Positions 1-64,000 of a stretch of DNA of 64,000 nucleotides are shown here, piece by piece. Under the pieces are notes generated by a model. It worked only from the letters and a program-made list of their open reading frames with translations, was not told where the DNA came from and did no database searches. The first letter of the stretch is position 1. The number at the start of each line of letters is the position of its first letter. This stretch comes from Mycolicibacterium sp. TY81 (GTDB lineage: Bacteria > Actinomycetota > Actinomycetes > Mycobacteriales > Mycobacteriaceae), in the NCBI RefSeq assembly GCF_018326285.1, contig NZ_AP023362.1, forward strand, positions 620,001 through 684,000. Direction: 5' to 3'. The position numbers and the translations under genes are program-made.

Positions 1-858
1 GAGGTGGTTGGTGGCGACCTGCACCGAGCTCTGGTGGGGGAGCGCGTCGACGAACTCGTAGGTGATGTGCGGCAGGGTCGGCGGGTTGGTCGCGTAGAAG
101 GCGACGGCCCGGTCGATGGCCTCGACGAGGGCGGGGCCGCCCACGATCGGGTCGGTGACGAACGCCAGCACCTGCTGGGCGAGGCTGCCTTGGCCGGTGA
201 GTCCGGCGATCAGCGCGACGGCTGCGTTGATGCTGATGCCGAGTTGGACCGCGGCCTTGTAGACGGCGGTGATGTCGCGGCCGGCCTGGTTGTTGGGGGT
301 GGTGGTGTAGAGATCGCCTGGGTTGGCAAAGTCCCACCAGGTGTCAATGCCGTTGGCGTCCTTGGGGATTTGCGCTGCGGTCAGGTTGGTGACGGCGATT
401 CCGCGCCCTCCCGGGTCGGTGCCGCCGGGGAAGGTGTGGCCGGTCAGGCGCCACGGGTTGCCGAAGGTGTAGCCGCCGATCAGGTTGGGCCGGGCCCACT
501 GCAGGCTGCCGGTCATGATCTCGGCGAGGACCCGGGAGGCGGCCTCGGCGCCCTGGCTGTAGCCGCCGAGGGCGAAGGTCTGCTTGGGGTAGTTGTTGAT
601 CCAGCCGATCGCGTTGGTGACCGCGATCCGCACCGATTCGGCGTAGCTGGGGGAGAGGGGCGCGCCGGGCGGGATGGGCCCGAAGGTCCAGGGGGCCTGG
701 ATGGGGACTTCGAAGACGAGGTCGGGGTCGGCGGCGTGGACGACGTCGGAGGGGTAGCCGGTGCCGGGGGCGGCCCAGGTGCCGGCAAAGGTCAGGACGG
801 CGTGGCGGACGTGGTAAACGCCCGAGATGTTGGCGGCGATATCACTGAAAGTGGTCAT
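1..858 (-). CDS. LysB/cutinase-like serine esterase (3' end outside the window)
   Basis: The minus-strand frame opens with ATG at 858 and stays open to the left edge (286 codons, no stop), so the C-terminus is missing. The protein carries a GGYSQGA nucleophile elbow near residue 98, the G-x-S-x-G motif of cutinases and of mycobacteriophage lysin B, which cleaves the mycolate-arabinogalactan ester bond. A later NPGDLY segment could supply the acid and the LPHITYEF region the histidine; this assignment is inferred. There is no signal peptide, which suits a phage-type endolysin better than a secreted cutinase. A 111-aa gene lies 8 bases upstream and is probably co-transcribed. It could be a prophage remnant or a domesticated chromosomal esterase; the window does not decide. 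Confidence 0.7.
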   Translation of the reverse strand, partial: MTTFSDIAANISGVYHVRHAVLTFAGTWAAPGTGYPSDVVHAADPDLVFEVPIQAPWTFGPIPPGAPLSPSYAESVRIAVTNAIGWINNYPKQTFALGGYSQGAEAASRVLAEIMTGSLQWARPNLIGGYTFGNPWRLTGHTFPGGTDPGGRGIAVTNLTAAQIPKDANGIDTWWDFANPGDLYTTTPNNQAGRDITAVYKAAVQLGISINAAVALIAGLTGQGSLAQQVLAFVTDPIVGGPALVEAIDRAVAFYATNPPTLPHITYEFVDALPHQSSVQVATNHL

Positions 859-866
859 CGCTCAGC

Positions 867-1202
867 TCATTTCGCGGTGGTGGGGAGTCCGTTTGCTTTG
901 CGCCACTGGATGGCGAACTCCATGAGCTCGATGAGCACGTCGCCGCTGTCGCGGGTGATGCCGTCGCTGAAGGTGTGTACCCAGGCGATCTGCTCGGCGG
1001 TGGTCACCTGCTGTTCGAAGGCGTCGAAGGTGCCCTGGTAGTTCTGGCCGTTGTGGGTGGAGTTCCACGGACCGCGGTTGGGGTCGTCGACGATGTCGCC
1101 GATGTTGCGGGGGTGGCGGGCCAGGACGCGGCGCCAGGGTTCGGGCATGCCGTTGGCGGTGACGCCGGAGATGTCGGTCTGGAGCGATTGTGCATCAGCC
1201 AT
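867..1202 (-). CDS. Small hypothetical protein upstream of the LysB-like gene
   Basis: The 111-aa product starts at ATG 1202, preceded by a strong AAGGAGG ribosome-binding site about 7 bases upstream; a longer frame reaching 1445 has no such support. The protein is acidic to neutral, soluble, and has no transmembrane or signal segment. Its C-terminal half looks helical (residues from about 65 to the end). I do not recognise the family. It sits 8 bases before the esterase gene on the same strand, so the two are probably one unit. No function is proposed. Confidence 0.6.
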   Translation of the reverse strand: MADAQSLQTDISGVTANGMPEPWRRVLARHPRNIGDIVDDPNRGPWNSTHNGQNYQGTFDAFEQQVTTAEQIAWVHTFSDGITRDSGDVLIELMEFAIQWRKANGLPTTAK

Positions 1203-1411
1203 GGTGGGGGCCTCCTTGGTTGTGTCGCTTGTTCTCCGTGGACGCGCAGCGGGCTCGAATGTCTTGGTGGCGAGGGGGTTTGCGATGCGAAGTTTGACGG
1301 TCGCCGGTGGTTCCGGGACCGGGTATATCGCTGCGTGTGTCGCCATCGCCCGCCTTATTTGACTAGGTCGTCCAATTCCCACATTAGGCCCGGATTGATA
1401 GGCCGTCGAAC

Positions 1412-1434
1412 TTGTCGGTGGGTGGTGCGACGAT
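1412..1434 (+). promoter_or_regulatory. PafBC/RecA-NDp-type promoter
   Basis: TTGTCGGTG at 1412-1420, an 8-base spacer, then GACGAT at 1429-1434. This fits TTGTCRGTG-N8-TANNNT except for the first base of the -10 hexamer; the A at position 2 and T at position 6 are kept. GTGCGGCTC follows directly, a tail shared with the copies at 15544, 38645 and 41142. The start codon of the secreted PASTA-like gene lies 30 bases after the -10. Confidence 0.6.
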
Positions 1435-1463
1435 GTGCGGCTCACTCAAATTGGGAGGAAGAC

Positions 1464-1778
1464 ATGAAGAAACTGTTGGTGGCAGCGATGACGGTCGGGG
1501 CGGCTGTGGCGTTGAACCCGGTGGCAGCGGCCGAGCCGTCGTGGACGATGCCGAATCTGGTCGGGATGGATCTGCAGGGTGCCCAGGACGCGATCCAATC
1601 GCTGACCCGGGGCGCGGTGTGGTTCAGCGGGTCGACCGATCTGACCGGGAAGGGGCGGGCGCAGATCATCGACCGGAACTGGCAGGTATGTACGTCCACA
1701 CCGGCAGCGGGGGCGACGATCACGACGACGACTTCGATCAGGTTCGGAGTGGTACGGGATACGGAGAAGTGTCCGTGA
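1464..1778 (+). CDS. Secreted PASTA-like small protein
   Basis: The 104-aa protein starts at ATG 1464 behind GGGAGGAAGAC. Residues 1-24 form a signal peptide (MKKLL, alanine/valine-rich core, ending near AAAEPS), so export is expected. The mature part contains MPNLVGMDLQGAQDAIQ, the opening of a PASTA domain, and two cysteines that could pair across the domain. PASTA domains usually bind peptidoglycan or mediate extracellular interaction, but free single-PASTA secreted proteins in mycobacteria have no established role. A PafBC-type promoter precedes it. The frame was chosen over two overlapping ones because only this one has both a signal peptide and a ribosome-binding site. Confidence 0.75.
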   Translation: MKKLLVAAMTVGAAVALNPVAAAEPSWTMPNLVGMDLQGAQDAIQSLTRGAVWFSGSTDLTGKGRAQIIDRNWQVCTSTPAAGATITTTTSIRFGVVRDTEKCP

Positions 1779-1852
1779 ACGGGGTCTCGCGCACAGGGAG
1801 CGCATCTTCGCGAATAGCATGCGAGGAGAAGGTCGCTTGAGAGTTAGGGCAA

Positions 1853-2293
1853 ATGTCGGCAAGGCCGCCTGCATCGTCGGAGCTGGTTCGTGCACGCATG
1901 AGCCGGCAGCGGCGTAGCGCCACAAAGCCCGAGCTACTCGTGAGGCGTTTGCTGCACGCCCGCGGAATCCGCTATCGCGTGGATTCCGCCCCAGAACGTG
2001 ATCTTAGATGCAAGGCCGATATCGTTTGGCGCGGTTTGCATCTCGCGGTCTTTATCGATGGTTGTTTCTGGCACGGATGCCCCGACCACGCGACGAGGCC
2101 CAAAGCCAACGAAGAATGGTGGGCTCAGAAACTCGATGGCAACGTGGCACGGGACCGCAGAACGGATGCGGAGTTGGCCGCTCGCGGCTGGACCGTGCTG
2201 CGATTCTGGGAGCACGAGGAGCCGGGCGCTGTCGTCGATGCCATCTGCACAACGCTGGCGCAGTTGCGCGGGTGGGAAGTTGATCGGAGTTAG
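1853..2293 (+). CDS. vsr: Very short patch repair (Vsr) endonuclease
   Basis: The 146-aa protein matches the usual Vsr length. It shows TKPELLVRRLLHARG at residues 25-39, KADIVW near residue 54 (metal-binding Asp) and FIDGCFWHGCP near residue 68, the Phe-Trp-His core of Vsr, followed by the conserved KL..N..RD..... ARGW.VLRFWEHE region. Vsr nicks 5' of the T in T:G mismatches made when 5-methylcytosine deaminates, protecting sites modified by a C5 methyltransferase. The partner gene is its convergent neighbour, with which it overlaps by 4 bases at the stop codons. In enterobacteria vsr follows dcm on the same strand, so the tail-to-tail arrangement is less usual. ATG 1898 is an alternative start, but the family normally has about 15 residues before that point. 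Confidence 0.93.
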   Translation: MSARPPASSELVRARMSRQRRSATKPELLVRRLLHARGIRYRVDSAPERDLRCKADIVWRGLHLAVFIDGCFWHGCPDHATRPKANEEWWAQKLDGNVARDRRTDAELAARGWTVLRFWEHEEPGAVVDAICTTLAQLRGWEVDRS

Positions 2294-3402
2294 TCCTGCG
2301 CAGCTGCCATGCGGTCGTCGAGATCCTTGATTCGACTGCCGAGAGGAACGGCACGTCCCTCGAACCATGATGCACTGACGGTACGGTCGAGCTCCTCGGC
2401 GTCGATCCGCATGTTCAGCGCCTGCGCCAGGACGTGAACCGCGAGGCGTGGAGGAATTGCATTCCCGATCTGTTGACCGACGTCGTTGCCCGACCACGGG
2501 AAGTCAGACGGAAATGTCTGTAGCCGTCCGGCCTCTTGATGTGACAACCGGCTCTCCCCGCCGCCCGCAAGGCGGAGGCGATTGCGCATCACTTTGCCCG
2601 TCACCGTGGCTGCGGGTTCATGGGAGTGTCGTTGCCCGCGATTCTTCGGGTCGCCGCCGCTGCCGTAGTTGGAGACGACGGTGAAGCGGGTGCCTCGCCC
2701 CAGTGCCTGTTCCATCGACACCCACGGCAAACGTCCGAGTACCGCTTGGTCGGGAGCTCCTCGTCTGAATGCCTGATGGGTCGGCGAGGGCAGTGATACC
2801 TCACCGTCGCCAAACCTCGCGATGAGAATGGCCCGACGACGGGTTTGTGGGACGCCAAACTCCTCCGTCCGGAGTACGCCGACGTCGACCCCGTATCCGT
2901 GCTGCTTGAGAATTTCCCTGAAGGCTTGCCATATGGGCAGCACCGCGGGTACCTGCTCCAGCACTATCGCCTCATAGGGCTTGCCGGCCTGCAACGCGAG
3001 CAGGGCCCAGCGCATCGGTTCTAGGACCAGGCCCGTCCGATCGTCGGCGAACCCACCACTCGGTACGCCATCCCCGAGGTTTTCTGCCATGGCCTCGGCT
3101 TGCGCGATCAATTCGTTCAGTGCTTGCCTGCCGGATCCGCTGCCCGCGACCGTGAATGTTTGGCATGGCGGTCCGCCGGTCAGGACGGTGCATTCCGGAA
3201 AGTCAGCGGGTCCGTAGTTTCGTACATCGCCTTGGCGAGTGTCGAGCCCGGCGGCCCTGCGCGTCGCGCAGGCGTTGGGGTCCCATTCGATGCCCGTGGT
3301 CGGGATGCCGAGCCACGTTGCTCCGACGTCGAGCCCGCCGGGACCCGCGAACAGGTCGACGATTTGTGGCAGCGGATCAACGAGAGCATCTTCCCCCGGC
3401 AT
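2290..3402 (-). CDS. DNA (cytosine-5) methyltransferase
   Basis: The 370-aa protein has the ordered C5-methyltransferase motifs: FAGPGGLDVG (motif I, SAM binding, residues 18-27), GGPPCQTF (motif IV with the catalytic Cys, near residue 77), EQVPAV (motif VI, with Gln where ENV is usual, near 148), QTRRRAILIA (motif VIII, near 185) and GNAIPPRLA (motif X, near 312). The target-recognition region lies between motifs VIII and X. It transfers a methyl group from SAM to C5 of cytosine in an unidentified site. It pairs with vsr (overlapping stops) and diverges from the large ATPase-helicase gene. A C5 methyltransferase is also the modification subunit (drmMII) of class 2 DISARM, so it may protect host DNA from the adjoining array; equally it could be a solitary Dcm-type enzyme. 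Confidence 0.93.
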   Translation of the reverse strand: MPGEDALVDPLPQIVDLFAGPGGLDVGATWLGIPTTGIEWDPNACATRRAAGLDTRQGDVRNYGPADFPECTVLTGGPPCQTFTVAGSGSGRQALNELIAQAEAMAENLGDGVPSGGFADDRTGLVLEPMRWALLALQAGKPYEAIVLEQVPAVLPIWQAFREILKQHGYGVDVGVLRTEEFGVPQTRRRAILIARFGDGEVSLPSPTHQAFRRGAPDQAVLGRLPWVSMEQALGRGTRFTVVSNYGSGGDPKNRGQRHSHEPAATVTGKVMRNRLRLAGGGESRLSHQEAGRLQTFPSDFPWSGNDVGQQIGNAIPPRLAVHVLAQALNMRIDAEELDRTVSASWFEGRAVPLGSRIKDLDDRMAAAQD

Positions 3403-3522
3403 GCCTGAGATGCTAGCCGGCGCGGGCCGGATCTCCTATCCGAGACTCTACGACCGTGTCGCACCAGGTGCCGGGGGCGTGCGCCCATAGCAAACACAAA
3501 TATATGCCTGTCATCTGCAAAT

Positions 3523-3545
3523 TTGTCGGCGGTGAGTGGTAGACA
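3523..3545 (+). promoter_or_regulatory. Degenerate PafBC-type promoter before the first defence unit
   Basis: In the 203-base divergent gap between the methyltransferase and the ATPase-helicase gene, TTGTCGGCG (3523-3531) is followed after 8 bases by TAGACA (3540-3545). It differs from TTGTCRGTG at one position, and the -10 lacks the final T at the exact register (a T follows one base later). The rest of the gap holds an AT-rich stretch (about 3490-3507) that could serve the leftward methyltransferase promoter. Confidence 0.4.
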
Positions 3546-3605
3546 TTTCAATGACGCGGACGTCAACCCGCAAACAGGCGTTTGTCGGGGGCTAGCAGTG
3601 GGGGT

Positions 3606-6600
3606 ATGACCGTGGCAACGGGGGATTGGATCGGCCCTGATCCTGCTTTGGAAGGGTTGGTCAACCAGTTTCGAGACACGTGTATTCGCGTCTATAAAGA
3701 GGATCCCAACCGCGTCGAGGAAGACGCCGGCAAAGAGCGAGGAATCGCCGAGGGCGGGTATGGCCGGAAGCAGATTCAGGAGCTCGTCCAGAACGCGGCG
3801 GACGCCCTTCAAGGCCTCGCAGGCCGCGTTCAGGTCAGCTTGACGAACGACGCCCTCTACGTCGCGAACGAAGGCAGACCGTTCGAGGAGCTCGGTCTTC
3901 GTGCACTGCTCTACACGCACTTGTCGAACAAGACCGGCACCGAGATCGGTAGGTTTGGGCTCGGTTTCAAGTCGATCAGCGGGATCTCCGACAGTCCGCA
4001 GGTATTCAGCCGATCGGTGTCATTCCGGTTCAGCCGTGAGAAATCGGCGGAACAGCTGTCCGACGAGCTCGGATACCAATACGAATTGAGCGCCGTTCCT
4101 GCGCTACGGCTGGCGTGGCTGCTCAACGCTACTGCCGAGTTCCGCGAGGATGCCATTCTGGGTGAGCTTGCTTCGTGGGCTACGACAGTCGTCAAGGTTC
4201 CACTGAAAGTTGGAGCGGCGAAACAGCTTTCGGATGAGATGGCAGAATTCGATGAGTCGTTCAGCCTGTTCGCCTCCCACGTGCGGATTCTCGACCTCGT
4301 GGACGACGTGGCCGACCGTCAGCGACATTTCAAGGCTGTGAAGAGCGGAAACCGCGTCACCCTCACCACAGAGGACGGTGATCGGGAGTGGTTGGTCGTA
4401 TCGACGGACCACGAGCCGTCACTCAAGGCGTTGGAATCGGCGGGCCACGCAGCTCGGCGTGAATCGGTGACGGTGAGCTGGGCCCTGCCTCTGACGGGTC
4501 GGGTCGAGTTGGGCCAGCTGTCGGCCTTCTTCCCTGTCAAGTCGGATCTGACCTTGAGTGGCCGGGTCAATGCGCCGTGGAAGTTGTCCGACGATCGCAT
4601 CAACGTGATCGAGTGTCCGTTCAACTACGAAATCCTGACCGAGGTCTTGCCGCAGTTGGTTGTAACCGCCCGCAAGGATCTGATCGCGGGTGGTTCCTTC
4701 GCAAGGTACATCGACGTACTCCCCGCGCGCGGCAAAGAATCTCGCAGTTGGGCCGACAAGGTCTTGAACGAGCCAGTGTTCGAAGCCCTCCGAGCTTCTC
4801 GCTGTCTTCCAGACCTCGATGGTCAGCTGCGCGCCCCCAGTGCGCTGCAACGTGTTCCGGACGACGTCGTTGACTTCGCCGACGAGTGGCTCGAGGTAAC
4901 GGGCAATCGGGGTGCCTGGGTACATCCCGAATGCACCAAGGGCAATGAGCGCAGGTCCAAGGTTGAACGTCTGCTCCAGGACGAGGGGCGGGTGACGACT
5001 GCGGGCAGGGTTCTCCATTGGCTGCAATCGGTTGTGGCCGAACCGAATTCAAGGCAGTCGGCAGCTGCGATCAAATTGGCCGTAAAGCTGGTCGCCAAGG
5101 GAGGCAACACGGAGAAGGACGTCCGGGATGCTCGGATTGTCTTATTGGAGAACAAAAGTCTGGCGCAGCCCGTACGCGGGCGCTGCTTTCTGCGGACCGA
5201 TAACCGCCAGAACGGCACATCGTTTGTTGATAGCGCAGTGGCCGGCAGTGAGTCGACCGTAGATGCACTGAAGTACCTGGGCATCACCGCGTTCGAAGAC
5301 GGCGGCGACATGTTGCAGCTGCTCACCGAATTGCGACACACCGGGAAGGTCGACTGGGACGAGCTGTGGATCGCGATGCGTGGTTCGGGCGCGCAGATGG
5401 TGCACGAGGCCTTCGCCAGCGTGCTCGACGGCCATGCGGCGGAATTGGTTCGGGTCCGTGATGGCAACGGGCGGTGGGTTACTCCTCGCGGCCTGTACTA
5501 CCCGGGTGAGTGCTTGAAACAGCTCAAGGAGGACGGCACATTCCTGGTCGACGGTGATTACCACGCAGGTGACCATGAGATCTTGTATCTGCTGGGTGTG
5601 CGCTCCAGGCCGGCGCGATCGGCGGCACATGAAAAGTGGGTGACGCGATACCAAGGGGCGGTTCGGGACAACATCGGCGACCAGCTTGGACTGAGCGTCC
5701 AGGCTCGACAGAACATCGAGATCGAGTCCATCGGTTCAGTTCTCGGACCTCTGGAATGTCTGCCCGAACTCAGCGTCACGAACAAAGTCGGCCTGAGCCT
5801 CGCGGTCATCAGCGAAGTAGACGTTCCACGCGTCCGCGTCAGTCATCAAAGTGTCCCCAAAACAGCCTTGTATGTGGCGCCAGAGCTTTGGTGGGTTCGG
5901 CAGCACGGGATGCTGCAGACGACGCTGGGTGCGACGCCGGTGTCCGAAGCGTTTGTTGCGCACGTGCCCGATGCGCCGGAGGGTCTTCTGCCTTGCGCGA
6001 ACCAGGTTTCGCTCAGTTCTGATGCAGAGCGGGTGTTAGGTCTCAAACGAGCGATGGAAGAGTTGGACCCGGCGGGATTCAATTCGCTTTCACAAATTCA
6101 TGTCAAACGCGACGATGTTTTGCGAGTGGGCCAGACCTACGCCTGGTGGTGCTGGACGCACAAGGATGCCGTCCCACCGGAACGAGTGTGGGTTCGCAGC
6201 GGCGGGCAGTGGATTGAAGTCGATCGCAAGAGTGTCGCTGTCGTCCACACCCCGGAGATGTACGACGAACTCGGCGAGTTCGGTATCTCGTGCATCCTCG
6301 TCGATGGCATCGAGGACGTGCACACGCTGAGCGAAATTTGGGGTTGTCTCGAGGGACGCGACCTTCCCGTCACGTATTCGTACGACACGAGCGCGGAGCC
6401 TGAGCGGCTCCTCGATGTTTTCCCCGTGCTCGACACGCTCCCCGGCGCTGACGAACTCGAAGACATCGTGCTCCAGAAGTGCCCGTCGATCAGCAAGATG
6501 GCCGCAGTGCCTGGCCGGCCCGCGACGCACGTGCCCTGCCAAGCGGGTCGTGAGTCGAACACGGTCTTGGTGACAGGTGCCAGCGATAGGGAAATTCTGA

Positions 6601-8318
6601 AGCAAGCACTCGAATGCCTGCTGTACGACAACTCGGACCGCAAAGTCGATCTCCTGCTCAAAGATATGGAACAACGCCGGAACTCGGCGTATATCCGTGC
6701 AATCCGGAACGCATCGAACGATGCTGAACGGCTTCTGATGTTCGCCGGCGAGGAGCGTCTGCGGACGCTGGTGCCGAAGGATGCACTCACCTATCTGGTC
6801 AACGATCGGTGGGTGGAACCTCATGGGCTCGAACTCGCCAACCTATGCGTAACCATGCTGGGCGTTCGTGCCCTGGAACGCGTATGCAAAGTTGATACGG
6901 CTGGACTTCCAGTTGCGCCTCCGTCGACATGGGCGGGATCATTCAACACGCGTGACTGGGTGAAACGTCTTGGGTTCGGCGAAGAGTGGGCAGGCCAGCG
7001 AGCCAGGCGGCGTAACAAGCCCACGGAATACATCGATGGTCCGACTCAGCTCGATGCGCTCCACGATTATCAGCGGGTGGTTTCGCAGCGCCTCTCCGAC
7101 CTGCTGCGAGGTGTCGGGCCCAAGCGAGGAATCGTTTCACTGCCGACCGGGGCAGGCAAGACACGGGTAGCTGTCCAGACGGTCATCGAGTCGATCCGTG
7201 ATGGCAGTCTCGACGGCTCGGCGCGCGAGACAGTCTTCTCCGGGCCTATCTTGTGGTTGGCCGATGGTGAAGAACTCTGTGAGCAAGCGATCGACGCGTG
7301 GTCATATCTGTGGCGCGCTGTCGGTCGACAGGATACCCAACTGATCCTCAGCCGCTTCTGGTCGAACTACGAGATGGAAGAAGAACCTGCAGGCGTCCAG
7401 GTAGTGGTGGCGACGTGGCAGAAAATTCTTGCTCGTGCGGTCGACAACGATTCTTACGCGTGGTTGGCCGAGGCTCCGATCGTCATCGTCGACGAGGCGC
7501 ACGGTGCGTATACCCCTTCCTACACAAGGATTTTCGAGTGGTTGGGTCGAGGCACTCGACAGCGGGACAAACCTCTCATCGGATTGACGGCCACACCATT
7601 TCGCGGGCGCAGAGAGAGTGCGGAAACGGAGCGCCTGCTGAATCGCTTCGATGACAACAGGTTGGACGAGGGTGTCTTCGGCGATGAACTCCCCCAGGTC
7701 AGATTGCAGCGCGACCGAGTTCTGGCTCGAGCCAGCCTGGAGATTCTCGATGGTGTGTCGGCTGATCTGTCGCAGGACGAGCTCGACTACTTCAGATCGA
7801 ATGGCTGGCTGGCGAAGAGCGCGGAAATCCGCCTCGGCAGGAATGAAGACCGTACCCGGACGATCGTCAATTCGATCATGGGCAAGCCGGCGAACTGGCA
7901 GATCGTGGTTTTCGCTGCGTCGGTCGAAAACGCTCAGACTCTGGCCACCTTGCTCACGATACAAGGCCGCCCGGCGGCGTCCATCGACCAGGACACCAGT
8001 CCTGAAGACCGACGAGTGGCCATCGAACGCTTCAAGTCGGGTGATCTCAAGGTCTTGACGAATTACGCAGTGCTATCGCAAGGCTTTGATGCGCCGAAGA
8101 CTGACGCCGTCTACATTACCCGACCGACGAGCAGCGAGGTTCGCTATCTGCAGATGGTCGGGCGAGGGCTCCGCGGGCCGAAAAACGGTGGTACCGAGGA
8201 AGTTTTGATCGTGAACATGCTCGACAACATCGTCGAGTTCAGGGACAGCATCGAATACGAGAAGGTGAAGGACATCTTCGAATCGGAGCGTGACGAGGAG
8301 TCCGTCGGTGTCAGATGA
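3606..8318 (+). CDS. GHKL-type (sacsin-like) ATPase fused to SF2 DEAD/DEAH helicase
   Basis: The 1,570-aa protein has an N-terminal GHKL/Hsp90-like nucleotide fold: QELVQNAADAL (N-box, about residues 58-68) and GRFGLGFKS (G-box, about 115-123), in the style of sacsin/NOV ATPases. The middle 1,000 residues have no motif I recognise. The C-terminal 400 residues are an SF2 helicase: LPTGAGKTR (Walker A, near 1177), VDEAHG (motif II, near 1295), LTATPFRG (motif III, near 1327) and QMVGRGLRG (motif VI, near 1515). Such combinations occur in prokaryotic defence loci, but this exact fusion does not match a named subunit I can place. It heads the first rightward unit, and its 3' end overlaps the UvrD-like gene. 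A TTG at 3582 in frame is an alternative start. Codon use is less GC-extreme than in the flanking genes, consistent with transfer. Confidence 0.85.
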   Translation: MTVATGDWIGPDPALEGLVNQFRDTCIRVYKEDPNRVEEDAGKERGIAEGGYGRKQIQELVQNAADALQGLAGRVQVSLTNDALYVANEGRPFEELGLRALLYTHLSNKTGTEIGRFGLGFKSISGISDSPQVFSRSVSFRFSREKSAEQLSDELGYQYELSAVPALRLAWLLNATAEFREDAILGELASWATTVVKVPLKVGAAKQLSDEMAEFDESFSLFASHVRILDLVDDVADRQRHFKAVKSGNRVTLTTEDGDREWLVVSTDHEPSLKALESAGHAARRESVTVSWALPLTGRVELGQLSAFFPVKSDLTLSGRVNAPWKLSDDRINVIECPFNYEILTEVLPQLVVTARKDLIAGGSFARYIDVLPARGKESRSWADKVLNEPVFEALRASRCLPDLDGQLRAPSALQRVPDDVVDFADEWLEVTGNRGAWVHPECTKGNERRSKVERLLQDEGRVTTAGRVLHWLQSVVAEPNSRQSAAAIKLAVKLVAKGGNTEKDVRDARIVLLENKSLAQPVRGRCFLRTDNRQNGTSFVDSAVAGSESTVDALKYLGITAFEDGGDMLQLLTELRHTGKVDWDELWIAMRGSGAQMVHEAFASVLDGHAAELVRVRDGNGRWVTPRGLYYPGECLKQLKEDGTFLVDGDYHAGDHEILYLLGVRSRPARSAAHEKWVTRYQGAVRDNIGDQLGLSVQARQNIEIESIGSVLGPLECLPELSVTNKVGLSLAVISEVDVPRVRVSHQSVPKTALYVAPELWWVRQHGMLQTTLGATPVSEAFVAHVPDAPEGLLPCANQVSLSSDAERVLGLKRAMEELDPAGFNSLSQIHVKRDDVLRVGQTYAWWCWTHKDAVPPERVWVRSGGQWIEVDRKSVAVVHTPEMYDELGEFGISCILVDGIEDVHTLSEIWGCLEGRDLPVTYSYDTSAEPERLLDVFPVLDTLPGADELEDIVLQKCPSISKMAAVPGRPATHVPCQAGRESNTVLVTGASDREILKQALECLLYDNSDRKVDLLLKDMEQRRNSAYIRAIRNASNDAERLLMFAGEERLRTLVPKDALTYLVNDRWVEPHGLELANLCVTMLGVRALERVCKVDTAGLPVAPPSTWAGSFNTRDWVKRLGFGEEWAGQRARRRNKPTEYIDGPTQLDALHDYQRVVSQRLSDLLRGVGPKRGIVSLPTGAGKTRVAVQTVIESIRDGSLDGSARETVFSGPILWLADGEELCEQAIDAWSYLWRAVGRQDTQLILSRFWSNYEMEEEPAGVQVVVATWQKILARAVDNDSYAWLAEAPIVIVDEAHGAYTPSYTRIFEWLGRGTRQRDKPLIGLTATPFRGRRESAETERLLNRFDDNRLDEGVFGDELPQVRLQRDRVLARASLEILDGVSADLSQDELDYFRSNGWLAKSAEIRLGRNEDRTRTIVNSIMGKPANWQIVVFAASVENAQTLATLLTIQGRPAASIDQDTSPEDRRVAIERFKSGDLKVLTNYAVLSQGFDAPKTDAVYITRPTSSEVRYLQMVGRGLRGPKNGGTEEVLIVNMLDNIVEFRDSIEYEKVKDIFESERDEESVGVR

Positions 8319-10122
8319 TGGTCGACATAGCATTGAGCTGAACGACGAACAACTTGACGTCGTCGAAGCTGCACCAGACGCGCGGTTACTCGTGATGGCG
8401 GGGGCCGGGCAAGGCAAGACCGAGGTCGTCGTCAGCAGGATCAACAGCTTGGTCCGGGACGAGGGCCTGACGGCCTCCGATGAGATTCTGGTCCTCAGTT
8501 TTTCGCGTGCGGCGGTATCGGCTGTCCGGACCCGGCTGGACTTGAGGGACGCTGCCACGCCAAATGTTCGGACATTCGACTCGTTCGCGAGCGTCTTGCT
8601 GGTCGGAGCCGGCGTTCAACCCGATGGCAGTTTCAACGACCGCATTCGGCGTGCGACGCAGCTGCTGAAAGAGGCCGACGACGCGCCCGTCGAGGTCGAA
8701 CTCCTGCGTCACGTCATCATTGACGAGGTCCAGGATCTGGTCGGAGACCGCGCCGATTTCGTGCTGGCGATTCTGAAGTGGCTCGACGACGACGCGGGTA
8801 TCACCGCCCTCGGTGACCCTCTGCAGGGCGTATATGACTTCCAGCTAGACGAATCCTCCAGCAAGACTTCGGCAGAGGACGTGTTCAAGCAGCTGACCGG
8901 CCCATTCGGATGTGAGACGGTCGCGTTGGGCAAGAACTACCGGGCCAGGGGCAAGTACCCGAAGGAGGTGGTGGTCTTGGGCGACAAGCTCCGTGCCGCC
9001 GCCGATAGCGACGAAGCGGACGACCTGCTGGTGGACCTGGTCTACGAATTGCCCTACCGCGGTGAGATCGAGGAGTGGTACGACCTCGTCACGCCGTCCG
9101 CCGGCAACAAGACGGCTGTGCTGTGCACGACCAATGCGGACGTCCTTCGCGTATCGAGATTCCTCAACGAGAAATCGATTCGGCACGCTGTCCGCAGGCA
9201 AGCACAGGACTTCGGCGCCGCACGGTGGATCGCAGGTGCGCTCGGTCCCTTGCCTGGGCCTAAGGAACGACGGTCTGAGGTCGAAGCTGCGCTCGAAAGG
9301 CTGATCGCCGAACACGACGTGGACCAGAAGTGGAACGAACTCAAGTCCGCCGAAGGACGTACACGTGATTTCGACTCGTTGGATCTTCACAGAATGAACA
9401 GCCTGGTGAAGGCGCGAGCGCTGCCGCTTACTCTCACCGAGCCCGACCACAGTTCGGTCATCGTGTCGACGATCCATCGCGCGAAAGGCCTTGAATTCGA
9501 CTCTGTTTTTGTCGTCGAACCGAATTGGTTGCCGCCCGACGAGGACAGGTGGACGAGAGTGCGTCGTGAGTACGTGGCGTTGAGCCGAGCGCGCGACGAA
9601 ATCTTCACCTGCCGATTGCCTCAATCGAAATCGACGATCAAGGCCGACGACCGGCTGGGCCGGTTCAAGGAGGAGGTCAGGAGTAGGAAGAAGGGCGGTA
9701 AGCCATGGACGCGAGCATTCGAATTCCTCTATGGCGACGTTGAAACCGCATACCCCGCTGTCTCGCAAACCGTTGACGCACAACGCATTCAACAGACGCT
9801 GCAGTCACTCGATCAAGTCGGTGTGAAGGTTTATGCCGAGCTCGACGAGGCCGAGTCCACTGCGGAATCGCCTTCCTACATGCTCGTCACGCAGGACCTG
9901 CAGCCGTTGGGCCGCACAAGCCCTGCGTTCAATTACGCCTTCCAGAAGACGTTCGGATGGTTGAAGAATCGCCCGACAGTCATCGAGGGACTCTCCCTGG
10001 TATCGGTGGAGACTGTTGCCGGTGACTATCGCGAGTCGGAAAAAGCCGGCCTCGGAAGCTCCGGATTCTGGCTGGTGCCGCGGATTACAGGCCTCGCTCG
10101 CCCTGACCTGAACACGACATAG
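8308..10122 (+). CDS. UvrD/Rep-like SF1 helicase
   Basis: The 604-aa protein shows AGAGQGKTE (Walker A, near residue 32), IIDEVQDLV (Walker B, near 138), GDPLQGVYDF (motif III, near 170), a KNYRARG segment (motif IV-like) and STIHRAKGLEFDSVF (motif V, near 387), then REYVALSRARDE (motif VI). It is shorter than full UvrD and resembles the compact SF1 helicases that partner ATPases in phage-defence systems such as Gabija; this comparison is inference. GTG 8308 is preferred because GAGGAG lies 7 bases upstream; GTG 8290 in the same frame is an alternative. It overlaps the ATPase-helicase gene by 11 bases, indicating translational coupling. The last 120 residues after motif VI have no recognised domain. 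Confidence 0.88.
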   Translation: MSDDGRHSIELNDEQLDVVEAAPDARLLVMAGAGQGKTEVVVSRINSLVRDEGLTASDEILVLSFSRAAVSAVRTRLDLRDAATPNVRTFDSFASVLLVGAGVQPDGSFNDRIRRATQLLKEADDAPVEVELLRHVIIDEVQDLVGDRADFVLAILKWLDDDAGITALGDPLQGVYDFQLDESSSKTSAEDVFKQLTGPFGCETVALGKNYRARGKYPKEVVVLGDKLRAAADSDEADDLLVDLVYELPYRGEIEEWYDLVTPSAGNKTAVLCTTNADVLRVSRFLNEKSIRHAVRRQAQDFGAARWIAGALGPLPGPKERRSEVEAALERLIAEHDVDQKWNELKSAEGRTRDFDSLDLHRMNSLVKARALPLTLTEPDHSSVIVSTIHRAKGLEFDSVFVVEPNWLPPDEDRWTRVRREYVALSRARDEIFTCRLPQSKSTIKADDRLGRFKEEVRSRKKGGKPWTRAFEFLYGDVETAYPAVSQTVDAQRIQQTLQSLDQVGVKVYAELDEAESTAESPSYMLVTQDLQPLGRTSPAFNYAFQKTFGWLKNRPTVIEGLSLVSVETVAGDYRESEKAGLGSSGFWLVPRITGLARPDLNTT

Positions 10123-10136
10123 GAGTATTAGACGCG

Positions 10137-13100
10137 ATGGCGAATCTTGCTGAGCAGTATGGTTTTCGCGACGAGATCGTCGAGGAGTTGATCAAGGATC
10201 TGGTCGGGCCGGCAGAAGGACCTGACGAGGTCATCACGGATCTCCCGCTGGACAGGTATATCGCCGGAGTCCTCTGGCCGGCAGACGATCAGCTGCAGGA
10301 GGCGGCCGAGCCCGACAGTGGTGAGGCCGAGGAGAACGACTCCGAGGACAGTCCGATCTCGCAGGCCCTGATGCGTTACCCGACATCGATGGGGATTACG
10401 TTCTCCGTTGATCTGGAGAAGGCCACGTCGGTTCAAATCGCAATCACGGCAGCGAAATATGTTCCGTCAGGTATCAAGAGCAACGGCGATTCATCGGATC
10501 AGCGTTCGAGTCGGCGGAATCAGAAGGCGAAGCCGGACTCCTGGGTTCGCAACCAACAGGTCGTCGATGCGATCGACTGGGACGTCACGACGCCAGGGGC
10601 GAAGAAGGTCGATGTCGTGCCGGGCCTTCAGTTGTACGTGTACACACGTGTTCCGACGAACGGCCGAGTGGCTGTGTCGGTCGCGTTGCGCAATACGCAG
10701 GTGCCCCCCAAAGGAGAACTCCGCGACGGATTCGCCTGGTTTCAGGTCGGGGTGGAAGTGCGGTCGACCGAGCATGCCATCGTGGACCGGACTTCGTACG
10801 GTGTGCTGGGTAACGACTCTGACTTGCGTTCGGCTGCATTGCTTTACCGCAACGCGCGAGTCTTCGCGATCGGTCACGGCTGTGCCGCGACATGGGACCG
10901 GGAAGGCACTTCGACCCATGTCGGACGGGTGGCTTCGACGTTCGTCCCTCGGCAGGAAGTTTGGCGGGCGAAACCCGGTGGTGTCAGCGGTGATGTTGAC
11001 CTTCGAATGTCGTTCCTGGCCAACGCCACCGATGAGGAGCTGGCGGCGAACCTTGGTCGACTCGTCACCGAGTATCGCGATTGGATCGACGGGCTGAGTG
11101 AGAGTGTTCAGATCGGCGAGGCGGACGTCGAGGATGGGCTCAAGCGTGTTGCCGAGGAACATGTCGTCCGTGTCCGGCGTGCGGCCGAACGCATGCAGAA
11201 CGGTATCGACCTGATCGTCACCGATCCCGTTGCAGGACGCGCGTTTCGGCTCGCGAATGCTGCTATGCAGATGCAGCGTGCCCGCCAGGACTGGGTGCGT
11301 GGCGGTGCAGTCGGAGCGGTGGGCGACGGCGCCAAGCAAGGCTGGAGGCCATTTCAGATCGCCTATATTCTGTTGAACCTCCCGGGCCTCGCGGATGCAG
11401 ATCATGAAGACCGCAACATCGCCGATCTTTTGTGGTTCCCGACCGGTGGTGGCAAGACGGAGGCCTACCTCGGACTGGTCGCCTTCACGATCATTCACCG
11501 CAGGCTCAAGGATCCCGACGCCCTCGGCGTGGCAGTGATCATGCGTTACACCCTGCGCCTGTTGACCATTCAGCAATTCGAACGCGCAACCATGCTGCTC
11601 TGTTCGCTCGAGCGATTACGGCAGCGCGAGAACGACCTCGGGGACCGTCCATTCTCGATCGGTCTCTGGGTCGGCCAAGGTGCCACGCCAAATACGTTGG
11701 TCGAGGCGCGGAAGTCGCTCAGGGACATCGCAGACGGCAAGGAGCTCAACGAGAAGAACCCGGTACAACTCACTCAGTGCCCCTGGTGCGGACAAGACCT
11801 GAACGAAAACCACTATTCCGTGTCGAAGGGTCCAGAAGAGAGGCTCAAAATCGCATGTGGGAACAGTTCATGTGACTTCCGCGACGGTCTGCCGGCGTAC
11901 TTGGTGGACCAGGACATCTACCGGATCCGTCCCGAGCTGGTCCTGGGGACCGTCGACAAGTTTGCGCAGATGGCGTGGAACGAGAAGGTGCGAAACCTGT
12001 TCGCGCGAGATGGAATTGGAACACCACCGTCGCTGATCATCCAGGACGAACTGCACCTGATCTCCGGACCACTCGGCTCGATCGTCGGGTTGTACGAAGC
12101 CGCCATCGATGCCGCCTGCGGACGACTGACCTCTGAGGGTCTGATAAAGGGCAGGCCGAAGGTCATCGCCTCGACAGCGACCATTCGTCGTGCCGATCGT
12201 CAGATCCTGGCGGTGTTCAACCGCCGCGCCGAGCAATTCCCGCCTCCTGGCATCGATCCCGATCAGTCGTTCTTCGCAGAACCTGCCTCGCGCGACGAAG
12301 AGGGCACGCGCGAGTACGTCGGGGTGATGGCGCCGGGAACCAGCCATGCCACGCTCATGGTTCGGGTCTACGCCGCGATACTGCAGGCCGCCCACGATCT
12401 ATCCGGGAGCCCCGAGACCAGGGATCCGTACTGGACGCTTCTGGGGTACTTCAACAGCCTCCGGGTGCTCGGCAGTGCGAATCTTCAAGTGGAAGGCGAC
12501 GTCCGAGACCGACTCCAACTCGTCGCCCGCCGCAAACAGGCTTCGCCGCGCGACCTCAGGCCACCGGTCGAACTGACCAGCCGCGTTCCGTCCGCGGAGA
12601 TTCCGCGCACGCTCAAGAGTCTCGAGAAGGATGTCTCCTCGGGCTGGGCGAATGATGTGGTCCTGGCCACCAACATGATCTCGGTCGGCGTCGACATCGA
12701 CAGGCTCGGGCTGATGGCGGTGATGGGTCAACCCCAGTCGAGCGCCGAGTACATCCAGGCCACCAGCCGCGTCGGACGTCGGTACCCCGGTTTGGTTGTC
12801 ACCATATTCAACGCTGCCCGTTCACGTGACAGGTCGCATTACGAGAACTTCGTCCCGTATCACCAGGCGCTTTACCGTGCCGTCGAAGCGACAAGTGCGA
12901 CACCGTTCGCCGCTCGCGCACGTGATCGTGCACTGCACGGCGTCCTCGTGTCCCTCACCCGACTCATGGTGGACGATCTGGCAGGTGATGAGACTGCGCA
13001 TAAGGCCGCTGATCGATACGACGAGATGACGCAAATGGTCGAGCTGCTGGGACAACGTGCAAAAGCGGTAGCACGCGAGGAAGCCGAGGACACCGCCAAC

Positions 13101-13337
13101 CAACTCGGTGAGTTGCTCAAGGTATGGGTGGATGCCGCCGAATCCCGGCCGGATATGCAGTACAGGAACAGCCGCGATCATGACGATTCACTACTCGTAC
13201 CCTCCGATGTGGCGTTGACGGATGACGACATCGAATACTCCACCCGTGAGACGCCGTGGCCGACACCGCAGAGCATGCGGGATGTGGACGCCGAAAGCAC
13301 GCTCTACCAAATACCCGCAAGGAAGGTGCCTCGATGA
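10137..13337 (+). CDS. drmA: DISARM DrmA-type helicase
   Basis: The 1,066-aa protein has FPTGGGKTEAY (Walker A, near residue 437), a four-Cys zinc site CPWC...C....C (about 548-580), QDELHLISGPLG (motif II, near 636, a form typical of DrmA), ASTATIRR (motif III, near 678), NMISVGVDIDRLG (near 850) and QATSRVGRR (motif VI, near 875). DrmA is the conserved helicase of DISARM and works with the DUF1998 protein DrmB in recognising and blocking incoming phage DNA. Its gene starts 14 bases after the UvrD-like gene behind AGGAG, and its stop overlaps the drmB start (ATGA), as is usual for this pair. N-terminal residues 1-420 are the less conserved DrmA-specific part. Confidence 0.92.
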   Translation: MANLAEQYGFRDEIVEELIKDLVGPAEGPDEVITDLPLDRYIAGVLWPADDQLQEAAEPDSGEAEENDSEDSPISQALMRYPTSMGITFSVDLEKATSVQIAITAAKYVPSGIKSNGDSSDQRSSRRNQKAKPDSWVRNQQVVDAIDWDVTTPGAKKVDVVPGLQLYVYTRVPTNGRVAVSVALRNTQVPPKGELRDGFAWFQVGVEVRSTEHAIVDRTSYGVLGNDSDLRSAALLYRNARVFAIGHGCAATWDREGTSTHVGRVASTFVPRQEVWRAKPGGVSGDVDLRMSFLANATDEELAANLGRLVTEYRDWIDGLSESVQIGEADVEDGLKRVAEEHVVRVRRAAERMQNGIDLIVTDPVAGRAFRLANAAMQMQRARQDWVRGGAVGAVGDGAKQGWRPFQIAYILLNLPGLADADHEDRNIADLLWFPTGGGKTEAYLGLVAFTIIHRRLKDPDALGVAVIMRYTLRLLTIQQFERATMLLCSLERLRQRENDLGDRPFSIGLWVGQGATPNTLVEARKSLRDIADGKELNEKNPVQLTQCPWCGQDLNENHYSVSKGPEERLKIACGNSSCDFRDGLPAYLVDQDIYRIRPELVLGTVDKFAQMAWNEKVRNLFARDGIGTPPSLIIQDELHLISGPLGSIVGLYEAAIDAACGRLTSEGLIKGRPKVIASTATIRRADRQILAVFNRRAEQFPPPGIDPDQSFFAEPASRDEEGTREYVGVMAPGTSHATLMVRVYAAILQAAHDLSGSPETRDPYWTLLGYFNSLRVLGSANLQVEGDVRDRLQLVARRKQASPRDLRPPVELTSRVPSAEIPRTLKSLEKDVSSGWANDVVLATNMISVGVDIDRLGLMAVMGQPQSSAEYIQATSRVGRRYPGLVVTIFNAARSRDRSHYENFVPYHQALYRAVEATSATPFAARARDRALHGVLVSLTRLMVDDLAGDETAHKAADRYDEMTQMVELLGQRAKAVAREEAEDTANQLGELLKVWVDAAESRPDMQYRNSRDHDDSLLVPSDVALTDDDIEYSTRETPWPTPQSMRDVDAESTLYQIPARKVPR

Positions 13338-15067
13338 ACACCCCAAAAGCTCGGCGTAGCCAGTTGCTGAGCACCTACGGCGTGGGAGGGCTGTTCCCCT
13401 CTGAGTCAACCAGTTTCATGATTGCCGGTCTCCACGAGTGGAACGTCGACAAGGCCGAACACATCGCCGAGCCGCGCCTGGCCAGGGCGCTCGGCGTGGC
13501 GGAGCTCAAGGCACCGCCGGCCGGCGGCAAGCGCGATGTGCCGGTTATCCGCTACCCATACACGCAGGTGTGTCCCAAATGCCGGCGCATCGGCGCGCTC
13601 TCACAGCTGTCCAAGGACAAGAACGAGGCCAAGTGCAAGGTCGACAACGTCGACCTCAGCCCGTTTCGGTTGATGGGCGCCTGCCGGAACGGTCATGTGA
13701 GCGAGTTTCCGGTATTCCGGTGGCTGCACAAGGGGCAGCAGGAACAGAGCGTCGGCGATGAGCACGTAATGAGGCTCAACGTGCTCGGACGGACGTCTTC
13801 TCTCGGTGACCTGGTATTGACGTGCACCTGCGGCGTAGAGAGCCGCAGCCTCGAAGGGGCAATCGGTTCAGGATCACTCAATGACTTCGGCAAGTGCAGT
13901 GGGCTGCGGCCTTGGCTCGGACTCGAAACGACCGAAGAGTGCGACCAATACCCACGCGCAGTCCAACGCGGTGCCTCGAATGTCTGGTTCCCAGCCGTGC
14001 GGTCCTCGATTTCCATACCCCCGTACTCGGAAGCCCTCGCGAGGTTCGTAAACAAACACTGGGAGATGGTCAAGGACCCAGCCGCGGCGATCCCGCCCGT
14101 GCTGGCCGGTCTGGCTGCGATGTCCAAGGGGCGCTTCACCGCTGACCAGATCAACGGTGAGATCGAACGCCGTCGCGGTGAGGAAGAAAACGACGAAGAG
14201 ATCTCAGAGGCCAAACTCCGCGCCGACGAGTACAAGGCGTTGGTCGAGGGACGTGACGACGAAGGAATCGACTCGGACTTCGTATGCCTCCGCCGCGACG
14301 TTCCTGACGGCTTCGAATCCTTGATTTCTGACGTGCGGAAGGTGACCAGGCTCCGCGAAGTGCGTGCGTTGCAGGGGTTTACCCGTCTCGATGGTGCGCC
14401 CGATCCATCCGGGCCAGCGCAGAAGCTGTGCGCACTCGCCCCCACGCACCTGCACTGGTTGCCTGCGATCGAAGTGATCGGTGAGGGTGTGTTCCTCGCG
14501 TTCCGGCGCGAAGCACTCGAGGAGTGGGCCGGCGGTGACTTCGCGCAGAAGCGACTGCGGGCGCTGCAGAAGGCAGCCGACCGGGCAGCGTTGGATTACG
14601 GCCGTCCCCAGGCGCCTGTCGACATCATCAAGGTGGCGATCCACACGCTGTCGCACATCATCATCGACCAGTTGTCCCTCGACGCCGGCTACCCGGCGGC
14701 GGCGCTCCGCGAGCGGCTGTTCGTGAACGACAAGGTGGCCGGGCTGCTGGTCTATACGGCAAGCTCGGACTCGGCGGGAAGCCTGGGTGGGGTCGCCTCT
14801 ATGGCGGAGACCGAGCACCTTGGGGCGGCACTCCGCGAAGGGCTGCAACGTCTTTCGTGGTGTTCATCCGACCCGGTGTGTATCGAATCGGCGGGATCAG
14901 GTGCCGACGGACTGAATCTCGCGGCCTGCCATGCATGCGTCCTCGCGCCGGAGACGTCATGCGAGATGAACAACTCGTTCTTGGACCGGGCGCTGTTGTT
15001 CGGCACCCACGACGAGGGTTGCGAGGACGCGGGGTTGTTCAGTGAGCTCGTGGAGAAGGCACGGTGA
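13334..15067 (+). CDS. drmB: DISARM DrmB-type DUF1998/MZB protein
   Basis: The 577-aa protein starts at ATG 13334, inside the drmA stop (ATGA) and behind AAGGAAGG; an upstream in-frame GTG at 13256 would overlap drmA by 80 bases and is not preferred. It opens with RRSQLLSTYGVGGLFPSE, a usual DrmB N-terminus. Zinc-binding groups are CPKC (near residue 79) with AC.NGH (near 116) and CTC (near 164). The C-terminal half holds the DUF1998/MZB signature HTLSHIIIDQLSLDAGYP (near 437) and CHAC...P...SCE..N...DR (near 533-550). DrmB forms the DISARM core with DrmA. The usual third core gene, drmC (phospholipase-D-fold nuclease), does not follow. Confidence 0.92.
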   Translation: MNTPKARRSQLLSTYGVGGLFPSESTSFMIAGLHEWNVDKAEHIAEPRLARALGVAELKAPPAGGKRDVPVIRYPYTQVCPKCRRIGALSQLSKDKNEAKCKVDNVDLSPFRLMGACRNGHVSEFPVFRWLHKGQQEQSVGDEHVMRLNVLGRTSSLGDLVLTCTCGVESRSLEGAIGSGSLNDFGKCSGLRPWLGLETTEECDQYPRAVQRGASNVWFPAVRSSISIPPYSEALARFVNKHWEMVKDPAAAIPPVLAGLAAMSKGRFTADQINGEIERRRGEEENDEEISEAKLRADEYKALVEGRDDEGIDSDFVCLRRDVPDGFESLISDVRKVTRLREVRALQGFTRLDGAPDPSGPAQKLCALAPTHLHWLPAIEVIGEGVFLAFRREALEEWAGGDFAQKRLRALQKAADRAALDYGRPQAPVDIIKVAIHTLSHIIIDQLSLDAGYPAAALRERLFVNDKVAGLLVYTASSDSAGSLGGVASMAETEHLGAALREGLQRLSWCSSDPVCIESAGSGADGLNLAACHACVLAPETSCEMNNSFLDRALLFGTHDEGCEDAGLFSELVEKAR

Positions 15068-15116
15068 GCACACCCCAGGACCGATTCGGCAGTACCCAGG
15101 AAGGCTGCGACGCACA

Positions 15117-15461
15117 GTGAAAGACAAACACCATCAGCGGTTTCCGCTCAAGTACGGAGAGCTGCGCGACATGAGGTGTGGCGCAGTTACCGACGAGGCG
15201 AAGGGCATACAGCGGGTCAGAGATTTCCGTCCGACGTACTTTACGGCTGACTGGACCGACGGTGTGCTCGTGCAGGTGAGGGTGTGGGGTCCACAGCTGC
15301 TCGACGACGGCTCAGAAGGGGAGCGCAACCTCGATTACCGCTGGCGGAATACCCGTGACCTGGGACTGGTGAAGTACCGCGATCTGCCGCGGATCGTCGC
15401 CGAGCGGCTGCTGGCCTACAACGCAGAGAACGGTTTCACCGTCCTCCCTGAGCAACAGTGA
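15117..15461 (+). CDS. Small hypothetical protein in the drmC position
   Basis: The 114-aa product starts at GTG 15117, about 11 bases after AGGAAGG; a longer frame from GTG 15042 overlaps drmB. I do not recognise the family. It is soluble with no membrane segment and no HxK(x4)D motif, so it is not the PLD nuclease DrmC. Between drmB and this gene lies an 18-codon frame (15064-15120) whose GTG overlaps the drmB stop and whose TGA overlaps this gene's GTG. That chain would couple translation of all three, or may be the remnant of a deleted gene. Confidence 0.55.
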   Translation: MKDKHHQRFPLKYGELRDMRCGAVTDEAKGIQRVRDFRPTYFTADWTDGVLVQVRVWGPQLLDDGSEGERNLDYRWRNTRDLGLVKYRDLPRIVAERLLAYNAENGFTVLPEQQ

Positions 15462-15543
15462 ACGGGTAAACGCCGTCCGATGGAGTTCGTCGTCGAGCGG
15501 TCTTGCCGACAGCAACCATTCGCGCATGAGCTGCTCGGCATAG

Positions 15544-15566
15544 TTGTCGGTGGCTTGTGCGATTCT
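15544..15566 (+). promoter_or_regulatory. PafBC-type promoter before the second defence unit
   Basis: TTGTCGGTG (15544-15552), 8-base spacer, GATTCT (15561-15566), then GTGCGGCTCGTTTGAA. The box is a perfect match and the -10 keeps the A at position 2 and T at position 6. It lies in the 312-base gap (15462-15773) between the small gene and drmD. Apart from this promoter and a possible short frame at 15614, I see nothing else in the gap. It would transcribe drmD through the RelE-UvrD gene. Confidence 0.6.
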
Positions 15567-15613
15567 GTGCGGCTCGTTTGAACACGACCCGAGAGCTGAG
15601 GTGGGGGACGAAC

Positions 15614-15781
15614 ATGTTACTGCGGTCTGATGCCCTGATCGACGGTGGCTGCTCGCATCTGAGCACTCGGCCATTTCCCACGAACCTCGGTTTGAGCTGG
15701 ATGCACTCACTAATCTCAAGGAAAGTAAAGCCATCAGGGAGGGTGGTCCGAACGGCTGGTCGGTGGGTGTGCAGTGCCTAG
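15614..15781 (+). CDS. Possible 55-aa leader peptide gene before drmD
   Basis: An ATG at 15614 follows a GAGGTGGGGG ribosome-binding site and opens a 55-codon frame that ends 8 bases inside drmD. Position relative to the PafBC-type promoter (about 48 bases after the -10) matches the real genes behind the other copies of that promoter. The peptide is basic, contains no recognised motif, and may be either a coupled leader or chance. Low confidence. Confidence 0.3.
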   Translation: MLLRSDALIDGGCSHLSTRPFPTNLGLSWMHSLISRKVKPSGRVVRTAGRWVCSA

Positions 15782-18700
15782 GTACAAGTTTCGGTGGTCG
15801 AACCTGCCAACAGAACTTCTTGAAGAGCTCTGCCAAGGCCTGTTCGACGACATCACCGGATTCGAGCCAGCTGAGGTTCTGCAGGACGCGTACGGTGCGC
15901 GCCCGAAACAGAACTTCGTGGCTGAAGCGTGGGAAACGCTGCGCGATGATTGGCTGCCTCACGACAAAGAATCGCGTGACCGCGTGGTCGACGAAATCCG
16001 TGCAATCCGCCACGAGGATGGTCAGCTGAAAACCCGCAAAGACCAAATGGCCTATCTGCGGGGGCTGAGCAACGCCAAGAATCTGCGCGCCGTCGTCCTG
16101 CAGGCGTTCATCGACCGCGGCGAGATAGAACTCGAACCGCTTGGGCGTGAACCCGATCTGCCCGCCGACGTGAAACCCCGACCGCCGGTCGTAAAACTGA
16201 AACCCCCAGCACCACCGACCGGAGATGACGTGCAGACCGCCGCAGTAGACAAACCACAAGACCTCAACGTCGCCCCCGGCTCAATCGTGGTCATCCGCGA
16301 TGAGGAGTGGCTGGTCACCTCGGCCGAGCAGGGGGCGGACGGCTGGCTGGTCCGAGTACGTGGACTCTCCGAGTTGGTGGCCGAGACCACCGCCGCGTTC
16401 TACTCAAGTCTCGACACGATCGAAGTGCAAGATCCGAAGAAAGCCAAAGTGGTCCCCGATGGCTCGTCGGGGTACCGCGACTCCCGCCTCTGGCTCGAAG
16501 CACTGATCAGGAAGACGCCCGTTCCCTACGGGGACCAAAACCTGACCGTCTCGACGCACATGCTCGCCGATGCGCTGGCCTACCAACAGGCGGCGGTGAC
16601 GAAGGCGCTCGACCCGCAGCACATCCGCCCCCGTATCTTGATCGCCGACGCCGTCGGTCTGGGCAAGACGCTGGAGATCGGCATGATCCTGTCCGAGCTG
16701 GTGCGACGGGGCCGCGGCGAACGCATCCTGATCGTCACGCCCAAGCACGTCCTGGAACAGATGCAACACGAACTGTGGTGTCGCTTCGCGCTGCCGTTCG
16801 TCCGTCTCGACTCGACCGGCATCCAGAAGGTCCGCCAGAAGCTGCCCGCCACCCGCAACCCGTTCACCTACTTCAAGCGGGCCATCATCTCCATCGACAC
16901 GCTCAAGAGCCCCCGCTACAAGGCCCACCTGGAACGCCAGCAGTGGGACGCCGTGGTGATCGACGAATCCCACAACCTCACGAACGCCGGCACCCAGAAC
17001 AACGAACTGGCCCGCGTCCTGGCCCCGAACACCGAGGCGTTGATCCTGGCGTCGGCCACGCCGCACAACGGCAAGGAGGAATCCTTCGCCGAACTGCTGC
17101 GGCTGCTGGACCCGACGGTGGTGCACGCCGACGGCACCTTCACCAAAGAAGACGTCGAGTCACTGCTCATCCGTCGACACCGGCACAGCCCGGACGTCGC
17201 CGCCGAGGTCGGCAGCGACTGGGCCGAACGTGCCGAGCCCGTGCACCTGCTGGTCAAGCCGTCCGCCGGAGAAGACGCGGTCGCCGCCGAACTGTCGCAG
17301 ACCTGGCTGCACCCCGCCACCGGCAGCTCGCCCTACTCCGGCGAAACCAAGGCGTTGTTCCCGTGGACCCTGGCCAAGGCGTTCCTGTCCTCGCCCGCCG
17401 CACTGGCCGAGTCGATCAAACAGCGCCGCGCCAAGCTCGATGAGAACGTGCCCGCGCAGCGGGCCGAACTCAAGGCTCTCAACGTCCTCGACGAACTCAA
17501 CTCCGCCGCGCTGGGCGAGCAGGCCGGCAAGTTCGCCGCATTGGTCAAGCGCCTCAAGCAGATCGGCGTGGGCAAGGGATCCGAGACGCGGGCGGTCGTA
17601 TTCGCCGAACGCATCGCCACGCTGAGCTGGCTGCGGAAAAACCTGCCTGTGGCACTAGGTCTGAAAGCCGAGAACATCGCTGTGCTGCACGGCGGACTCT
17701 CCGACGTCGAGCAGCAGGAGATCGTCGACAACTTCAAGCTGGAAACCTCAATCATCCGGGTGCTCGTGACCGGCGACGTCGCCTCCGAAGGGGTGAACCT
17801 GCACGCGCAGTGCCACCATCTGATCCATTACGACATTCCGTGGAGCCTGATCCGGATCGAGCAGCGCAACGGCCGCATCGACCGCTACGGGCAGAAGCAC
17901 CCGCCGGTGATCTCCTCGCTGATCCTCGAACCCTCCGACCCCGAGTTCTCCGGCGACCTGCGGGTGCTGTCACGGCTGCTGGAACGGGAGAACCAGGCCC
18001 ACGAAACGCTCGGCGACGTGGCCTCCCTGATGGGCAAGCACAGCGTCACCGAGGAGGAGAACGCGATCCGCGATGTGCTCGCCAAGGGCGCCGATCTTGA
18101 CGACGCGGTCCGTACCGCGGACGAGGTCGCTGCAGGGGAGGACTTGGACGCGTTCTTCGCCGAGTTCGACGCGGCCGAGGCGACCGCGACGCCGCTGCCG
18201 GCCTCGCCACGCCAAAGCCTCTATCCCGACGACCTGACCTTCCTCGACGAGGCGCTGCACGCCGCCTTCCACGACAAACCGCACGCCAAACCGGAGCAGG
18301 GCGGCATCGGCTGGACCGTCAGCGCCCCGCACGGCATCGCCGAGCTGTCCCCGCCCCGCGACCTTCGACAACGGCTGGGACAGCTGCCGCAGAACTACCT
18401 GCACCACGGCCGAGTGTTGGAGCGCCTCAAGCTCGCCACCAACCCGACGGTGGGCACCGCCCAACTGCGCATCGCGCGAGAGGGCAAGGGCGTCAACAAC
18501 ACCACGTGGCCGGAGGCCCACTTCCTCGGCCCGCTGCACCCTGTGCTGGACTGGGCCAGTGACCGCGCGTTGACGGCGCTGGGCCGCAACCAGGTGTTCG
18601 CGATCCGCGGTGACGTGGACGCCCCCACCGTGCTGCTCATGGGGACACTGAGCAACAAACGAGGACAACTGATCTCGCGAGTGTTCTCCACCGCCGAGTT

Positions 18701-19127
18701 CCCGAACCCGGCCAACCCCGGTTTCTGCATGGTGGAGGCTCTCGAGGACATCGGTTTCCTCACCACACAGACCGGGCTGAAGCCCGGCGCCTCCAACCCG
18801 GGACCGATCGCCGACGCCGATCGCTACCAGGCGCTGATCCCGGTCGCGGTCGAGCACGCCAGCCGCGAGATGCGTCGGATACTTGACGTGCAGGAACAGG
18901 TCACCACCGAACGCCTGGCGCAGTGGCATCAGCGGGCCCAGCGCTGGCACGTCGATGCACAACAACTCGAACTGTTCGGAGCGCAGCGCTCAAAAGTGGG
19001 CAAGCTCGGGCAGCGCATCAACGAGGAACAGCGCCTCGCCGACCTGTTGGCCCCCACCCAGCAGCTGGTCCGCCCGCTGCTGGTCATCGTGCCGACCGCA
19101 ATCCCCGTTGCCGGAAAGGAACTCTGA
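15774..19127 (+). CDS. drmD: DISARM DrmD-type SNF2 helicase
   Basis: The 1,117-aa SF2/SNF2 protein has ADAVGLGKTLEIG (Walker A, near residue 295), VIDESHNL (motif II, near 396), ASATPHNGKEESF (motif III, near 428), VTGDVASEGVNLH (motif V, near 667) and IEQRNGRIDRYGQ (motif VI, near 697). The order and length fit DrmD, the SNF2-like helicase that defines class 1 DISARM beside drmMI, although RapA-like helicases share these motifs. The GTG start has no strong ribosome-binding site; residues 1-60 form an N-terminal helical region. The stop is 3 bases before drmMI. Composition is more GC-rich than the first unit, hinting at a separate origin for the two units. Confidence 0.85.
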   Translation: MPRYKFRWSNLPTELLEELCQGLFDDITGFEPAEVLQDAYGARPKQNFVAEAWETLRDDWLPHDKESRDRVVDEIRAIRHEDGQLKTRKDQMAYLRGLSNAKNLRAVVLQAFIDRGEIELEPLGREPDLPADVKPRPPVVKLKPPAPPTGDDVQTAAVDKPQDLNVAPGSIVVIRDEEWLVTSAEQGADGWLVRVRGLSELVAETTAAFYSSLDTIEVQDPKKAKVVPDGSSGYRDSRLWLEALIRKTPVPYGDQNLTVSTHMLADALAYQQAAVTKALDPQHIRPRILIADAVGLGKTLEIGMILSELVRRGRGERILIVTPKHVLEQMQHELWCRFALPFVRLDSTGIQKVRQKLPATRNPFTYFKRAIISIDTLKSPRYKAHLERQQWDAVVIDESHNLTNAGTQNNELARVLAPNTEALILASATPHNGKEESFAELLRLLDPTVVHADGTFTKEDVESLLIRRHRHSPDVAAEVGSDWAERAEPVHLLVKPSAGEDAVAAELSQTWLHPATGSSPYSGETKALFPWTLAKAFLSSPAALAESIKQRRAKLDENVPAQRAELKALNVLDELNSAALGEQAGKFAALVKRLKQIGVGKGSETRAVVFAERIATLSWLRKNLPVALGLKAENIAVLHGGLSDVEQQEIVDNFKLETSIIRVLVTGDVASEGVNLHAQCHHLIHYDIPWSLIRIEQRNGRIDRYGQKHPPVISSLILEPSDPEFSGDLRVLSRLLERENQAHETLGDVASLMGKHSVTEEENAIRDVLAKGADLDDAVRTADEVAAGEDLDAFFAEFDAAEATATPLPASPRQSLYPDDLTFLDEALHAAFHDKPHAKPEQGGIGWTVSAPHGIAELSPPRDLRQRLGQLPQNYLHHGRVLERLKLATNPTVGTAQLRIAREGKGVNNTTWPEAHFLGPLHPVLDWASDRALTALGRNQVFAIRGDVDAPTVLLMGTLSNKRGQLISRVFSTAEFPNPANPGFCMVEALEDIGFLTTQTGLKPGASNPGPIADADRYQALIPVAVEHASREMRRILDVQEQVTTERLAQWHQRAQRWHVDAQQLELFGAQRSKVGKLGQRINEEQRLADLLAPTQQLVRPLLVIVPTAIPVAGKEL

Positions 19128-19130
19128 GCC

Positions 19131-22100
19131 ATGCCGTCCTACGATTCCATCGTCGTCGGCGAGGACTGGATCAGCGAGCACTACTTCACCACCGACTCGA
19201 CCAAGGAGTCCTTCCAGGGCAAGGTGCTCGAACTGCGCAAGCAGTGGGACGCCGAAGCTGCCGAGGGGCGGGACACGGTGCGACGACGGTTGGTCGGCGC
19301 GGCCGGTGAGTTGCAGACCGCGTTGTCGACGCTAGCGGAGGATCCGGACGGAACGCCCGCGGCACATGCCCTGATCCGGACCGTCCTCGGATTCCCCGAG
19401 ACGCTGACCGACTACACCGGCGAGCGTGCCGGTACCGAGCTGCGACTGCCCAACGCCCGGCCGGCCGGTGTGACGAGCATCTTGTTCCTGCAGGCCCGCC
19501 CGGTCGAATCGGTCGACGACCTACTCGCTCCCGAAACCGGGTTGCTGATCGACGCGGGGGAGGAGGACGGCAAGCTCATCGACTCGGTGACCAAGGCGGT
19601 GTCGGCCGCGTTCCGCTCCGATGAGCCCCCCGCGTTCGTCGTGGTGCAAGCCGGCCAATGGGTGCTGCTCGCCGAGGCGCAGCGGTGGGCGGAAGGGCGC
19701 TACCTGGCCGTCGATCTGTTGGTGGTCACCGAACGCCGCGACGACAAACGAGGTGGCGAGCTCGATCGTGCCGCCGCGATCCTCGGACGCCAAGCATTGC
19801 TGCCCGATGCGGATGGAAACATCTGGTGGACGAGCGTTCTCGAAGATTCGGTCAAACACACCGTCGGGGTGTCGAAGGATCTGCGCGAAGGCATCCGGCT
19901 GTCCATCGAGATCATCGCCAACGACGTGGTGCGCCGCAGAGGCGAGCGCGGCCTGCCACTCGCTGATATCGACGCCCAACATCTCGCCAAACACTCGCTG
20001 CGGTTTCTCTACCGCATCCTGTTCCTGCTCTACGCCGAAGCGTCGCCGGAGATGCGGGTGCTGCCGTCTGGCGCCCCGGAATACGGTGAGGGCTATGGCC
20101 TGGACCGGTTGCGTGAGCTGACGCTCACCGAATTGGTGTCGCCCACCGCCAAGTCCGGCACGCACCTGTACGAGTCGCTGGCCAAGCTGTTCCACCTCGT
20201 CGACCGCGGACATCATCCCCGGAAACCGGTCGTGGGTGAGGGAACCGATGACCCGGCACCCGGTTTGGAGTTCAACGCGTTGCGCGCCGACCTGTTCGCA
20301 CCAGCCGCCACCGCGCTCATCGACCAGGTTGGGCTCAGCAATGAGGCGACACAACAGGTACTGCAACACCTGCTGCTGTCCAAAGAGTCCAAGGGGCGCA
20401 AGGCTGCCGACCGGGGGTTCATCTCCTACGCCGAGCTCGGCATCAACCAGCTCGGCGCGGTGTATGAGGGCCTGATGTCCTACACCGGCTTCTTCGCCGA
20501 GGAAGACCTCTACGAAGTCGCCAAGAACGGCGACCCGGAGAAGGGGTCGTGGGTGGTGCCGGTGACCCGAGCCGACCACCTCTCGGAGTCCGATTTCGTC
20601 ATGGTCGACGACGAGGCCACCGGTGAACGGGTCCCGGTGATCCATCGGCAGGGCACCTTCGTGTTCCGGCTCGCGGGGCGGGAACGCCAGCAGTCGGCCT
20701 CGTATTACACGCCCGAGGTGCTGACGAAGTTTGTTGTCTCCCAGGCGCTGGAGGAACTGCTCGACCAGAACGGCAAGCGCACGACGCCGGAAGAGATCCT
20801 CCAGCTCACGATCTGCGAGCCTGCGCTCGGATCGGGGGCGTTCGCAATCGAGGCGGTCCGCCAGTTGGCCGCCGAATACCTGAAACGTCAGCAGGAAGAC
20901 CGCGGCGAGGTCATCGACGCCGACCGGTACCAGGTCGAGCTGCAGAAGGTGAAGGCTTATCTCGCGCTGCATCAGGTGTACGGAGTGGACCTGAACGCGA
21001 CAGCGGTCGAGCTGGCCGAGATCTCGCTGTGGCTTGACACCATGGTCGCCGGCCTGCAGGCGCCGTGGTTCGGGCTGCACCTGCGGCGGGGCAACTCGCT
21101 GATCGGCGCGCGGCGCGCCGTCTACGCACCTACATCGCTGGCCAAGAAGGCGTGGCTGAAGGAGGCGCCCAAGGACGTACCGCTCGGGAACGAGATCGGC
21201 GCGGGCATCCACCACTTCCTGCTGCCGTCCGAGGGCTGGGGCGCGGTCATCGACACCCCCGAAGCCAAGACCTATGCCCAGGACAAGCGTGAAGAACTGC
21301 GGCTGTGGCGCAACGGTATTCGATCCAATCCGAGTGCGGCAATCAAGAAGCGGTTGGCCGCTTTGGCGCAGCGCGTGGAGACCCTTTGGGAGTTGACACT
21401 GCGGCGGCTCACCATCGCTGAATCGGAGATCCGCCGCGATATCGACGTGTGGGGGCTGCACTCCCGCGACGGGTCTGGCGCCGCGGTGACCCGCGAGCAG
21501 ATCGAAGCGGTACTCCACGACGAGAACGGCGCCTACCGGCGGCTTCGCCGGGTGATGGACGCCTGGTGTGCGTTGTGGTCCTGGCCACTGACCACCGACA
21601 TCGAGCCGCCCGACTGGGATCAGTGGGTCGGCGGCCTGGAGGCGATCCTCGGTGTACCGCCGAAAGCCGGCAAGTTCGAAAAGCACGGGCAGATCAGCCT
21701 CGCCGGTGATCTGTCCTGGCAGGATCTCGATCTCGCAGAAGATAACGATCGCACCTTTGCCCAGGCACTGCCGATTGGAAAGGCGCTGGACGGGTTTCCC
21801 TGGCTAACTGTCGCCGCCGGCATCGCCCAAGTGCAGGGCTTCTTCCACTGGGAACTGGACTTCGCTCCGGTGTTCGAACTCGGTGGCTTCGACCTTCAGG
21901 TTGGAAACCCGCCCTGGGTCCGTCCTGACTGGGATGAGGCGGGGGTATTGGCAGAGTTTGACCCTTGGTGGCAGTTGGCCGATAAACCCTCCGAAGCGGT
22001 GAGGGGGAGGAAACGGGAGGAGATCTTCGCGCATCGCGCTGCGCTCGACGAGTTCCTAGATGAGCGTGCCGAGCAGGCCGGAGTGACCGAGCACCTCGGC

Positions 22101-23729
22101 TCCGTTATAGACCGGCCCGTGCTAAAAGGGCTACAACCGGACTTGTATCGCTGCTTCATGGAGCGGACCTGGCGGTCTATGGCGCCGACGGGGGCGGTTG
22201 CACTACTTCACCCGGAAAGCCACTTCACCGAGCTTCGGGCGAAGGATCTTCGCCGAGTTTCTTATAGGCGCCTGCGGCGTCATTTCAAGTTTCACAACAA
22301 CACATATCAGTTTCCAGAGATTGGGCACAAGAAGACGTTTGGTGTCCATGTGTATGGCAACGAGTCGGATATCGGCTTCCTTAATGCGTCGTGGATCTTC
22401 GCACCGAGCGTGGTTGACCGCTCGTTGGTCCACGATGGATCAGGACCAGCACCCGGTATGAAGGATGATGATGACAATTGGGATCTACGTCCGCATAGTG
22501 AACGTATCGTGCGTGTCGACGAGCGTGTTCTCGCGGGATGGGCAGCGTTAATCGACGAACCTGGCACTCCGCCCGCCGAGGCTCGGATGCTGTATCCCGT
22601 AAACCGGGCCAGCGCTGATGTCCTCGATAAGATCGCAGCTGCACCGCGTTTGAGTCATACAGGCTTCGAATGGACTGCGGGCTGGCACGAGTCCGCTGAT
22701 CGCAAACGCGGGTTCTTCAGATCCACTGCCGCAATTGCAGACAGGTGGGATGACGTCATCCTGCAGGGACCACACCTCACCGTTGCGACACCTCTGTTTC
22801 AACAGCCCGACATAGCTCCCGGCAGACAACATCTCTACGAATCAATCGAACTCGACGTGATCGGTGAGGATTTCATTCCGCGCACCAACTACCAGATTGC
22901 CAGGCCATACGATGAGTACATTGCGGCCTACCCGAAATGGAACAGCGAACCGAGCTCGAACTACTTCCGATTATCTTGGCGCGAGATGTGCGATACGGCG
23001 ACGGTCCGCACTCTGCATTCGGCGGTCATTCCACCTGGGCCTGCGCATGTTGGCGGCCTGTTGTCATTGTCTGTCGCTGACCCCACGGACCTTGCTGTCA
23101 TGACAGCTTTTACAGGGTCAATCGTTGCTGACTTCTTGATCAAGGTGATGGGGGTTGGGCACGTCAAGACCTCAGCATTGGGCAAGATTCCACATGTCCG
23201 GAACCATGTGCTCGAACCCCAGCTGCTTCTCCGTACGCTCCGCATGAACTGCCTTGTTCGCCCCTACGCCCCACTTTGGGAGGAGCTCTATGACGACGCT
23301 TGGCAACAACATTCGTGGGTACCGCATATTGGCGTTGATTACGCAGATCGCTCCCCGCTAGGTCGGGTTGCCGCCCTTTGGGAATGGGCGACTCCATTGC
23401 GCCGTGCAGCGGACCGTCGCCAAGCACTCGTCGAGATCGACGCAATCGTGGCGATCATGCTCGGCATCACTGCTGAGGAACTGCTGACGATCTACCGCAC
23501 GCAGTTCCCGGTACTCCAGAAATACGAGCGGGATGCGCTCTACGACGCCAACGGCCGCCAACTGCCAGGCAAGCTCGCCTCCGAGTGCCGCAAGAAGGGG
23601 ACGCTGAAGCCCGAAGACCTGACGGTCGACGGCGTGACTTATGTCGGGCCCTTCGTCGGGGTTGATCGCGAGCGTGACATGGAGCTGGCACACAAGCACT
23701 TCAGCGACATCGCAAGCGCAGGAGCGTGA
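19131..23729 (+). CDS. drmMI: DISARM DrmMI/PglX-type adenine-specific DNA methyltransferase
   Basis: The 1,532-aa protein has SASYYTPEVLTKFVV (near residue 523), CEPALGSGAFAIE (motif I, SAM binding, near 563), GVDLNATAVELAEISLWL (near 618) and VGNPPWVRPDW (motif IV, near 924), the layout of Eco57I/PglX-like gamma-class N6-adenine methyltransferases. In class 1 DISARM and BREX such enzymes mark host DNA. The N-terminal 500 residues are the large PglX-type extension. The stretch encoded at about 21,930-23,420, which should contain target recognition, is visibly richer in A/T and in rarer codons than the rest, suggesting allele replacement. It lies between drmD (3-base gap) and the HhH-like gene (TGATG overlap). 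Confidence 0.9.
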   Translation: MPSYDSIVVGEDWISEHYFTTDSTKESFQGKVLELRKQWDAEAAEGRDTVRRRLVGAAGELQTALSTLAEDPDGTPAAHALIRTVLGFPETLTDYTGERAGTELRLPNARPAGVTSILFLQARPVESVDDLLAPETGLLIDAGEEDGKLIDSVTKAVSAAFRSDEPPAFVVVQAGQWVLLAEAQRWAEGRYLAVDLLVVTERRDDKRGGELDRAAAILGRQALLPDADGNIWWTSVLEDSVKHTVGVSKDLREGIRLSIEIIANDVVRRRGERGLPLADIDAQHLAKHSLRFLYRILFLLYAEASPEMRVLPSGAPEYGEGYGLDRLRELTLTELVSPTAKSGTHLYESLAKLFHLVDRGHHPRKPVVGEGTDDPAPGLEFNALRADLFAPAATALIDQVGLSNEATQQVLQHLLLSKESKGRKAADRGFISYAELGINQLGAVYEGLMSYTGFFAEEDLYEVAKNGDPEKGSWVVPVTRADHLSESDFVMVDDEATGERVPVIHRQGTFVFRLAGRERQQSASYYTPEVLTKFVVSQALEELLDQNGKRTTPEEILQLTICEPALGSGAFAIEAVRQLAAEYLKRQQEDRGEVIDADRYQVELQKVKAYLALHQVYGVDLNATAVELAEISLWLDTMVAGLQAPWFGLHLRRGNSLIGARRAVYAPTSLAKKAWLKEAPKDVPLGNEIGAGIHHFLLPSEGWGAVIDTPEAKTYAQDKREELRLWRNGIRSNPSAAIKKRLAALAQRVETLWELTLRRLTIAESEIRRDIDVWGLHSRDGSGAAVTREQIEAVLHDENGAYRRLRRVMDAWCALWSWPLTTDIEPPDWDQWVGGLEAILGVPPKAGKFEKHGQISLAGDLSWQDLDLAEDNDRTFAQALPIGKALDGFPWLTVAAGIAQVQGFFHWELDFAPVFELGGFDLQVGNPPWVRPDWDEAGVLAEFDPWWQLADKPSEAVRGRKREEIFAHRAALDEFLDERAEQAGVTEHLGSVIDRPVLKGLQPDLYRCFMERTWRSMAPTGAVALLHPESHFTELRAKDLRRVSYRRLRRHFKFHNNTYQFPEIGHKKTFGVHVYGNESDIGFLNASWIFAPSVVDRSLVHDGSGPAPGMKDDDDNWDLRPHSERIVRVDERVLAGWAALIDEPGTPPAEARMLYPVNRASADVLDKIAAAPRLSHTGFEWTAGWHESADRKRGFFRSTAAIADRWDDVILQGPHLTVATPLFQQPDIAPGRQHLYESIELDVIGEDFIPRTNYQIARPYDEYIAAYPKWNSEPSSNYFRLSWREMCDTATVRTLHSAVIPPGPAHVGGLLSLSVADPTDLAVMTAFTGSIVADFLIKVMGVGHVKTSALGKIPHVRNHVLEPQLLLRTLRMNCLVRPYAPLWEELYDDAWQQHSWVPHIGVDYADRSPLGRVAALWEWATPLRRAADRRQALVEIDAIVAIMLGITAEELLTIYRTQFPVLQKYERDALYDANGRQLPGKLASECRKKGTLKPEDLTVDGVTYVGPFVGVDRERDMELAHKHFSDIASAGA

Positions 23730-24427
23730 TGATGCACGGCGTAGAATCTGCCAAGTTTGACAGCCTGGTCGCGGCTATCGTCGGCCTCGATCCTCAACCA
23801 CGAGAACGGCGTTGGGTCAGCCTCAGCCTGTGCATCACAGACGCCGTGTGGAGCATCGGAGCGCATTACGACAACGTTGTCGTGCCGTTGGTGCGCAGAC
23901 TCGCCTCGAAGTTCGGCGTCGAGCAACCCACGATTCCGATGAGCGAGCGGCTCGGCACCGACCCCTTGCCGCTCGCCGAACTGGCTGACCTGAGCGTCGA
24001 CGAATTGATTTCGCTCACCAACCGGCAGAACACGTCTACCCGCGGCGGGATCCGGAAGGCCGAGGCCGTGCTTCGGCACACCCATGTTTTTCGATCACAT
24101 GACGTGAAAGATCTGGGCGACGCGATTGCACTGTTCGGCGACGACGGGCGGTTCGCCGCCGTGAACGCGGACTTGCGGAAGATCCCCGGCGAGGGGGCCC
24201 ATGCGGTACGGCGCGACTACCTGTGGATGCTCATCGGTCAGGACGATCTGATCAAACCCGACCGAATGGTGCTGCGCTGGTTTCGACATCACGGAGTGAC
24301 TGTCGATCCTATCGGTGCGCGCGACCTCATTGCTGCACTCGTCCCCGCCGTCAGCGCCGGGTTGAAGCGCCCCGTTACGGCCTGGGAGATAGACCATGCA
24401 CTGTGGAACGCCGGGCGGGGGATGTAA
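23729..24427 (+). CDS. HhH-GPD (endonuclease III/DNA glycosylase)-like protein
   Basis: The 232-aa protein starts at ATG 23729, overlapping the drmMI stop; GTG 23726 or ATG 23732 are alternatives, with AGGAG just upstream. Residues about 110-200 read like a helix-hairpin-helix glycosylase core: RGGIRKAEAVLR, then LRKIPGEGAHAVRRDYLWML and KPDRMVLRWF. The LxxIPGxG hairpin and the following P-D...R segment, whose Asp would be catalytic, match the endonuclease III superfamily. I see no C-terminal four-Cys iron-sulfur cluster. HhH-GPD enzymes remove or act at damaged or modified bases; in a defence operon one could act on modified phage DNA. Fold and role are inferred from motif reading only. Confidence 0.55.
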   Translation: MMHGVESAKFDSLVAAIVGLDPQPRERRWVSLSLCITDAVWSIGAHYDNVVVPLVRRLASKFGVEQPTIPMSERLGTDPLPLAELADLSVDELISLTNRQNTSTRGGIRKAEAVLRHTHVFRSHDVKDLGDAIALFGDDGRFAAVNADLRKIPGEGAHAVRRDYLWMLIGQDDLIKPDRMVLRWFRHHGVTVDPIGARDLIAALVPAVSAGLKRPVTAWEIDHALWNAGRGM

Positions 24428-24430
24428 CCA

Positions 24431-27400
24431 ATGGGCGCACTCCTCCCAACTCTCCAGGCAACGCACCTACGTGAGGGCTTGACCGACTACCTGGCAACGA
24501 CATTCGCGCTGACGGATCCCGACGCGCAGGCAGCGCTCACCGACTTCATCGGTGATCCCGACAACGGCATGTTCAAGGGACCGTACGTACGGTTGCGGTT
24601 GCCGTTCGCCCCGGCCGGCGACGGCTGGCGTGACCACCTGGATTGGTGGCCCAGCGATTTCACGCCGTACGGGCACCAGGCGCGGGCATTCGAGCGCCTC
24701 TCGACACAGCACCAACAGCGGCCGCAACCCACCTTGGTGACCACCGGCACCGGCTCCGGCAAGACCGAGGCATTCCTGTACCCGATCCTCGATCACGTGC
24801 TGCGGGCCAAGAAGTCCGGCGTCACCGGCATGAAGGCGCTGATCCTCTACCCGATGAATGCGCTCGCCAACGACCAGGCCGAGCGACTGGCCAAACTGAT
24901 CTCCGGCGACCCGGGCCTGAGCACGGTCACCGCCGGCCTCTACACCGGCGAGCAGGGCGGTGGCGGGCGCACCCGGGTCGCCGCCGACGGGCTGATCACC
25001 GATCGCGACCTCATGCACGACTCACCGCCCGACATCCTGCTCACCAACTACAAGATGCTCGACCACATGCTGCTGCACCCCGGCCGCGCCGACATCTGGC
25101 GGCTGTCCGCCGAATCGCTGCAATACCTGGTGCTCGACGAATTCCACACCTACGACGGCGCGCAGGGCACTGACGTCGCCATGCTGCTGCGTCGCCTCGG
25201 CCTCACCCTCAAAGCACACTGGACCGGCACGTCGCGGGTCACCGACGACGACCGGACCCGTCCGCTCGGCAAGGTCACCCCGGTCGCCACGTCGGCCACC
25301 CTGGGATCGCGCGCGGCTCCGACGGCCATGCTCGACTTCGCCCACACCGTCTTCGGGGAACCGTTCGGCGATGATGCGGTGATCGACGAGACTCGCCTCA
25401 CTCCGGACGAATGGCGCGGAGCACGGTTGGGCACCCACGACCATGCCTGGCGGCCAATCGAACCCGCCCTACCCGATGCACTCGACCGGATCACCAACGC
25501 AGCAGCCTCCGCCACCGACAACCACGCCATTGCCGCCGCGGTCTTCGCCGAACTCTTCGAGCGGCCCACTGGATCCGAACTCTTCGGAAAGCCCACCCAA
25601 TCCGAGCTATTCGAGACGCCTGGACAATCCGATCTCTTCCAGGAGGCCACGCATGCGGGCGGTCCCGCTGTCGCTTCGACCTTGACCATTGCCGACATGC
25701 TGGATCAGCTCAAACGGCATCGGTTCATCCAGGCCGTGCTGGAGCACGCCGTCGATGCGGTATCCCTGCCGGATCTGGCCGAGCAGGTGTTCCCGGCGAT
25801 GCCTGTCGATCGCGATGCTGCCCGCACCCGCGACATCCAGATCCGGTTCCTGGAGTTCGTCTTTGCGATGCTGTCGCACGTGCGCGCCGAGACCGGACGC
25901 ACGGCGCTCGGGGTCGACGTGCACTTGTGGATCCGGGAACTCAGCCGCGTCGACCGCGCGGTACGGGCCGCCGCCGAGTACCGCTGGTCCGACGACGGTA
26001 CGTCAGTTGACGAGGAGCTGTATCTGCCCGCGGTGTACTGCCGGCACTGCGGACGCTCGGGTTGGGGTGCGCGGTTGGCGCCGACAGGCAGCGCTCTCGA
26101 CGTCACTGACGAGGCCATCCGTGCCGACCACGCTGCTGGTGCCTCCCGGTTCCGTGCGCTGATCTCGGCGCCTGCTGAAGCGCAGGTCGTTGGCGGCGTC
26201 CAAGGTCTGCGGTGGTTCCACCTAGACCAGCGCGAACTCCTCGACACGACACCGGACCCGCAGAGCCCTGCTGTTGTCGACGGACGGGTGCTGCCGGTGC
26301 TCACCCTGGTCGGGCCGGACGCCGACGAGCAATCCAAGAACGACGTCTGCCCGGCCTGCGGTGCCGCCGACGGCATCCGGTTCCTCGGCAGCGCGGTGGC
26401 CACCCAACTGTCGGTGACCTTGTCGAACCTGTTCGGCGACAAGCATCTCGACGCTGCCGAGAAGAAGGCGTTGATGTTCACCGACAGCGTGCAGGACGCT
26501 GCGCACCGTGCCGGGTTCGTGCAGGCACGCTCGCACAGCCTGAGCCTGCGCACCGCGCTGCGCGGAGCGCTGGGTAACGCCGAGCTCGATCTGGACGAGC
26601 TCGCCCGAGCTGTCATCGACCGCGCCGGCAACGATCCGATGCTGCGCTACCAACTGCTGCCCCCGGACATCGTGGATCGCGACGAGTTCGTCGCGTTCTG
26701 GAAGCCCGACGTACACCCGAATTCGCGAAGGGCCGCGGAGAACAAGGCCAAGCGGCGGCTGCGGTTCGACGTCGATCTCGAATTCGGTTTGCAGTCCCGC
26801 ACCGGCCGTACCCTCGAGCTCACCGGCAGCGTCGTTGCCGAGGTGTATCTCGGTGCAGCACGCAAGGCGCCGATCATCGGGCGACGAGCGATCGACAAGG
26901 CCGGCCCGGCTCAGTTCCCTCTGACAGGAGTGTCTGATACAGCGCTGACCCACTGGGTGCGGGGAACCGTCGAACGGATCCGTACCCGTGGCGGCATCCA
27001 CCACGACTGGCTGCGGCCCTACCTGGAGAAGAACGCCAACCGGTACCACGTCTGGGGTGGGCGACCACGGGGCCAGGGTATGCCTGCCTTCCCGAAAGGC
27101 CGTCCCGCTCCGGCATTCCCCGCACTTAGATCCGGAAGTGGTGCTCTGCCAGAGGGCTTCGACTCGGTCACTGCGCCGTCTTCGTGGTATGCGCAGTGGA
27201 CATCGCGGTGCCTCGACGTCAGCCCCCACGACGGCACTTTCCTTGCCAAGGCACTGTTTGTCGAACTTGCCGAGCAGATGGTGTTGTCCACCGTCACTAC
27301 CGAGACCGGTTCCACCGTCTACGGATTGTCGCCGACCACCGTCCAGGTGAGTGCTCCCACGCTGGAAGCGCTACTTGACGAGCGGCACCTGCTGGCCTGC

Positions 27401-30400
27401 GACATCTGCCAAACCCCGATGCCGGGCAGTGCCACCACAATTGACGAACTCGACGGCGCACCTTGCACGTTGATTCGTTGCCCCGGGCGGCTGCACCGAA
27501 GCGCGAAAACTGACAACTTCTACCGCCGGCTGTACGACTCGACCGAGATGAAACGCGTTGTTGCACGGGAACACACCGGGTTGCTGCCGACGAAGACCCG
27601 CCTCGAATACGAGACTGCCTTCAAACGCGGCGGCACCGACCCGCAAGCACCCAACGTGCTCGTCGCGACCCCGACGCTGGAGATGGGCATCGACATCGGT
27701 GACCTCTCCACCGTCATGCTCGGCTCGTTACCCCGATCGGTGTCGTCCTACCTGCAGCGTGTCGGGCGCGCCGGCCGGCTCACCGGAAACTCTTTGGTGC
27801 TGGCCTACGTTCGCGGCCGTGGCGAACATTTGCCCAAGTTGTTCGAGCCGTTGTCTGTGATTCAGGGGGATGTACGTCCGCCGGCAACGTTCCTCAACGC
27901 CGAGGAGATCCTGCAACGCCAGTACATTGCGCACATCGTCGATCAGTTCGCCCGTGACCCGCAGCTGGTGGCGCCCAAGGATGCACGATCGGTGCTCGGA
28001 GATAACGGGGCGGACAGCTGGCTGGCCCGGCTGATGGACACCGCCGCCACCGAAGCCGAAGCGTTGCTGGACCGCTTCCTGGCCCAGTTCGGGGAGCATC
28101 TCAGCCCCGATGCGGTCGACGCCTTGCGATCTTGGGCGAGCACACCACCTCAGGGCGGTCCCAGTGGCCTCACCCAACGCCTGATGGCCGCGGCATACCA
28201 ATGGCAACTCGATCTCAAGGAACTCACCGATCGGCAGGCGACCGTCGAGGCGGATCTACCCGAGTTCGAACGCCGGGCCACCTCCCCGGCCGCCACCGAC
28301 GACGACCGTCGGGCCTTCAAGATCGCCAAGGGATCACGCAAACTGCTTGGTGCCCAGATCATCTCGCTGACTCGCGACTACTGGATCTCGGTGCTCGAAC
28401 GGTACGGAGTGCTGCCCAACTACACACTGCTCGATGACGCGGTGATCCTCGATGTCGGCGTCACCTGGATCGACCCGGACAGCAACGACTACATGGGGGA
28501 GCAGCTCAGCTATCAGCGCGGCTCCCGTGTTGCACTCACCGAACTCGCTCCCGGCGCCACCTTCTACGCCCAAGGCCTCGCTGTCACTATCGACGCGGTC
28601 GACCTAGGCACCGGTGAATCGAACATCCACGCCTGGCAAGTCTGCCCGCAGTGCGGGTGGGTGCGCAGCAGCAGCGCGTCCGCGGGATCTGATCCCGTGT
28701 CGAGCTGCCCGCGCTGTCACAGCACCGGCATCGCCGACGTGAGTCAGCACCTACAAGTCGTCGAGATGACCCGCGTTTCGGCGGAAGTGCGCCGGGACGA
28801 GGCCACCATCAACGACCTGCGCGACAACCGCGCACAGGAACCGTTCACCGTGGTGACCGCCGCCGACGTCGACCCCACCCAGGTGGGGCGCACCTGGTTC
28901 CGTGCGAATTCGTCGTTCGGTGCGGAATACCTGCGGCGCTTGGATATTCGCTGGATCAACCTCGGCGGACGGACATCCAAGGGCAAGACTCGGATGATCG
29001 CCGGGCACGAATCGACCAGCGGCCTGTTCCGGGTCTGCGCGTCCTGTGGGCAACTCGACCGGGAAGCCGGGCGCAACAGTCGATACGAGCACCGCACCTG
29101 GTGTCGCCTACGCGGCTCGGCCGCCGAGGATGTCCGCGACATCGCGCTGGCGCGACGACTACGCACCCAGGGTGTGCTGCTGCACCTGCCGCCGCAGATG
29201 GAGTACGACAACTTCGCCCACCCGAGCCTGGCTGCCGCAATCCTACTGGGATTGCGTGAGATTATCGGCGGATCTCCCGAACATCTCGACGTCGCCACCA
29301 TCAGTGATGCGCTGTGGGCGCCTGATCGACGCGCGCTACTTATCCACGACACGGTCCCGGGCGGTACGGGCTACCTCGCCGAATTTGCCGATCACACCAA
29401 GGTTTTCGCGGTGCTGGCGGCGGCTCGGCAGATCCTGCGGGAATGCCCGTGTCGGGACGAGGACCGGCTGGCCTGCCACCGCTGCTTGTTGCCATTCGCC
29501 GCGCCTTACGAGATGGACAAGGTGTCGCGGCTGACCGCCTTGAATCTGCTCGACGGCATCCTCGAGGTAGGTGCCCACGGCACGCCCGACCTGGATGCCT
29601 GGACCGCCGAGGTGACCGAGCAGGCACCGCCCAGCACGCCGCTCAGCGACGAGTCGTTCCTGGAACGTGACTTTTACTGCTCGTTCATCGAGCGGCTCAA
29701 GTTGATGGGTGCAGCCGTCGTAGAGAAGCCGGGAACCTACGGTCCGTCGGCGACCATCACGCTCCAGGGCAGCAAGGCGCGGAAATGGTCACTGCGACCG
29801 CAGGTTTCGCTGGACTTCGTCAAACCCGACTTTGTGTTGCAGACCGCTGATCCGGACATCCCGCGGATCGCGATCTTCGCCGACGGTCGCGCATTTCACG
29901 CTGGAACCGGCGATCGCAACCGCGTCGCCGACGACGCCGACAAACGTGCCGCATTGCGCACCGCGGGCTATCTGGTGTGGTCCTTCGGCCATGAGGATCT
30001 GCAGCGGTTCAAATCCGGTGACTCGATCGAGCCGGCTTGGTTCGATCACAAGGCCACCAGCTTCGTCACCAGCCGGTTCCATGTTCAACCGGGTTTGATT
30101 CGGCTGCAAGCCAAAGACCCGGTATCGCAACTGCTGGAGTTCATGGTCACTCCCGACATCGACGCCTGGCGGCACTTCAGTACCTGGATGCCGTACTTGT
30201 TCGTGCGCGGTGACAACCGCGCTCATTCGGAAGTGGAATCTGCGGTGGCGGCTGCCATCTCGGCGTTGGACGGCGGCACACCGTTCTCGGCATCGGGGGC
30301 CGACATTTGCTGGGCGTACACCGCCGGCGCCATCACTCTCACCGCTGGCGTGCGCACCACAGCCGACCCGCCACGGGCAGTCCTTGCCGTCGACGACCGA

Positions 30401-30814
30401 GATGAGAAGTTGGACGCCCACCACGGCAAGGCATGGAAGGAATGGCTACGGCTGTCGAATTGGTTGGGAATCAGCGATCCTGGTCGCGTCACGACCCGCA
30501 CTCTGCTCGAGTCGGTTCCGGCGTCAGTACCGGAGCAACCCGATGAGTTCAGATTGACCGCGGAATGGAAACCGTTGTTCGACGAAGCGGTGTCTGATGG
30601 GGAACGCGCCCTGATCTTGACCTTGGCCGCGGCAGGTGCGGCGCCCCCCGAGCTGGGTTATGAGACGACCGACGGCGAAGTGTTGGACATGGCCTGGCCT
30701 GGCGCGCGCGTGGCTGTGGTGTTCGACGAAGGTGAACAGGTGGAGGGGTGGACGCTGTGCTCACCCGATGCCGATGAAATTGTGGAGACGTTGAAAGTGA
30801 ACGGGGTGGTCTAG
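24431..30814 (+). CDS. DruE/YprA(MrfA)-type giant helicase with DUF1998 and nuclease-like C-terminus
   Basis: The 2,127-aa protein has TGTGSGKTEAF (Walker A, near residue 105), NYKMLDHMLLHP (near 206), LDEFHTYDGAQG (motif II, near 236), ATSATLGS (motif III, near 286), ATPTLEMGIDIGDLS (near 1080) and QRVGRAGR (motif VI, near 1109), the YprA/MrfA-family helicase arrangement. Several CxxC pairs follow (CRHCG near 536, CPACG near 640, CPQCG...CPRCH near 1405-1430, CASCG near 1536). The MZB/DUF1998 zinc signature CPC...CHRCLLPF is near 1674-1684. Residues about 1800-1855 (DFVLQ, IAIFADGRAFH, DKRAALRTAGYLVWSF) resemble the Vsr/DUF559 PD-(D/E)XK fold. Length and order fit DruE of Druantia, yet no DruH or other Dru partner is present. 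It is 3 bases from its upstream gene and overlaps the next by one base. Confidence 0.88.
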   Translation: MGALLPTLQATHLREGLTDYLATTFALTDPDAQAALTDFIGDPDNGMFKGPYVRLRLPFAPAGDGWRDHLDWWPSDFTPYGHQARAFERLSTQHQQRPQPTLVTTGTGSGKTEAFLYPILDHVLRAKKSGVTGMKALILYPMNALANDQAERLAKLISGDPGLSTVTAGLYTGEQGGGGRTRVAADGLITDRDLMHDSPPDILLTNYKMLDHMLLHPGRADIWRLSAESLQYLVLDEFHTYDGAQGTDVAMLLRRLGLTLKAHWTGTSRVTDDDRTRPLGKVTPVATSATLGSRAAPTAMLDFAHTVFGEPFGDDAVIDETRLTPDEWRGARLGTHDHAWRPIEPALPDALDRITNAAASATDNHAIAAAVFAELFERPTGSELFGKPTQSELFETPGQSDLFQEATHAGGPAVASTLTIADMLDQLKRHRFIQAVLEHAVDAVSLPDLAEQVFPAMPVDRDAARTRDIQIRFLEFVFAMLSHVRAETGRTALGVDVHLWIRELSRVDRAVRAAAEYRWSDDGTSVDEELYLPAVYCRHCGRSGWGARLAPTGSALDVTDEAIRADHAAGASRFRALISAPAEAQVVGGVQGLRWFHLDQRELLDTTPDPQSPAVVDGRVLPVLTLVGPDADEQSKNDVCPACGAADGIRFLGSAVATQLSVTLSNLFGDKHLDAAEKKALMFTDSVQDAAHRAGFVQARSHSLSLRTALRGALGNAELDLDELARAVIDRAGNDPMLRYQLLPPDIVDRDEFVAFWKPDVHPNSRRAAENKAKRRLRFDVDLEFGLQSRTGRTLELTGSVVAEVYLGAARKAPIIGRRAIDKAGPAQFPLTGVSDTALTHWVRGTVERIRTRGGIHHDWLRPYLEKNANRYHVWGGRPRGQGMPAFPKGRPAPAFPALRSGSGALPEGFDSVTAPSSWYAQWTSRCLDVSPHDGTFLAKALFVELAEQMVLSTVTTETGSTVYGLSPTTVQVSAPTLEALLDERHLLACDICQTPMPGSATTIDELDGAPCTLIRCPGRLHRSAKTDNFYRRLYDSTEMKRVVAREHTGLLPTKTRLEYETAFKRGGTDPQAPNVLVATPTLEMGIDIGDLSTVMLGSLPRSVSSYLQRVGRAGRLTGNSLVLAYVRGRGEHLPKLFEPLSVIQGDVRPPATFLNAEEILQRQYIAHIVDQFARDPQLVAPKDARSVLGDNGADSWLARLMDTAATEAEALLDRFLAQFGEHLSPDAVDALRSWASTPPQGGPSGLTQRLMAAAYQWQLDLKELTDRQATVEADLPEFERRATSPAATDDDRRAFKIAKGSRKLLGAQIISLTRDYWISVLERYGVLPNYTLLDDAVILDVGVTWIDPDSNDYMGEQLSYQRGSRVALTELAPGATFYAQGLAVTIDAVDLGTGESNIHAWQVCPQCGWVRSSSASAGSDPVSSCPRCHSTGIADVSQHLQVVEMTRVSAEVRRDEATINDLRDNRAQEPFTVVTAADVDPTQVGRTWFRANSSFGAEYLRRLDIRWINLGGRTSKGKTRMIAGHESTSGLFRVCASCGQLDREAGRNSRYEHRTWCRLRGSAAEDVRDIALARRLRTQGVLLHLPPQMEYDNFAHPSLAAAILLGLREIIGGSPEHLDVATISDALWAPDRRALLIHDTVPGGTGYLAEFADHTKVFAVLAAARQILRECPCRDEDRLACHRCLLPFAAPYEMDKVSRLTALNLLDGILEVGAHGTPDLDAWTAEVTEQAPPSTPLSDESFLERDFYCSFIERLKLMGAAVVEKPGTYGPSATITLQGSKARKWSLRPQVSLDFVKPDFVLQTADPDIPRIAIFADGRAFHAGTGDRNRVADDADKRAALRTAGYLVWSFGHEDLQRFKSGDSIEPAWFDHKATSFVTSRFHVQPGLIRLQAKDPVSQLLEFMVTPDIDAWRHFSTWMPYLFVRGDNRAHSEVESAVAAAISALDGGTPFSASGADICWAYTAGAITLTAGVRTTADPPRAVLAVDDRDEKLDAHHGKAWKEWLRLSNWLGISDPGRVTTRTLLESVPASVPEQPDEFRLTAEWKPLFDEAVSDGERALILTLAAAGAAPPELGYETTDGEVLDMAWPGARVAVVFDEGEQVEGWTLCSPDADEIVETLKVNGVV

Positions 30815-33024
30815 TGGCGAATCTGGTTATCGCGTCGAACAGCAAGGGCATGTCCAAGCTCGACGGGTCGATCAAGAACAAGGTGTATGACTTCTTCGAG
30901 AAGCTTGCCGCCGACGACACCCAACCTTCCCTGCACATCGAACCGCTTCACGCGGCGATCGATCCCCGGGTCCGGACCGGGCGCGTCGACCTGCACTACC
31001 GCGCAGTGCTGTTCCGGGTTGACGACAAATCCAGCGGGCCGACGTACATCTACATGGGTACCTGGGGCCACGACGACGCGATCAAACTCGCGGAGCGGGC
31101 GACCCTTCGGGTCAACCCCATCAACGGTACTCTCGAGGGGTTGATCGGAGACTCTGCGCCTGCTGAGCCTGTCCAGGCCGCGACTGTCGCGGAACCGGTT
31201 TCGAAGCCTGCGTTGTCTTATCTCGCCGGAGTCGGCTACAAGCTCACCGACTTGACAGAGGGACTGGGCATCAACCCGGTGCTCGCAGCCAAAGTCATGG
31301 AGGCGCCGGATGAATCGGCGCTGTTGGAAGCTGCGGCGGACGGGCTCGAATGGGAAGGGAGCGCACTTCTCGAACTCGCGACCGGCATGGCGATCGAGAC
31401 GATCCGCGAGAACCACGGGTTCGCCAACGAACCCGTGGACACCTCACTGGACGAAGACCAGCAGATCATCGCCGCGCTGGAACGGCCGGCCTCGAAGATG
31501 CAATTCGCCTTCATCGAGGACAACGAAGAACTACGTCGAGTCATCGAAGGCGGCGACTTTGCCGCGTGGCGTACGTTCCTGCACCCCGAACAGCGCAAGT
31601 ACGTTGACACGGATTTCACTGGTGCATTCAGGCTTTCGGGCGGCGCAGGTACGGGTAAGACCGTGGTCGCGATCCATCGGGCGCGTCGGCTGGCCCGCGA
31701 CAATGCGGATGCCAGGATCATTCTGACCACGTACAACACTGCGCTGGCCGAAGGACTCAAAGCCGACCTCAAGGCGCTGGACCCGGGCATCCGGATCGCC
31801 GAGAAGCCCGGAGATCTCGGCGTCTACGTCGGTGGCATCGATGCGCTCGGTAGTGGCGTCCTGCGTCGAGCCGGATCTGCCGTTGTGCCGGCATGCGAGA
31901 GATTGTTCGGTCGTGGCATCGAGTTCGGTTCCAAGAGAACGGGTTCCGACGCCGTGTGGCGGGAAGTTGTGCAGACCGTGGAATCTGGGCTTGATCAGAA
32001 ATTGGCTACGCCGGCATTTCTCGAAAGTGAGTACGTGGCAGTCGTTCTGGCCAACCGGATCACCACGCTCGAGCAATATGCCAAGGTCGCGCGGCCCGGC
32101 CGCGGAGTGCGCCTCAGCCGGCCGCAGCGCATCGCCGTCTGGAAGTTGGTGGATGCCTTTCGCCGTCAGAGCCAGATGGACGAGAGCATCAGCTTCCCGG
32201 AAGTCCTTGCTCTGGCAGCCGAGTCGCTGCGCGTCCGTGCGGAGCGTGACGGCACGTATCTTGCCGATCACGTCATCGTCGACGAGGCGCAGGACCTGCA
32301 CGCCACACACTGGGCATTGCTGCGGTCATTGGTGGCCGAAGGACCGAACGACCTGTTCATCGCCGAGGATTCACACCAGCGGATTTACGGAAGCCCAGTT
32401 GTCTTGAGTCGGTTCGGGATCAAGATCGTCGGCCGGTCCCGCCGCCTGACGTTGAACTACCGGACTACTGCGCAGAACCTCCACTTCGCGGTGAGTGTTC
32501 TATCCGGTGCCGAATATCGAGATCTCGAACAGGGCGAGGAGTCGACCAGCGACTACCGATCGGCGCGGAACGGCCCTGCGCCGGAGTTGATTTCGTGTCC
32601 TGACCTGGCTGGCGAGCTAGAGGCGGTGGCGACGAAGGTAAAGACTTGGCTGGCTGAGGATGGTGTGGAGCCCGAGAGCATCGCCGTGCTCACCCGCAGC
32701 CAGGACGAACGTGACCGCTTCGTTCGCGGGCTCGGAGAGCGTGGTGTCGCAGCCCGCGCCGTCGATAAGAACGCTCCGACACCCGGCCAACCATTGGTTA
32801 TGACGATGCACCGGGCAAAGGGGATGGAATTCTCCAGGGTTGTCCTCGCCGGCGCCGACGAGAAGCACGTGCCGTCACCGGCGACCCTACGCAACGTGCC
32901 CGATGAAGAACGCGCGGAAGCGTTGCTGCGGGAGCGTTCACTGCTCTATGTCGCGAGCAGTCGTGCGCGAGATGCGCTGGTGGTGACTTGGAGTGGGAGG
33001 AGATCGGAATTGTTGGGGGCATAG
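30814..33024 (+). CDS. RelE/ParE-like domain fused to UvrD-type SF1 helicase
   Basis: The 736-aa protein starts at GTG 30814, sharing one base with the preceding TAG. Residues 1-105 resemble a RelE/ParE toxin fold (KVYDFFEKL, LHIEPLHAA.DPRVRTGRVDLHYRAVLF). The rest is an SF1 helicase: SGGAGTGKTVVAIHRA (Walker A, near 275), VDEAQDLH (near 489), AEDSHQRIYG (near 514), HRAKGMEFSRVVLAG (near 667) and LYVASSRARDAL (near 710). RelE-UvrD fusions are recurrent in bacteria and usually lie in accessory regions. The N-terminal domain could bind RNA or ribosomes, or be a non-toxic relic; this is inference. It is the last gene of the second unit; a 148-base gap follows before the oppositely oriented interrupted gene. 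Confidence 0.87.
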   Translation: MANLVIASNSKGMSKLDGSIKNKVYDFFEKLAADDTQPSLHIEPLHAAIDPRVRTGRVDLHYRAVLFRVDDKSSGPTYIYMGTWGHDDAIKLAERATLRVNPINGTLEGLIGDSAPAEPVQAATVAEPVSKPALSYLAGVGYKLTDLTEGLGINPVLAAKVMEAPDESALLEAAADGLEWEGSALLELATGMAIETIRENHGFANEPVDTSLDEDQQIIAALERPASKMQFAFIEDNEELRRVIEGGDFAAWRTFLHPEQRKYVDTDFTGAFRLSGGAGTGKTVVAIHRARRLARDNADARIILTTYNTALAEGLKADLKALDPGIRIAEKPGDLGVYVGGIDALGSGVLRRAGSAVVPACERLFGRGIEFGSKRTGSDAVWREVVQTVESGLDQKLATPAFLESEYVAVVLANRITTLEQYAKVARPGRGVRLSRPQRIAVWKLVDAFRRQSQMDESISFPEVLALAAESLRVRAERDGTYLADHVIVDEAQDLHATHWALLRSLVAEGPNDLFIAEDSHQRIYGSPVVLSRFGIKIVGRSRRLTLNYRTTAQNLHFAVSVLSGAEYRDLEQGEESTSDYRSARNGPAPELISCPDLAGELEAVATKVKTWLAEDGVEPESIAVLTRSQDERDRFVRGLGERGVAARAVDKNAPTPGQPLVMTMHRAKGMEFSRVVLAGADEKHVPSPATLRNVPDEERAEALLRERSLLYVASSRARDALVVTWSGRRSELLGA

Positions 33025-33765
33025 TTCTAGGGTTCGTATAACTTTGGAAGAGCGATCGAATCCGATTGGGTAGGTGTGCCTTTGCTTCAAGAGGTGCTCG
33101 TGAGCACGTAGGAACCCAATTGGCGCCAACGGTGATTGCGTCTGTCGGCACTCGGCGTCCGGCAACGTCCATCTATTGAGATAACTTCGAGTCAGCGAGA
33201 CGACGGCGTAAGTGCGACATCAGACTCAGCGCATCCAAGCAGTCCTCGTGACTGATCACGCCGAGGGCCTTAATCGTAGTCATCGGCTCGTGAGACAACG
33301 GATTGCGGAAAGCGCTCCAGATGGCTCTAGCCAGGTCACGTTGGCCATTCTCGAGGTTCTTTGCTGAGTTACCCGAGATCGAAGGATCTGTTGACAGAAA
33401 GCGGTCAGAGAAGTGCAGCCGTCCTTGTCCGTCCCCGAGCGCCTTGCCGAATAGGCTACTTTCATCCTCATCGGGCATCTGAGCTGCGGCGCGAAGGTCA
33501 GCAACGTACTGCTTGCATGCTTCGACGAGCGCTTGATGGTAATCGCCTGCCTTGAAGTAACTTTCGGAGGCCGTCCGGATACTAGGGTGAAGGTGTCGCC
33601 AGACCAAATCTGCGTGTGGAGGTGCGATATTTTTCAGGCTCTCGACAGCTTTCCCTCGGTCCTCATCGCTCATATCCGTATCGTCTGACTCGATAATGTT
33701 GATGAGATCGCGGAGCGGTTCTTTTTCGGGGCCCAATACGGTGTCCACCCACTCGTCTGAATCGA

Positions 33766-35247
33766 GAGCAATGATCAGAACCTGTGGATGAGCCTCGGCG
33801 AGGCGGCGTAGGAAAGGGCGCACCTTCCCGAGGATGATCTGAATGTCGAAGGTCTGATCAAGAGCCGGCGTTGGCGCGCTGGTTCGGGAAGGTACGCCCA
33901 TGCTCACGGTAGTTCACGATGCGGATTCATCCAACGAGGATGCTGGCTCGTCGCGGTCGTTGCTCGATGAGATTGTCCGCGACGGTGCCCGCCAGATGCT
34001 GGCCGCAGCGTTGCGGGCTGAGGTCGCCGCCTACATCGAGGCTCATGCCGGTGAGCTTGATGAGAACGGGCACCGGCTGGTGGTGCGCAATGGCTATCAC
34101 CGCGAGCGCGAGGTGCTCACCGCGGCGGGCGCGGTGAGTGTGACCGCGCCGCGGGTCAATGACAAACGTGTTGACCCGGACACTGGTGAGCGGCAACGGT
34201 TTTCCTCGGCGATCCTGCCGGCGTGGGTGCGCAAGTCGCCGCAGATGACCGAGGTGTTGCCGTTGCTGTATCTGCATGGCTTGTCGACCAGTGATTTCGG
34301 TCCGGCGTTGGAGCAGTTCCTGGGCTCGGGTGCCGGCTTGTCGGCCACGACGATCACCCGACTCACCACGCAGTGGCAGGACGAGGCCAAGGCCTTCGAG
34401 GCCCGTGATCTGTCGGGCACCGACTACGTCTACCTGTGGGTCGACGGCATCCATCTCAAGGTGCGCCTGGAGCAGGAGAAGCTCTGTTTGCTGGTGATGA
34501 TCGGTGTGCGCGCTGACGGCCGCAAGGAGCTGGTCGCGCTCACCGACGGGTACCGGGAGTCGGCCGAGTCGTGGGCTGATCTGTTGCGGTCGTGCCGACG
34601 TCGCGGGATGACCGCACCGGTGCTGGCCGTCGGCGATGGGGCCCTGGGGTTCTGGAAGGCCGTGCGTGAGGTGTTCCCGGCCACCGGCGAGCAGCGGTGC
34701 TGGTTTCACAAGCAGGCCAATGTTCTTGCCTGCCTGCCAAAGTCGGCTCATCCGGGGGCGATCGCGGCGATGCGGGAGATCTACAACGCCGAGGATATCG
34801 ACCACGCGCAGGTGGCGATCAAGGCGTTCGAGGTGGACTACGGCGCCAAGTACCCCCAAGGCGGTCGCCAAGATCGTCGATGACGCCGATGTGCTGCTGG
34901 AGTTCTATAAGTACCCGGCCGAGCACTGGGTCCATCTGCGCACTACCAACCCGATCGAATCAACGTTTGCCACGGTACGTTTGAGGACCAAGGTGACCAA
35001 GGGGCCGGGTTCACGCGTCGCCGGAATGGCCATGGCTTACAAGCTGATCGACGCCGCGCAAGCCCGCTGGCGAGCCGTCAACGCACCGCACCTGGTCGCT
35101 CTGGTCCGGGCCGGCGCGATCTTCCACAAAGGCAAACTGCTCGAGCGACCCACCGACATCACCCCGTCGGCGGACTCGGCACCGACCGAATCAACTGGAA
35201 CGGAGGTCGCCTGAAACAAGCCGATCCACAGGTATTGACAATTCCTC
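33766..35247 (+). mobile_element. IS256-family insertion sequence, copy 1
   Basis: The 1,482-bp element has imperfect 23-bp terminal inverted repeats (18 of 23 matching): the left end begins GAGCAATGATCAG and the right end, read inward, GAGGAATTGTCAA. A 9-bp target duplication CTGAATCGA lies at 33757-33765 and 35248-35256, in line with the 8-9 bp typical of the family. It sits inside the GHKL/TIGR02391 gene. The second copy at 37108 has similar ends and about the same length but many substitutions, so the two are relatives, not a recent duplication. Confidence 0.92.
33900..35214 (+). pseudogene. IS256-family (mutator-type) transposase, frameshifted
   Basis: The coding region matches copy 2 (37243-38562) throughout but has one extra C in the run at about 34855-34859 (TACCCCC where copy 2 has TTCCCC), so the first frame ends at 34883 after 327 residues. 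The remainder continues in the next frame to 35214. DDE-type residues are visible: VDGIHLK, VGDGALGFW and the glutamate of NPIESTFATVR, the last one lost downstream of the shift. Translation would give an inactive protein unless frameshifting occurs. Because copy 2 is uninterrupted, a mutation or a sequencing error is more likely than programmed frameshifting. Confidence 0.85.
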
Positions 35248-36487
35248 CTGAATCGACGCCTGTCTTCTCCTCGAGCTGCTCCTTTTTCTTAGCCGCTCGG
35301 AGCTGCCGGCGTAACTGGGCGATCTCTTCGACCATGCGTTTCAACACCGTGCGGATTCGGGCTGCGTCGACCTGCTCCCAGTTCACAGCTCTTCGATCGG
35401 TTGCTACAACATCGGGTTTGATGGCGTCCAGGCCGTCGATGGAAACATGCCCGGTGAGGTAGGCATACGCGTAGCTTGAGTCCGAGGCACCGAAAAACTC
35501 AGGTTCGTTCGCGAGGCGGCCATTCGCGTAGACACTTACTCCACGCATTTGTGTGGGAAGCGGTTTTTCTGCAGCAATCACAATGCCAACGGCGCCGATA
35601 TCAGCCAGTGCGCTTGAGCCCTCAGGTAAGTCGGAAGGGATGCTCCATTTGAACTCGGTTGCGATGGAGGACATTCGAAGGTCCCGAGTAATCGCGTGTT
35701 CAGAACCGTCGCGCCCGACGACTGTGAGCGCCACCTCGCTGTCGCTGTATTGGAAGAGTCTGGAAAGGCTGGTGGCTAGGTCTGAAGGCGTAATGTCGCT
35801 CGCACGCGTCAAGTGGGACACGGTTACGGAGGTCCCATGGTCTTGGGGATCTGCTCGGAGCACCTCCGACTCGGGCTGATAGTCGCCATCCTGAGTGCCA
35901 ATGAGATCAGGCCAGTTCATGGTGACGACGAGTCGCTCATCACTGCCTTTGCGGGAGGTGGAGACGACAATCTTATGGCCGATGCCGAACAGTGCCAGCT
36001 TGCCGAGGCCTTTCTTTCCTGAAACGGTGCGTCGGCCGCTTTCTGATTGGGCGGTGGTCTCGCTGCCGCGGCGGTTCCTCCCAATTCGCAGGTACTTATC
36101 GCGCACATCTTCCCGCGACATGCCGTGTCCATTATCGTCGACGATGATCCGCTGTTCTTCTCCGCTGCCCATGATCCGTACGGAGATCTCGGTGGCATCC
36201 GCGTCGTATGCGTTGGCCACCAGCTCGGCCACAGCATTTGGCAGGCGCGAGTACATGTTTGATCCGAGATGCTCGATAGTGTGCGGATCAAACCGCAGCG
36301 AGAGGTCTGTGTGGCTCGACCGAGATTCGGTAGCTTCGTCCATAGTGGATATGAGGTTAGCCGCATTGGATTCGGCTACACGAGTCTGCTACGGCGCGCC
36401 ACCAACTGTCATGAGTTAAGGTAGCCGCCCTCTGCCTACTGTCGCGGCTGTGGCGCCACTCCCGCCCCGGGGTGGCACGTGTAGTTG

Positions 36488-37033
36488 TTAGCACCTCGTC
36501 TTTGTACCCAGCAACGTTGGATCAGGTGCCGGCTCTTGATCGCCGCCCTCGTCCCACCGCCGGCAGTAGGGACACCATGGGCGTAGGCGATGGTGCTGCC
36601 ACGCCGTGTAGATGAGCGCGAACGTCCAGATGTCACCTGAGACGAAATATGCGCGCGGGACGGAGCCATCAGAAGCGACATCGAAAATTGCTGGGCTGCC
36701 AATCAATACGACCATGACGAGCGTACCGAGCACGGTTACCGAGAAGTGGAAGAACCGCAGTGACCATCGACGGCGTTGGGCGAGGCCGGGCGCATCAGCC
36801 GGAACGTCGTCCATGCACTGTGCGCAGAGGCGACCCCTATGACGATGAAAAAGTGCCGTGCCCCAGCACGCCAGCAGGACAAGGGCCACCAACGTGTTCA
36901 CGCCGGTAAGCAGGCCGAACCACGAAGCCACTCGTATGGGTACTGCTACCGCGAGTACATAGATCAGTGCATGTGCCAGTGCCGATTGCACCCGCGACGC
37001 TCGTGATTCGTCTCCGAAATCTGCTGCCTTCAT
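36488..37033 (-). CDS. Small multi-pass membrane protein with CxxC pairs
   Basis: The 181-aa protein has about four hydrophobic segments (near residues 20-40, 45-60, 95-115 and 135-150) and two CxxC pairs (LCAQCMDD near residue 70 and PWCPYCRRWD near 155) that could bind metal or form disulfides. I do not recognise the family and propose no function. The start is ATG 37033 with only a weak ribosome-binding site. A perfect PafBC-type promoter lies 50-75 bases upstream on the same strand, immediately next to the left end of the second IS256-family element. Confidence 0.65.
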   Translation of the reverse strand: MKAADFGDESRASRVQSALAHALIYVLAVAVPIRVASWFGLLTGVNTLVALVLLACWGTALFHRHRGRLCAQCMDDVPADAPGLAQRRRWSLRFFHFSVTVLGTLVMVVLIGSPAIFDVASDGSVPRAYFVSGDIWTFALIYTAWQHHRLRPWCPYCRRWDEGGDQEPAPDPTLLGTKTRC

Positions 37034-37084
37034 AGTTGCATCCAGTCATCTGGCGCCTTTCGGCGCGGCTAATGAGAACTGGAC

Positions 37085-37107
37085 AACGTATCGGCGACCA
37101 CCGACAT
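37085..37107 (-). promoter_or_regulatory. PafBC-type promoter (minus strand), abutted by an IS element
   Basis: On the minus strand ATGTCGGTG (37107-37099), 8-base spacer and TACGTT (37090-37085): eight of nine box positions and the full TANNNT hexamer match. It points at the membrane-protein gene starting at 37033. The 9-base box is exactly the left target duplication of IS256 copy 2, so the insertion kept the box intact but replaced everything upstream of it. Confidence 0.65.
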
Positions 37108-38595
37108 GAGCAATGATCAGAACCTGTGGATGAGCCTTGGTAGGGCGGCGTGAATGTGGGCGCGCCTTCCCGGGGATGATCACAAGTCCAGTTCGTTTCT
37201 GATCAAGACCGGCGTTGGCGCGCTGGTTGGGAAGGCACGCCCGTGCTCACCGTAGTTCACGATGTCGCGCAGGCCAACGACACCCGCAGCGGTGCCGGTC
37301 GGTCGTTGTTGGATGAGATTGTCCGCGACGGTGCCCGGCAGATGCTGGCCGCCGCTTTGCAGGCCGAGGTCGCCGCCTATGTCGACCAGTTCGTCGATCA
37401 GGTCGACGAGAATGGGCACCGGCTGGTGGTCCGCAACGGCCACCACAACGTCCGGGAGGTGCTCACCGGCGCTGGGGCGATCGAGGTGAAGGCGCCGCGG
37501 GTCAACGACAAACGGGTCGATCCGGAAACCGGTGAGCGGCAACGATTCTCGTCGAAGATACTGCCGGCGTGGGCGCGTAAGTCCCCGCAGATGGCCGAGG
37601 TGCTGCCGTTGCTGTACCTGCATGGCCTGTCCAGCAGCGACTTCGGTCCGGCGTTGGAGCAGTTCCTCGGCTCGGGGGCGGGGCTCTCGGCTCCGGCGAT
37701 CACCCGACTGACCGCGCAGTGGCAGGACGAGGCCGCCGCGTTCGGCCGCCGGGACCTGTCGGGCACCGATTATGTGTACCTGTGGGTGGACGGCATCCAT
37801 CTCAAGGTCCGCCTGGAGCAGGACAAACTGTGCCTGCTGGTGATGCTGGGGGTGCGCGCCGACGGCCGCAAGGAACTGGTCGCGCTGACCGACGGGTACC
37901 GCGAATCAGCGGACTCGTGGGCGGATCTGCTGCGGGACTGCCGGCGCCGTGGCATGCGCGCCCCGGTGCTCGCGGTCGGGGACGGTGCTCTGGGGTTCTG
38001 GAAAGCGGTCCGTGAGGTGTTCCCCGATACCCGTGAGCAGCGGTGCTGGTTTCACAAGCAGGCCAATGTCCTTGCCGCACTACCGAAGTCGGCGCATCCG
38101 GGGGCGATCGCGGCGATGCGGGAAATCGCGGGCGCCGAGGACATCGACCACGCGCAGGTCGCGGTCAAAGCCTTCGAACTGGACTACGGCGCCAAGTTCC
38201 CCAAGGCCGTGGCCAAGATCGTTGACGACCTCGATGTGCTGCTGGAGTTCTACCACTATCCCGCCGAGCACTGGGTACATCTGCGCACCACCAATCCGAT
38301 CGAGTCGACCTTCGCCACGGTCCGGTTGCGCACCAAGGTCACCAAGGGGCCGGGTTCCCGCGCGGCGGGTATCGCCATGGCCTACAAGCTCATTGACGCC
38401 GCACAAGCCCGCTGGCGGGCGGTGAACGCCCCGCACCTGGTCGCCCTGGTCCGGGCCGGAGCGGTGTTCCACAAAGGCAAACTGCTCGAACGACCCGTCG
38501 ACATCACCCCACCCGAACCGGCCGACAACCCGGCCACCCCGACCGGAACGGAGGTCGCCTGAAAAACACCAATCCACAGGTATTGACAATTACTC
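37108..38595 (+). mobile_element. IS256-family insertion sequence, copy 2 (intact)
   Basis: The 1,488-bp element starts GAGCAATGATCAG and ends CCACAGGTATTGACAATTACTC, the same terminal repeats as copy 1. A 9-bp target duplication CACCGACAT lies at 37099-37107 and 38596-38604. The two copies have different target duplications, so they inserted independently and do not form a composite transposon. It separates two divergent PafBC-type promoters that would otherwise lie about 40 bases apart. Confidence 0.92.
37243..38562 (+). CDS. IS256-family transposase
   Basis: The 439-aa protein starts at GTG 37243. It has the mutator-type transposase organisation: RSLLDEIVRDGARQML near the N-terminus, APRVNDKRVDPETGERQRF, YVYLWVDGIHLKVRLE (first catalytic Asp), AVGDGALGFWKA (second Asp), CWFHKQANVL, and TNPIESTFATVRLRTKV (catalytic Glu). 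Length is normal for the family and the frame is intact, so this copy may be active and could supply transposase to copy 1. It catalyses cut-and-paste or copy-out movement between the two terminal repeats. Confidence 0.93.
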   Translation: MLTVVHDVAQANDTRSGAGRSLLDEIVRDGARQMLAAALQAEVAAYVDQFVDQVDENGHRLVVRNGHHNVREVLTGAGAIEVKAPRVNDKRVDPETGERQRFSSKILPAWARKSPQMAEVLPLLYLHGLSSSDFGPALEQFLGSGAGLSAPAITRLTAQWQDEAAAFGRRDLSGTDYVYLWVDGIHLKVRLEQDKLCLLVMLGVRADGRKELVALTDGYRESADSWADLLRDCRRRGMRAPVLAVGDGALGFWKAVREVFPDTREQRCWFHKQANVLAALPKSAHPGAIAAMREIAGAEDIDHAQVAVKAFELDYGAKFPKAVAKIVDDLDVLLEFYHYPAEHWVHLRTTNPIESTFATVRLRTKVTKGPGSRAAGIAMAYKLIDAAQARWRAVNAPHLVALVRAGAVFHKGKLLERPVDITPPEPADNPATPTGTEVA

Positions 38596-38644
38596 CACCG
38601 ACATGTTGAGGGTGCCTCGTCGGCCGAAGCAAAGCCGCCCGAAC

Positions 38645-38667
38645 TTGTCGGTGGCCTCTGCCAATCT
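38645..38667 (+). promoter_or_regulatory. PafBC-type promoter before the DUF732/RNase H genes
   Basis: TTGTCGGTG (38645-38653), 8-base spacer, CAATCT (38662-38667), then GTAGGGCTC. The box is perfect; the -10 keeps A at position 2 and T at position 6. The downstream start codon is at 38716, behind GAGGGACGGAG. Confidence 0.6.
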
Positions 38668-38715
38668 GTAGGGCTCGCAGGAAGCGGGCATTTCCTCAGA
38701 GGGACGGAGAGCCCG

Positions 38716-39078
38716 ATGACCACTCAATTCAACCGCGGCTGCGCGTCGCTCCTGGCCGGCTTCATGGTGCTGACGGGGCTCATGGGCGCCGCACCGGCTC
38801 ACGCCGACCAGTACGACTTCGTCGTGTACTTGGACAACAACGGCGTGTACTACTCGTCGGTGTCCGGGGTCATCGACGCAGGCAAGATGGCCTGCCGGAT
38901 CTTGCGTTCCGGTGGTGGCGTGCCTGGGGCGATGGGTTTCCTGGCACGAGCGGGCTATGAGCGCTACGAGGCCGCGACCATCATCGTCGCCGCTGTCGAC
39001 GACATGTGCCCCGACACGGAACCTGTGATCGACGCCTTCCTGAACCAGACTGCGGGCAGCAAAGGCGTGCTGGCATGA
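38716..39078 (+). CDS. Secreted DUF732-type protein
   Basis: The 120-aa protein has a signal peptide (residues 1-31, hydrophobic core LLAGFMVLTGLMG, cleavage near AHA-DQ). The mature part with VYLDNNGVYYSS, two cysteines (MACRIL and DDMCPD) and the GY.RYEAATIIVAAV helix resembles the small DUF732 proteins common in mycobacteria, whose function is unknown. The ribosome-binding site GAGGGACGGAG precedes ATG 38716. Its stop overlaps the next gene (ATGA), so the two are probably co-translated from the PafBC-type promoter at 38645. Confidence 0.75.
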   Translation: MTTQFNRGCASLLAGFMVLTGLMGAAPAHADQYDFVVYLDNNGVYYSSVSGVIDAGKMACRILRSGGGVPGAMGFLARAGYERYEAATIIVAAVDDMCPDTEPVIDAFLNQTAGSKGVLA

Positions 39079-40061
39079 CGGTCGATCGCCTCAATTCGCG
39101 GTGCGAGTCCGGGACTCCGCTGCCGCGGCCGCGCTCCCGGCGCGTCGACCTCGCCTTCGCGCAGCCGCGACCAGTTGGATCGATCGTGATCGATGTGGCG
39201 GAATCACACCTCGGTTACTGCTACGCCGCAGTCAGCGCGGAGAGATCATGGTCGGGTGTCGTCGCAGCGCCGAACGCCGAGGTCGCGGTGCTCAATGCGA
39301 TCGATGAAATCTGTGCCGGGCGTCCCTACGACCAACGCATCCGGTTCGTTGCCTGCGTGGGCAGCGGTAGTCCGTTGTGGCGTTATGCCGGCCAGATCGC
39401 TGCTGCTGCAACGGATTGGTGGATCGAGCGTCCCGCCTGCGCAGACAAATCACTTGTTGAACGCGCGGCCGCTGAATTGGAAAATGCCCGGCTGTCGTTG
39501 CCTCCGCTTCCCGTGGACCGTGGTCCCATCACTGTCGCCACCGATGGCTCGATACGGCGCCGGCACGCCGGCTTCGGTTGGCTGGCTTCCTCTGGCGAGC
39601 ACGGACTTGACGGCTTCGTCGCGTCATCGAAGCGAGTTGGCGCCAACCCCGTGCTGGTGGCCGAACTGTGCGCGATCGGCAGTGCGGTGGGCGGACTACC
39701 GCGTCATCGTCTGACGGTGCTGTCTGACAGCCGAGCCGCGGTCGCTATGGTGAATCGTTGGAGGCGGGGAGATTTCGTCCTGCCTGCGGGGTACCCGATG
39801 TCAGAGTCCGGGTCCGATCTGAACCTGGTCGCTGTGCAACGTCGGATTCACGCCGAACGGAGCCGGATCAGGCTGCGTTGGGTACGCGGCCATCGCGGAG
39901 AGCCCCTGAACGAGGGCGCCGATGCACTGGCACGTCTGGCGTCACGTTATCGACGAGGCGATCGAGATTTGACCGAGGACGAGTATCGCTGCCGTGCAGC
40001 GGGGATCGCCAAGGGCTTCGCTGCGGCGTATCGGCGGGCCAACCAGGCGGGCAGCCCTTGA
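39075..40061 (+). CDS. RNase HI-fold protein
   Basis: The 328-aa protein starts at ATG 39075, overlapping the preceding stop. The C-terminal part carries the four acidic residues of RNase HI in order: ATDGSIRR (Asp, near residue 158), VLVAELCAIG (Glu, near 196), VLSDSRAAV (Asp, near 218) and LNEGADALARLA (Asp, near 282). WVRGHRG just before the last motif supplies the usual histidine loop. These enzymes cut RNA in RNA:DNA hybrids. The N-terminal 150 residues look like a second, degenerate RNase H-like fold or an accessory domain and are unassigned. A PafBC-type promoter for the operon would suit a DNA-damage role; this is inference. Confidence 0.78.
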   Translation: MTVDRLNSRCESGTPLPRPRSRRVDLAFAQPRPVGSIVIDVAESHLGYCYAAVSAERSWSGVVAAPNAEVAVLNAIDEICAGRPYDQRIRFVACVGSGSPLWRYAGQIAAAATDWWIERPACADKSLVERAAAELENARLSLPPLPVDRGPITVATDGSIRRRHAGFGWLASSGEHGLDGFVASSKRVGANPVLVAELCAIGSAVGGLPRHRLTVLSDSRAAVAMVNRWRRGDFVLPAGYPMSESGSDLNLVAVQRRIHAERSRIRLRWVRGHRGEPLNEGADALARLASRYRRGDRDLTEDEYRCRAAGIAKGFAAAYRRANQAGSP

Positions 40062-40100
40062 TGCGCAGCCATCTACGGGACGAGGTGCGATGATCAGCCT

Positions 40101-41048
40101 GTGACCGGCTACGACATCATCGGCGACATCCATGGTTGCGCCGATCCGCTGGAATCGCTGCTCGATGCCATGGGCTATCGCCACACTGTCGGCGCCTATC
40201 GGCACCCGACCCGCCAAGCGGTGTTCGTCGGCGATCTGGTCGACCGTGGCCCGCAGCAGCTACGCGTCCTGGAAATCGTCAAGGCCATGGTCGATGCCGG
40301 CAGTGCGCAGATCACCATGGGCAACCATGAGTTCAATGCGATCTGTTACAGCATCCCTGGTCCGGACGGGGACTACCTGCGCCGGCACTCGGACAAGAAC
40401 GCCCATCAGCACCGCGCGTTCTTGGAGCAGTTGACTGCTGAGCAGCAGCGGTACTACCTGGACTGGTTCCGCAGCATTCCGCTGTGGCTGGACCTCGGCG
40501 GTGTACGGGTCGTGCATGCCTGCTGGCATGAGCCCTCGGTGAGAGTCGTTGAGCAGGAGCTAGGTTCGAATGTCTTTGGTGACGATGCGCAGTTCGCCGA
40601 TGCATCGACCAAGGGCCACCGGCTGTACGAAGCGATCGAGACGCTGATCAAAGGACCGGAGCTGAGCCTGACCGACCACGGCCAGCTGTCGTATCTCGAC
40701 AAGGACGGTCATGTGCGCGAACAGGCGCGCCTGCGGTGGTGGAGCACCGGTTCCACCCTGAACGAGTTGGCCGAGATGACAAGCACTTTCACCACGCCGG
40801 ACGGAGCGCCTTATCCCGAGCTGCCGGCACTGTCAATTACCACTGACGACCATGTCTACCGAGGCGATGTGCCCGTTGTGTACGGCCACTATTGGCGAAC
40901 GGGCGCGCCCGAGCACGGCCTGGATTGGACCGACCGCACGGCGTGCGTGGACTTCAGCGCGGTCAAGGGCGGCGCATTGACGGCGTACCGGTGGTCAGGG
41001 GAATCGACTGTGCGGGTGGAGAATTACCTGCAAATCGCCGCTGTTTGA
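40101..41048 (+). CDS. Calcineurin-like metallophosphoesterase
   Basis: The 315-aa protein begins GYDIIGDIHGCADPLESLL and continues with VFVGDLVDRGP and MGNHEFNAI, the GDxHG, GDxVDRG and GNHE metal-binding motifs of the phosphoprotein phosphatase/ApaH class. Further histidines in HACWHEPS and YGHYWR complete the site. It probably hydrolyses a phosphoester or dinucleoside polyphosphate; the substrate cannot be read from sequence. The start is GTG 40101, 39 bases after the RNase H-like gene, with no clear independent promoter, so it may belong to the same unit. The soluble protein is of ordinary length for the family. Confidence 0.88.
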   Translation: MTGYDIIGDIHGCADPLESLLDAMGYRHTVGAYRHPTRQAVFVGDLVDRGPQQLRVLEIVKAMVDAGSAQITMGNHEFNAICYSIPGPDGDYLRRHSDKNAHQHRAFLEQLTAEQQRYYLDWFRSIPLWLDLGGVRVVHACWHEPSVRVVEQELGSNVFGDDAQFADASTKGHRLYEAIETLIKGPELSLTDHGQLSYLDKDGHVREQARLRWWSTGSTLNELAEMTSTFTTPDGAPYPELPALSITTDDHVYRGDVPVVYGHYWRTGAPEHGLDWTDRTACVDFSAVKGGALTAYRWSGESTVRVENYLQIAAV

Positions 41049-41141
41049 GACTGAACCTGTATGTCAATTTCCCGCTGATTTGAGCGACAAGCTCGCGCTG
41101 GACCTCATTGTGGCGGTGGCCTCGCGGTCGGGCTCTGCTAC

Positions 41142-41164
41142 TTGTCGGTGGTCGGTGTCATTCT
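41142..41164 (+). promoter_or_regulatory. PafBC-type promoter before the DUF2510 gene
   Basis: TTGTCGGTG (41142-41150), 8-base spacer, CATTCT (41159-41164), then GTTCGGCTTGCTTGAA, which is close to the sequence following the drmD promoter. The start codon of the membrane-protein gene is at 41200. Confidence 0.6.
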
Positions 41165-41199
41165 GTTCGGCTTGCTTGAAATGGGCCGAGAGGACCGAC

Positions 41200-41820
41200 A
41201 TGCCGAATCACAACTACCCAATCCCAGCGCCGGGTTGGTACCAAGACCCGAGCGGCCAGCCCGGCCAGCGCTACCACGACGGCCGACGTTGGACTGAGCA
41301 CTTCGTGCCCAGCGCGCCCGCGACGCCGGCACCCGCGGTCGCTGTCGCAGTATCAACCGGCGGCGGTCCCAACCATGCGCTGCACGCCATTCTGACCTTC
41401 CTGTCTTGTGGGCTGTGGCTGCCGGTTTGGATCCTGGTCGCGATCTTCGGCGGTAGTTCGTCCTCATCGGTCGCTATTGCGAACGGAGGTAATGGTCTTG
41501 GCGCCATGGCCCGGACCCACAGACGTTCCGGGATCGGAGTGGCAGCCGTCTTCGGCGGGCTGTTCCTGCTTGGACTGGCTCACGAGCATCCGTGGCTGTA
41601 CGTCGTGCTGATCGCCTTCGCGGTGCTTTCAGCGTTCGCTGCCTGGACGCTCAAGTCGGCCCAGACGCGTGACGCTGAGCTGCGCCGGGAACAGTTCGAG
41701 CGCGACATGATCGCCAACCGCGCCGACCGCGAGGACCGGTTCTACGTCCAGGGCGATCCGCGCGGCACCTACGGGGGCTATATGCCTCCCGAGTTCCCGA
41801 AGGACAACGGAAATACATGA
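41200..41820 (+). CDS. DUF2510-domain membrane protein
   Basis: The 206-aa protein starts at ATG 41200; a longer in-frame reading from 41080 would begin upstream of the promoter. Residues 8-35 (PAPGWYQDPSGQPGQRYHDGRRWTEHF) are a DUF2510 domain, a short actinobacterial module with conserved tryptophans. A glycine/alanine-rich linker and two or three hydrophobic segments follow (near residues 55-80 and 105-140), then a charged cytoplasmic tail with a heptad-like ELRREQFERDM helix. DUF2510 proteins are common in actinobacteria and of unknown function. Confidence 0.8.
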   Translation: MPNHNYPIPAPGWYQDPSGQPGQRYHDGRRWTEHFVPSAPATPAPAVAVAVSTGGGPNHALHAILTFLSCGLWLPVWILVAIFGGSSSSSVAIANGGNGLGAMARTHRRSGIGVAAVFGGLFLLGLAHEHPWLYVVLIAFAVLSAFAAWTLKSAQTRDAELRREQFERDMIANRADREDRFYVQGDPRGTYGGYMPPEFPKDNGNT

Positions 41821-41925
41821 CATGCAACGTGATTGCCTTTTTCGCCGCCACTCTGTGGTCGGTGAGCTGAGGTGAAGAGTTCTTCAGTCACAGGTGATGT
41901 CAATGCGTTGTGCCACGATGGCTGC

Positions 41926-42945
41926 ATGCCGTCCACCAACTGGTTTGAGCGTCTCACCGGCTTCACTGAGGTTGACTACGAAAGCACCTGCTCGCGTCTG
42001 AGTGTCGACGGCAACCAGCTCGTCTCCTTGGTGAACGGCGCGAGGTACGGCACCGGGACGCTGCGGACTCCGACCTTGGCGGAGTTGCGAGCGACGGTCA
42101 CCATTTCGGACCGCGGTCGTACCACCGTCACGTGCACGGTCGGCGACGTCGGCGCGATGCACGGCGAGCCGGAGTTCGAGGGCGCGCTGTTCCAGGTGGC
42201 CTCGCAGTTCAATCTGCTGGAGATGACGCACTACACCGTCACTCCCGAGGACGGCGTCACCCGCTACGCCCACGATCACACGCAAGGCCCCGCGTGTGCG
42301 ATCGCGGCCGGCGCCGGGACCATCTACCGGAACTACTTCGCTCCCGTGAACGGAGTGCCCGGGCAGACCGCGGATCGTCAGCTGAACATGCTTGAGCGAC
42401 TCGGGCTTTCGCTGTCCACGCACCTCGGGCGGCCCATTTCGTCGCTATGGCGGATGGAGAATGGTTACGCGTTGTGCACAGCCGATGGGCTGGCCGCGAT
42501 CAGCGACTACCTCGCCGCAGCATCTCCTCAGACTCGTGACTCCTTGGCGGGTGAGCTGGCGATCGGTCTGCACCTTGGTGTGGAGGTCACGGGGGTCGAG
42601 CCGCTCCCGCGACAGGCCGTGTCGCAGGCGTACTGCTCGGCGTTGCCTGTTGCCTATTCGGATGTGCCGCAACGGTACTGGGAGGGATTTGCTCGCCTGG
42701 TCCTGGACTCTGCCTATGAAGCAACTCTGCTGGCGGCTGCCGAATCAGCGGCCAACGGTTGGTCGAACATCGTTCTGCTCACGCGGTTGGGCGGGGGAGT
42801 GTTCGGCAACGACGACGAGTGGATCGACACCGCCATCCTCAGGGCGCTGAAGATCGTGGAGTGCGCTGGCCTCGACGTACGCCTGGTGAGCTACGGCAGT
42901 GTCCACCCCAATATGCGTGGCATCGCCGACCGCTGGGCCAGGTAG
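41926..42945 (+). CDS. Conserved hypothetical protein
   Basis: The 339-aa product starts at ATG 41926; an in-frame GTG at 41872 would add 18 unconvincing residues. I do not recognise the family. The C-terminal 60 residues (IVLLTRLGGGVFGNDDEWIDTAILRALK, then LDVRLVSYGSV) have a glycine-rich loop reminiscent of macro-type nucleotide-binding folds, but the likeness is weak. The N-terminal two thirds show no signature. There is no signal peptide or membrane helix. The gene stands alone between the DUF2510 gene and the convergent dehydrogenase gene. Confidence 0.65.
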   Translation: MPSTNWFERLTGFTEVDYESTCSRLSVDGNQLVSLVNGARYGTGTLRTPTLAELRATVTISDRGRTTVTCTVGDVGAMHGEPEFEGALFQVASQFNLLEMTHYTVTPEDGVTRYAHDHTQGPACAIAAGAGTIYRNYFAPVNGVPGQTADRQLNMLERLGLSLSTHLGRPISSLWRMENGYALCTADGLAAISDYLAAASPQTRDSLAGELAIGLHLGVEVTGVEPLPRQAVSQAYCSALPVAYSDVPQRYWEGFARLVLDSAYEATLLAAAESAANGWSNIVLLTRLGGGVFGNDDEWIDTAILRALKIVECAGLDVRLVSYGSVHPNMRGIADRWAR

Positions 42946-43143
42946 CCCGCTGATGGACGCCCTTGCGGCGTCGAGGTCCAGCAGGTCATCGTCCACCACT
43001 TCGGCGCCGCCCGCGGAGGGCTTTCCGCGCCATGGACGGCAGCCGTCACTCGATGTCCGGTGTTGAGCAGACGGTCGATACCCTCGGCGCGCCGGTCATT
43101 CCGGTTCCATCAGCGAGGAGAACCAGCGGCAAGACAGCGCCGT

Positions 43144-43845
43144 TCACCTCGACCGGGTGAAGGCCAGTTGTTCGACCGGCCCGGACAGCGCCGCTTTGAC
43201 CTGAACGGAGAGATCGTCGACCAGCACCTCGGCGGCGCCGGCTTCCAGTCCGTCGATGATGCGCCGGGCAACCTCGGCAGGCGCAAGCTTGGGTGCGTTG
43301 ATGCCGTCGGTCATATCGGTGTCGATGTATCCGACATGCACCCCGACCACCTGCGTGTGCTGCGGCTGCAGCTCCTGGCGCAGCGAGTTGGTGATCGACC
43401 AAATCGCGGCTTTCGAGGCGCCGTAGGCGCCGGCGCCGCCGAGCCACGACAACACCGAGTGCACGTTGACCAGGGCGCCGCCACCGTTGGCGGCGAGGAT
43501 AGGCGCGAAGGCGCGCGTCACCCGCAGTGGCCCAAACACGTTGGTGTCGAAGGTGTCGGTGATGTCGTCCCAGCTGCCGGTGAGCAGATCATCCAGATGG
43601 GAAACGCCGGCATTGTTGATCACGATGTCAACGTCAGTGGCAACATCCGCAAGTGCGGCAACTGAATCCGCGGAGCTGACTTCCAGGCCGTACGTGACCA
43701 CCTCGGGACGATCGTCGGTGAAATTGGTCCGTGCGGTGGAGTACACTTTGCGCGCGCCCCGGGCCAGCACCTCGTCGACCAGGGCTGCGCCCAGGCCCCG
43801 TCGACCACCCGTTACCAGAACCACCTTGCCTGCTACATCGGTCAT
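43144..43845 (-). CDS. Short-chain dehydrogenase/reductase
   Basis: The 233-aa protein is a classical SDR: VTGGRRGLGAALVDE (TGxxxGxG cofactor loop, residues 11-18), DIVINNAGVS (NNAG, near 75), NVHSVLSWLGGAGAYGASKAAI (catalytic Ser, and Tyr/Lys of YxxxK, near 127-144). The arginine-rich TGGRRG suggests NADP(H) use. It probably oxidises or reduces a small alcohol/carbonyl; the substrate is unknown. The start is ATG 43845 with an inverted repeat operator 23 bases upstream. Confidence 0.92.
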   Translation of the reverse strand: MTDVAGKVVLVTGGRRGLGAALVDEVLARGARKVYSTARTNFTDDRPEVVTYGLEVSSADSVAALADVATDVDIVINNAGVSHLDDLLTGSWDDITDTFDTNVFGPLRVTRAFAPILAANGGGALVNVHSVLSWLGGAGAYGASKAAIWSITNSLRQELQPQHTQVVGVHVGYIDTDMTDGINAPKLAPAEVARRIIDGLEAGAAEVLVDDLSVQVKAALSGPVEQLAFTRSR

Positions 43846-43867
43846 GTCTCGTTCCTTCCAGTCTGAA

Positions 43868-43881
43868 TAACGATCTCGTTA
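43868..43881. promoter_or_regulatory. Inverted-repeat operator upstream of the SDR gene
   Basis: TAACGATCTCGTTA, arms TAACGA/TCGTTA around a 2-base centre. The form is that of TetR-type operators, and it lies 23 bases upstream of the SDR start. No TetR gene is adjacent in this window, so the regulator would act from elsewhere. Confidence 0.5.
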
Positions 43882-44034
43882 CTGAGATAGAACCACCGAC
43901 GGCGGCGAGTGTGACCGCTGGCGATGTGTGGGGTTCATGACACGGGAGCTGGGGAATGGCTGCGTCGCTCGCGGCGTTCGACGGTGCCGCTACTCGCGGT
44001 AGGGGTCCACGGCGCTGAGGCGCGGCTCGCGTCG

Positions 44035-44490
44035 CTACGCCCGTGGCGTCGAGAATCGGCCGGGGGAGTGGATGGTCGCCGGCGGCCGCTGGAGCGCGGC
44101 GGACACCTGTGCGCTCACGACGCGCTTGAGCTCCGGTAAGTCCGCAGGTAGTCCTGGGGCAGTTCCCGTCTCAGCAAGGAGGACGACATCATTGGCAAGC
44201 CCGGGAACAGCGACAGAACCGACAGGGAGGAGGAGCGTGGCGGGGAGCAACGCGACTTCCATTTGATCGGGATACCGTGACGGCGGCCCGATGAACCGTC
44301 CGGTGATGGTCACGATGGCAACGACGCGTTCCGCCGTGAACTTCTCGGTGGCCACGCGTGGGTCAGCTGACGTGGGCATCACCCGGGACAAGGTGATCGC
44401 CGATGTCGCAGGTGCACCCGACAGACCTCGATAGGTAATGCCCGGTGTCGCAGGCAATTTGGCAAGGGTTTCGGCGATGTCAGCCGGCAC
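44035..44490 (-). CDS. ADP-ribosyltransferase-like protein of the type VII toxin locus
   Basis: The 151-aa protein starts at GTG 44490 with GGGAGG 5 bases upstream. It shows TYRGLSG (near residue 19, a possible first-strand Arg), LSRVMPTSADPRVATEKF (near 34-51, possible STS-like segment) and SRYPDQMEVALLPAT (near 70-84, with the Glu). The order R-S-E is that of arginine-type mono-ADP-ribosyltransferases, which can be toxin domains. The family assignment is my motif reading and uncertain. It has no signal or WXG domain of its own, so it may be an orphan toxin tip or a chromosomal ART-like protein. Confidence 0.45.
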   Translation of the reverse strand: MPADIAETLAKLPATPGITYRGLSGAPATSAITLSRVMPTSADPRVATEKFTAERVVAIVTITGRFIGPPSRYPDQMEVALLPATLLLPVGSVAVPGLANDVVLLAETGTAPGLPADLPELKRVVSAQVSAALQRPPATIHSPGRFSTPRA

Positions 44491-44653
44491 GCTGGCCTCC
44501 CTTCAAATGGTTTCGTGGTCACACTTCTGCGCACGCCTGGCACCTTCAGCGTGGAGGGCGGCGGAGCGTTCTCGGAGCGCAGTTCCTCTGGCGTTCCGTC
44601 GAACAGCCGAGATTCCGACGTGTCGAATGGAAATCGAGCTTCCGTTCGTCGCA

Positions 44654-44917
44654 TCAGACAGGCGTCCCGCGGTTGGTACCCGGCTTCAGGACCAACAGAT
44701 CGTCATGCTCGCGTCGCCGGCAGGCCTCGACAAACTCGATTGCGGCAATCCTGTCAGCCAGAAAAACGTCGGACTGCTCAGCTGAAATCTCGTAGTACTC
44801 TTCATAATCCACTACGCCGTTGCTGACCGGGATCGAGACGTAGAGCCGCCCCGAGTTGAGCTCGGCGCCGATCGAGTAGCGGTCTTCTCTCGAGACGAAC
44901 GTGTCGCTGAATTTCAT
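44654..44917 (-). CDS. Small hypothetical protein of the immunity-like cluster
   Basis: The 87-aa protein starts at ATG 44917, which overlaps the preceding stop (ATGA) and so is well supported. Residues 10-50 contain YSIGAELNSGRLYVSIPVSNG and DYEEYYEISAEQ, then FVEACRRREHDDLLVLKPGTNRGTPV. Proteins of this appearance occur next to polymorphic toxin/immunity genes, but I cannot assign a family name. It is translationally coupled to the immunity-like gene upstream and is probably part of the same cassette. Confidence 0.6.
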   Translation of the reverse strand: MKFSDTFVSREDRYSIGAELNSGRLYVSIPVSNGVVDYEEYYEISAEQSDVFLADRIAAIEFVEACRRREHDDLLVLKPGTNRGTPV

Positions 44918-45336
44918 GGCATGCGCTCGCGGAGTGCCCAACCCGAAGTGTCAATCGAGCTGGTTCGGACGTACTCGACGAGGAGCTGCCCGACTTCGTC
45001 CGGCATCAGCACTTCGTTCTGGTTCACTTCGACCGCGGTGCCGTCCTTTCGAGCAAGCGAAACCAGCGGCCCCTTGTCGCCTAGATGTCCGAGGGTGAAC
45101 AGCGTCCCATTCTCCATCAGTTCCACGGTCAGACCGGCCTGAGTGCCGGTTGTCTGGACGAAATTGTCAGCCGGTTCGACATAGTCGGACGTCTCGTAGT
45201 TCTCGGGCAGCTCGAACACGAGCATGAAGAGCTTTCGCTCACCGATGAGGCTGACGAGATGTTTGAGCTGCATCTCCGCTCGTGCTGGCTCGTCTGAGAG
45301 CATGACCGTGGCGAATTCTCTGACTGCGTACGTCAT
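44914..45336 (-). CDS. Immunity-like protein, paralogue of its upstream neighbour
   Basis: The 140-aa product starts at ATG 45336, overlapping the upstream stop. The pattern LTVELMENG.LFTLGHLGDKG...NEVLMPDEVGQLLVEYVRT....GWALRE aligns by eye with LTVEIKQRD..HRLYTIGRLGDAG...SEVLTATDAIALFQHYYDT...GWSLRE of the next gene upstream. The two are therefore paralogues that arose by duplication. Small soluble acidic proteins in tandem behind type VII toxin genes are typically immunity proteins. The cognate toxin is not identified. Confidence 0.6.
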   Translation of the reverse strand: MTYAVREFATVMLSDEPARAEMQLKHLVSLIGERKLFMLVFELPENYETSDYVEPADNFVQTTGTQAGLTVELMENGTLFTLGHLGDKGPLVSLARKDGTAVEVNQNEVLMPDEVGQLLVEYVRTSSIDTSGWALRERMP

Positions 45337-45863
45337 GGCGCCCGTGTCTCCGGTGGACACCGCTCACCTTCGCCGTATTGTTCCGCGACCGCCGTGTCGG
45401 AGAACTCGGACTGCTCGCGCAGACTCCAGCCTTCGGGGACAGTGTGGGTGTCGTAGTAGTGCTGGAACAAGGCGATGGCATCGGTGGCTGTGAGTACCTC
45501 GGAGGGACGCACCAAATATGTGTTGTCACCGTTCTGAATTGGCTCGGTCTCGGCCCATTCACCTGCATCGCCGAGTCTGCCGATCGTGTACAGACGGTGC
45601 ACACCATTGGCGTCGCGCTGCTTGATCTCGACCGTGAGACGGTCGGGCGCGACGCCGGTCGCTTGTATCCGCTCGTGCGAATAGGGGAATTCGTCGTAAG
45701 GGACTTCCGGACCCACTGGGTAGATCGAGTAGTAGGTGTCCTCGCCGTCGCCGAGGCGATTAATGCCCGCCGCGATTTGACCGGGAATCTCTTCGGTAAA
45801 GATGCTCATGCGCATCTTTGCCCGGTTGGACTCAAGGATGTGCGTCGCCTGTTCGAGTCTCAT
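45333..45863 (-). CDS. Immunity-like protein (paralogous pair, upstream member)
   Basis: The 176-aa product starts at ATG 45863, 8 bases after the upstream stop and behind AAGTAGGCG. It is acidic, soluble and shares its C-terminal half with the 44914-45336 product (G.LGD.G, EVL, GW.LRE). About 40 extra residues lie at its N-terminus and 30 beyond the shared end. It sits directly behind a truncated large protein of the toxin locus, the usual place of an immunity gene. No catalytic motif is visible. Confidence 0.6.
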   Translation of the reverse strand: MRLEQATHILESNRAKMRMSIFTEEIPGQIAAGINRLGDGEDTYYSIYPVGPEVPYDEFPYSHERIQATGVAPDRLTVEIKQRDANGVHRLYTIGRLGDAGEWAETEPIQNGDNTYLVRPSEVLTATDAIALFQHYYDTHTVPEGWSLREQSEFSDTAVAEQYGEGERCPPETRAP

Positions 45864-45870
45864 TTGGCGC

Positions 45871-46670
45871 CTACTTAGCCGCGCTCGGAACCCACTGGTT
45901 CTCCACCCCGTGAACGTCCCGCAGGCGACTCGCGTCCACCACCGCCTCGAACACTCCGGCTTCGACCGGTCCAGCGCCGACGCGCTCGGCATCAGCGGGG
46001 TCATCGCTGAGCAGCAGCACCTCGGCGGTTTCACCCGTGCGACGCAGTATGCGTACGGGGACACCGTCGACCTGAGCCGTGAAAACCCGTTCGAACACTT
46101 CGCATTCCGACAACGGGACGGTCTTGGACCATGCATGGGGGCGAACTCGCTCGAAACCCGTTGGGCCATTCTGGGCAATCGCGGTCAACAACACGGTCTC
46201 TGCAATGACGTCGGCGAAGAACTCCCGGCCCTGCCATCGCGCCAACGTGCCCACTATCGGGCTTGGCGGCCGCCAGCGTTTGGCGCGCACCCAGCCGCGG
46301 CCCGCCCCCGCGTAGTGCGACAAGCACCTCTGCTCGCCGTCGGAACGGATCCGCCAATACTCGGCACCGTGGGAGTAGCGGGTTCGGCTCATGCTCCATA
46401 CCGGTGTTAGTGAGTCGCCGAGTAAGAAGCCATGGGGAAAGGTGGGCCACGGACGCTTCGCCTGGCTCGGCCTGGTCAATGTCGCCGCGCGCGGTTGCTC
46501 AAATCGGACTACATCGACGAACTCGGGCGCGGCGTCAACGCCATACGCGGCCAACAGTTCTGCGGGCGTCATCAGTCCGAGGGCTCTTGAGGCCTCGGCG
46601 ACCATTCCGCCGACTTGGTCGAGTCCGGATTCGACTATGGCGTGAGATATCGGCGCCGCGAGGAGTTTCT
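45871..46670 (-). pseudogene. C-terminal remnant of a type VII toxin-locus protein, truncated by ISL3
   Basis: An ATG at 46605 opens a 244-aa frame, but the same frame remains open upstream to the ISL3 boundary at 46670 (reading APISHAIVESGLDQVGGMVAEAS, plausible coding helix), then meets a stop in the element. The gene thus looks 5'-truncated. The remaining protein has a conserved-looking HGFLLGDSLTPVW, YWRIRSDGEQR, WRPPSPIVG and VFEAVVDASRL series that I cannot place. Because the immunity-like pair follows directly, it may be the tip of a secreted toxin whose secretion domain was lost. On the other side of ISL3 lies an unrelated gene. Confidence 0.55.
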
Positions 46671-47589
46671 GGGCTCTTCACAGATGAGGGTGTAGAGGTG
46701 GTTGGCGCGTCGTTGCCGGGATAGAGGTCGAGGTCTCTCGAAAATGAGGGTTCCTACACTCCTCATCCGAAAGACCTCGACGTGCCTGACGCTACCGGTC
46801 GGGCGGGCTTCGCCTGCGCTGACCTGACGACTTTCTGCCGCCTCGACGAACTTGGGCTGCAGGTGACCGGACAACGCCTTGAGCCCGGCCGTGCTGTGCT
46901 GGCGTGCCGGGTGACCGACGAGGACCGGTGGTGTCGTCGCTGCGGCGAAGAAGGCATCCCACGCGACAGCCTCACCCGTACTCTGGCCCATGAGCCGTTC
47001 GGGTGGCGCCCCACCACACTGCTGGTGACCATCCGTCGCTACCGGTGCGCCGGCTGCGCCCACGTGTGGCGACAAGACACCACCAGGATGGCCGAACCAC
47101 GTGCCAAGCTGTCGCGGCGTGCTCTGCGGTGGGCGCTGGAAGCCATTGTCTGCCAGCATCTATCCGTGGCTCGCATCGCCGAAGCGCTCGCGGTGTCGTG
47201 GAACACCGCCAACAACGCGGTGCTGGCAGAAGGCCGACGGGTGCTGATCGCCGATCCGGCCCGTTTCGACGGCGTGGCGGTGATCGGCGTCGATGAGCAC
47301 GTCTGGCGGCACACCCGTCGCGGTGACAGGTACGTCACCGTCATCATCGATCTCACCCCCTGTGCGTGACGGGACCGGTCCGGCTCGGCTGCTCGACATG
47401 GTCGAGGGTCGCTCAAAAAAGGCGTTTCAGGACTGGTTGGCCGAGCGGCCGCAGGACTGGCGTGACGGCGTGGACGTTGTTGCTATGGATGGCTTCTCCG
47501 GGTTCAAGACCGCTACCGCCGAGGAACTGCCCGAGGCGGCGACGGTGATGGACCCTTGGGTCTGCTGCACGATCAGGTGACAGTTTCGG

Positions 47590-48447
47590 TCACGCGGCCT
47601 GACTGGCCGGTGTGGTCATGATTGCTTCGAATTCGATCGGGGTCAACCGCCCGAGGCCGGACTGGCGGCGGCGCCGGTGGTAGGTGCGCTCGATCCAGGT
47701 GACGATCGCGATGCGGAGTTGTTCTCGGGTGTCCCAGCGGCGGCGGTCGAGCACGTTCTTCTGCAGCAGGCTAAAGAAGCTCTCCATGGCGGCGTTGTCG
47801 CCGGCGGCTCCGACACGGCCCATAGAGCCGACCATCTCGTGTTGATTCAAGGCGTGTACGAATTTCCTTGACCGGAACTGAGATCCGCGATCCGAGTGCA
47901 GAATGCACCCCGCGACATCTCCGCGTCGGGCTACCGCGCTGTGTAGTGCCCGGATGGCCAGTTGTGACTTCATTCGGGAGTCGATGCTGTAGCCGACGAT
48001 CCGGTTGGAGAACACGTCCTTAATCGCACAGAGGTAGAGCTTGCCCTCACCGGTGCGGTGCTCAGTGATGTCACTGAGCCACAACTGATTTGGCCCTTCA
48101 GCGGTGAAGTCACGCTCGACAAGATCGTCGTGCACCGGCGGCCCGACTTTGCCGTTCTTGCCGCGTTTCTTACCAAACACGCTCCACAGTCGATTCTGCG
48201 AGCAGATCCGCCATGCGGTGCGCTCGGCCATCGGCTCGCCGGCATCGCGCGCCTCCTCCACGAGGTAGCGGTAGCCGAACTCCGGATCGTCTGCGTGCGC
48301 GTCGAACAGCGCATTGGCGCGGTAGGCCTCGATGAGTTCGGCCTCGGTGATGGGGTCGGCCAGCCAGCGGTAATACGGTTGGCGGGAGAGCTTGAGTACC
48401 CGGCACGTCACCGCGACGGGGATCCCGTCGGCGGCGAGCTCTTTCAC
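47590..48447 (-). CDS. IS3-family transposase OrfB (DDE integrase core)
   Basis: The 285-aa protein has the HTH_21-like VTCRVLKLSRQPYYRWL segment and the rve core with DDE residues: WLSDITEHRT (first Asp, near residue 126), CILHSDRGSQFRSRKF (second Asp, near 187) and NAAMESFFSLLQKN (Glu, near 223). The last positions end 32 bases from the element terminus. The frame is intact, so the element may be mobile. It catalyses strand cleavage and joining at the two ends. Confidence 0.93.
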   Translation of the reverse strand: MKELAADGIPVAVTCRVLKLSRQPYYRWLADPITEAELIEAYRANALFDAHADDPEFGYRYLVEEARDAGEPMAERTAWRICSQNRLWSVFGKKRGKNGKVGPPVHDDLVERDFTAEGPNQLWLSDITEHRTGEGKLYLCAIKDVFSNRIVGYSIDSRMKSQLAIRALHSAVARRGDVAGCILHSDRGSQFRSRKFVHALNQHEMVGSMGRVGAAGDNAAMESFFSLLQKNVLDRRRWDTREQLRIAIVTWIERTYHRRRRQSGLGRLTPIEFEAIMTTPASQAA

Positions 48448-48752
48448 GAGCGGGTAGACCCTTTTCCCGGCAGATTGGCCTGCGATAAATACGCTGCGGC
48501 CCGACGCAGCACCTCGTTCTCTTGCTCTAGCAGTTTGATCCGCCGTCGGGCTTCGCGCAGCTCACCGGACTCGCTGGCGCTCTTGCCGGGCTTGGTGCCT
48601 TCGTCGATGTCGGCCTGACGGAGCCATTTCTGCAGCGTCATCGGGTGCACTCCGAAATCGGTGGCGATCTGCTCGATCGTTACACCGTCATCGCGGTTGC
48701 GAGCGACCCGGACGACGTCGTCGCGGAACTCGCGGGGGTAGGGCCTTGCCAT
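48444..48752 (-). CDS. IS3-family transposase OrfA
   Basis: The 102-aa protein starts at ATG 48752 (GGATGTCCCC precedes it). Residues 1-60 are a helix-turn-helix DNA-binding domain (YPREFRDDVVRVARN, TIEQIATDFGVHPMTLQKWLRQADID). Residues 65-95 form a leucine-zipper coiled coil (LREARRRIKLLEQENEVLRRAAAYL). It binds the element ends and multimerises. Its stop overlaps the orfB GTG by 4 bases, so OrfB may be made by coupling or as a frameshifted OrfAB fusion, the usual active form. Confidence 0.92.
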   Translation of the reverse strand: MARPYPREFRDDVVRVARNRDDGVTIEQIATDFGVHPMTLQKWLRQADIDEGTKPGKSASESGELREARRRIKLLEQENEVLRRAAAYLSQANLPGKGSTRS

Positions 48753-49380
48753 GGGGACATCCTTCCAGCCCGCCCATGCTGGGCAAGCCAACTCAGATGT
48801 CACCTATTCGTGCAGCAGACCCCTTTCCACGTGGTGCGCCTGGCTGGCAACGCCCTCGATGAGTGCCGCCGCCGGGTGCAGCTGGCGACATGTGGGCACC
48901 GCGGCCGCAAGTCCGACCCGCTCTACACCTGCCGACGCACCCTGCACACCGGTGCCGATCTGCTCACCGACCGCCAGCGCACCCGGCTGGCCGCCTTGTT
49001 CGCCGCCGACGCCCACGCAGAAGTCGAGGCCACCTGGCAGATGTATCAGCGCACCGTGGCCGCGTATCGTGAACCCGACCGCACGAAAGGCCGCACGATG
49101 ATGGCGGCGCTGATCACCACGCTGAGCACCGGCGTTCCCAAGCCGCTGACCGAACTGATCACCCTGGGACGGACCCTGAAGAAGCGTGCCGCCGACGTGC
49201 TGGCCTACTTCGACCGCCCCGGCACCTCCAACGGGCCCACCGAAGCGATCAACGGCCGCCTCGAACACCTGCGCGGATCCGCGCTGGGCTTCCGCAACCT
49301 CACCAACTACATCGCCCGGTCACTGCTCGAGACCGGAGGCTTCCGAACTCAGCTCCTTGCACCTCGGCAGTGAAGAGTCC

Positions 49381-50134
49381 TCAACGCATATTCGACGCGG
49401 CCAGAGCGTCATTGGTCTCGGTCACCGAGAAACGATCGGGGTGCCAGCCTCGGGGGCAGCCAGTCGCGCATCTCCTGCGCACCCAGCCCCATCGGTGTTG
49501 CCCGCGGGTCGTACCCGCCACGAACCCACGCAGCCAATTCCTCATAGCCGCCCAAGCCACCACAATCCTCCGGCGGGCAGGCCATCTTGCCCGCCAGGCA
49601 CACCGGAGCCGAAGGTGGATCATCGAGAACGTCTTCGACCACCAGCACGTGCTCCCATCCGTCGCCGAAGTCGTAGTCATAGAACAACCGGTCGCCCTTA
49701 CCGGAGACCACCTGATCCAGGCGCACACCGTCCTCGACGAGACCGTCGTCGCCTTCGCTGAGATCAAATCTGGTGACGAAGTAGGCACGGGTACGCCGGT
49801 CCGCCCCGACACCGAACTTATGCAGATGACCGTCCTGCCAGCCCATCGCAACCTGCAGCACGTCATGCAGCTCATCGAGCACGAGGTCACCCGGCAGGAC
49901 CAGACGACGCCAGATCGGCGGCTTGGCGTACATCAGGTCGACCCGCACCCGGAAACCCCGCACACGCTCCGGCACAGCTCCCACCTCGGGTGTCGGTTCA
50001 TCGAACACTCCCGCGAACAAATCCCGGCCAGCATCGGCCATCAGCTGTTGCAGCATCGACAGGTCCACACCACCCCCGGACACCGCGCTCTTCCTCTTAC
50101 TCTTCCGCTTCTCCTCCGGCACACACCCAGCCAA
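49381..50134 (-). pseudogene. pRiA4b ORF-3-like protein with a C-terminal frameshift
   Basis: The frame from ATG 50134 runs FRVRVDLMYAKPPIWRRLVLPGDLVLDELHDVLQVAMGW...HLHKFGVG, FYDYDFGDGWEHVLVVEDVL and CPPEDCGGLGGYEEL, the clear signature of plasmid pRiA4b ORF-3-like proteins (also linked to IS1096 TnpR). It stops early at 49409 after a nonsense tail. Removing one C from the C5 run at about 49458-49462 (minus strand) gives ...LPRGWHPDRFSVTETNDALAASNMR, a natural C-terminus for this family, ending at 49381 exactly beside the ISL3 right end. Function of the family is unknown. Confidence 0.8.
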
Positions 50135-50290
50135 CCAGACACCCCAATCACAGGCCGACAGCAGCTGACCGTTCTACACCCTCAATCATGAAGAGCCAGT
50201 TTCTGCAGCACCAGACGTCGATGTACTTGTGTGCGAGTCGCTTGTCTGTCGTTCAATGCGTCGGCCGCCATTCGACGTCTAGGAGGTGCG

Positions 50291-50830
50291 CTATAACTGG
50301 TCACGGATCTTGAGCAGTGGTCTTCCGTCTTCCCGTCGAAACGACTCTTCGATCTCATAGACGGGGGCATGGAGAAGCACGGACAAAAGGGTGAGTCGAT
50401 CGGGCGCCATGAGACGACCGCCGCTGCTTACCGCAATAATCCGATAGGTCGCATCGATCAGAGTATATCGATCGACCCCTTCGAACTCTTGCGAAACTAT
50501 GCGATAGCCATTGCTCGCTTCTTGGACTGCTACAGGTGTTGCCAAGCTCGGCAACGCGCTGATGCTTCTATAGGTGTTTCCAAACCAACCGAATAGAAAT
50601 CGCTCTACGACCGCAAGAGAAGCGCCTGAGAATTCAAATTCCTCGGGTGCCATTCTGTCCGAACAGGTGACCTGCGTCCATCCGTCTGCCATCTCGCGGA
50701 CAAAATATCGGAGTTCGCCGCCCAGATTCCAGAAAATATCGGCTCCGCTACCTGCCGTGTTCCTCGTCAACGAAAATTTGGCAAGGTTCGCCCAGTCTTC
50801 CAGTTCTTGAGAAATAGGCATTGGTATCAA
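50291..50830 (-). CDS. Imm61-like immunity protein
   Basis: The 179-aa product opens ISQELEDWANLAKFSLTRN, then GADIFWNLGGELRYFVREMADGWTQVTCSDRM and ASLAVVERFLFGWFGNTYRS. This series resembles the Imm61 family that protects against type VII polymorphic toxins; the name is from memory of the pattern. It is the second gene behind the TNT-domain toxin. A/T content is higher than in the toxin gene. The start may be ATG 50830 or ATG 50821. It could neutralise this toxin or a former one. Confidence 0.6.
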   Translation of the reverse strand: MIPMPISQELEDWANLAKFSLTRNTAGSGADIFWNLGGELRYFVREMADGWTQVTCSDRMAPEEFEFSGASLAVVERFLFGWFGNTYRSISALPSLATPVAVQEASNGYRIVSQEFEGVDRYTLIDATYRIIAVSSGGRLMAPDRLTLLSVLLHAPVYEIEESFRREDGRPLLKIRDQL

Positions 50831-50843
50831 CTGTCCGTGTCGA

Positions 50844-51413
50844 CTACAGATGGGAAAGGACAGAGTCCGGCATCCCGGCGAGCAACTGGGCGTCCAGCTC
50901 GCCGTAGGTCAGTGGCAATAGATGGTTTACAGGTTGAACGCCGCCGGCCTGCAATATGAAGTACCTGCTGGGATCTGACTTCAGTGAGTACTTCGAAACG
51001 TACTTCTCGAGTGATGTCTGTTGGACGCGTGGGTCTAATCCGGCGTCCTCCCACGCCCACATGATTGGGTCCAGTCGACACGACATTCGGAGGGATTCTC
51101 CGACGTTCCAAATGACGTACTTCCCAGCATCGTCGGCATCGGTGAAGAATCCCGATAGGCTTTCAAGCGGTTCGTTTCGGCGTTCGGTCGTTGCAGTGAG
51201 AACGTTGTATCCGCCGTCGGTCGGCTCGACTATGTATGACGTCCAGTCCGGGTACGGGTATCCCCGCCGTAGGTGCAGACGACCCGCTTCCCATACAGGT
51301 GCATCGCGCGCGGGTTGGTCGGCATATGCGTAGATCTGCCGCCACTTGTCATACCGATTGATCAGCTCCTCCAGTTGCGAGTCGGAGCTAGATTCAGTTC
51401 CTGTCATGTTCAT
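50844..51413 (-). CDS. Immunity-type protein directly behind the TNT toxin
   Basis: The 189-aa acidic soluble protein starts at ATG 51413 (or ATG 51407), 9 bases after the toxin stop. It shows WTSYIVEPTDGGYNVLTATTERRNEPLESLSGFFTDADDAGKYVIWNVGESLRM, a pattern seen in hypothetical genes behind TNT-type toxins. By position it is the best candidate for the cognate antitoxin, which in characterised TNT pairs binds and blocks the NADase. A/T-rich relative to the toxin gene. It is not clearly related by sequence to the 50291 product. Confidence 0.65.
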   Translation of the reverse strand: MNMTGTESSSDSQLEELINRYDKWRQIYAYADQPARDAPVWEAGRLHLRRGYPYPDWTSYIVEPTDGGYNVLTATTERRNEPLESLSGFFTDADDAGKYVIWNVGESLRMSCRLDPIMWAWEDAGLDPRVQQTSLEKYVSKYSLKSDPSRYFILQAGGVQPVNHLLPLTYGELDAQLLAGMPDSVLSHL

Positions 51414-51422
51414 CCCGTGGCT

Positions 51423-53795
51423 TCACTCTCCAGTTGTTTCACGAATCAGACGCCAGAGTTTCAGCTCTTCGACTGACACGGGTCGACCAGTGTCCAAGTT
51501 GATTACCGCCCATTGCTCGGCCCCGCCAGGTTGTCCGAAGGCTGGTTTGGCGGGACCGTATTCAACTCTCCAATTGAGGCCATCAGGTATCGGCCGCCCG
51601 GTTCCGACAAAGGTGTGATAGTCGTTGGCGACTCCAGGCGGCATCGAACGCGTGGAGAGAGGTGCTCCTTCGTCCCCCATGAAACCACCCCCGTTCGAGC
51701 CCAGCCTATCGAGTTGATGTCCGGCGGGAATGCGGTCCGAGACAGACGGTGGCCCATCGAACCCGTTGTTGGGTGCTTGCCTGTCCCAATCCCATTGCAG
51801 CCGGCCTTTGTCGTCGACTGTGGTGAACTCCCGCTTGAATTCTTCTTCAGTCCGGCCCGCCAGCGGGTCATATCCGTCGGTGACGCTGTGCGGCACGCCG
51901 CCTTCGTGAAGCCGGGCGATATCGTCCGCCGGGTTCCTGACGTGCTCAAAGGCGCTCTCGGGTGGGAACCCATAGTCGTGGCCGGCAACGGGAGGGGGAG
52001 GAGTCGAAGGTGGCTCAGGCGGCGATGGGTGATTCTCGACTGGGCCGTCGCCGGCGTGGGGGGATTCTGAAGGCGCACCGGTGTGGTGTTCGCTCGGGCT
52101 GCTGTGATCGACCGGGCCGTGTTCAACGGGCGCCGGAGCGTGTGGCTCGCTGGGCCCCGTCGGCTGCGCCGTATGTGGTGCGGGCGCCTCGTGAGTCGGC
52201 GCTGGCGCAGGCTCCGGCTTCGGAGCCGGAGCTGCCTCGGGCTTCGGTGCAGCAACCGGAGGCTCCACCGGCGCCTTCCCTGCGGCGGTCGGGCCGGGCG
52301 CCGCCTCAGGTACGCCAACCTTGTCGAGATTCTTGGTGATGTTTCCAGCCCTGCTGGCCACCTCTTCTGCTCCCGCAGCAGCCGCGCCACCACGCGACAC
52401 GACTGCACCGGTATCGCGGGCAACAGTCCCGCCCGCGCGAGCCTCTGCCGCACCGACGCGCGCCGCTCCGCCCGCGGCGTCGGCTGCTGGTGCCGCCTCG
52501 CCCACGCCAGGGATGATCATCGATCCGACTTGTGCTGCGTCGTAAGCGAGTCCGCGTAACGGGTGACCGTTCTTGAAATCCTCGACGTCGAGCATCGACT
52601 TGCCGAGATTCATCACGTCGTTGCGGATGTGAGGCTCCGCTAGCGCGAACGGAGCGGTCAATGGATTGCCGACCAGCGCCATTTCGCCCAGCGCCTTGCC
52701 GGTGTTCAACCACGCCTTGCCGGCACCTTCTGGGTCGTAGAGGAAGCGGGTTGGATCAAGCTGGTCGAGACCTTCTGCAGTCTGGGCGACGAATTTGAAG
52801 CCACCTTCAGTGATATCAGCCAGGGCAGTGAAATCCATGGCCAGCACACCGCCGACTTCCTGCCCGAACACCTCGACGAACTCCTTGTTCGCCCAGGCTT
52901 CCAGCTTGTTGGTCAGGCCGTCGAGATCGTTGATGCCTTGGCTGACAGCCTGATCCATGGCGTTGGCTTCACGCTTCATGTTGTTCAGGACGGTGTCGAT
53001 GTCGTGGGCGATCTGCTTGATTTTTTCGATGGGATTGTGGCCCTCGAACATGCCGCCGATGGTGCTGAGAATGCCGCTGGGACTCAATTGGTGGAGCAGA
53101 TCTCGGATGGCGTTCTGCGCGTTCTCGACAGTGGTTGCGAACGAATCGATCTGGGCGGCAAGCGCTTGGGCCTGTTGGTCGATGTTGGTCAGGCCGCCGC
53201 TGATCTCGTTGGCGGCTTTCTGCATCTGTGAGGCTTCGGGAATCTGAAATCCGCCCAAAGTCGTTCCTGTAGCGGTCATTGCGCCCGAACCGCCGCTGAT
53301 AGACGATCCGAAGGTGCGCCATGCGGCGGCCGTCGCGCGCATCTGTGCGGGATCGCCATCCGGCCACACCCCACCGACAAAGGCCTCGACAATGCCCCAC
53401 CCGATCGGGGCGGCGATGGCGCCGCCGAACACCGACGGCACTGCCGGTGCCGAGAACTTTCCGGGATCGCCCGGTTTCGGCACGGGCGACTCGCCGCCCC
53501 CGACCGTTGAGTGGGCGTTCGCGGTGCCGTAGTTGTAGGCCGACATCTGGATGCCTTGCCCCGCACGCCGTGAGGCGTTGACGGCCGACGCTGCCGTGTG
53601 CAGCAACGCGTTCGCCGCATTCGTGTAGCTGCGCGAAAACACGAATGCGGCGGCATCGTGACCGAAGCCGGCTTCGTGCCCGGACAGCGCAGCCGTCAGC
53701 GTCGAGATGGCGCTGGTGACGGCGGTGGATTCAGCGCCGACCGACGCTCCCGCCGAGTTGAGCGCGGTCGGATCGACCGTGATCGGGCCGGTCAC
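51423..53795 (-). CDS. Type VII-secreted polymorphic toxin with C-terminal TNT (NAD glycohydrolase) domain
   Basis: The 790-aa protein has an N-terminal helical region (about 1-350) like the WXG/LXG-type secretion domains, including DLLHQLSPSGILSTIGGMFEG. A proline/alanine/histidine-rich linker spans about 465-600. The C-terminal 120 residues are a TNT/DUF4237 domain: RQAPNNGFDGPPSVSDRIPAGHQLDRLGSN, GDEGAPLSTRSM, YHTFVGTGRPIPDGLNWRV and AFGQPGGAEQW. TNT of Mycobacterium tuberculosis CpnT hydrolyses NAD; the Gln of FGQPGG probably corresponds to its essential active-site glutamine. It follows two WXG100 genes with a 3-base gap and precedes two immunity-like genes. Likely substrates are competitor or host cell NAD(P). 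Confidence 0.85.
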   Translation of the reverse strand: MTGPITVDPTALNSAGASVGAESTAVTSAISTLTAALSGHEAGFGHDAAAFVFSRSYTNAANALLHTAASAVNASRRAGQGIQMSAYNYGTANAHSTVGGGESPVPKPGDPGKFSAPAVPSVFGGAIAAPIGWGIVEAFVGGVWPDGDPAQMRATAAAWRTFGSSISGGSGAMTATGTTLGGFQIPEASQMQKAANEISGGLTNIDQQAQALAAQIDSFATTVENAQNAIRDLLHQLSPSGILSTIGGMFEGHNPIEKIKQIAHDIDTVLNNMKREANAMDQAVSQGINDLDGLTNKLEAWANKEFVEVFGQEVGGVLAMDFTALADITEGGFKFVAQTAEGLDQLDPTRFLYDPEGAGKAWLNTGKALGEMALVGNPLTAPFALAEPHIRNDVMNLGKSMLDVEDFKNGHPLRGLAYDAAQVGSMIIPGVGEAAPAADAAGGAARVGAAEARAGGTVARDTGAVVSRGGAAAAGAEEVASRAGNITKNLDKVGVPEAAPGPTAAGKAPVEPPVAAPKPEAAPAPKPEPAPAPTHEAPAPHTAQPTGPSEPHAPAPVEHGPVDHSSPSEHHTGAPSESPHAGDGPVENHPSPPEPPSTPPPPVAGHDYGFPPESAFEHVRNPADDIARLHEGGVPHSVTDGYDPLAGRTEEEFKREFTTVDDKGRLQWDWDRQAPNNGFDGPPSVSDRIPAGHQLDRLGSNGGGFMGDEGAPLSTRSMPPGVANDYHTFVGTGRPIPDGLNWRVEYGPAKPAFGQPGGAEQWAVINLDTGRPVSVEELKLWRLIRETTGE

Positions 53796-53798
53796 AGG

Positions 53799-54086
53799 TC
53801 AGGACCACATCTGGTGGTTCTTGCTCGCGGCGGACGAGTAGTTCTCGTGAGCGCCCTCAGCGATCTGTCGGAGCCGTGCCAGCGCCTCCCGCATCTCACG
53901 GGCACCTTCGTTCCACTGCGCCTGCGCCGACCGTTCCGCCTCGCCGGCGTCGCCGTACCAGCTGGAGCCCAACCGGGCGACCGAACCGGCTGCGTGCGCC
54001 AAGTGGGCTTCGAGGTCGGAATCGAACGCCGTCATCCGGTCGATGACCGCCGCCAGTGCCGCCGGATTGACGCTGAACTCGCTCAT
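53799..54086 (-). CDS. WXG100-family protein (second of pair)
   Basis: The 95-aa helical protein starts at ATG 54086, overlapping the preceding stop (TGATG). A WYG turn (GSSWYGD near residue 42) replaces the classic WXG, and a second helix rich in alanine and glutamate follows. WXG100 proteins form heterodimers exported by type VII (ESX) systems. It probably pairs with the product of the upstream gene and escorts the TNT toxin encoded 3 bases downstream. Confidence 0.88.
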   Translation of the reverse strand: MSEFSVNPAALAAVIDRMTAFDSDLEAHLAHAAGSVARLGSSWYGDAGEAERSAQAQWNEGAREMREALARLRQIAEGAHENYSSAASKNHQMWS

Positions 54087-54388
54087 CAGAGGCCCGATCC
54101 CGCGATGTGCGCGCCGCCCTCGGCGTCGGTGCTCGTGTACTTGGCCGCCGCCTCGTTGAGCAGCGCCGACATGCGACTCAGGCCGGCCGCCACCTGGGCG
54201 GCGCCTTCGTGCCATTCCTTCCACACGCCCGCGTACGCCGAGGCCGCGGACCCGGTCCAGCCGGTGCCCATGAGGCCGGATACCTCGTTGTCCAGGGACG
54301 TTATCCCGGTGCGGAGCCCGTCCGCGACGGTGGACAGCTCATGCGACACCGCGACCAGCTCCGACGGTTCCACCTGTAACTCGGCCAT
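54086..54388 (-). CDS. WXG100-family protein (first of pair)
   Basis: The 100-aa helical-hairpin protein has the motif GTGWTGSAASAYAGVWKEWHEG (WTG near residue 44), the usual WXG turn, with heptad-like helices on both sides. It starts at ATG 54388 and leads the leftward operon of two WXG100 proteins, TNT toxin and immunity genes. The intergenic region upstream carries two short inverted repeats and is shared with the divergent MscS gene. Confidence 0.9.
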   Translation of the reverse strand: MAELQVEPSELVAVSHELSTVADGLRTGITSLDNEVSGLMGTGWTGSAASAYAGVWKEWHEGAAQVAAGLSRMSALLNEAAAKYTSTDAEGGAHIAGSGL

Positions 54389-54480
54389 GCGATACCCCCA
54401 ACGCGATTGGCTGACGAATGGAGCTTACCGAGCGTGCCAGGGGGTCGCCGACGCGAATTTCCTTGTCGCTCACAGGTTTT

Positions 54481-54509
54481 AGACAGGTGTCTGCCAGATT
54501 GCTGGCAGA
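54481..54509. promoter_or_regulatory. Two short inverted repeats in the toxin/MscS divergent region
   Basis: AGACAGGTGTCT (54481-54492, arms AGACA/TGTCT) overlaps TCTGCCAGATTGCTGGCAGA (54490-54509, perfect 8-base arms, 4-base centre). They lie 93-121 bases upstream of the first WXG100 gene and could be an operator or an RNA hairpin. Nothing else is evident in the 54389-54662 gap. Confidence 0.4.
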
Positions 54510-54662
54510 AACGTGCCTCGAAGGGCAGCGCGCCTGTGACCCAGGCCACGGCCAGCCTCACCCTCCGACCGGATCTCTCCGCGCCACAAACCCGCTGGTC
54601 CCGGCTGCAGCCGGGAATCGCCGTGGCCAGGGGCTTCGACGCCCTCTCGTAGGGTCGAACAC

Positions 54663-55619
54663 GTGCATGTCTACCAACTGGCTTTCGAATGGACCGAAAC
54701 GAACCGACACTGGCTGCTCGAGGTGCCGATCCGGATCGCGGCCTACGGCGTCATCGCCCTGATCGCGCGGTTGGCCCTGCACCGGGTGATCGACCGCGCC
54801 ACGACCGGGCGCGCCGGCAAGACCATGGCCGTCGATGAGGAATCGCAGGCCAACCGTCCGCCCTTGTTGCGCTACCTACGCGACCGGGCGGCCTCGTCGA
54901 ACGCCCGCAAAGCTGCCGAGCGGCGTCGCCAGCGTGCACAGACCATCGGCTCGGTGCTGAAGTCGACGGTGTCGATCCTCCTGCTCCTGTGGCTGGTGCT
55001 CGCGATCCTCAGCGTGCTGGGCGTCAACATCGCGCCGTTCATCGCCTCGGCCGGTGTGGTCGGTCTCGCGATCGGCTTCGGCGCGCAGAACCTGGTCCGC
55101 GACTTCGTCAGCGGCATCTTCATGCTGCTCGAGGATCAGTACGGTGTCGGCGACAATGTCGACCTCGGCGACGTGACGGGCGAGGTGCAGAGCGTCGGCC
55201 TGCGCATCACCACACTGCGTGGCGGCGACGGCACCCTCTGGTACGTCCGCAACGGTGAGATCAAGCGCGTCGGCAACATGAGCCAGGACTACGCCGTTGC
55301 GAACGTTGAGGTTCCGGTCGCCTTGACCGCCGACCTCGACCGCGCCGAGCTGGTGGCCATCGAAGCGGCGGAGGACGCGATCATCGACCCGGCGATCGCT
55401 GCCGATGTGTTGGGTGATCCGGAAATGCTTGGCGTGCAGGAGCTCTCGCCTGATCTACTTACCTTGCGGATGTCGGTGAAAACCCGGCCGAACATGCAGG
55501 GCGCGGTGCAGCGCCGGATCCGCCGCGCGATTCTGCGCGCCTACGACGAACACGACATCGCTCTGCCGTACCCGCAGGGGCGGATTCACGCGGTGGTGGG
55601 CGGTCGGGCCGCGGAGTAG
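54663..55619 (+). CDS. MscS-type mechanosensitive channel
   Basis: The 318-aa protein has transmembrane segments near residues 18-38 and 98-120, then the pore helix and MscS signature (NIAPFIASAGVVGLAIGFGAQNLVRDFVSGIFMLLEDQYGVGDNV, about 120-165) and the beta domain (VQSVGLRITTLRGGDGTLWYVRNGEI). It opens under membrane tension to release osmolytes. The region between the first two membrane segments is charged (RRRQRAQ). The start is GTG 54663; an overlapping ATG at 54667 is in another frame. A convergent terminator follows. Confidence 0.92.
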   Translation: MHVYQLAFEWTETNRHWLLEVPIRIAAYGVIALIARLALHRVIDRATTGRAGKTMAVDEESQANRPPLLRYLRDRAASSNARKAAERRRQRAQTIGSVLKSTVSILLLLWLVLAILSVLGVNIAPFIASAGVVGLAIGFGAQNLVRDFVSGIFMLLEDQYGVGDNVDLGDVTGEVQSVGLRITTLRGGDGTLWYVRNGEIKRVGNMSQDYAVANVEVPVALTADLDRAELVAIEAAEDAIIDPAIAADVLGDPEMLGVQELSPDLLTLRMSVKTRPNMQGAVQRRIRRAILRAYDEHDIALPYPQGRIHAVVGGRAAE

Positions 55620-55628
55620 GGCCCTGGG

Positions 55629-55654
55629 CTCCCCGAACAACATTGGTCGGGGAG
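55629..55654. terminator. Bidirectional hairpin terminator
   Basis: CTCCCCGA (55629-55636) and TCGGGGAG (55647-55654) form a perfect 8-base stem with a 10-base loop, lying between the convergent MscS and Gre-like genes. There is no U tract, as is usual in mycobacteria. Confidence 0.7.
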
Positions 55655-55657
55655 CGG

Positions 55658-55963
55658 TCAGCGTCCGGCCGTCTCCTGCGGATTCACGCTGTCGACGGCC
55701 AGAACCGTGATCGCCATGCTCCGCCCGGATTCTGTCACGTATCTCCGGGTTTCGCCGACGTGCGAGGCGACGAGTGCTTTGCCCAGCGGGCACTCCACGG
55801 AGCAGGTGTCGCCCAGCGGCTTGGCGTCGGCGGGCAGGACGAGTTGGAAGATGTCCGTGTCGTCGGGGTCCCCGTTGAACGACACGGTGACCCAGGCGCC
55901 CGGCACGGCCTGACCTTCGAGGATCAGCTCGTCGCGGGCGTCGATTGTGTTGGTGGGTGACAT
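55658..55963 (-). CDS. GreA/GreB C-terminal-domain-like protein
   Basis: The 101-aa product from ATG 55963 contains AWVTVSFNGDPDDTDIFQLVLPADAKPLGDTCSVECPLGKALVASHVGETRRY, which follows the C-terminal FKBP-like domain of Gre transcript-cleavage factors (usually SP-[LI]-G-x-A-[LI]-G). The N-terminal coiled coil that inserts into RNA polymerase is missing, so it is not a normal GreA. Short Gre-like proteins in mycobacteria may bind RNA polymerase as regulators (inference). Earlier in-frame starts up to 56119 are possible, but the ATG at 55963 has the best-conserved opening. Confidence 0.65.
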   Translation of the reverse strand: MSPTNTIDARDELILEGQAVPGAWVTVSFNGDPDDTDIFQLVLPADAKPLGDTCSVECPLGKALVASHVGETRRYVTESGRSMAITVLAVDSVNPQETAGR

Positions 55964-56194
55964 TTCTCGCGGGTGCCGGTCTGCGATGACCGCACCGTGC
56001 TGTTCAGCGGCATTCGATGACACCGGGTGTGGGGGCGGAACCCTTGACGCGGTGTTCGGGTGAATTACAGCGTCCACGGTTGTCACTATCCGCCGCGTCG
56101 CCGGTCGTGGCGGACGCACGCGAGCTTGTTTGCCATGATGTCACGTGATGTACGTCCGTGGGTCAGACGGAGGGCGAAAGCGGCCGCGGCGTAC

Positions 56195-56217
56195 TTGTCG
56201 TAGCCCGGGCGTAGCGT
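56195..56217 (+). promoter_or_regulatory. Possible degenerate PafBC-type promoter
   Basis: TTGTCGTAG (56195-56203), 8 bases, TAGCGT (56212-56217). Only 7 of 9 box positions match, but the -10 is a full TANNNT and spacing is right. Transcription would start at or near the ATG (56225), giving a leaderless message. Weak evidence. Confidence 0.3.
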
Positions 56218-56224
56218 CCGCGAC

Positions 56225-57430
56225 ATGACCGACAAACGACGTTTACGGAGCCTCAAACAGGCTCGACGTGATGTGCGGCGAGCGAAGAAACGCAAGGCCG
56301 GGAATGCTCTCGACCGACGGCTGAAAAATGTAACCGGACAGCTGAAAGATGTAATCGGGCAGCTGAACGATGCAACCGGACAGCTGACAGAAATAGTGCG
56401 GCCCAGGGTCGATCAGCATCCGGTCTATCTCGTCAGCATGGCCAGCCGCGCGATCAACGTAGGGAACCTCAACCTCACTTCGCTCGATGCCAGCAGGCCG
56501 GACGGCGAAAAGCTGTATCGCCTGTTGACCGGCCTTATGTCGACACGCAACCGGCCGGTCACTGCCTTACTCGCTGTAATCGCGGAGCTTCTGGTCGACG
56601 ACACAGCTCTGCAATTCGAATGTCGAGCGGAACTCGCACAGCGCCACGAGCACCTGCCGGGATGGATCCACTCACTGTCGCAGGTGAACGTGCACCGGGC
56701 TGTCTGCCGAAGTGATGTCTTCGGTGATGTCGATGAGATTGCCATTGGTGCTCGACTAGTCGGTGGTCATGGGCTGACTGTGGTCGTGCGGGTCGACCAC
56801 AATCGGTTCTCGGGCGTCACCGACATCGCCATTGTGCCGGAGCTGATCGACGAAGTGCTTGCACGGATTGCGGAACCGGGTTCCGAGTCTGTTGTCGAAA
56901 TGAACCTCGCCGACGCGAGGGCGTGGATCGAAGGTGCTTTCAAGAAGCCAGTATTCGCGCGAGATGCTAATACGTGGATGCCAAACCGACCGCTGGTTAG
57001 GTGGCTGATCAGTAGGCTCCCGGAAGGTGGTGAGGGCCGCACACCGTCCATGGATTGGGCTTCCGCCGAGCAGCTGTGCGAGTCGTTCTTCGTCAGCAGT
57101 TCGTCTGCTCCGTTCAACGGCCCCGGCTACCGGGAGCAGCTGCTGGAGCTTTTCGAGACCGGCTCGGAAGACCCGCTGCGGTGGAGCGAAACACGTGTCC
57201 GAGACATAATGCGCAACCCGTCCTACTACGACGACGGCACGCCATTGGAGGTGGCGCTGGACGTTCCTGACCTGCTACGTGCGTTCATCCCATATGCGCA
57301 CGCGCAGAGTGGGATTGGCGACGAGCTGACGTCACGGACGCTTGCTGTGATCGATGAGCTGAGGCCGAGCTACCGGCACGAACTTATGAGCGAGGCGCGA
57401 GAGTTCTGGGGGTACGACGATGTGGGCTGA
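56225..57430 (+). CDS. Hypothetical protein with heptad repeats
   Basis: The 401-aa product begins with a very basic segment (KRRLRSLKQARRDVRRAKKRKAG) followed by three seven-residue repeats (VTGQLKD, VIGQLND, ATGQLTE; residues 36-56) that would form a short coiled coil. The remaining 340 residues (globular, acidic, no membrane segment) are not recognised by me. The basic stretch could bind nucleic acid. The stop lies 76 bases before the VapB-like gene; the operons are separate. Confidence 0.65.
   Translation: MTDKRRLRSLKQARRDVRRAKKRKAGNALDRRLKNVTGQLKDVIGQLNDATGQLTEIVRPRVDQHPVYLVSMASRAINVGNLNLTSLDASRPDGEKLYRLLTGLMSTRNRPVTALLAVIAELLVDDTALQFECRAELAQRHEHLPGWIHSLSQVNVHRAVCRSDVFGDVDEIAIGARLVGGHGLTVVVRVDHNRFSGVTDIAIVPELIDEVLARIAEPGSESVVEMNLADARAWIEGAFKKPVFARDANTWMPNRPLVRWLISRLPEGGEGRTPSMDWASAEQLCESFFVSSSSAPFNGPGYREQLLELFETGSEDPLRWSETRVRDIMRNPSYYDDGTPLEVALDVPDLLRAFIPYAHAQSGIGDELTSRTLAVIDELRPSYRHELMSEAREFWGYDDVG
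56330..56392 (+). repeat. Three tandem 21-bp repeats
   Basis: Units at 56330-56350, 56351-56371 and 56372-56392 are alike (GTAACCGGACAGCTGAAAGAT, with GTAATCGGGCAGCTGAACGAT and GCAACCGGACAGCTGACAGAA as variants), inside a coding region, each encoding one heptad. Copy number could vary by slippage. Confidence 0.85.
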
Positions 57431-57464
57431 TGGCTCCTCAAGTCAGCTCGGACGGGTTGCTAGC

Positions 57465-57491
57465 AGATTGCAAGCGAGAAGCATGCAATCT
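57465..57491. promoter_or_regulatory. Operator-like inverted repeat of the vapBC-like pair
   Basis: AGATTGCA (57465-57472) and TGCAATCT (57484-57491) are perfect 8-base arms separated by 11 bases, 16 bases before the antitoxin start. Such sites bind the VapB/FitA-type antitoxin and its toxin complex for autoregulation. Confidence 0.65.
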
Positions 57492-57506
57492 GGGTACAGT
57501 GGTCGT

Positions 57507-57722
57507 ATGCGGACTCTGCACCTCCGTAACGTCCCTGATGACGTCATGGATCGACTCGAACGGATGGCGCGTGCAGCGAGCACCTCGGTGACAGCCGTCG
57601 CGATCCGTGAACTCGATGCCGCGACTCGTCGAGTCGACAATGCCGCATTGCTGGCCACGCTGCCCGATCTGGATATCCCGACCGAGACCATCGTCAAGCA
57701 GTTGGAGTCCGAACGCCGGTGA
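57507..57722 (+). CDS. VapB/FitA-type antitoxin
   Basis: The 71-aa protein starts at ATG 57507, directly after the inverted repeat. Residues 1-40 (MRTLHLRNVPDDVMDRLERMARAASTSVTAVAIREL) are a ribbon-helix-helix DNA-binding domain of the FitA/VapB type; the C-terminal tail would wrap the toxin. Its stop overlaps the VapC-like start (GTGA), the normal coupling of these pairs. It would neutralise the toxin and repress the operon. Confidence 0.85.
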   Translation: MRTLHLRNVPDDVMDRLERMARAASTSVTAVAIRELDAATRRVDNAALLATLPDLDIPTETIVKQLESERR

Positions 57723-58102
57723 TTGTCGTCGATGCGTCGGCGGCAGTCTCTGGGCTTCTGCACGATGGCCAAGCACGTCGACTACTCGCTGCCGAATCGA
57801 TTCACGCGCCGCACTTGGTGGATGCGGAGGTGGCCAGTGTCTTGCGCCGGCAAGTGGCGTCCGGTCGGCTTACCTCTGCGGAGGGCCGGCAGGCTTTGAA
57901 TGTCTGGAGCGGGCTCGGGCTGATCCGCTACGCGGCTCCACCTCTCCTGGAACGCATTTGGGAACTTCGTGAGGCTGTGACGGCCTACGACGCGATGTAC
58001 GTCGCCCTCGCTGAGAACCTGGACTGCGCTCTGGTGACCGCGGATGCTCGGCTGTCAGGAGCGAATGGCCCACGATGCGCCATCACTGTCGTCCCGCGCT
58101 AG
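57719..58102 (+). CDS. VapC-type PIN-domain ribonuclease toxin
   Basis: The 127-aa protein has the PIN-domain acidic residues in order: IVVDASAAV (Asp 5), LVDAEVASVL (Glu 38), YDAMYVALAENL (Asp near 94) and LVTADARLSG (Asp near 111). These chelate magnesium for RNA cleavage, typically of tRNA or rRNA. The GTG start overlaps the antitoxin stop. Length and arrangement are normal. A bidirectional hairpin follows at 58143. Confidence 0.9.
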   Translation: MIVVDASAAVSGLLHDGQARRLLAAESIHAPHLVDAEVASVLRRQVASGRLTSAEGRQALNVWSGLGLIRYAAPPLLERIWELREAVTAYDAMYVALAENLDCALVTADARLSGANGPRCAITVVPR

Positions 58103-58142
58103 GAGAAGCATCCTCTCAGCGTTGACAGTGTTGCAGCACATG

Positions 58143-58182
58143 CGATTTGGAGCCGCCAAGGAAACTTGACGGCTCCAAATCG
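58143..58182. terminator. Bidirectional hairpin terminator
   Basis: CGATTTGGAGCCG (58143-58155) and CGGCTCCAAATCG (58170-58182) form a perfect 13-base stem with a 14-base loop between the convergent vapC-like and OPT transporter genes. Confidence 0.75.
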
Positions 58183-58253
58183 AACATGTCAGGAGAGGCG
58201 GCCCGCCCTCGCGGCCCGCGCAGGCACCACGAAATCAGCGGCAGCCAGACGAC

Positions 58254-60242
58254 TCAGCGCTCAGCCGACACCGGCTCGCTCCCCGCAATGACGCGCGTCC
58301 GCTTGTACATCCACGCCAGCACCGCCGCGAACGCCACGACGCCGATCACTTCAGGAAGAGACCCGCCGAAACCAGGGAACAGCGCAAAGGGCTCGTCGGA
58401 ACCAGTCCCGGCGACGAACCCGGCAAAGACAACGCCGTACAGACTCTCGCCGACGATCATGCCCGTCGCCAGCAGCACGCCGATCCGCTTTTTGCGCTCG
58501 ACGTCGCCGCCGGTACGGTCTGCCCAGCGGTTGTAGAACCAGCCCAGCAGCGCACCCAACGGAATGATCAGCGTCAGGCTCATCGGCAGGTACATGCCCA
58601 TTCCGACGGCCAGCGGCGGCAGCGCGAAACGTGATGTGCGGGTGAGAAACTCGTCAACCACAATGGCGACAACCCCGATGACGGCACCCAGCCCGATGAG
58701 CCCCCAGTTCAGCGACCCGCCGAACACGCCTTTGGCCAACGACGAGATCAGTGCGGCCTGCGGCGCGGCCAGGGCATGATCGCCGGCCCCGGGAGCACCG
58801 AGGAAACCGAACGCCCGCTGCATCAGGTTGAGCACCGGCGGAATGATCGCCGACCCGAACGCCACACCAATCACCAACGCCACCTGCTGTTTCCAGGGCG
58901 TCGCCCCGACCAGCTGACCGGTCTTGAGGTCCTGCAGATTGTCGTTGGAGATGGTCGCGACGCCGAACGTGATGGCCGCCGCGAACAACGTGAACGCCAC
59001 GAGCGCGGTGGACTGGCCGGCGTCGGCCCGCCCGAAGACCACCTTGATCAACACGGCGGCGATGAGGACGGTGAGGATGCCGACGCCGGAGATCGGGCTG
59101 TTCGACGAACCGATGAGCCCCGCCATGTACCCACACACGGACGCGATGACAAGCCCGATGACGAAGATGAACACCAGGCTCGCCGCGATGATCCCGGCCG
59201 AATGCCCCTGCAGCACAGTGCCGCGACTGAAATCCCACAGCAGCACGGCGATCGGCAGCAGCATCACCACGACGGTGCCGACGACCATGGGGAAGGGGAT
59301 GTCGCGCTCGGTGAGCTCGACAACCTGACCCTGCCGCCGGTCACGTGCCGACCCCAGCGCAGCGGTGACGCCTTTGACGATGGGGCGCAGGATCTTCAGC
59401 AGCGTCCAGATCGCCGCGACGGCAATGGCTCCGGCGCCGACGAACCGCACCTCGTGCACGAAGATGCCGTCGATGATGTCGCCGATCGGTTCGCTACCGG
59501 TGAGGGCGCCGTCGGTGCGGATGGGCAGCAGCACCCCGTACGAGATCACGAGCCCGACGAGCATCGCGATGCCGACCGTCATGCCGATCAGGTGCCCGAC
59601 GCCGATCATCGCCATCGACAGGCCAGCGGTGAACATCGTGCCGCCCGCGCCGATACGGGTATACGCGGTAACGGAATTGGCGAGCACCTTCATATTGGCG
59701 AGCAGCCCGAAAACGGCCGACACGATTGAACCGAACGTGATGACCTTCAGTCCGGTGCGGTTGGCCTCCACGCCTTCGGTGCCGTCACCGACCTTGAGCA
59801 CCTCGGCGGCGGCGACGCCTTCGGGGTAGGGCAGGTCTGTCCCGGTGACCAGGGCCCGGCGCAGCGGTATCGAGTACATGACGCCGAGCGTGCCGCCGAC
59901 AGCGCACATGGCGACGGTGGTCCAGTAGGGGAAACCGGTCCACCAGCCGATCATGATCAGCCCGGGCAGCACGAAGATGATCGCCGACAGCGTGCCGGCC
60001 GCCGACGCGACGGTCTGCACGATGTTGTTCTCGACGATCGAGTGGTTTGCGAAGCTGCGCAGCACCGCCATCGAGATCACTGCGGCGGGAATGGCGGTGG
60101 CGAACGTCAGGCCGACCTTGAGTCCGAGGTAGACGTTGGCGGCGGTGAACACGAGCGTGATGACACCGCCGAGCAGGATGCCGCGGACCGTCAGTTCACG
60201 CAGCGTCGGGGTGGCGGGGGTCGCTGGAGTGGCGGTGGCCAA
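58254..60242 (-). CDS. OPT-family oligopeptide transporter
   Basis: The 662-aa protein is strongly hydrophobic with about 14-16 transmembrane segments. It shows the OPT-type N-terminus (ELTVRGILLGGVITLVFTAANVYLGLKVGLTFATAIPAAVISMAVLR), NNIVQTVASAAG, YSIPLRRALV and WKQQVALVIGV, typical of bacterial OPT/YSL-related carriers. Members import oligopeptides or metal chelates; the substrate is unknown. It starts at ATG 60242 and is separated by 76 bases from the release-factor gene on the same strand. Confidence 0.92.
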   Translation of the reverse strand: MATATPATPATPTLRELTVRGILLGGVITLVFTAANVYLGLKVGLTFATAIPAAVISMAVLRSFANHSIVENNIVQTVASAAGTLSAIIFVLPGLIMIGWWTGFPYWTTVAMCAVGGTLGVMYSIPLRRALVTGTDLPYPEGVAAAEVLKVGDGTEGVEANRTGLKVITFGSIVSAVFGLLANMKVLANSVTAYTRIGAGGTMFTAGLSMAMIGVGHLIGMTVGIAMLVGLVISYGVLLPIRTDGALTGSEPIGDIIDGIFVHEVRFVGAGAIAVAAIWTLLKILRPIVKGVTAALGSARDRRQGQVVELTERDIPFPMVVGTVVVMLLPIAVLLWDFSRGTVLQGHSAGIIAASLVFIFVIGLVIASVCGYMAGLIGSSNSPISGVGILTVLIAAVLIKVVFGRADAGQSTALVAFTLFAAAITFGVATISNDNLQDLKTGQLVGATPWKQQVALVIGVAFGSAIIPPVLNLMQRAFGFLGAPGAGDHALAAPQAALISSLAKGVFGGSLNWGLIGLGAVIGVVAIVVDEFLTRTSRFALPPLAVGMGMYLPMSLTLIIPLGALLGWFYNRWADRTGGDVERKKRIGVLLATGMIVGESLYGVVFAGFVAGTGSDEPFALFPGFGGSLPEVIGVVAFAAVLAWMYKRTRVIAGSEPVSAER

Positions 60243-60318
60243 CTCTCGTCCTCTCTCTTGGGTGCTCTACACCGTAAGCGCTGAGCGCCGCAGTGTGCCC
60301 ACCTTCGAGAGGGGCGCG

Positions 60319-61947
60319 TCAGCTTTCGGCCGCTGCCACCAACGACCGGAGCTTGATGGACGGGTTGTCCCGCTGGAACCCTTCGAGGCGCCACGGCGTC
60401 GAGAACAGCACCAGCATGACGCCGTCGGTGCGGGTCAGCACCTCGCAGGACACCTGCTTGCTCATGAACTCGGCGTCCTCGGGCTCGACGACCCGCGCCA
60501 CCTGGTACGGCAGCGACTCGAGCGAGATGGCCGCGCCGATCTCGGTCGCCATGCGGTGCGCGGCGACCTCGAACTGCATGGGGCCGACGGCCGCGAAGAC
60601 GGGCGCCTGCTCACCGCGCTTGTCCGAGCGCAGCACCTGGACGACGCCTTCTTGATCGAGCTGTTCGATGCCCTTGCGGAACTGCTTGTGCTTGCTCGGA
60701 TCCTTGCCGCGGACCACGGAGAAGTACTCGGGGGAGAAGCTCGGAATCGGCGGAAACTCCACGGGCACATCGCGATACAGCGTGTCGCCGGGGCGAAGCG
60801 CCGCCGCGTTGGCCAGGCCGATCACGTCGCCGGGCCAGGCGTCGTCCAGTGTGGAGCGCTGCTGGCCGAACACCGACTGCGCGTACTTGGTCACGAAGGG
60901 CTTGCCGGTCCCGGCGTGGGTCAGCACATCGCCGCGTTCGAACGTGCCCGAGCAGACCCGCGCGTAGGCGATGCGGTCGCGGTGCGAGGTGTCCATACCG
61001 GCCTGCACCTTGAACACGAACGCGCTGAACGGCGAATCCACCGGTCGCGGCTCGCCCGCGACGTCGCGGATCGCGCCGGGGGAGGGCGCCAGGTCGACCA
61101 GGACGTCGAGCAGCTGGTTGACGCCGAAGTTCAGCGCGGCCGAGGTGAACAGGACGGGGGAGGACTCGCCGGACAGGAAGGTCTCGCGGTCGTAGTCCGA
61201 GCCGTCCATCGACAGCAGTTCGGACTCTTCGACGGCGGTGTCCCAGTCACCCTCGGCGGCGTCGTGCGCCTTGTCGGCGGGGATGTGCTCCTCCGGCGCG
61301 GCGGTGGCGCCACCGGCGGTGCGGGTGAAGCGGATGTAGTGGCCCTTGCGGCGATCCATCACACCCTTGAAATCGCCGGCGATGCCCACCGGCCAGGTCA
61401 GCGGCGTCGTCCGCAGCCCGATGCGCTCGTGGATCTCGTCCATCAGCTCCAGCGCGTGCCGGCCAGGGCGGTCCCACTTGTTGATGACCGTGATGATCGG
61501 GATGCCGCGGTGCTTACACACCTGGAACAGCTTCAGGGTCTGCGGCTCAAGGCCTTTCGCGGCGTCGATGAGCATGACGGCGCAGTCGACGGCCGTCAGC
61601 ACCCGGTAGGTGTCCTCGGAGAAGTCGGCGTGGCCGGGGGTGTCGAGCAGGTTGATGACGCAGTCGCGGTACGGGAACTGCAGCGCCGTCGAGGTGATCG
61701 AGATGCCGCGGGCCTTCTCCATCTCCATCCAGTCCGACACCGTGGACTTGCGGCCCGCCTTGCCGTGGATCGCGCCGGCCTCGCTGATCACCCGGGCGTG
61801 CAGGGCCAGCGCCTCGGTCAGCGTCGATTTACCGGCGTCAGGGTGACTGATGACGGCGAATGTGCGGCGACGGGCGGCTTCGGCGGCCACCCGGCCGGCG
61901 GAGCGGGTATCGGTGGCGGGGGCGGTGTCGGTCATGGCACCAGACAT
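60319..61947 (-). CDS. prfC: Peptide chain release factor 3 (translational GTPase)
   Basis: The 542-aa protein has RRRTFAVISHPDAGKSTLTEAL (G1 P-loop), RGISITSTALQF (G2), LLDTPGHADFSEDTYR (G3) and INKWDRPGR (G4), then an EF-Tu-like second domain and the RF3 C-terminal domain (FSPEYFSVVRGKD, QVLRSDKRGEQAPVFAAVGPMQFEVAAHRM). RF3 uses GTP to recycle class I release factors from the ribosome after termination. ATG 61947 is used, with ATG 61935 as an alternative. It follows the sulfatase gene on the same strand, separated by a hairpin terminator. Confidence 0.95.
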   Translation of the reverse strand: MSGAMTDTAPATDTRSAGRVAAEAARRRTFAVISHPDAGKSTLTEALALHARVISEAGAIHGKAGRKSTVSDWMEMEKARGISITSTALQFPYRDCVINLLDTPGHADFSEDTYRVLTAVDCAVMLIDAAKGLEPQTLKLFQVCKHRGIPIITVINKWDRPGRHALELMDEIHERIGLRTTPLTWPVGIAGDFKGVMDRRKGHYIRFTRTAGGATAAPEEHIPADKAHDAAEGDWDTAVEESELLSMDGSDYDRETFLSGESSPVLFTSAALNFGVNQLLDVLVDLAPSPGAIRDVAGEPRPVDSPFSAFVFKVQAGMDTSHRDRIAYARVCSGTFERGDVLTHAGTGKPFVTKYAQSVFGQQRSTLDDAWPGDVIGLANAAALRPGDTLYRDVPVEFPPIPSFSPEYFSVVRGKDPSKHKQFRKGIEQLDQEGVVQVLRSDKRGEQAPVFAAVGPMQFEVAAHRMATEIGAAISLESLPYQVARVVEPEDAEFMSKQVSCEVLTRTDGVMLVLFSTPWRLEGFQRDNPSIKLRSLVAAAES

Positions 61948-61961
61948 GCTATTGGCCGACC

Positions 61962-62006
61962 AGGCAAAACCTGTAATCGCGACGGCGTGACCTGCAGGTT
62001 TTGCCT
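61962..62006. terminator. Hairpin terminator after the sulfatase gene
   Basis: AGGCAAAACCTG (61962-61973) and CAGGTTTTGCCT (61995-62006) form a perfect 12-base stem with a 21-base loop, starting at the sulfatase stop codon and lying before the prfC gene. Confidence 0.7.
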
Positions 62007-63816
62007 ACGGGCGGAACCGGCACAGCAACCGGCGGACGGCGCTGCCCGGCTCCGGCGGCCGCCGGCTCACATACGGCCACGGATCGTTGCGCTCCGGTAC
62101 CGACGCCGTCCGGACCAGCTTGAGCTGCGTCCGCAGGTGCCGGCGCAGCTCGTGCAGGCTGGGATCGGCCCAGCGGTTGGACGCCTCGATCGGGTCGGCC
62201 GTCAGGTCGTAGAGCTCCCACTGGTCGTCGAGCGGATCGGTGCGGTACGTGTCGCCGCCCCGGCTGTTGGCCGCCAGATGCCGCACGCCTGGTTCGGTCC
62301 ACGTCGCCGGATCGTCGAAGGTGCGGACCAGCTTCCACAGGTGCCCGGCGCCGCCGGCCGCCTCGGCGTTGGTGACGCGCGAGACCAGCCCTTCGAAGTT
62401 GGCCGCGACGTTTGCGGGCACCTTGATGCGCAGCAGCGCTGGCGGATTGGTGTTGGCGCCGATGGCCTGTGCCGCGCCCGATGCCCCGGTGTCGCCCTCG
62501 AGGATGTTGTCGCGCGTCATCAGGTAGATGGTCCGATCCTGTTCGGCCGCAGCACCATTCACCACTGGCATGAGGTCGCGGCCGGGGAGGGGATGCACCT
62601 CGGTGAACGATGCGGCGAGGGTTTCGGCGGTCGCGGCGATGTCGACGCCGGCGGCGCCGAGCAGCGTCGGCACCAGGTCGACGTGTGATGTCGGTGCGTT
62701 GACTTCGCGGGCGGTGGTCGCGTCGGCGCCGATGCGGGCGATGACGAAAGGAACACGCGTCGCCTCGTCGTACAGGTTGAACCACTTCTGGTGCAGCCCG
62801 CCGTGCGCGCCCAGCAGGTCACCGTGATCGGAAGTCCGCACCAGCACGGCGTTTTCGGACCCGTTCTCGGTGACGGCGCGCCGCACCCGGTCCAGCGGAC
62901 CGTCGACCTCGGCGTGCAGGCGGTAGTAGAGGTCGCGGTACTGCTGGGCGTTGCGGCGGTAGGTGCGTTCGATGACGGCGGCCGGACCATAGCCGGAGTA
63001 GTAGGCCTCACGGAAGGCGGCCTGCGCGGCCGGCTTGTCGGTCAGATCCTCCGTGGCGGTCGGCGCCGCGGGCACGTGCGGCGGCTCGAGGACGGGATAA
63101 TCGAGCAGCGGGCTGCGGCGGACCCAGGCCGGGAACAGCACGATGTCATGGGGATTGACGAAGCTGGCCACCAGCAGGAACGGCCGCAGCGCCTCCGGGT
63201 CGCCGGCGCGCCGGCGCGCGTAACGGTCGTCGAGCCAGGCGACGACGCGCTCGGCCACCAACGGGTCCCGCCGAAAACCGCTGTTGGACATGGCCGCTCC
63301 GTGCGGCTCCGGCCCGACCCAGCCGGAGAAGCCGTAGGGCCCCAGCGGGTCGGCGTCGAGGTAGGCCTGCACGGCCACGGGGTCGACGACACCGTCGGCG
63401 TCGTTGGTGGCGAGCGGCTTGCCGGTCTTGGGGTCCTCGAGGTCGGCATGCGAGATGTGCCACTTGCCGTCGTAATGCGTGTCGTACCCGGCGGCGCGCA
63501 GCCAGTTGCCCAGCGTCGGCACCTCGCCCTGGCGCAGCCACCGCAGCCGCGAGTCGTCGTACCGCTTGCCGAGACCGTCGGTCTGCGTGACGCCGTGGAG
63601 GTCGGGGTACTGGCCGGTGAAGAGCGTCGGCCGACTGGGCGCACAGGCCAGGGAGCCGGTGTAGTGCCGCGTGAAACGCACGCCGTTCTCGTCGAACCAC
63701 CGCCGGCCCGTGAGGGTCCGGTGACGCCAGTCCAGGACGTCGTCGGTTTCGTACGGCGGGATGGCGCGTTCTTCGTCGGTCATGAGGATGACGATGTCGG
63801 GGCGCTGCTCCGTCAT
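62005..63816 (-). CDS. Sulfatase (arylsulfatase/choline-sulfatase-like)
   Basis: The 603-aa protein has IVILMTDEERAIP (metal-binding Asp residues near 14), the CxPSR signature LACAPSRPTLFTGQYPDLHG (near residues 56-75; the Cys is converted to formylglycine), HYDGKWHISHAD and RTSDHGDLLGAHGG. Type I sulfatases hydrolyse sulfate esters with calcium; this one probably depends on a formylglycine-generating enzyme elsewhere in the genome. No signal peptide is visible, so it is likely cytoplasmic. The 184 bases upstream to the window end contain no recognised feature. Confidence 0.92.
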   Translation of the reverse strand: MTEQRPDIVILMTDEERAIPPYETDDVLDWRHRTLTGRRWFDENGVRFTRHYTGSLACAPSRPTLFTGQYPDLHGVTQTDGLGKRYDDSRLRWLRQGEVPTLGNWLRAAGYDTHYDGKWHISHADLEDPKTGKPLATNDADGVVDPVAVQAYLDADPLGPYGFSGWVGPEPHGAAMSNSGFRRDPLVAERVVAWLDDRYARRRAGDPEALRPFLLVASFVNPHDIVLFPAWVRRSPLLDYPVLEPPHVPAAPTATEDLTDKPAAQAAFREAYYSGYGPAAVIERTYRRNAQQYRDLYYRLHAEVDGPLDRVRRAVTENGSENAVLVRTSDHGDLLGAHGGLHQKWFNLYDEATRVPFVIARIGADATTAREVNAPTSHVDLVPTLLGAAGVDIAATAETLAASFTEVHPLPGRDLMPVVNGAAAEQDRTIYLMTRDNILEGDTGASGAAQAIGANTNPPALLRIKVPANVAANFEGLVSRVTNAEAAGGAGHLWKLVRTFDDPATWTEPGVRHLAANSRGGDTYRTDPLDDQWELYDLTADPIEASNRWADPSLHELRRHLRTQLKLVRTASVPERNDPWPYVSRRPPEPGSAVRRLLCRFRP

Positions 63817-64000
63817 CTCGGTGCTCCCATCGGCGGAATGGGCCCTACTCGAGGGCTACCCCGTCATCCAACACGAGCGGCGACCATGGCGCCGCAAATT
63901 GGCGCGATCGACAAATAACGTTCTGTTAACTCTGATGACTCGTGTCCCAGTGGGCTGCCGTGGCCCCAAATCGGAAGTGCCGCAACAGTGCCCGACGCGC

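Follow-up and report, generated by a model that had tools for sequence, protein, structure and literature searches.

What does the 31-kb gene array in a 64,000-nt stretch of Mycolicibacterium sp. TY81 DNA (the window) encode: one defence system, or more than one? A preliminary description had read it as a DISARM core joined to a Druantia-like helicase and to unlisted modules, forming either one superarray or neighbouring systems under selection to move together. All genes named there proved to be long open frames (Table 1), and profiles for DrmA, DrmB, Vsr, C5 methylase, GHKL, UvrD and MZB agreed. The description was right in seeing a composite of two modules around YprA-family helicases together with an unlisted GHKL module.

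Layout of the array

The array consists of two adjacent gene sets arranged head to tail, unit 1 (3582-15067, the quartet) and unit 2 (15774-33024). Its genes had been described as nearly all overlapping or near-overlapping; the overlaps are real, apart from a single 312-bp break between a small gene and position 15774, exactly at the unit boundary. The C5 methylase is divergent and lies outside the + strand run. A promoter scan of this gap found no sigma-70-like site (only 0.1 expected in shuffled sequence). Homologues of the small gene were found, among the labelled loci, only in G230 and L073-L075. Transposase genes (33900-34883 and 37243-38562) lie just to the right of the array.

Table 1. 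Features of the array and its flank, in window coordinates.
Feature	Coordinates	Strand	Evidence or remark
vsr-type endonuclease	1853..2293	+	Pfam Vsr 61.5 bits; flanks unit 1
C5 cytosine methyltransferase	2290..3402	-	Pfam DNA_methylase 106.6 bits; divergent from unit 1
GHKL (sacsin/Hsp90-like) ATPase fused to SF2 DEAH helicase	3582..8318	+	NF047352, ResIII, Helicase_C
GajB-like UvrD helicase	8290..10122	+	Pfam, PADLOC GajB models, solved chains
DrmA	10137..13337	+	PADLOC, NF038325, solved DrmA
DrmB (DUF1998/MZB)	13256..15067	+	PADLOC, NF038324, solved DrmB
Small gene at joint, no known family	15042..15461	+	No Pfam, PADLOC or NCBIfam match
Gap between units	15462..15773	.	312 bp, from ORF table
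ArmA (BrxHII/SNF2-like helicase)	15774..19127	+	35% over 895 columns to first gene of NZ_CP139341 ARMADA
ArmB (PglX-like methyltransferase)	19131..23729	+	35% over 1376 columns to E. coli homologue
Embedded accessory gene, ArmB-ArmC slot, 233 aa	23726..24427	+	No profile match
ArmC (giant YprA-family helicase)	24431..30814	+	29% over 2245 columns to E. coli ArmC; MZB
ArmD (GajB-like UvrD helicase with a putative RelE-like N-terminal domain)	30814..33024	+	32% over 734 columns incl. N-terminus

Unit 2 and ARMADA type II

We compared unit 2 with the ARMADA locus on the E. coli plasmid NZ_CP139341, taking residues at the published numbers. Judged by homology, 15774-33024 is a complete ARMADA type II with one 233-aa gene inserted. 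The strict order BrxHII-like, PglX-like, YprA-like, RelE-GajB was found here, and all eight catalytic residues tested in E. coli were conserved: K136 and D236 of ArmA, G605 and N971 (NPPW) of ArmB, K110 and D234 of ArmC, and K266 and D454 of ArmD. Gene order, full-length homology and catalytic residues are thus like those of the ARMADA type II in the accessible text of PMC12458937, whereas the 233-aa gene between ArmB and ArmC sets the present locus apart, as does the quartet upstream, where the E. coli loci of that source have Druantia III or Zorya II. Of 20 other ARMADA loci fetched, 16 had the same ArmA-ArmD order; two of the four exceptions were cut by contig ends, one lacked ArmA and ArmB in the 20 kb upstream, and one had ArmB reversed. 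In E. coli, ARMADA II stops phage without killing the cell and requires all four genes, and combined with Druantia III it protects more widely or deeply against some phages (PMC12458937).

Since the genes read as drmD, drmMI, DruE-like and RelE-UvrD make up one known system, ARMADA II, the array is no fusion of a DISARM core with Druantia. The drmD and drmMI labels did reflect homology, since the best PADLOC model for 15774-19127 was DrmD (1.3e-90) and 19131-23729 matched DrmMI (1.9e-51). However, the NCBIfam DrmD score was only 336 bits against a cut-off of 610, the DrmMI match was far weaker than that to a type IIG model (1362 bits), and 19131-23729 had no NCBIfam DISARM match. These scores and the long homology to the E. 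coli locus ruled out drmD/drmMI identity; the class 1 DISARM pair is present as below-cut-off homologues only, both belonging to unit 2. ArmC is a distant relative of DruE (DruE3 model, 9e-83). Its identity with Druantia was ruled out by full-length homology to E. coli ArmC and by comparison with the DruE upstream of ARMADA in locus G341, which may be of type 1 or type 3 by its matches to DruE1 (4e-190) and DruE3 (7.6e-178). No DruE as strong as this one was present in the array, and the Dru models among the matches listed for it were DruM/DruE only.

The C-terminus of ArmC has a PDF...FADG.AFH...KR stretch in common with E. coli ArmC, as judged by eye, which may be a Vsr-like motif like the Vsr-type nuclease end described for ARMADA II; Pfam gave no Vsr match. 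The N-terminus of ArmD is homologous to that of E. coli ArmD; its earlier designation as RelE holds weakly, the best solved match being YoeB (E 0.067), with RelE3 at E 0.27. The UvrD part matched GajB models and solved GajB chains, a likeness to Gabija that it shares with the UvrD of unit 1; GajA was absent from the matches listed for the array. The 233-aa gene, earlier labelled HhH, gave no profile match. It has 395 homologues in all and occurs in 4 of 148 genomes of the genus, its own included. The ArmB-ArmC slot held no homologue in G178a and a GmrSD gene in G341. We rejected it as a core part of ARMADA on its rarity in the genus and the lack of homologues in G178a, G262 and G328.

Separate occurrence and recurrent linkage

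The GHKL-SF2 gene was found at 22 places in 21 of 397 Mycobacteriales genomes, and 20 of these places continue on the same strand with a UvrD or NERD-UvrD gene, DrmA and DrmB. ARMADA was linked downstream at 4 of the 22, with one more place in an island with ARMADA, and was linked behind the quartet in 4 of 44 genomes with an ARMADA-type YprA. In G020, G309 and G076 the quartet had no ARMADA gene next to it, and no ARMADA-type gene was present in the flank of 29 of 38 named quartet loci (mostly ~8 kb downstream, shorter in three). GHKL-SF2 was likewise not found upstream of ARMADA II on the E. coli plasmid or in 20 Mycobacteriales loci, which were chosen for having no adjacent quartet DrmA, three with <3 kb upstream. 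Because the units were found independently in most genomes, a finding that the preliminary description had itself named as telling against a single superarray, that reading fails.

Where the two are linked, the nine ArmA proteins concerned do not form one group: the ArmA tree puts them at three distinct, supported positions, and a tree that unites them in a single clade is rejected (p-AU 1.2e-43), which indicates that the linkage arose, or arose anew, no fewer than three times. The ArmB tree likewise requires a minimum of three changes. The quartet lies upstream and co-directional in all nine loci. The linked lineage of G328 and L082, one of the three, has a reverse-strand C5 methylase and a vsr gene (~3 kb) between the units. 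Locus G230, where ArmD and the last ArmC codons remain but ArmA, ArmB and almost the whole of ArmC are gone, is a deletion scar. ARMADA was present in 7 of 10 genomes with quartet-type DrmA versus 44 of 397 overall (p 1.2e-5; p 8e-4 in a second co-occurrence test, both ignoring kinship). We consider it highly probable that the array comprises two separate systems, recurrently linked, rather than one, with unit 1 DISARM-like and unit 2 ARMADA II.

A chance pile-up of functionally unrelated neighbours in a defence island seems unlikely. Islands do collect systems, transposase genes adjoin this array, and 10 of 25 ARMADA loci examined had no partner recognised by the few partner queries used. Moreover, G178 has a second quartet that is convergent with the ARMADA there, at a distance of 9 kb, and G067 has its GHKL-SF2 behind ARMADA; these two cases weaken the earlier suggestion that neighbouring systems have been selected to move together. 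That suggestion is partly upheld by the constant side and direction of the quartet in nine loci from three ArmA lineages, which also argues against chance, as does the finding that elsewhere ARMADA lies behind DrmAB with a sigma-like gene (five loci) or behind a Druantia-type DruE (one locus).

The quartet, DISARM and a proposed mechanism

The GHKL-SF2 protein matched the NF047352 sacsin ATP-binding domain (72.3 bits, cut-off 50) and Pfam ResIII and Helicase_C, and its ATPase motif residues were >=95% conserved in 38 aligned sequences. Only its GHKL part resembled the PADLOC TmtA (Tiamat) model (9e-49, positions 10-424 of 1538); the match stops after GHKL, the C-terminus is an SF2 helicase, and UvrD and DrmAB keep it company. 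The UvrD protein matched Pfam UvrD-helicase (74.3 bits), GajB models and solved PcrA and GajB chains, with ATPase motif residues conserved in 33 aligned sequences. DrmA (PADLOC 1.6e-245; NCBIfam NF038325, 1016 bits, cut-off 950) and DrmB (PADLOC 3.1e-60; NF038324 DrmB_fam, 438 bits, cut-off 240) matched the solved chains 7s9v_A (3.8e-167) and 7s9v_B (1.5e-73), respectively; the DrmB coordinates are those of the longest frame, and the true start may be further in. When a nuclease was sought in the middle of GHKL-SF2 and at the UvrD C-terminus with profiles against solved structures, only GHKL and helicase parts matched, and the GHKL N-terminus had no match in phage records.

Class 1 DISARM comprises drmD, drmMI, drmA, drmB and drmC, and class 2 uses the C5 methyltransferase drmMII and drmE. 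Unit 1 resembles DISARM in its DrmA and DrmB and in the nearby C5 methylase, but has no DrmC, no DrmD of its own and no PglX-type methylase, and adds GHKL-SF2 and a GajB-like UvrD. DrmE was not among the PADLOC matches listed for the array, including the UvrD of unit 1 and its neighbours. The absence of drmC noted earlier was confirmed, in that tblastn with seven DrmC proteins detected no DrmC either in the window or in the quartet loci among the 112 loci covered; by ORFs, DrmC was present in 7 of 80 named loci and in none of 38 quartet loci. This alone does not exclude DISARM, because the accessible text of PMC9142583 calls DrmC dispensable and often missing; it also states how DISARM destroys DNA as an open problem.

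GHKL-SF2 and a UvrD-type gene were ordered before DrmAB in 56 of 57 loci, the gene in the UvrD slot having been examined in all but G221, and DrmA of 46 variant-A loci and G067 formed one branch (SH-aLRT 99), in a tree from which L077, L078, L079 and L139 were removed as the same genomes as G262, G317, G067 and G319. On sequence grounds, unit 1 is a candidate DISARM-like system in which DrmAB would be served by the GHKL-SF2 ATPase-helicase and the UvrD. We think it improbable that it is a degenerate class 2 DISARM on its way out, with drmC and perhaps drmE lost. Its DrmA and DrmB exceed the NCBIfam DISARM cut-offs, a C5 methylase adjoins, and DrmC may be missing from DISARM in any case (PMC9142583), yet the kept gene order, the conserved ATPase motifs of both added proteins and the complete lack of DrmC across named quartet loci speak against decay.

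The flanking C5 methylase and vsr are possible helpers of unit 1, the former possibly as its self-marking enzyme. A vsr gene lay <=3.5 kb from the quartet in 13/46 and 6/11 loci, and a C5 methylase in 18/46 and 8/11 (L077 and L078 removed). Methylation as a self-mark is not general, because the methylase is found at 26 of 57 quartet loci and at only 4 of 29 in the Streptomyces-type branch. The methylase in the window matched PADLOC DrmMII at 1.4e-19 versus MTase_II at 5e-91. No description of the quartet was found in the open-access main texts and few preprints searched, and the accessible part of the ARMADA preprint (PMC12458937) does not mention GHKL, HATPase, Tiamat or HhH; as far as this literature goes, the quartet is apparently undescribed and ARMADA II an already known kind.

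We propose that the C5 methylase would mark host DNA, and that DrmAB would bind 5'-overhang DNA with an ATPase favouring unmethylated DNA. Such behaviour was shown for Serratia DrmAB only, which binds 5'-overhang DNA and has an ATPase that unmethylated DNA stimulates more than 5-methylcytosine DNA does (PMC9142583). UvrD and GHKL-SF2, the latter perhaps as an ATP-gated clamp or remodeller, would unwind and hold invading DNA, which may then be cut by a nuclease of another protein; candidates are the NERD on UvrD in sister systems and perhaps, where ARMADA adjoins as in the composite, the putative Vsr-like end of ArmC. ARMADA II would block phage without cell death through its four genes, as shown in E. 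coli (PMC12458937), and behind unit 1 may widen or deepen protection, as with Druantia III. That DrmAB and ArmC, two YprA-family helicases, instead have one BrxHII/PglX pair in common, with all 31 kb working as one, is very improbable, since the near-continuous + strand genes, a DrmB-ArmA distance of 25 bp in G262 and the excess co-occurrence are outweighed by quartets mostly without BrxH/PglX nearby, ARMADA with its own BrxH/PglX but no quartet, and three ARMADA lineages linked to one DrmA subclade.

With two separate, recurrently linked systems as the preferred reading, the quartet could define a third DISARM-like class of immunity that is widespread among Actinomycetota, with GHKL-SF2 and GajB-like UvrD replacing DrmC/DrmD/DrmE, and ARMADA II a plug-in second stage repeatedly attached behind DrmAB and Druantia because the stages cooperate; we hold the case for this evenly balanced. 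The quartet loci form a large natural set of DrmAB systems in which two other motor proteins are retained in place of DrmC, making GHKL-SF2 and UvrD concrete candidates for missing DISARM partners. That ARMADA II has been joined repeatedly to the downstream side of DrmAB or Druantia-type modules offers a natural experiment on combining whole immune systems, and the published ARMADA-Druantia synergy (PMC12458937) makes quartet-ARMADA cooperation a directly testable prediction. The array illustrates bacteria joining whole defence modules.

Gene blocks of the window

The window (G000:C1:620001-684000) is part of a 6.47-Mb genome, and the nearest named relatives of its DrmA are from Mycobacteriaceae, mostly Mycolicibacterium. 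Every gene listed in the preliminary description was found, and most of its labels were confirmed by profile searches. The drmD label was given up, since the NCBIfam DrmD score was 336 bits against a cut-off of 610, even though PADLOC ranked DrmD as the top model (1.3e-90); so was the DISARM identity of the next gene, for which there was no NCBIfam DISARM match. The quartet (GHKL-SF2, UvrD, DrmA, DrmB) and the downstream block are each compact, with stops and starts that overlap or lie a few bases apart, and are separated by a 312-bp gap together with a small gene. To the right of the array are genes for a Hypoth_Ymh protein, two Mutator-family transposases and a GHKL (HATPase_c_3) protein. 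In locus L075, a gene for a 1270-aa RecD-like SF1 helicase is inserted at the joint, after the small gene of the quartet and ahead of ArmA.

Coordinates of features in the window and in fetched loci (L)
Feature	Source	Positions	Strand
Quartet	window	3582-15067	+
Small gene	window	15042-15461	
Gap	window	15462-15773	
Downstream block	window	15774-33024	+
ArmA (labelled drmD)	window	15774-19127	+
ArmB	window	19131-23729	+
ArmC	window	24431-30814	+
ArmD	window	30814-33024	+
Genes right of the array	window	33173-38562	
RecD-like insertion	L075	15438-19250	
Other DrmAB lineage	L162 (G193)	4040-11889	
DruE and ARMADA II	L156 (G341)	1741-19987	
Bacillota DrmAB locus	L108	4814-16678	
Gene upstream of Streptomyces-type quartet	L094	890-2992	reverse

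The downstream block and ARMADA type II

A 2025 preprint (PMC12458937) defines ARMADA type II by a strict gene order and four genes: ArmA, a BrxHII-like helicase; ArmB, a PglX-like methylase; ArmC, a YprA-like helicase; and ArmD, a GajB-like helicase with a fused RelE-like domain. The downstream block contains all four in that order. Compared with the four-gene locus of the E. coli plasmid NZ_CP139341, identities were 35% for ArmA (895 alignment columns), 35% for ArmB (1376), 29% for ArmC (2245) and 32% for ArmD (734). The eight residues mutated in PMC12458937 lie at the stated numbers in the plasmid locus, and 8/8 are kept in the window. ArmC resembles DruE (9e-83), as ARMADA predicts, whereas the DruE upstream of ARMADA in G341, a genome of the same genus, does so at 4e-190. 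Judged from these comparisons, the block is a new member of this published system. The RelE-like reading of ArmD and the Vsr-like reading of ArmC, which draw on PMC12458937 and on homology, were weak in our tests and are putative.

The quartet as a DISARM-like variant

The upstream unit is a conserved quartet and a new variant of DISARM-like systems, of which no description was found in the literature searched. DrmA relatives were present in 76 of 397 Mycobacteriales genomes (E <= 1e-20). Searching the same genomes with the first 1000 residues of GHKL-SF2 (E <= 1e-40) returned 22 places in 21/397 genomes, of which 20 continue on the same strand with a UvrD-type gene, DrmA and DrmB. The exceptions were G221, in which a contig end interrupts GHKL-SF2 and a 563-aa gene and then DrmA come after its other piece, and G067, in which GHKL-SF2 lies behind the ArmD of ARMADA, in the same island and 29 kb from DrmA. 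Variant A, the type in the window, has a GajB-like UvrD; in variant B a NERD-UvrD takes this place and DrmA is more distant. The NERD domain was matched by Pfam in G225, and homologues of the G225 protein occur in nine more loci. A scan of named genomes was anchored on DrmA (best 80 of at least 593 relatives), so that its counts are not frequencies; the four genes were in order in 38 of these 80 loci, 37 from Actinomycetota and one from a Dehalococcoidia assembly. Seven of the best 80 loci had DrmC, none of them among the 38 with the quartet, and tblastn across 112 loci added only G287. In a tree of 102 DrmA, built by a quick method with four duplicate loci left out, the 46 variant-A quartet DrmA and G067 formed one branch (SH-aLRT 99), with the variant B rows G225 and G221 outside it.

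Residues of the GHKL (ELxQNxxD, IGRFGxGxKS) and SF2 (GKT, DEAH, QMxGRG) motifs were at least 95% conserved in 38 GHKL-SF2 sequences, as were those of the UvrD motifs (GxGKT, DExQD) in 33 UvrD sequences, which include the non-quartet loci L079 and L108. The GHKL part matched sacsin chains (1.6e-7) and, weakly, Hsp90. The Bacillota locus L108 encodes a 448-aa protein, an HSP70-like protein where the quartet has the Hsp90-like GHKL, UvrD, DrmA, DrmB and a 586-aa, weakly UvrD-like protein.

A C5 methylase lay within 3.5 kb of the quartet in 18/46 variant A and 8/11 variant B loci, and vsr in 13/46 and 6/11; contig ends or the length of the flank truncate several of these loci. Only 4/29 loci of the Streptomyces-type branch had the methylase near; a reverse-strand frame of 680-840 aa lies just upstream in 21/29, and an N-terminal HTH_3 domain was seen in 4/5 of the upstream genes that were scanned. 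Two of three scanned were weakly like the PADLOC candidate PDC-M33A.

Recurrent linkage of two systems

An ARMADA-type YprA was found in 44/397 genomes, 25 of which were examined. The quartet was linked upstream of ARMADA in 4/25, closely in G000 (the window's own genome), G178 and G262 and more loosely in G328, where a reverse-strand C5 methylase and vsr fill about 3 kb; in one (G067) both share an island. The other 20 were chosen for having no quartet DrmA beside ARMADA. Upstream of ArmA, five (G386, G015, G279, G193, G076) carry a different DrmAB accompanied by a sigma-70-like gene and followed by an antisense vsr; one (G341) carries a Druantia-type DruE; ten had no partner recognised by the queries used, among them G352 with a weak DruE-like match; and four (G392, G254, G309 and G360) were left unassigned. 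Among the 38 named quartet loci (from the best 80 of at least 593 DrmA relatives), ArmA was within reach downstream in six, a lone ArmD-like gene stood directly behind DrmB in two (L078, L085) and about 4 kb off in L088, and no ARMADA-type gene was found downstream in 29 (flank about 8 kb, three shorter). By these counts each unit is found without its partner at the majority of the loci examined, which speaks against the single superarray proposed in the preliminary description. The composite consists of two systems that have become linked repeatedly.

In the ArmA tree (28 rows), nine quartet-linked rows fell in three supported places, each beside quartet-free ARMADAs: the window, L073-L075 and G178a with G341; G262 and L076 with a Tsukamurella plasmid; and G328 and L082 with G360. 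The plasmid carries a C5 methylase, UvrD, DrmA, DrmB and ARMADA, and a search of it for GHKL-SF2 gave no match. A tree that forced the nine together was rejected with p-AU 1.2e-43. At least three changes were likewise required in the ArmB tree (26 rows). The identities of G262 to the window (GHKL-SF2 82%, DrmA 62%, ArmA 45%, ArmC 36%) tell the same. The quartet was upstream and co-directional in 9/9 linked loci of the ArmA tree; exceptions to this pattern are G067, with GHKL-SF2 behind ARMADA, and a second, convergent quartet of G178, 9 kb from ARMADA. G230 has lost ArmA, ArmB and almost the whole of ArmC, and retains ArmD (89%) and the final codons of ArmC: the link can be undone. ARMADA-type YprA was present in 7/10 genomes with quartet-type DrmA (G067 counted; p 1.2e-5) and in 8/21 GHKL-SF2 genomes (p 8e-4), both values ignoring kinship.

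Other combinations were also seen. The DrmAB upstream of ARMADA II in G193, G015, G386, G279 and G076 is of another lineage, matching the window's DrmA at about 30%; a divergent C5 methylase lies just upstream in 4/5, and in G279 a single frame joins the sigma-like part to an SF1 helicase and an MTES_1575 nuclease domain. In G341, DruE (Druantia type unsettled) and a 1107-aa gene directly precede ARMADA II. The ArmB-ArmC slot looks like a cargo site, because it holds a GmrSD-type restriction gene in G341 and a 233-aa gene in the window. An ArmD-like RelE-UvrD gene follows DrmB without ARMADA in L078, L085, L112 and G287, which would fit ArmD as an effector common to several DrmAB loci.

According to PMC9142583, 5'-overhang DNA activates Serratia DrmAB, DNA with 5-methylcytosine gives a lower activity of its ATPase, and DrmC is dispensable; according to PMC12458937, ARMADA II is non-abortive, requires all four genes, and is synergistic with Druantia III against some phages. 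In the quartet, the C5 methylase, where present, would provide the self mark, and GHKL-SF2 and UvrD may be motors that work on the DNA DrmAB has captured. Variant B brings a nuclease-like NERD domain of its own, and variant A would have to recruit a nuclease. ARMADA II behind the quartet may be an added second layer.
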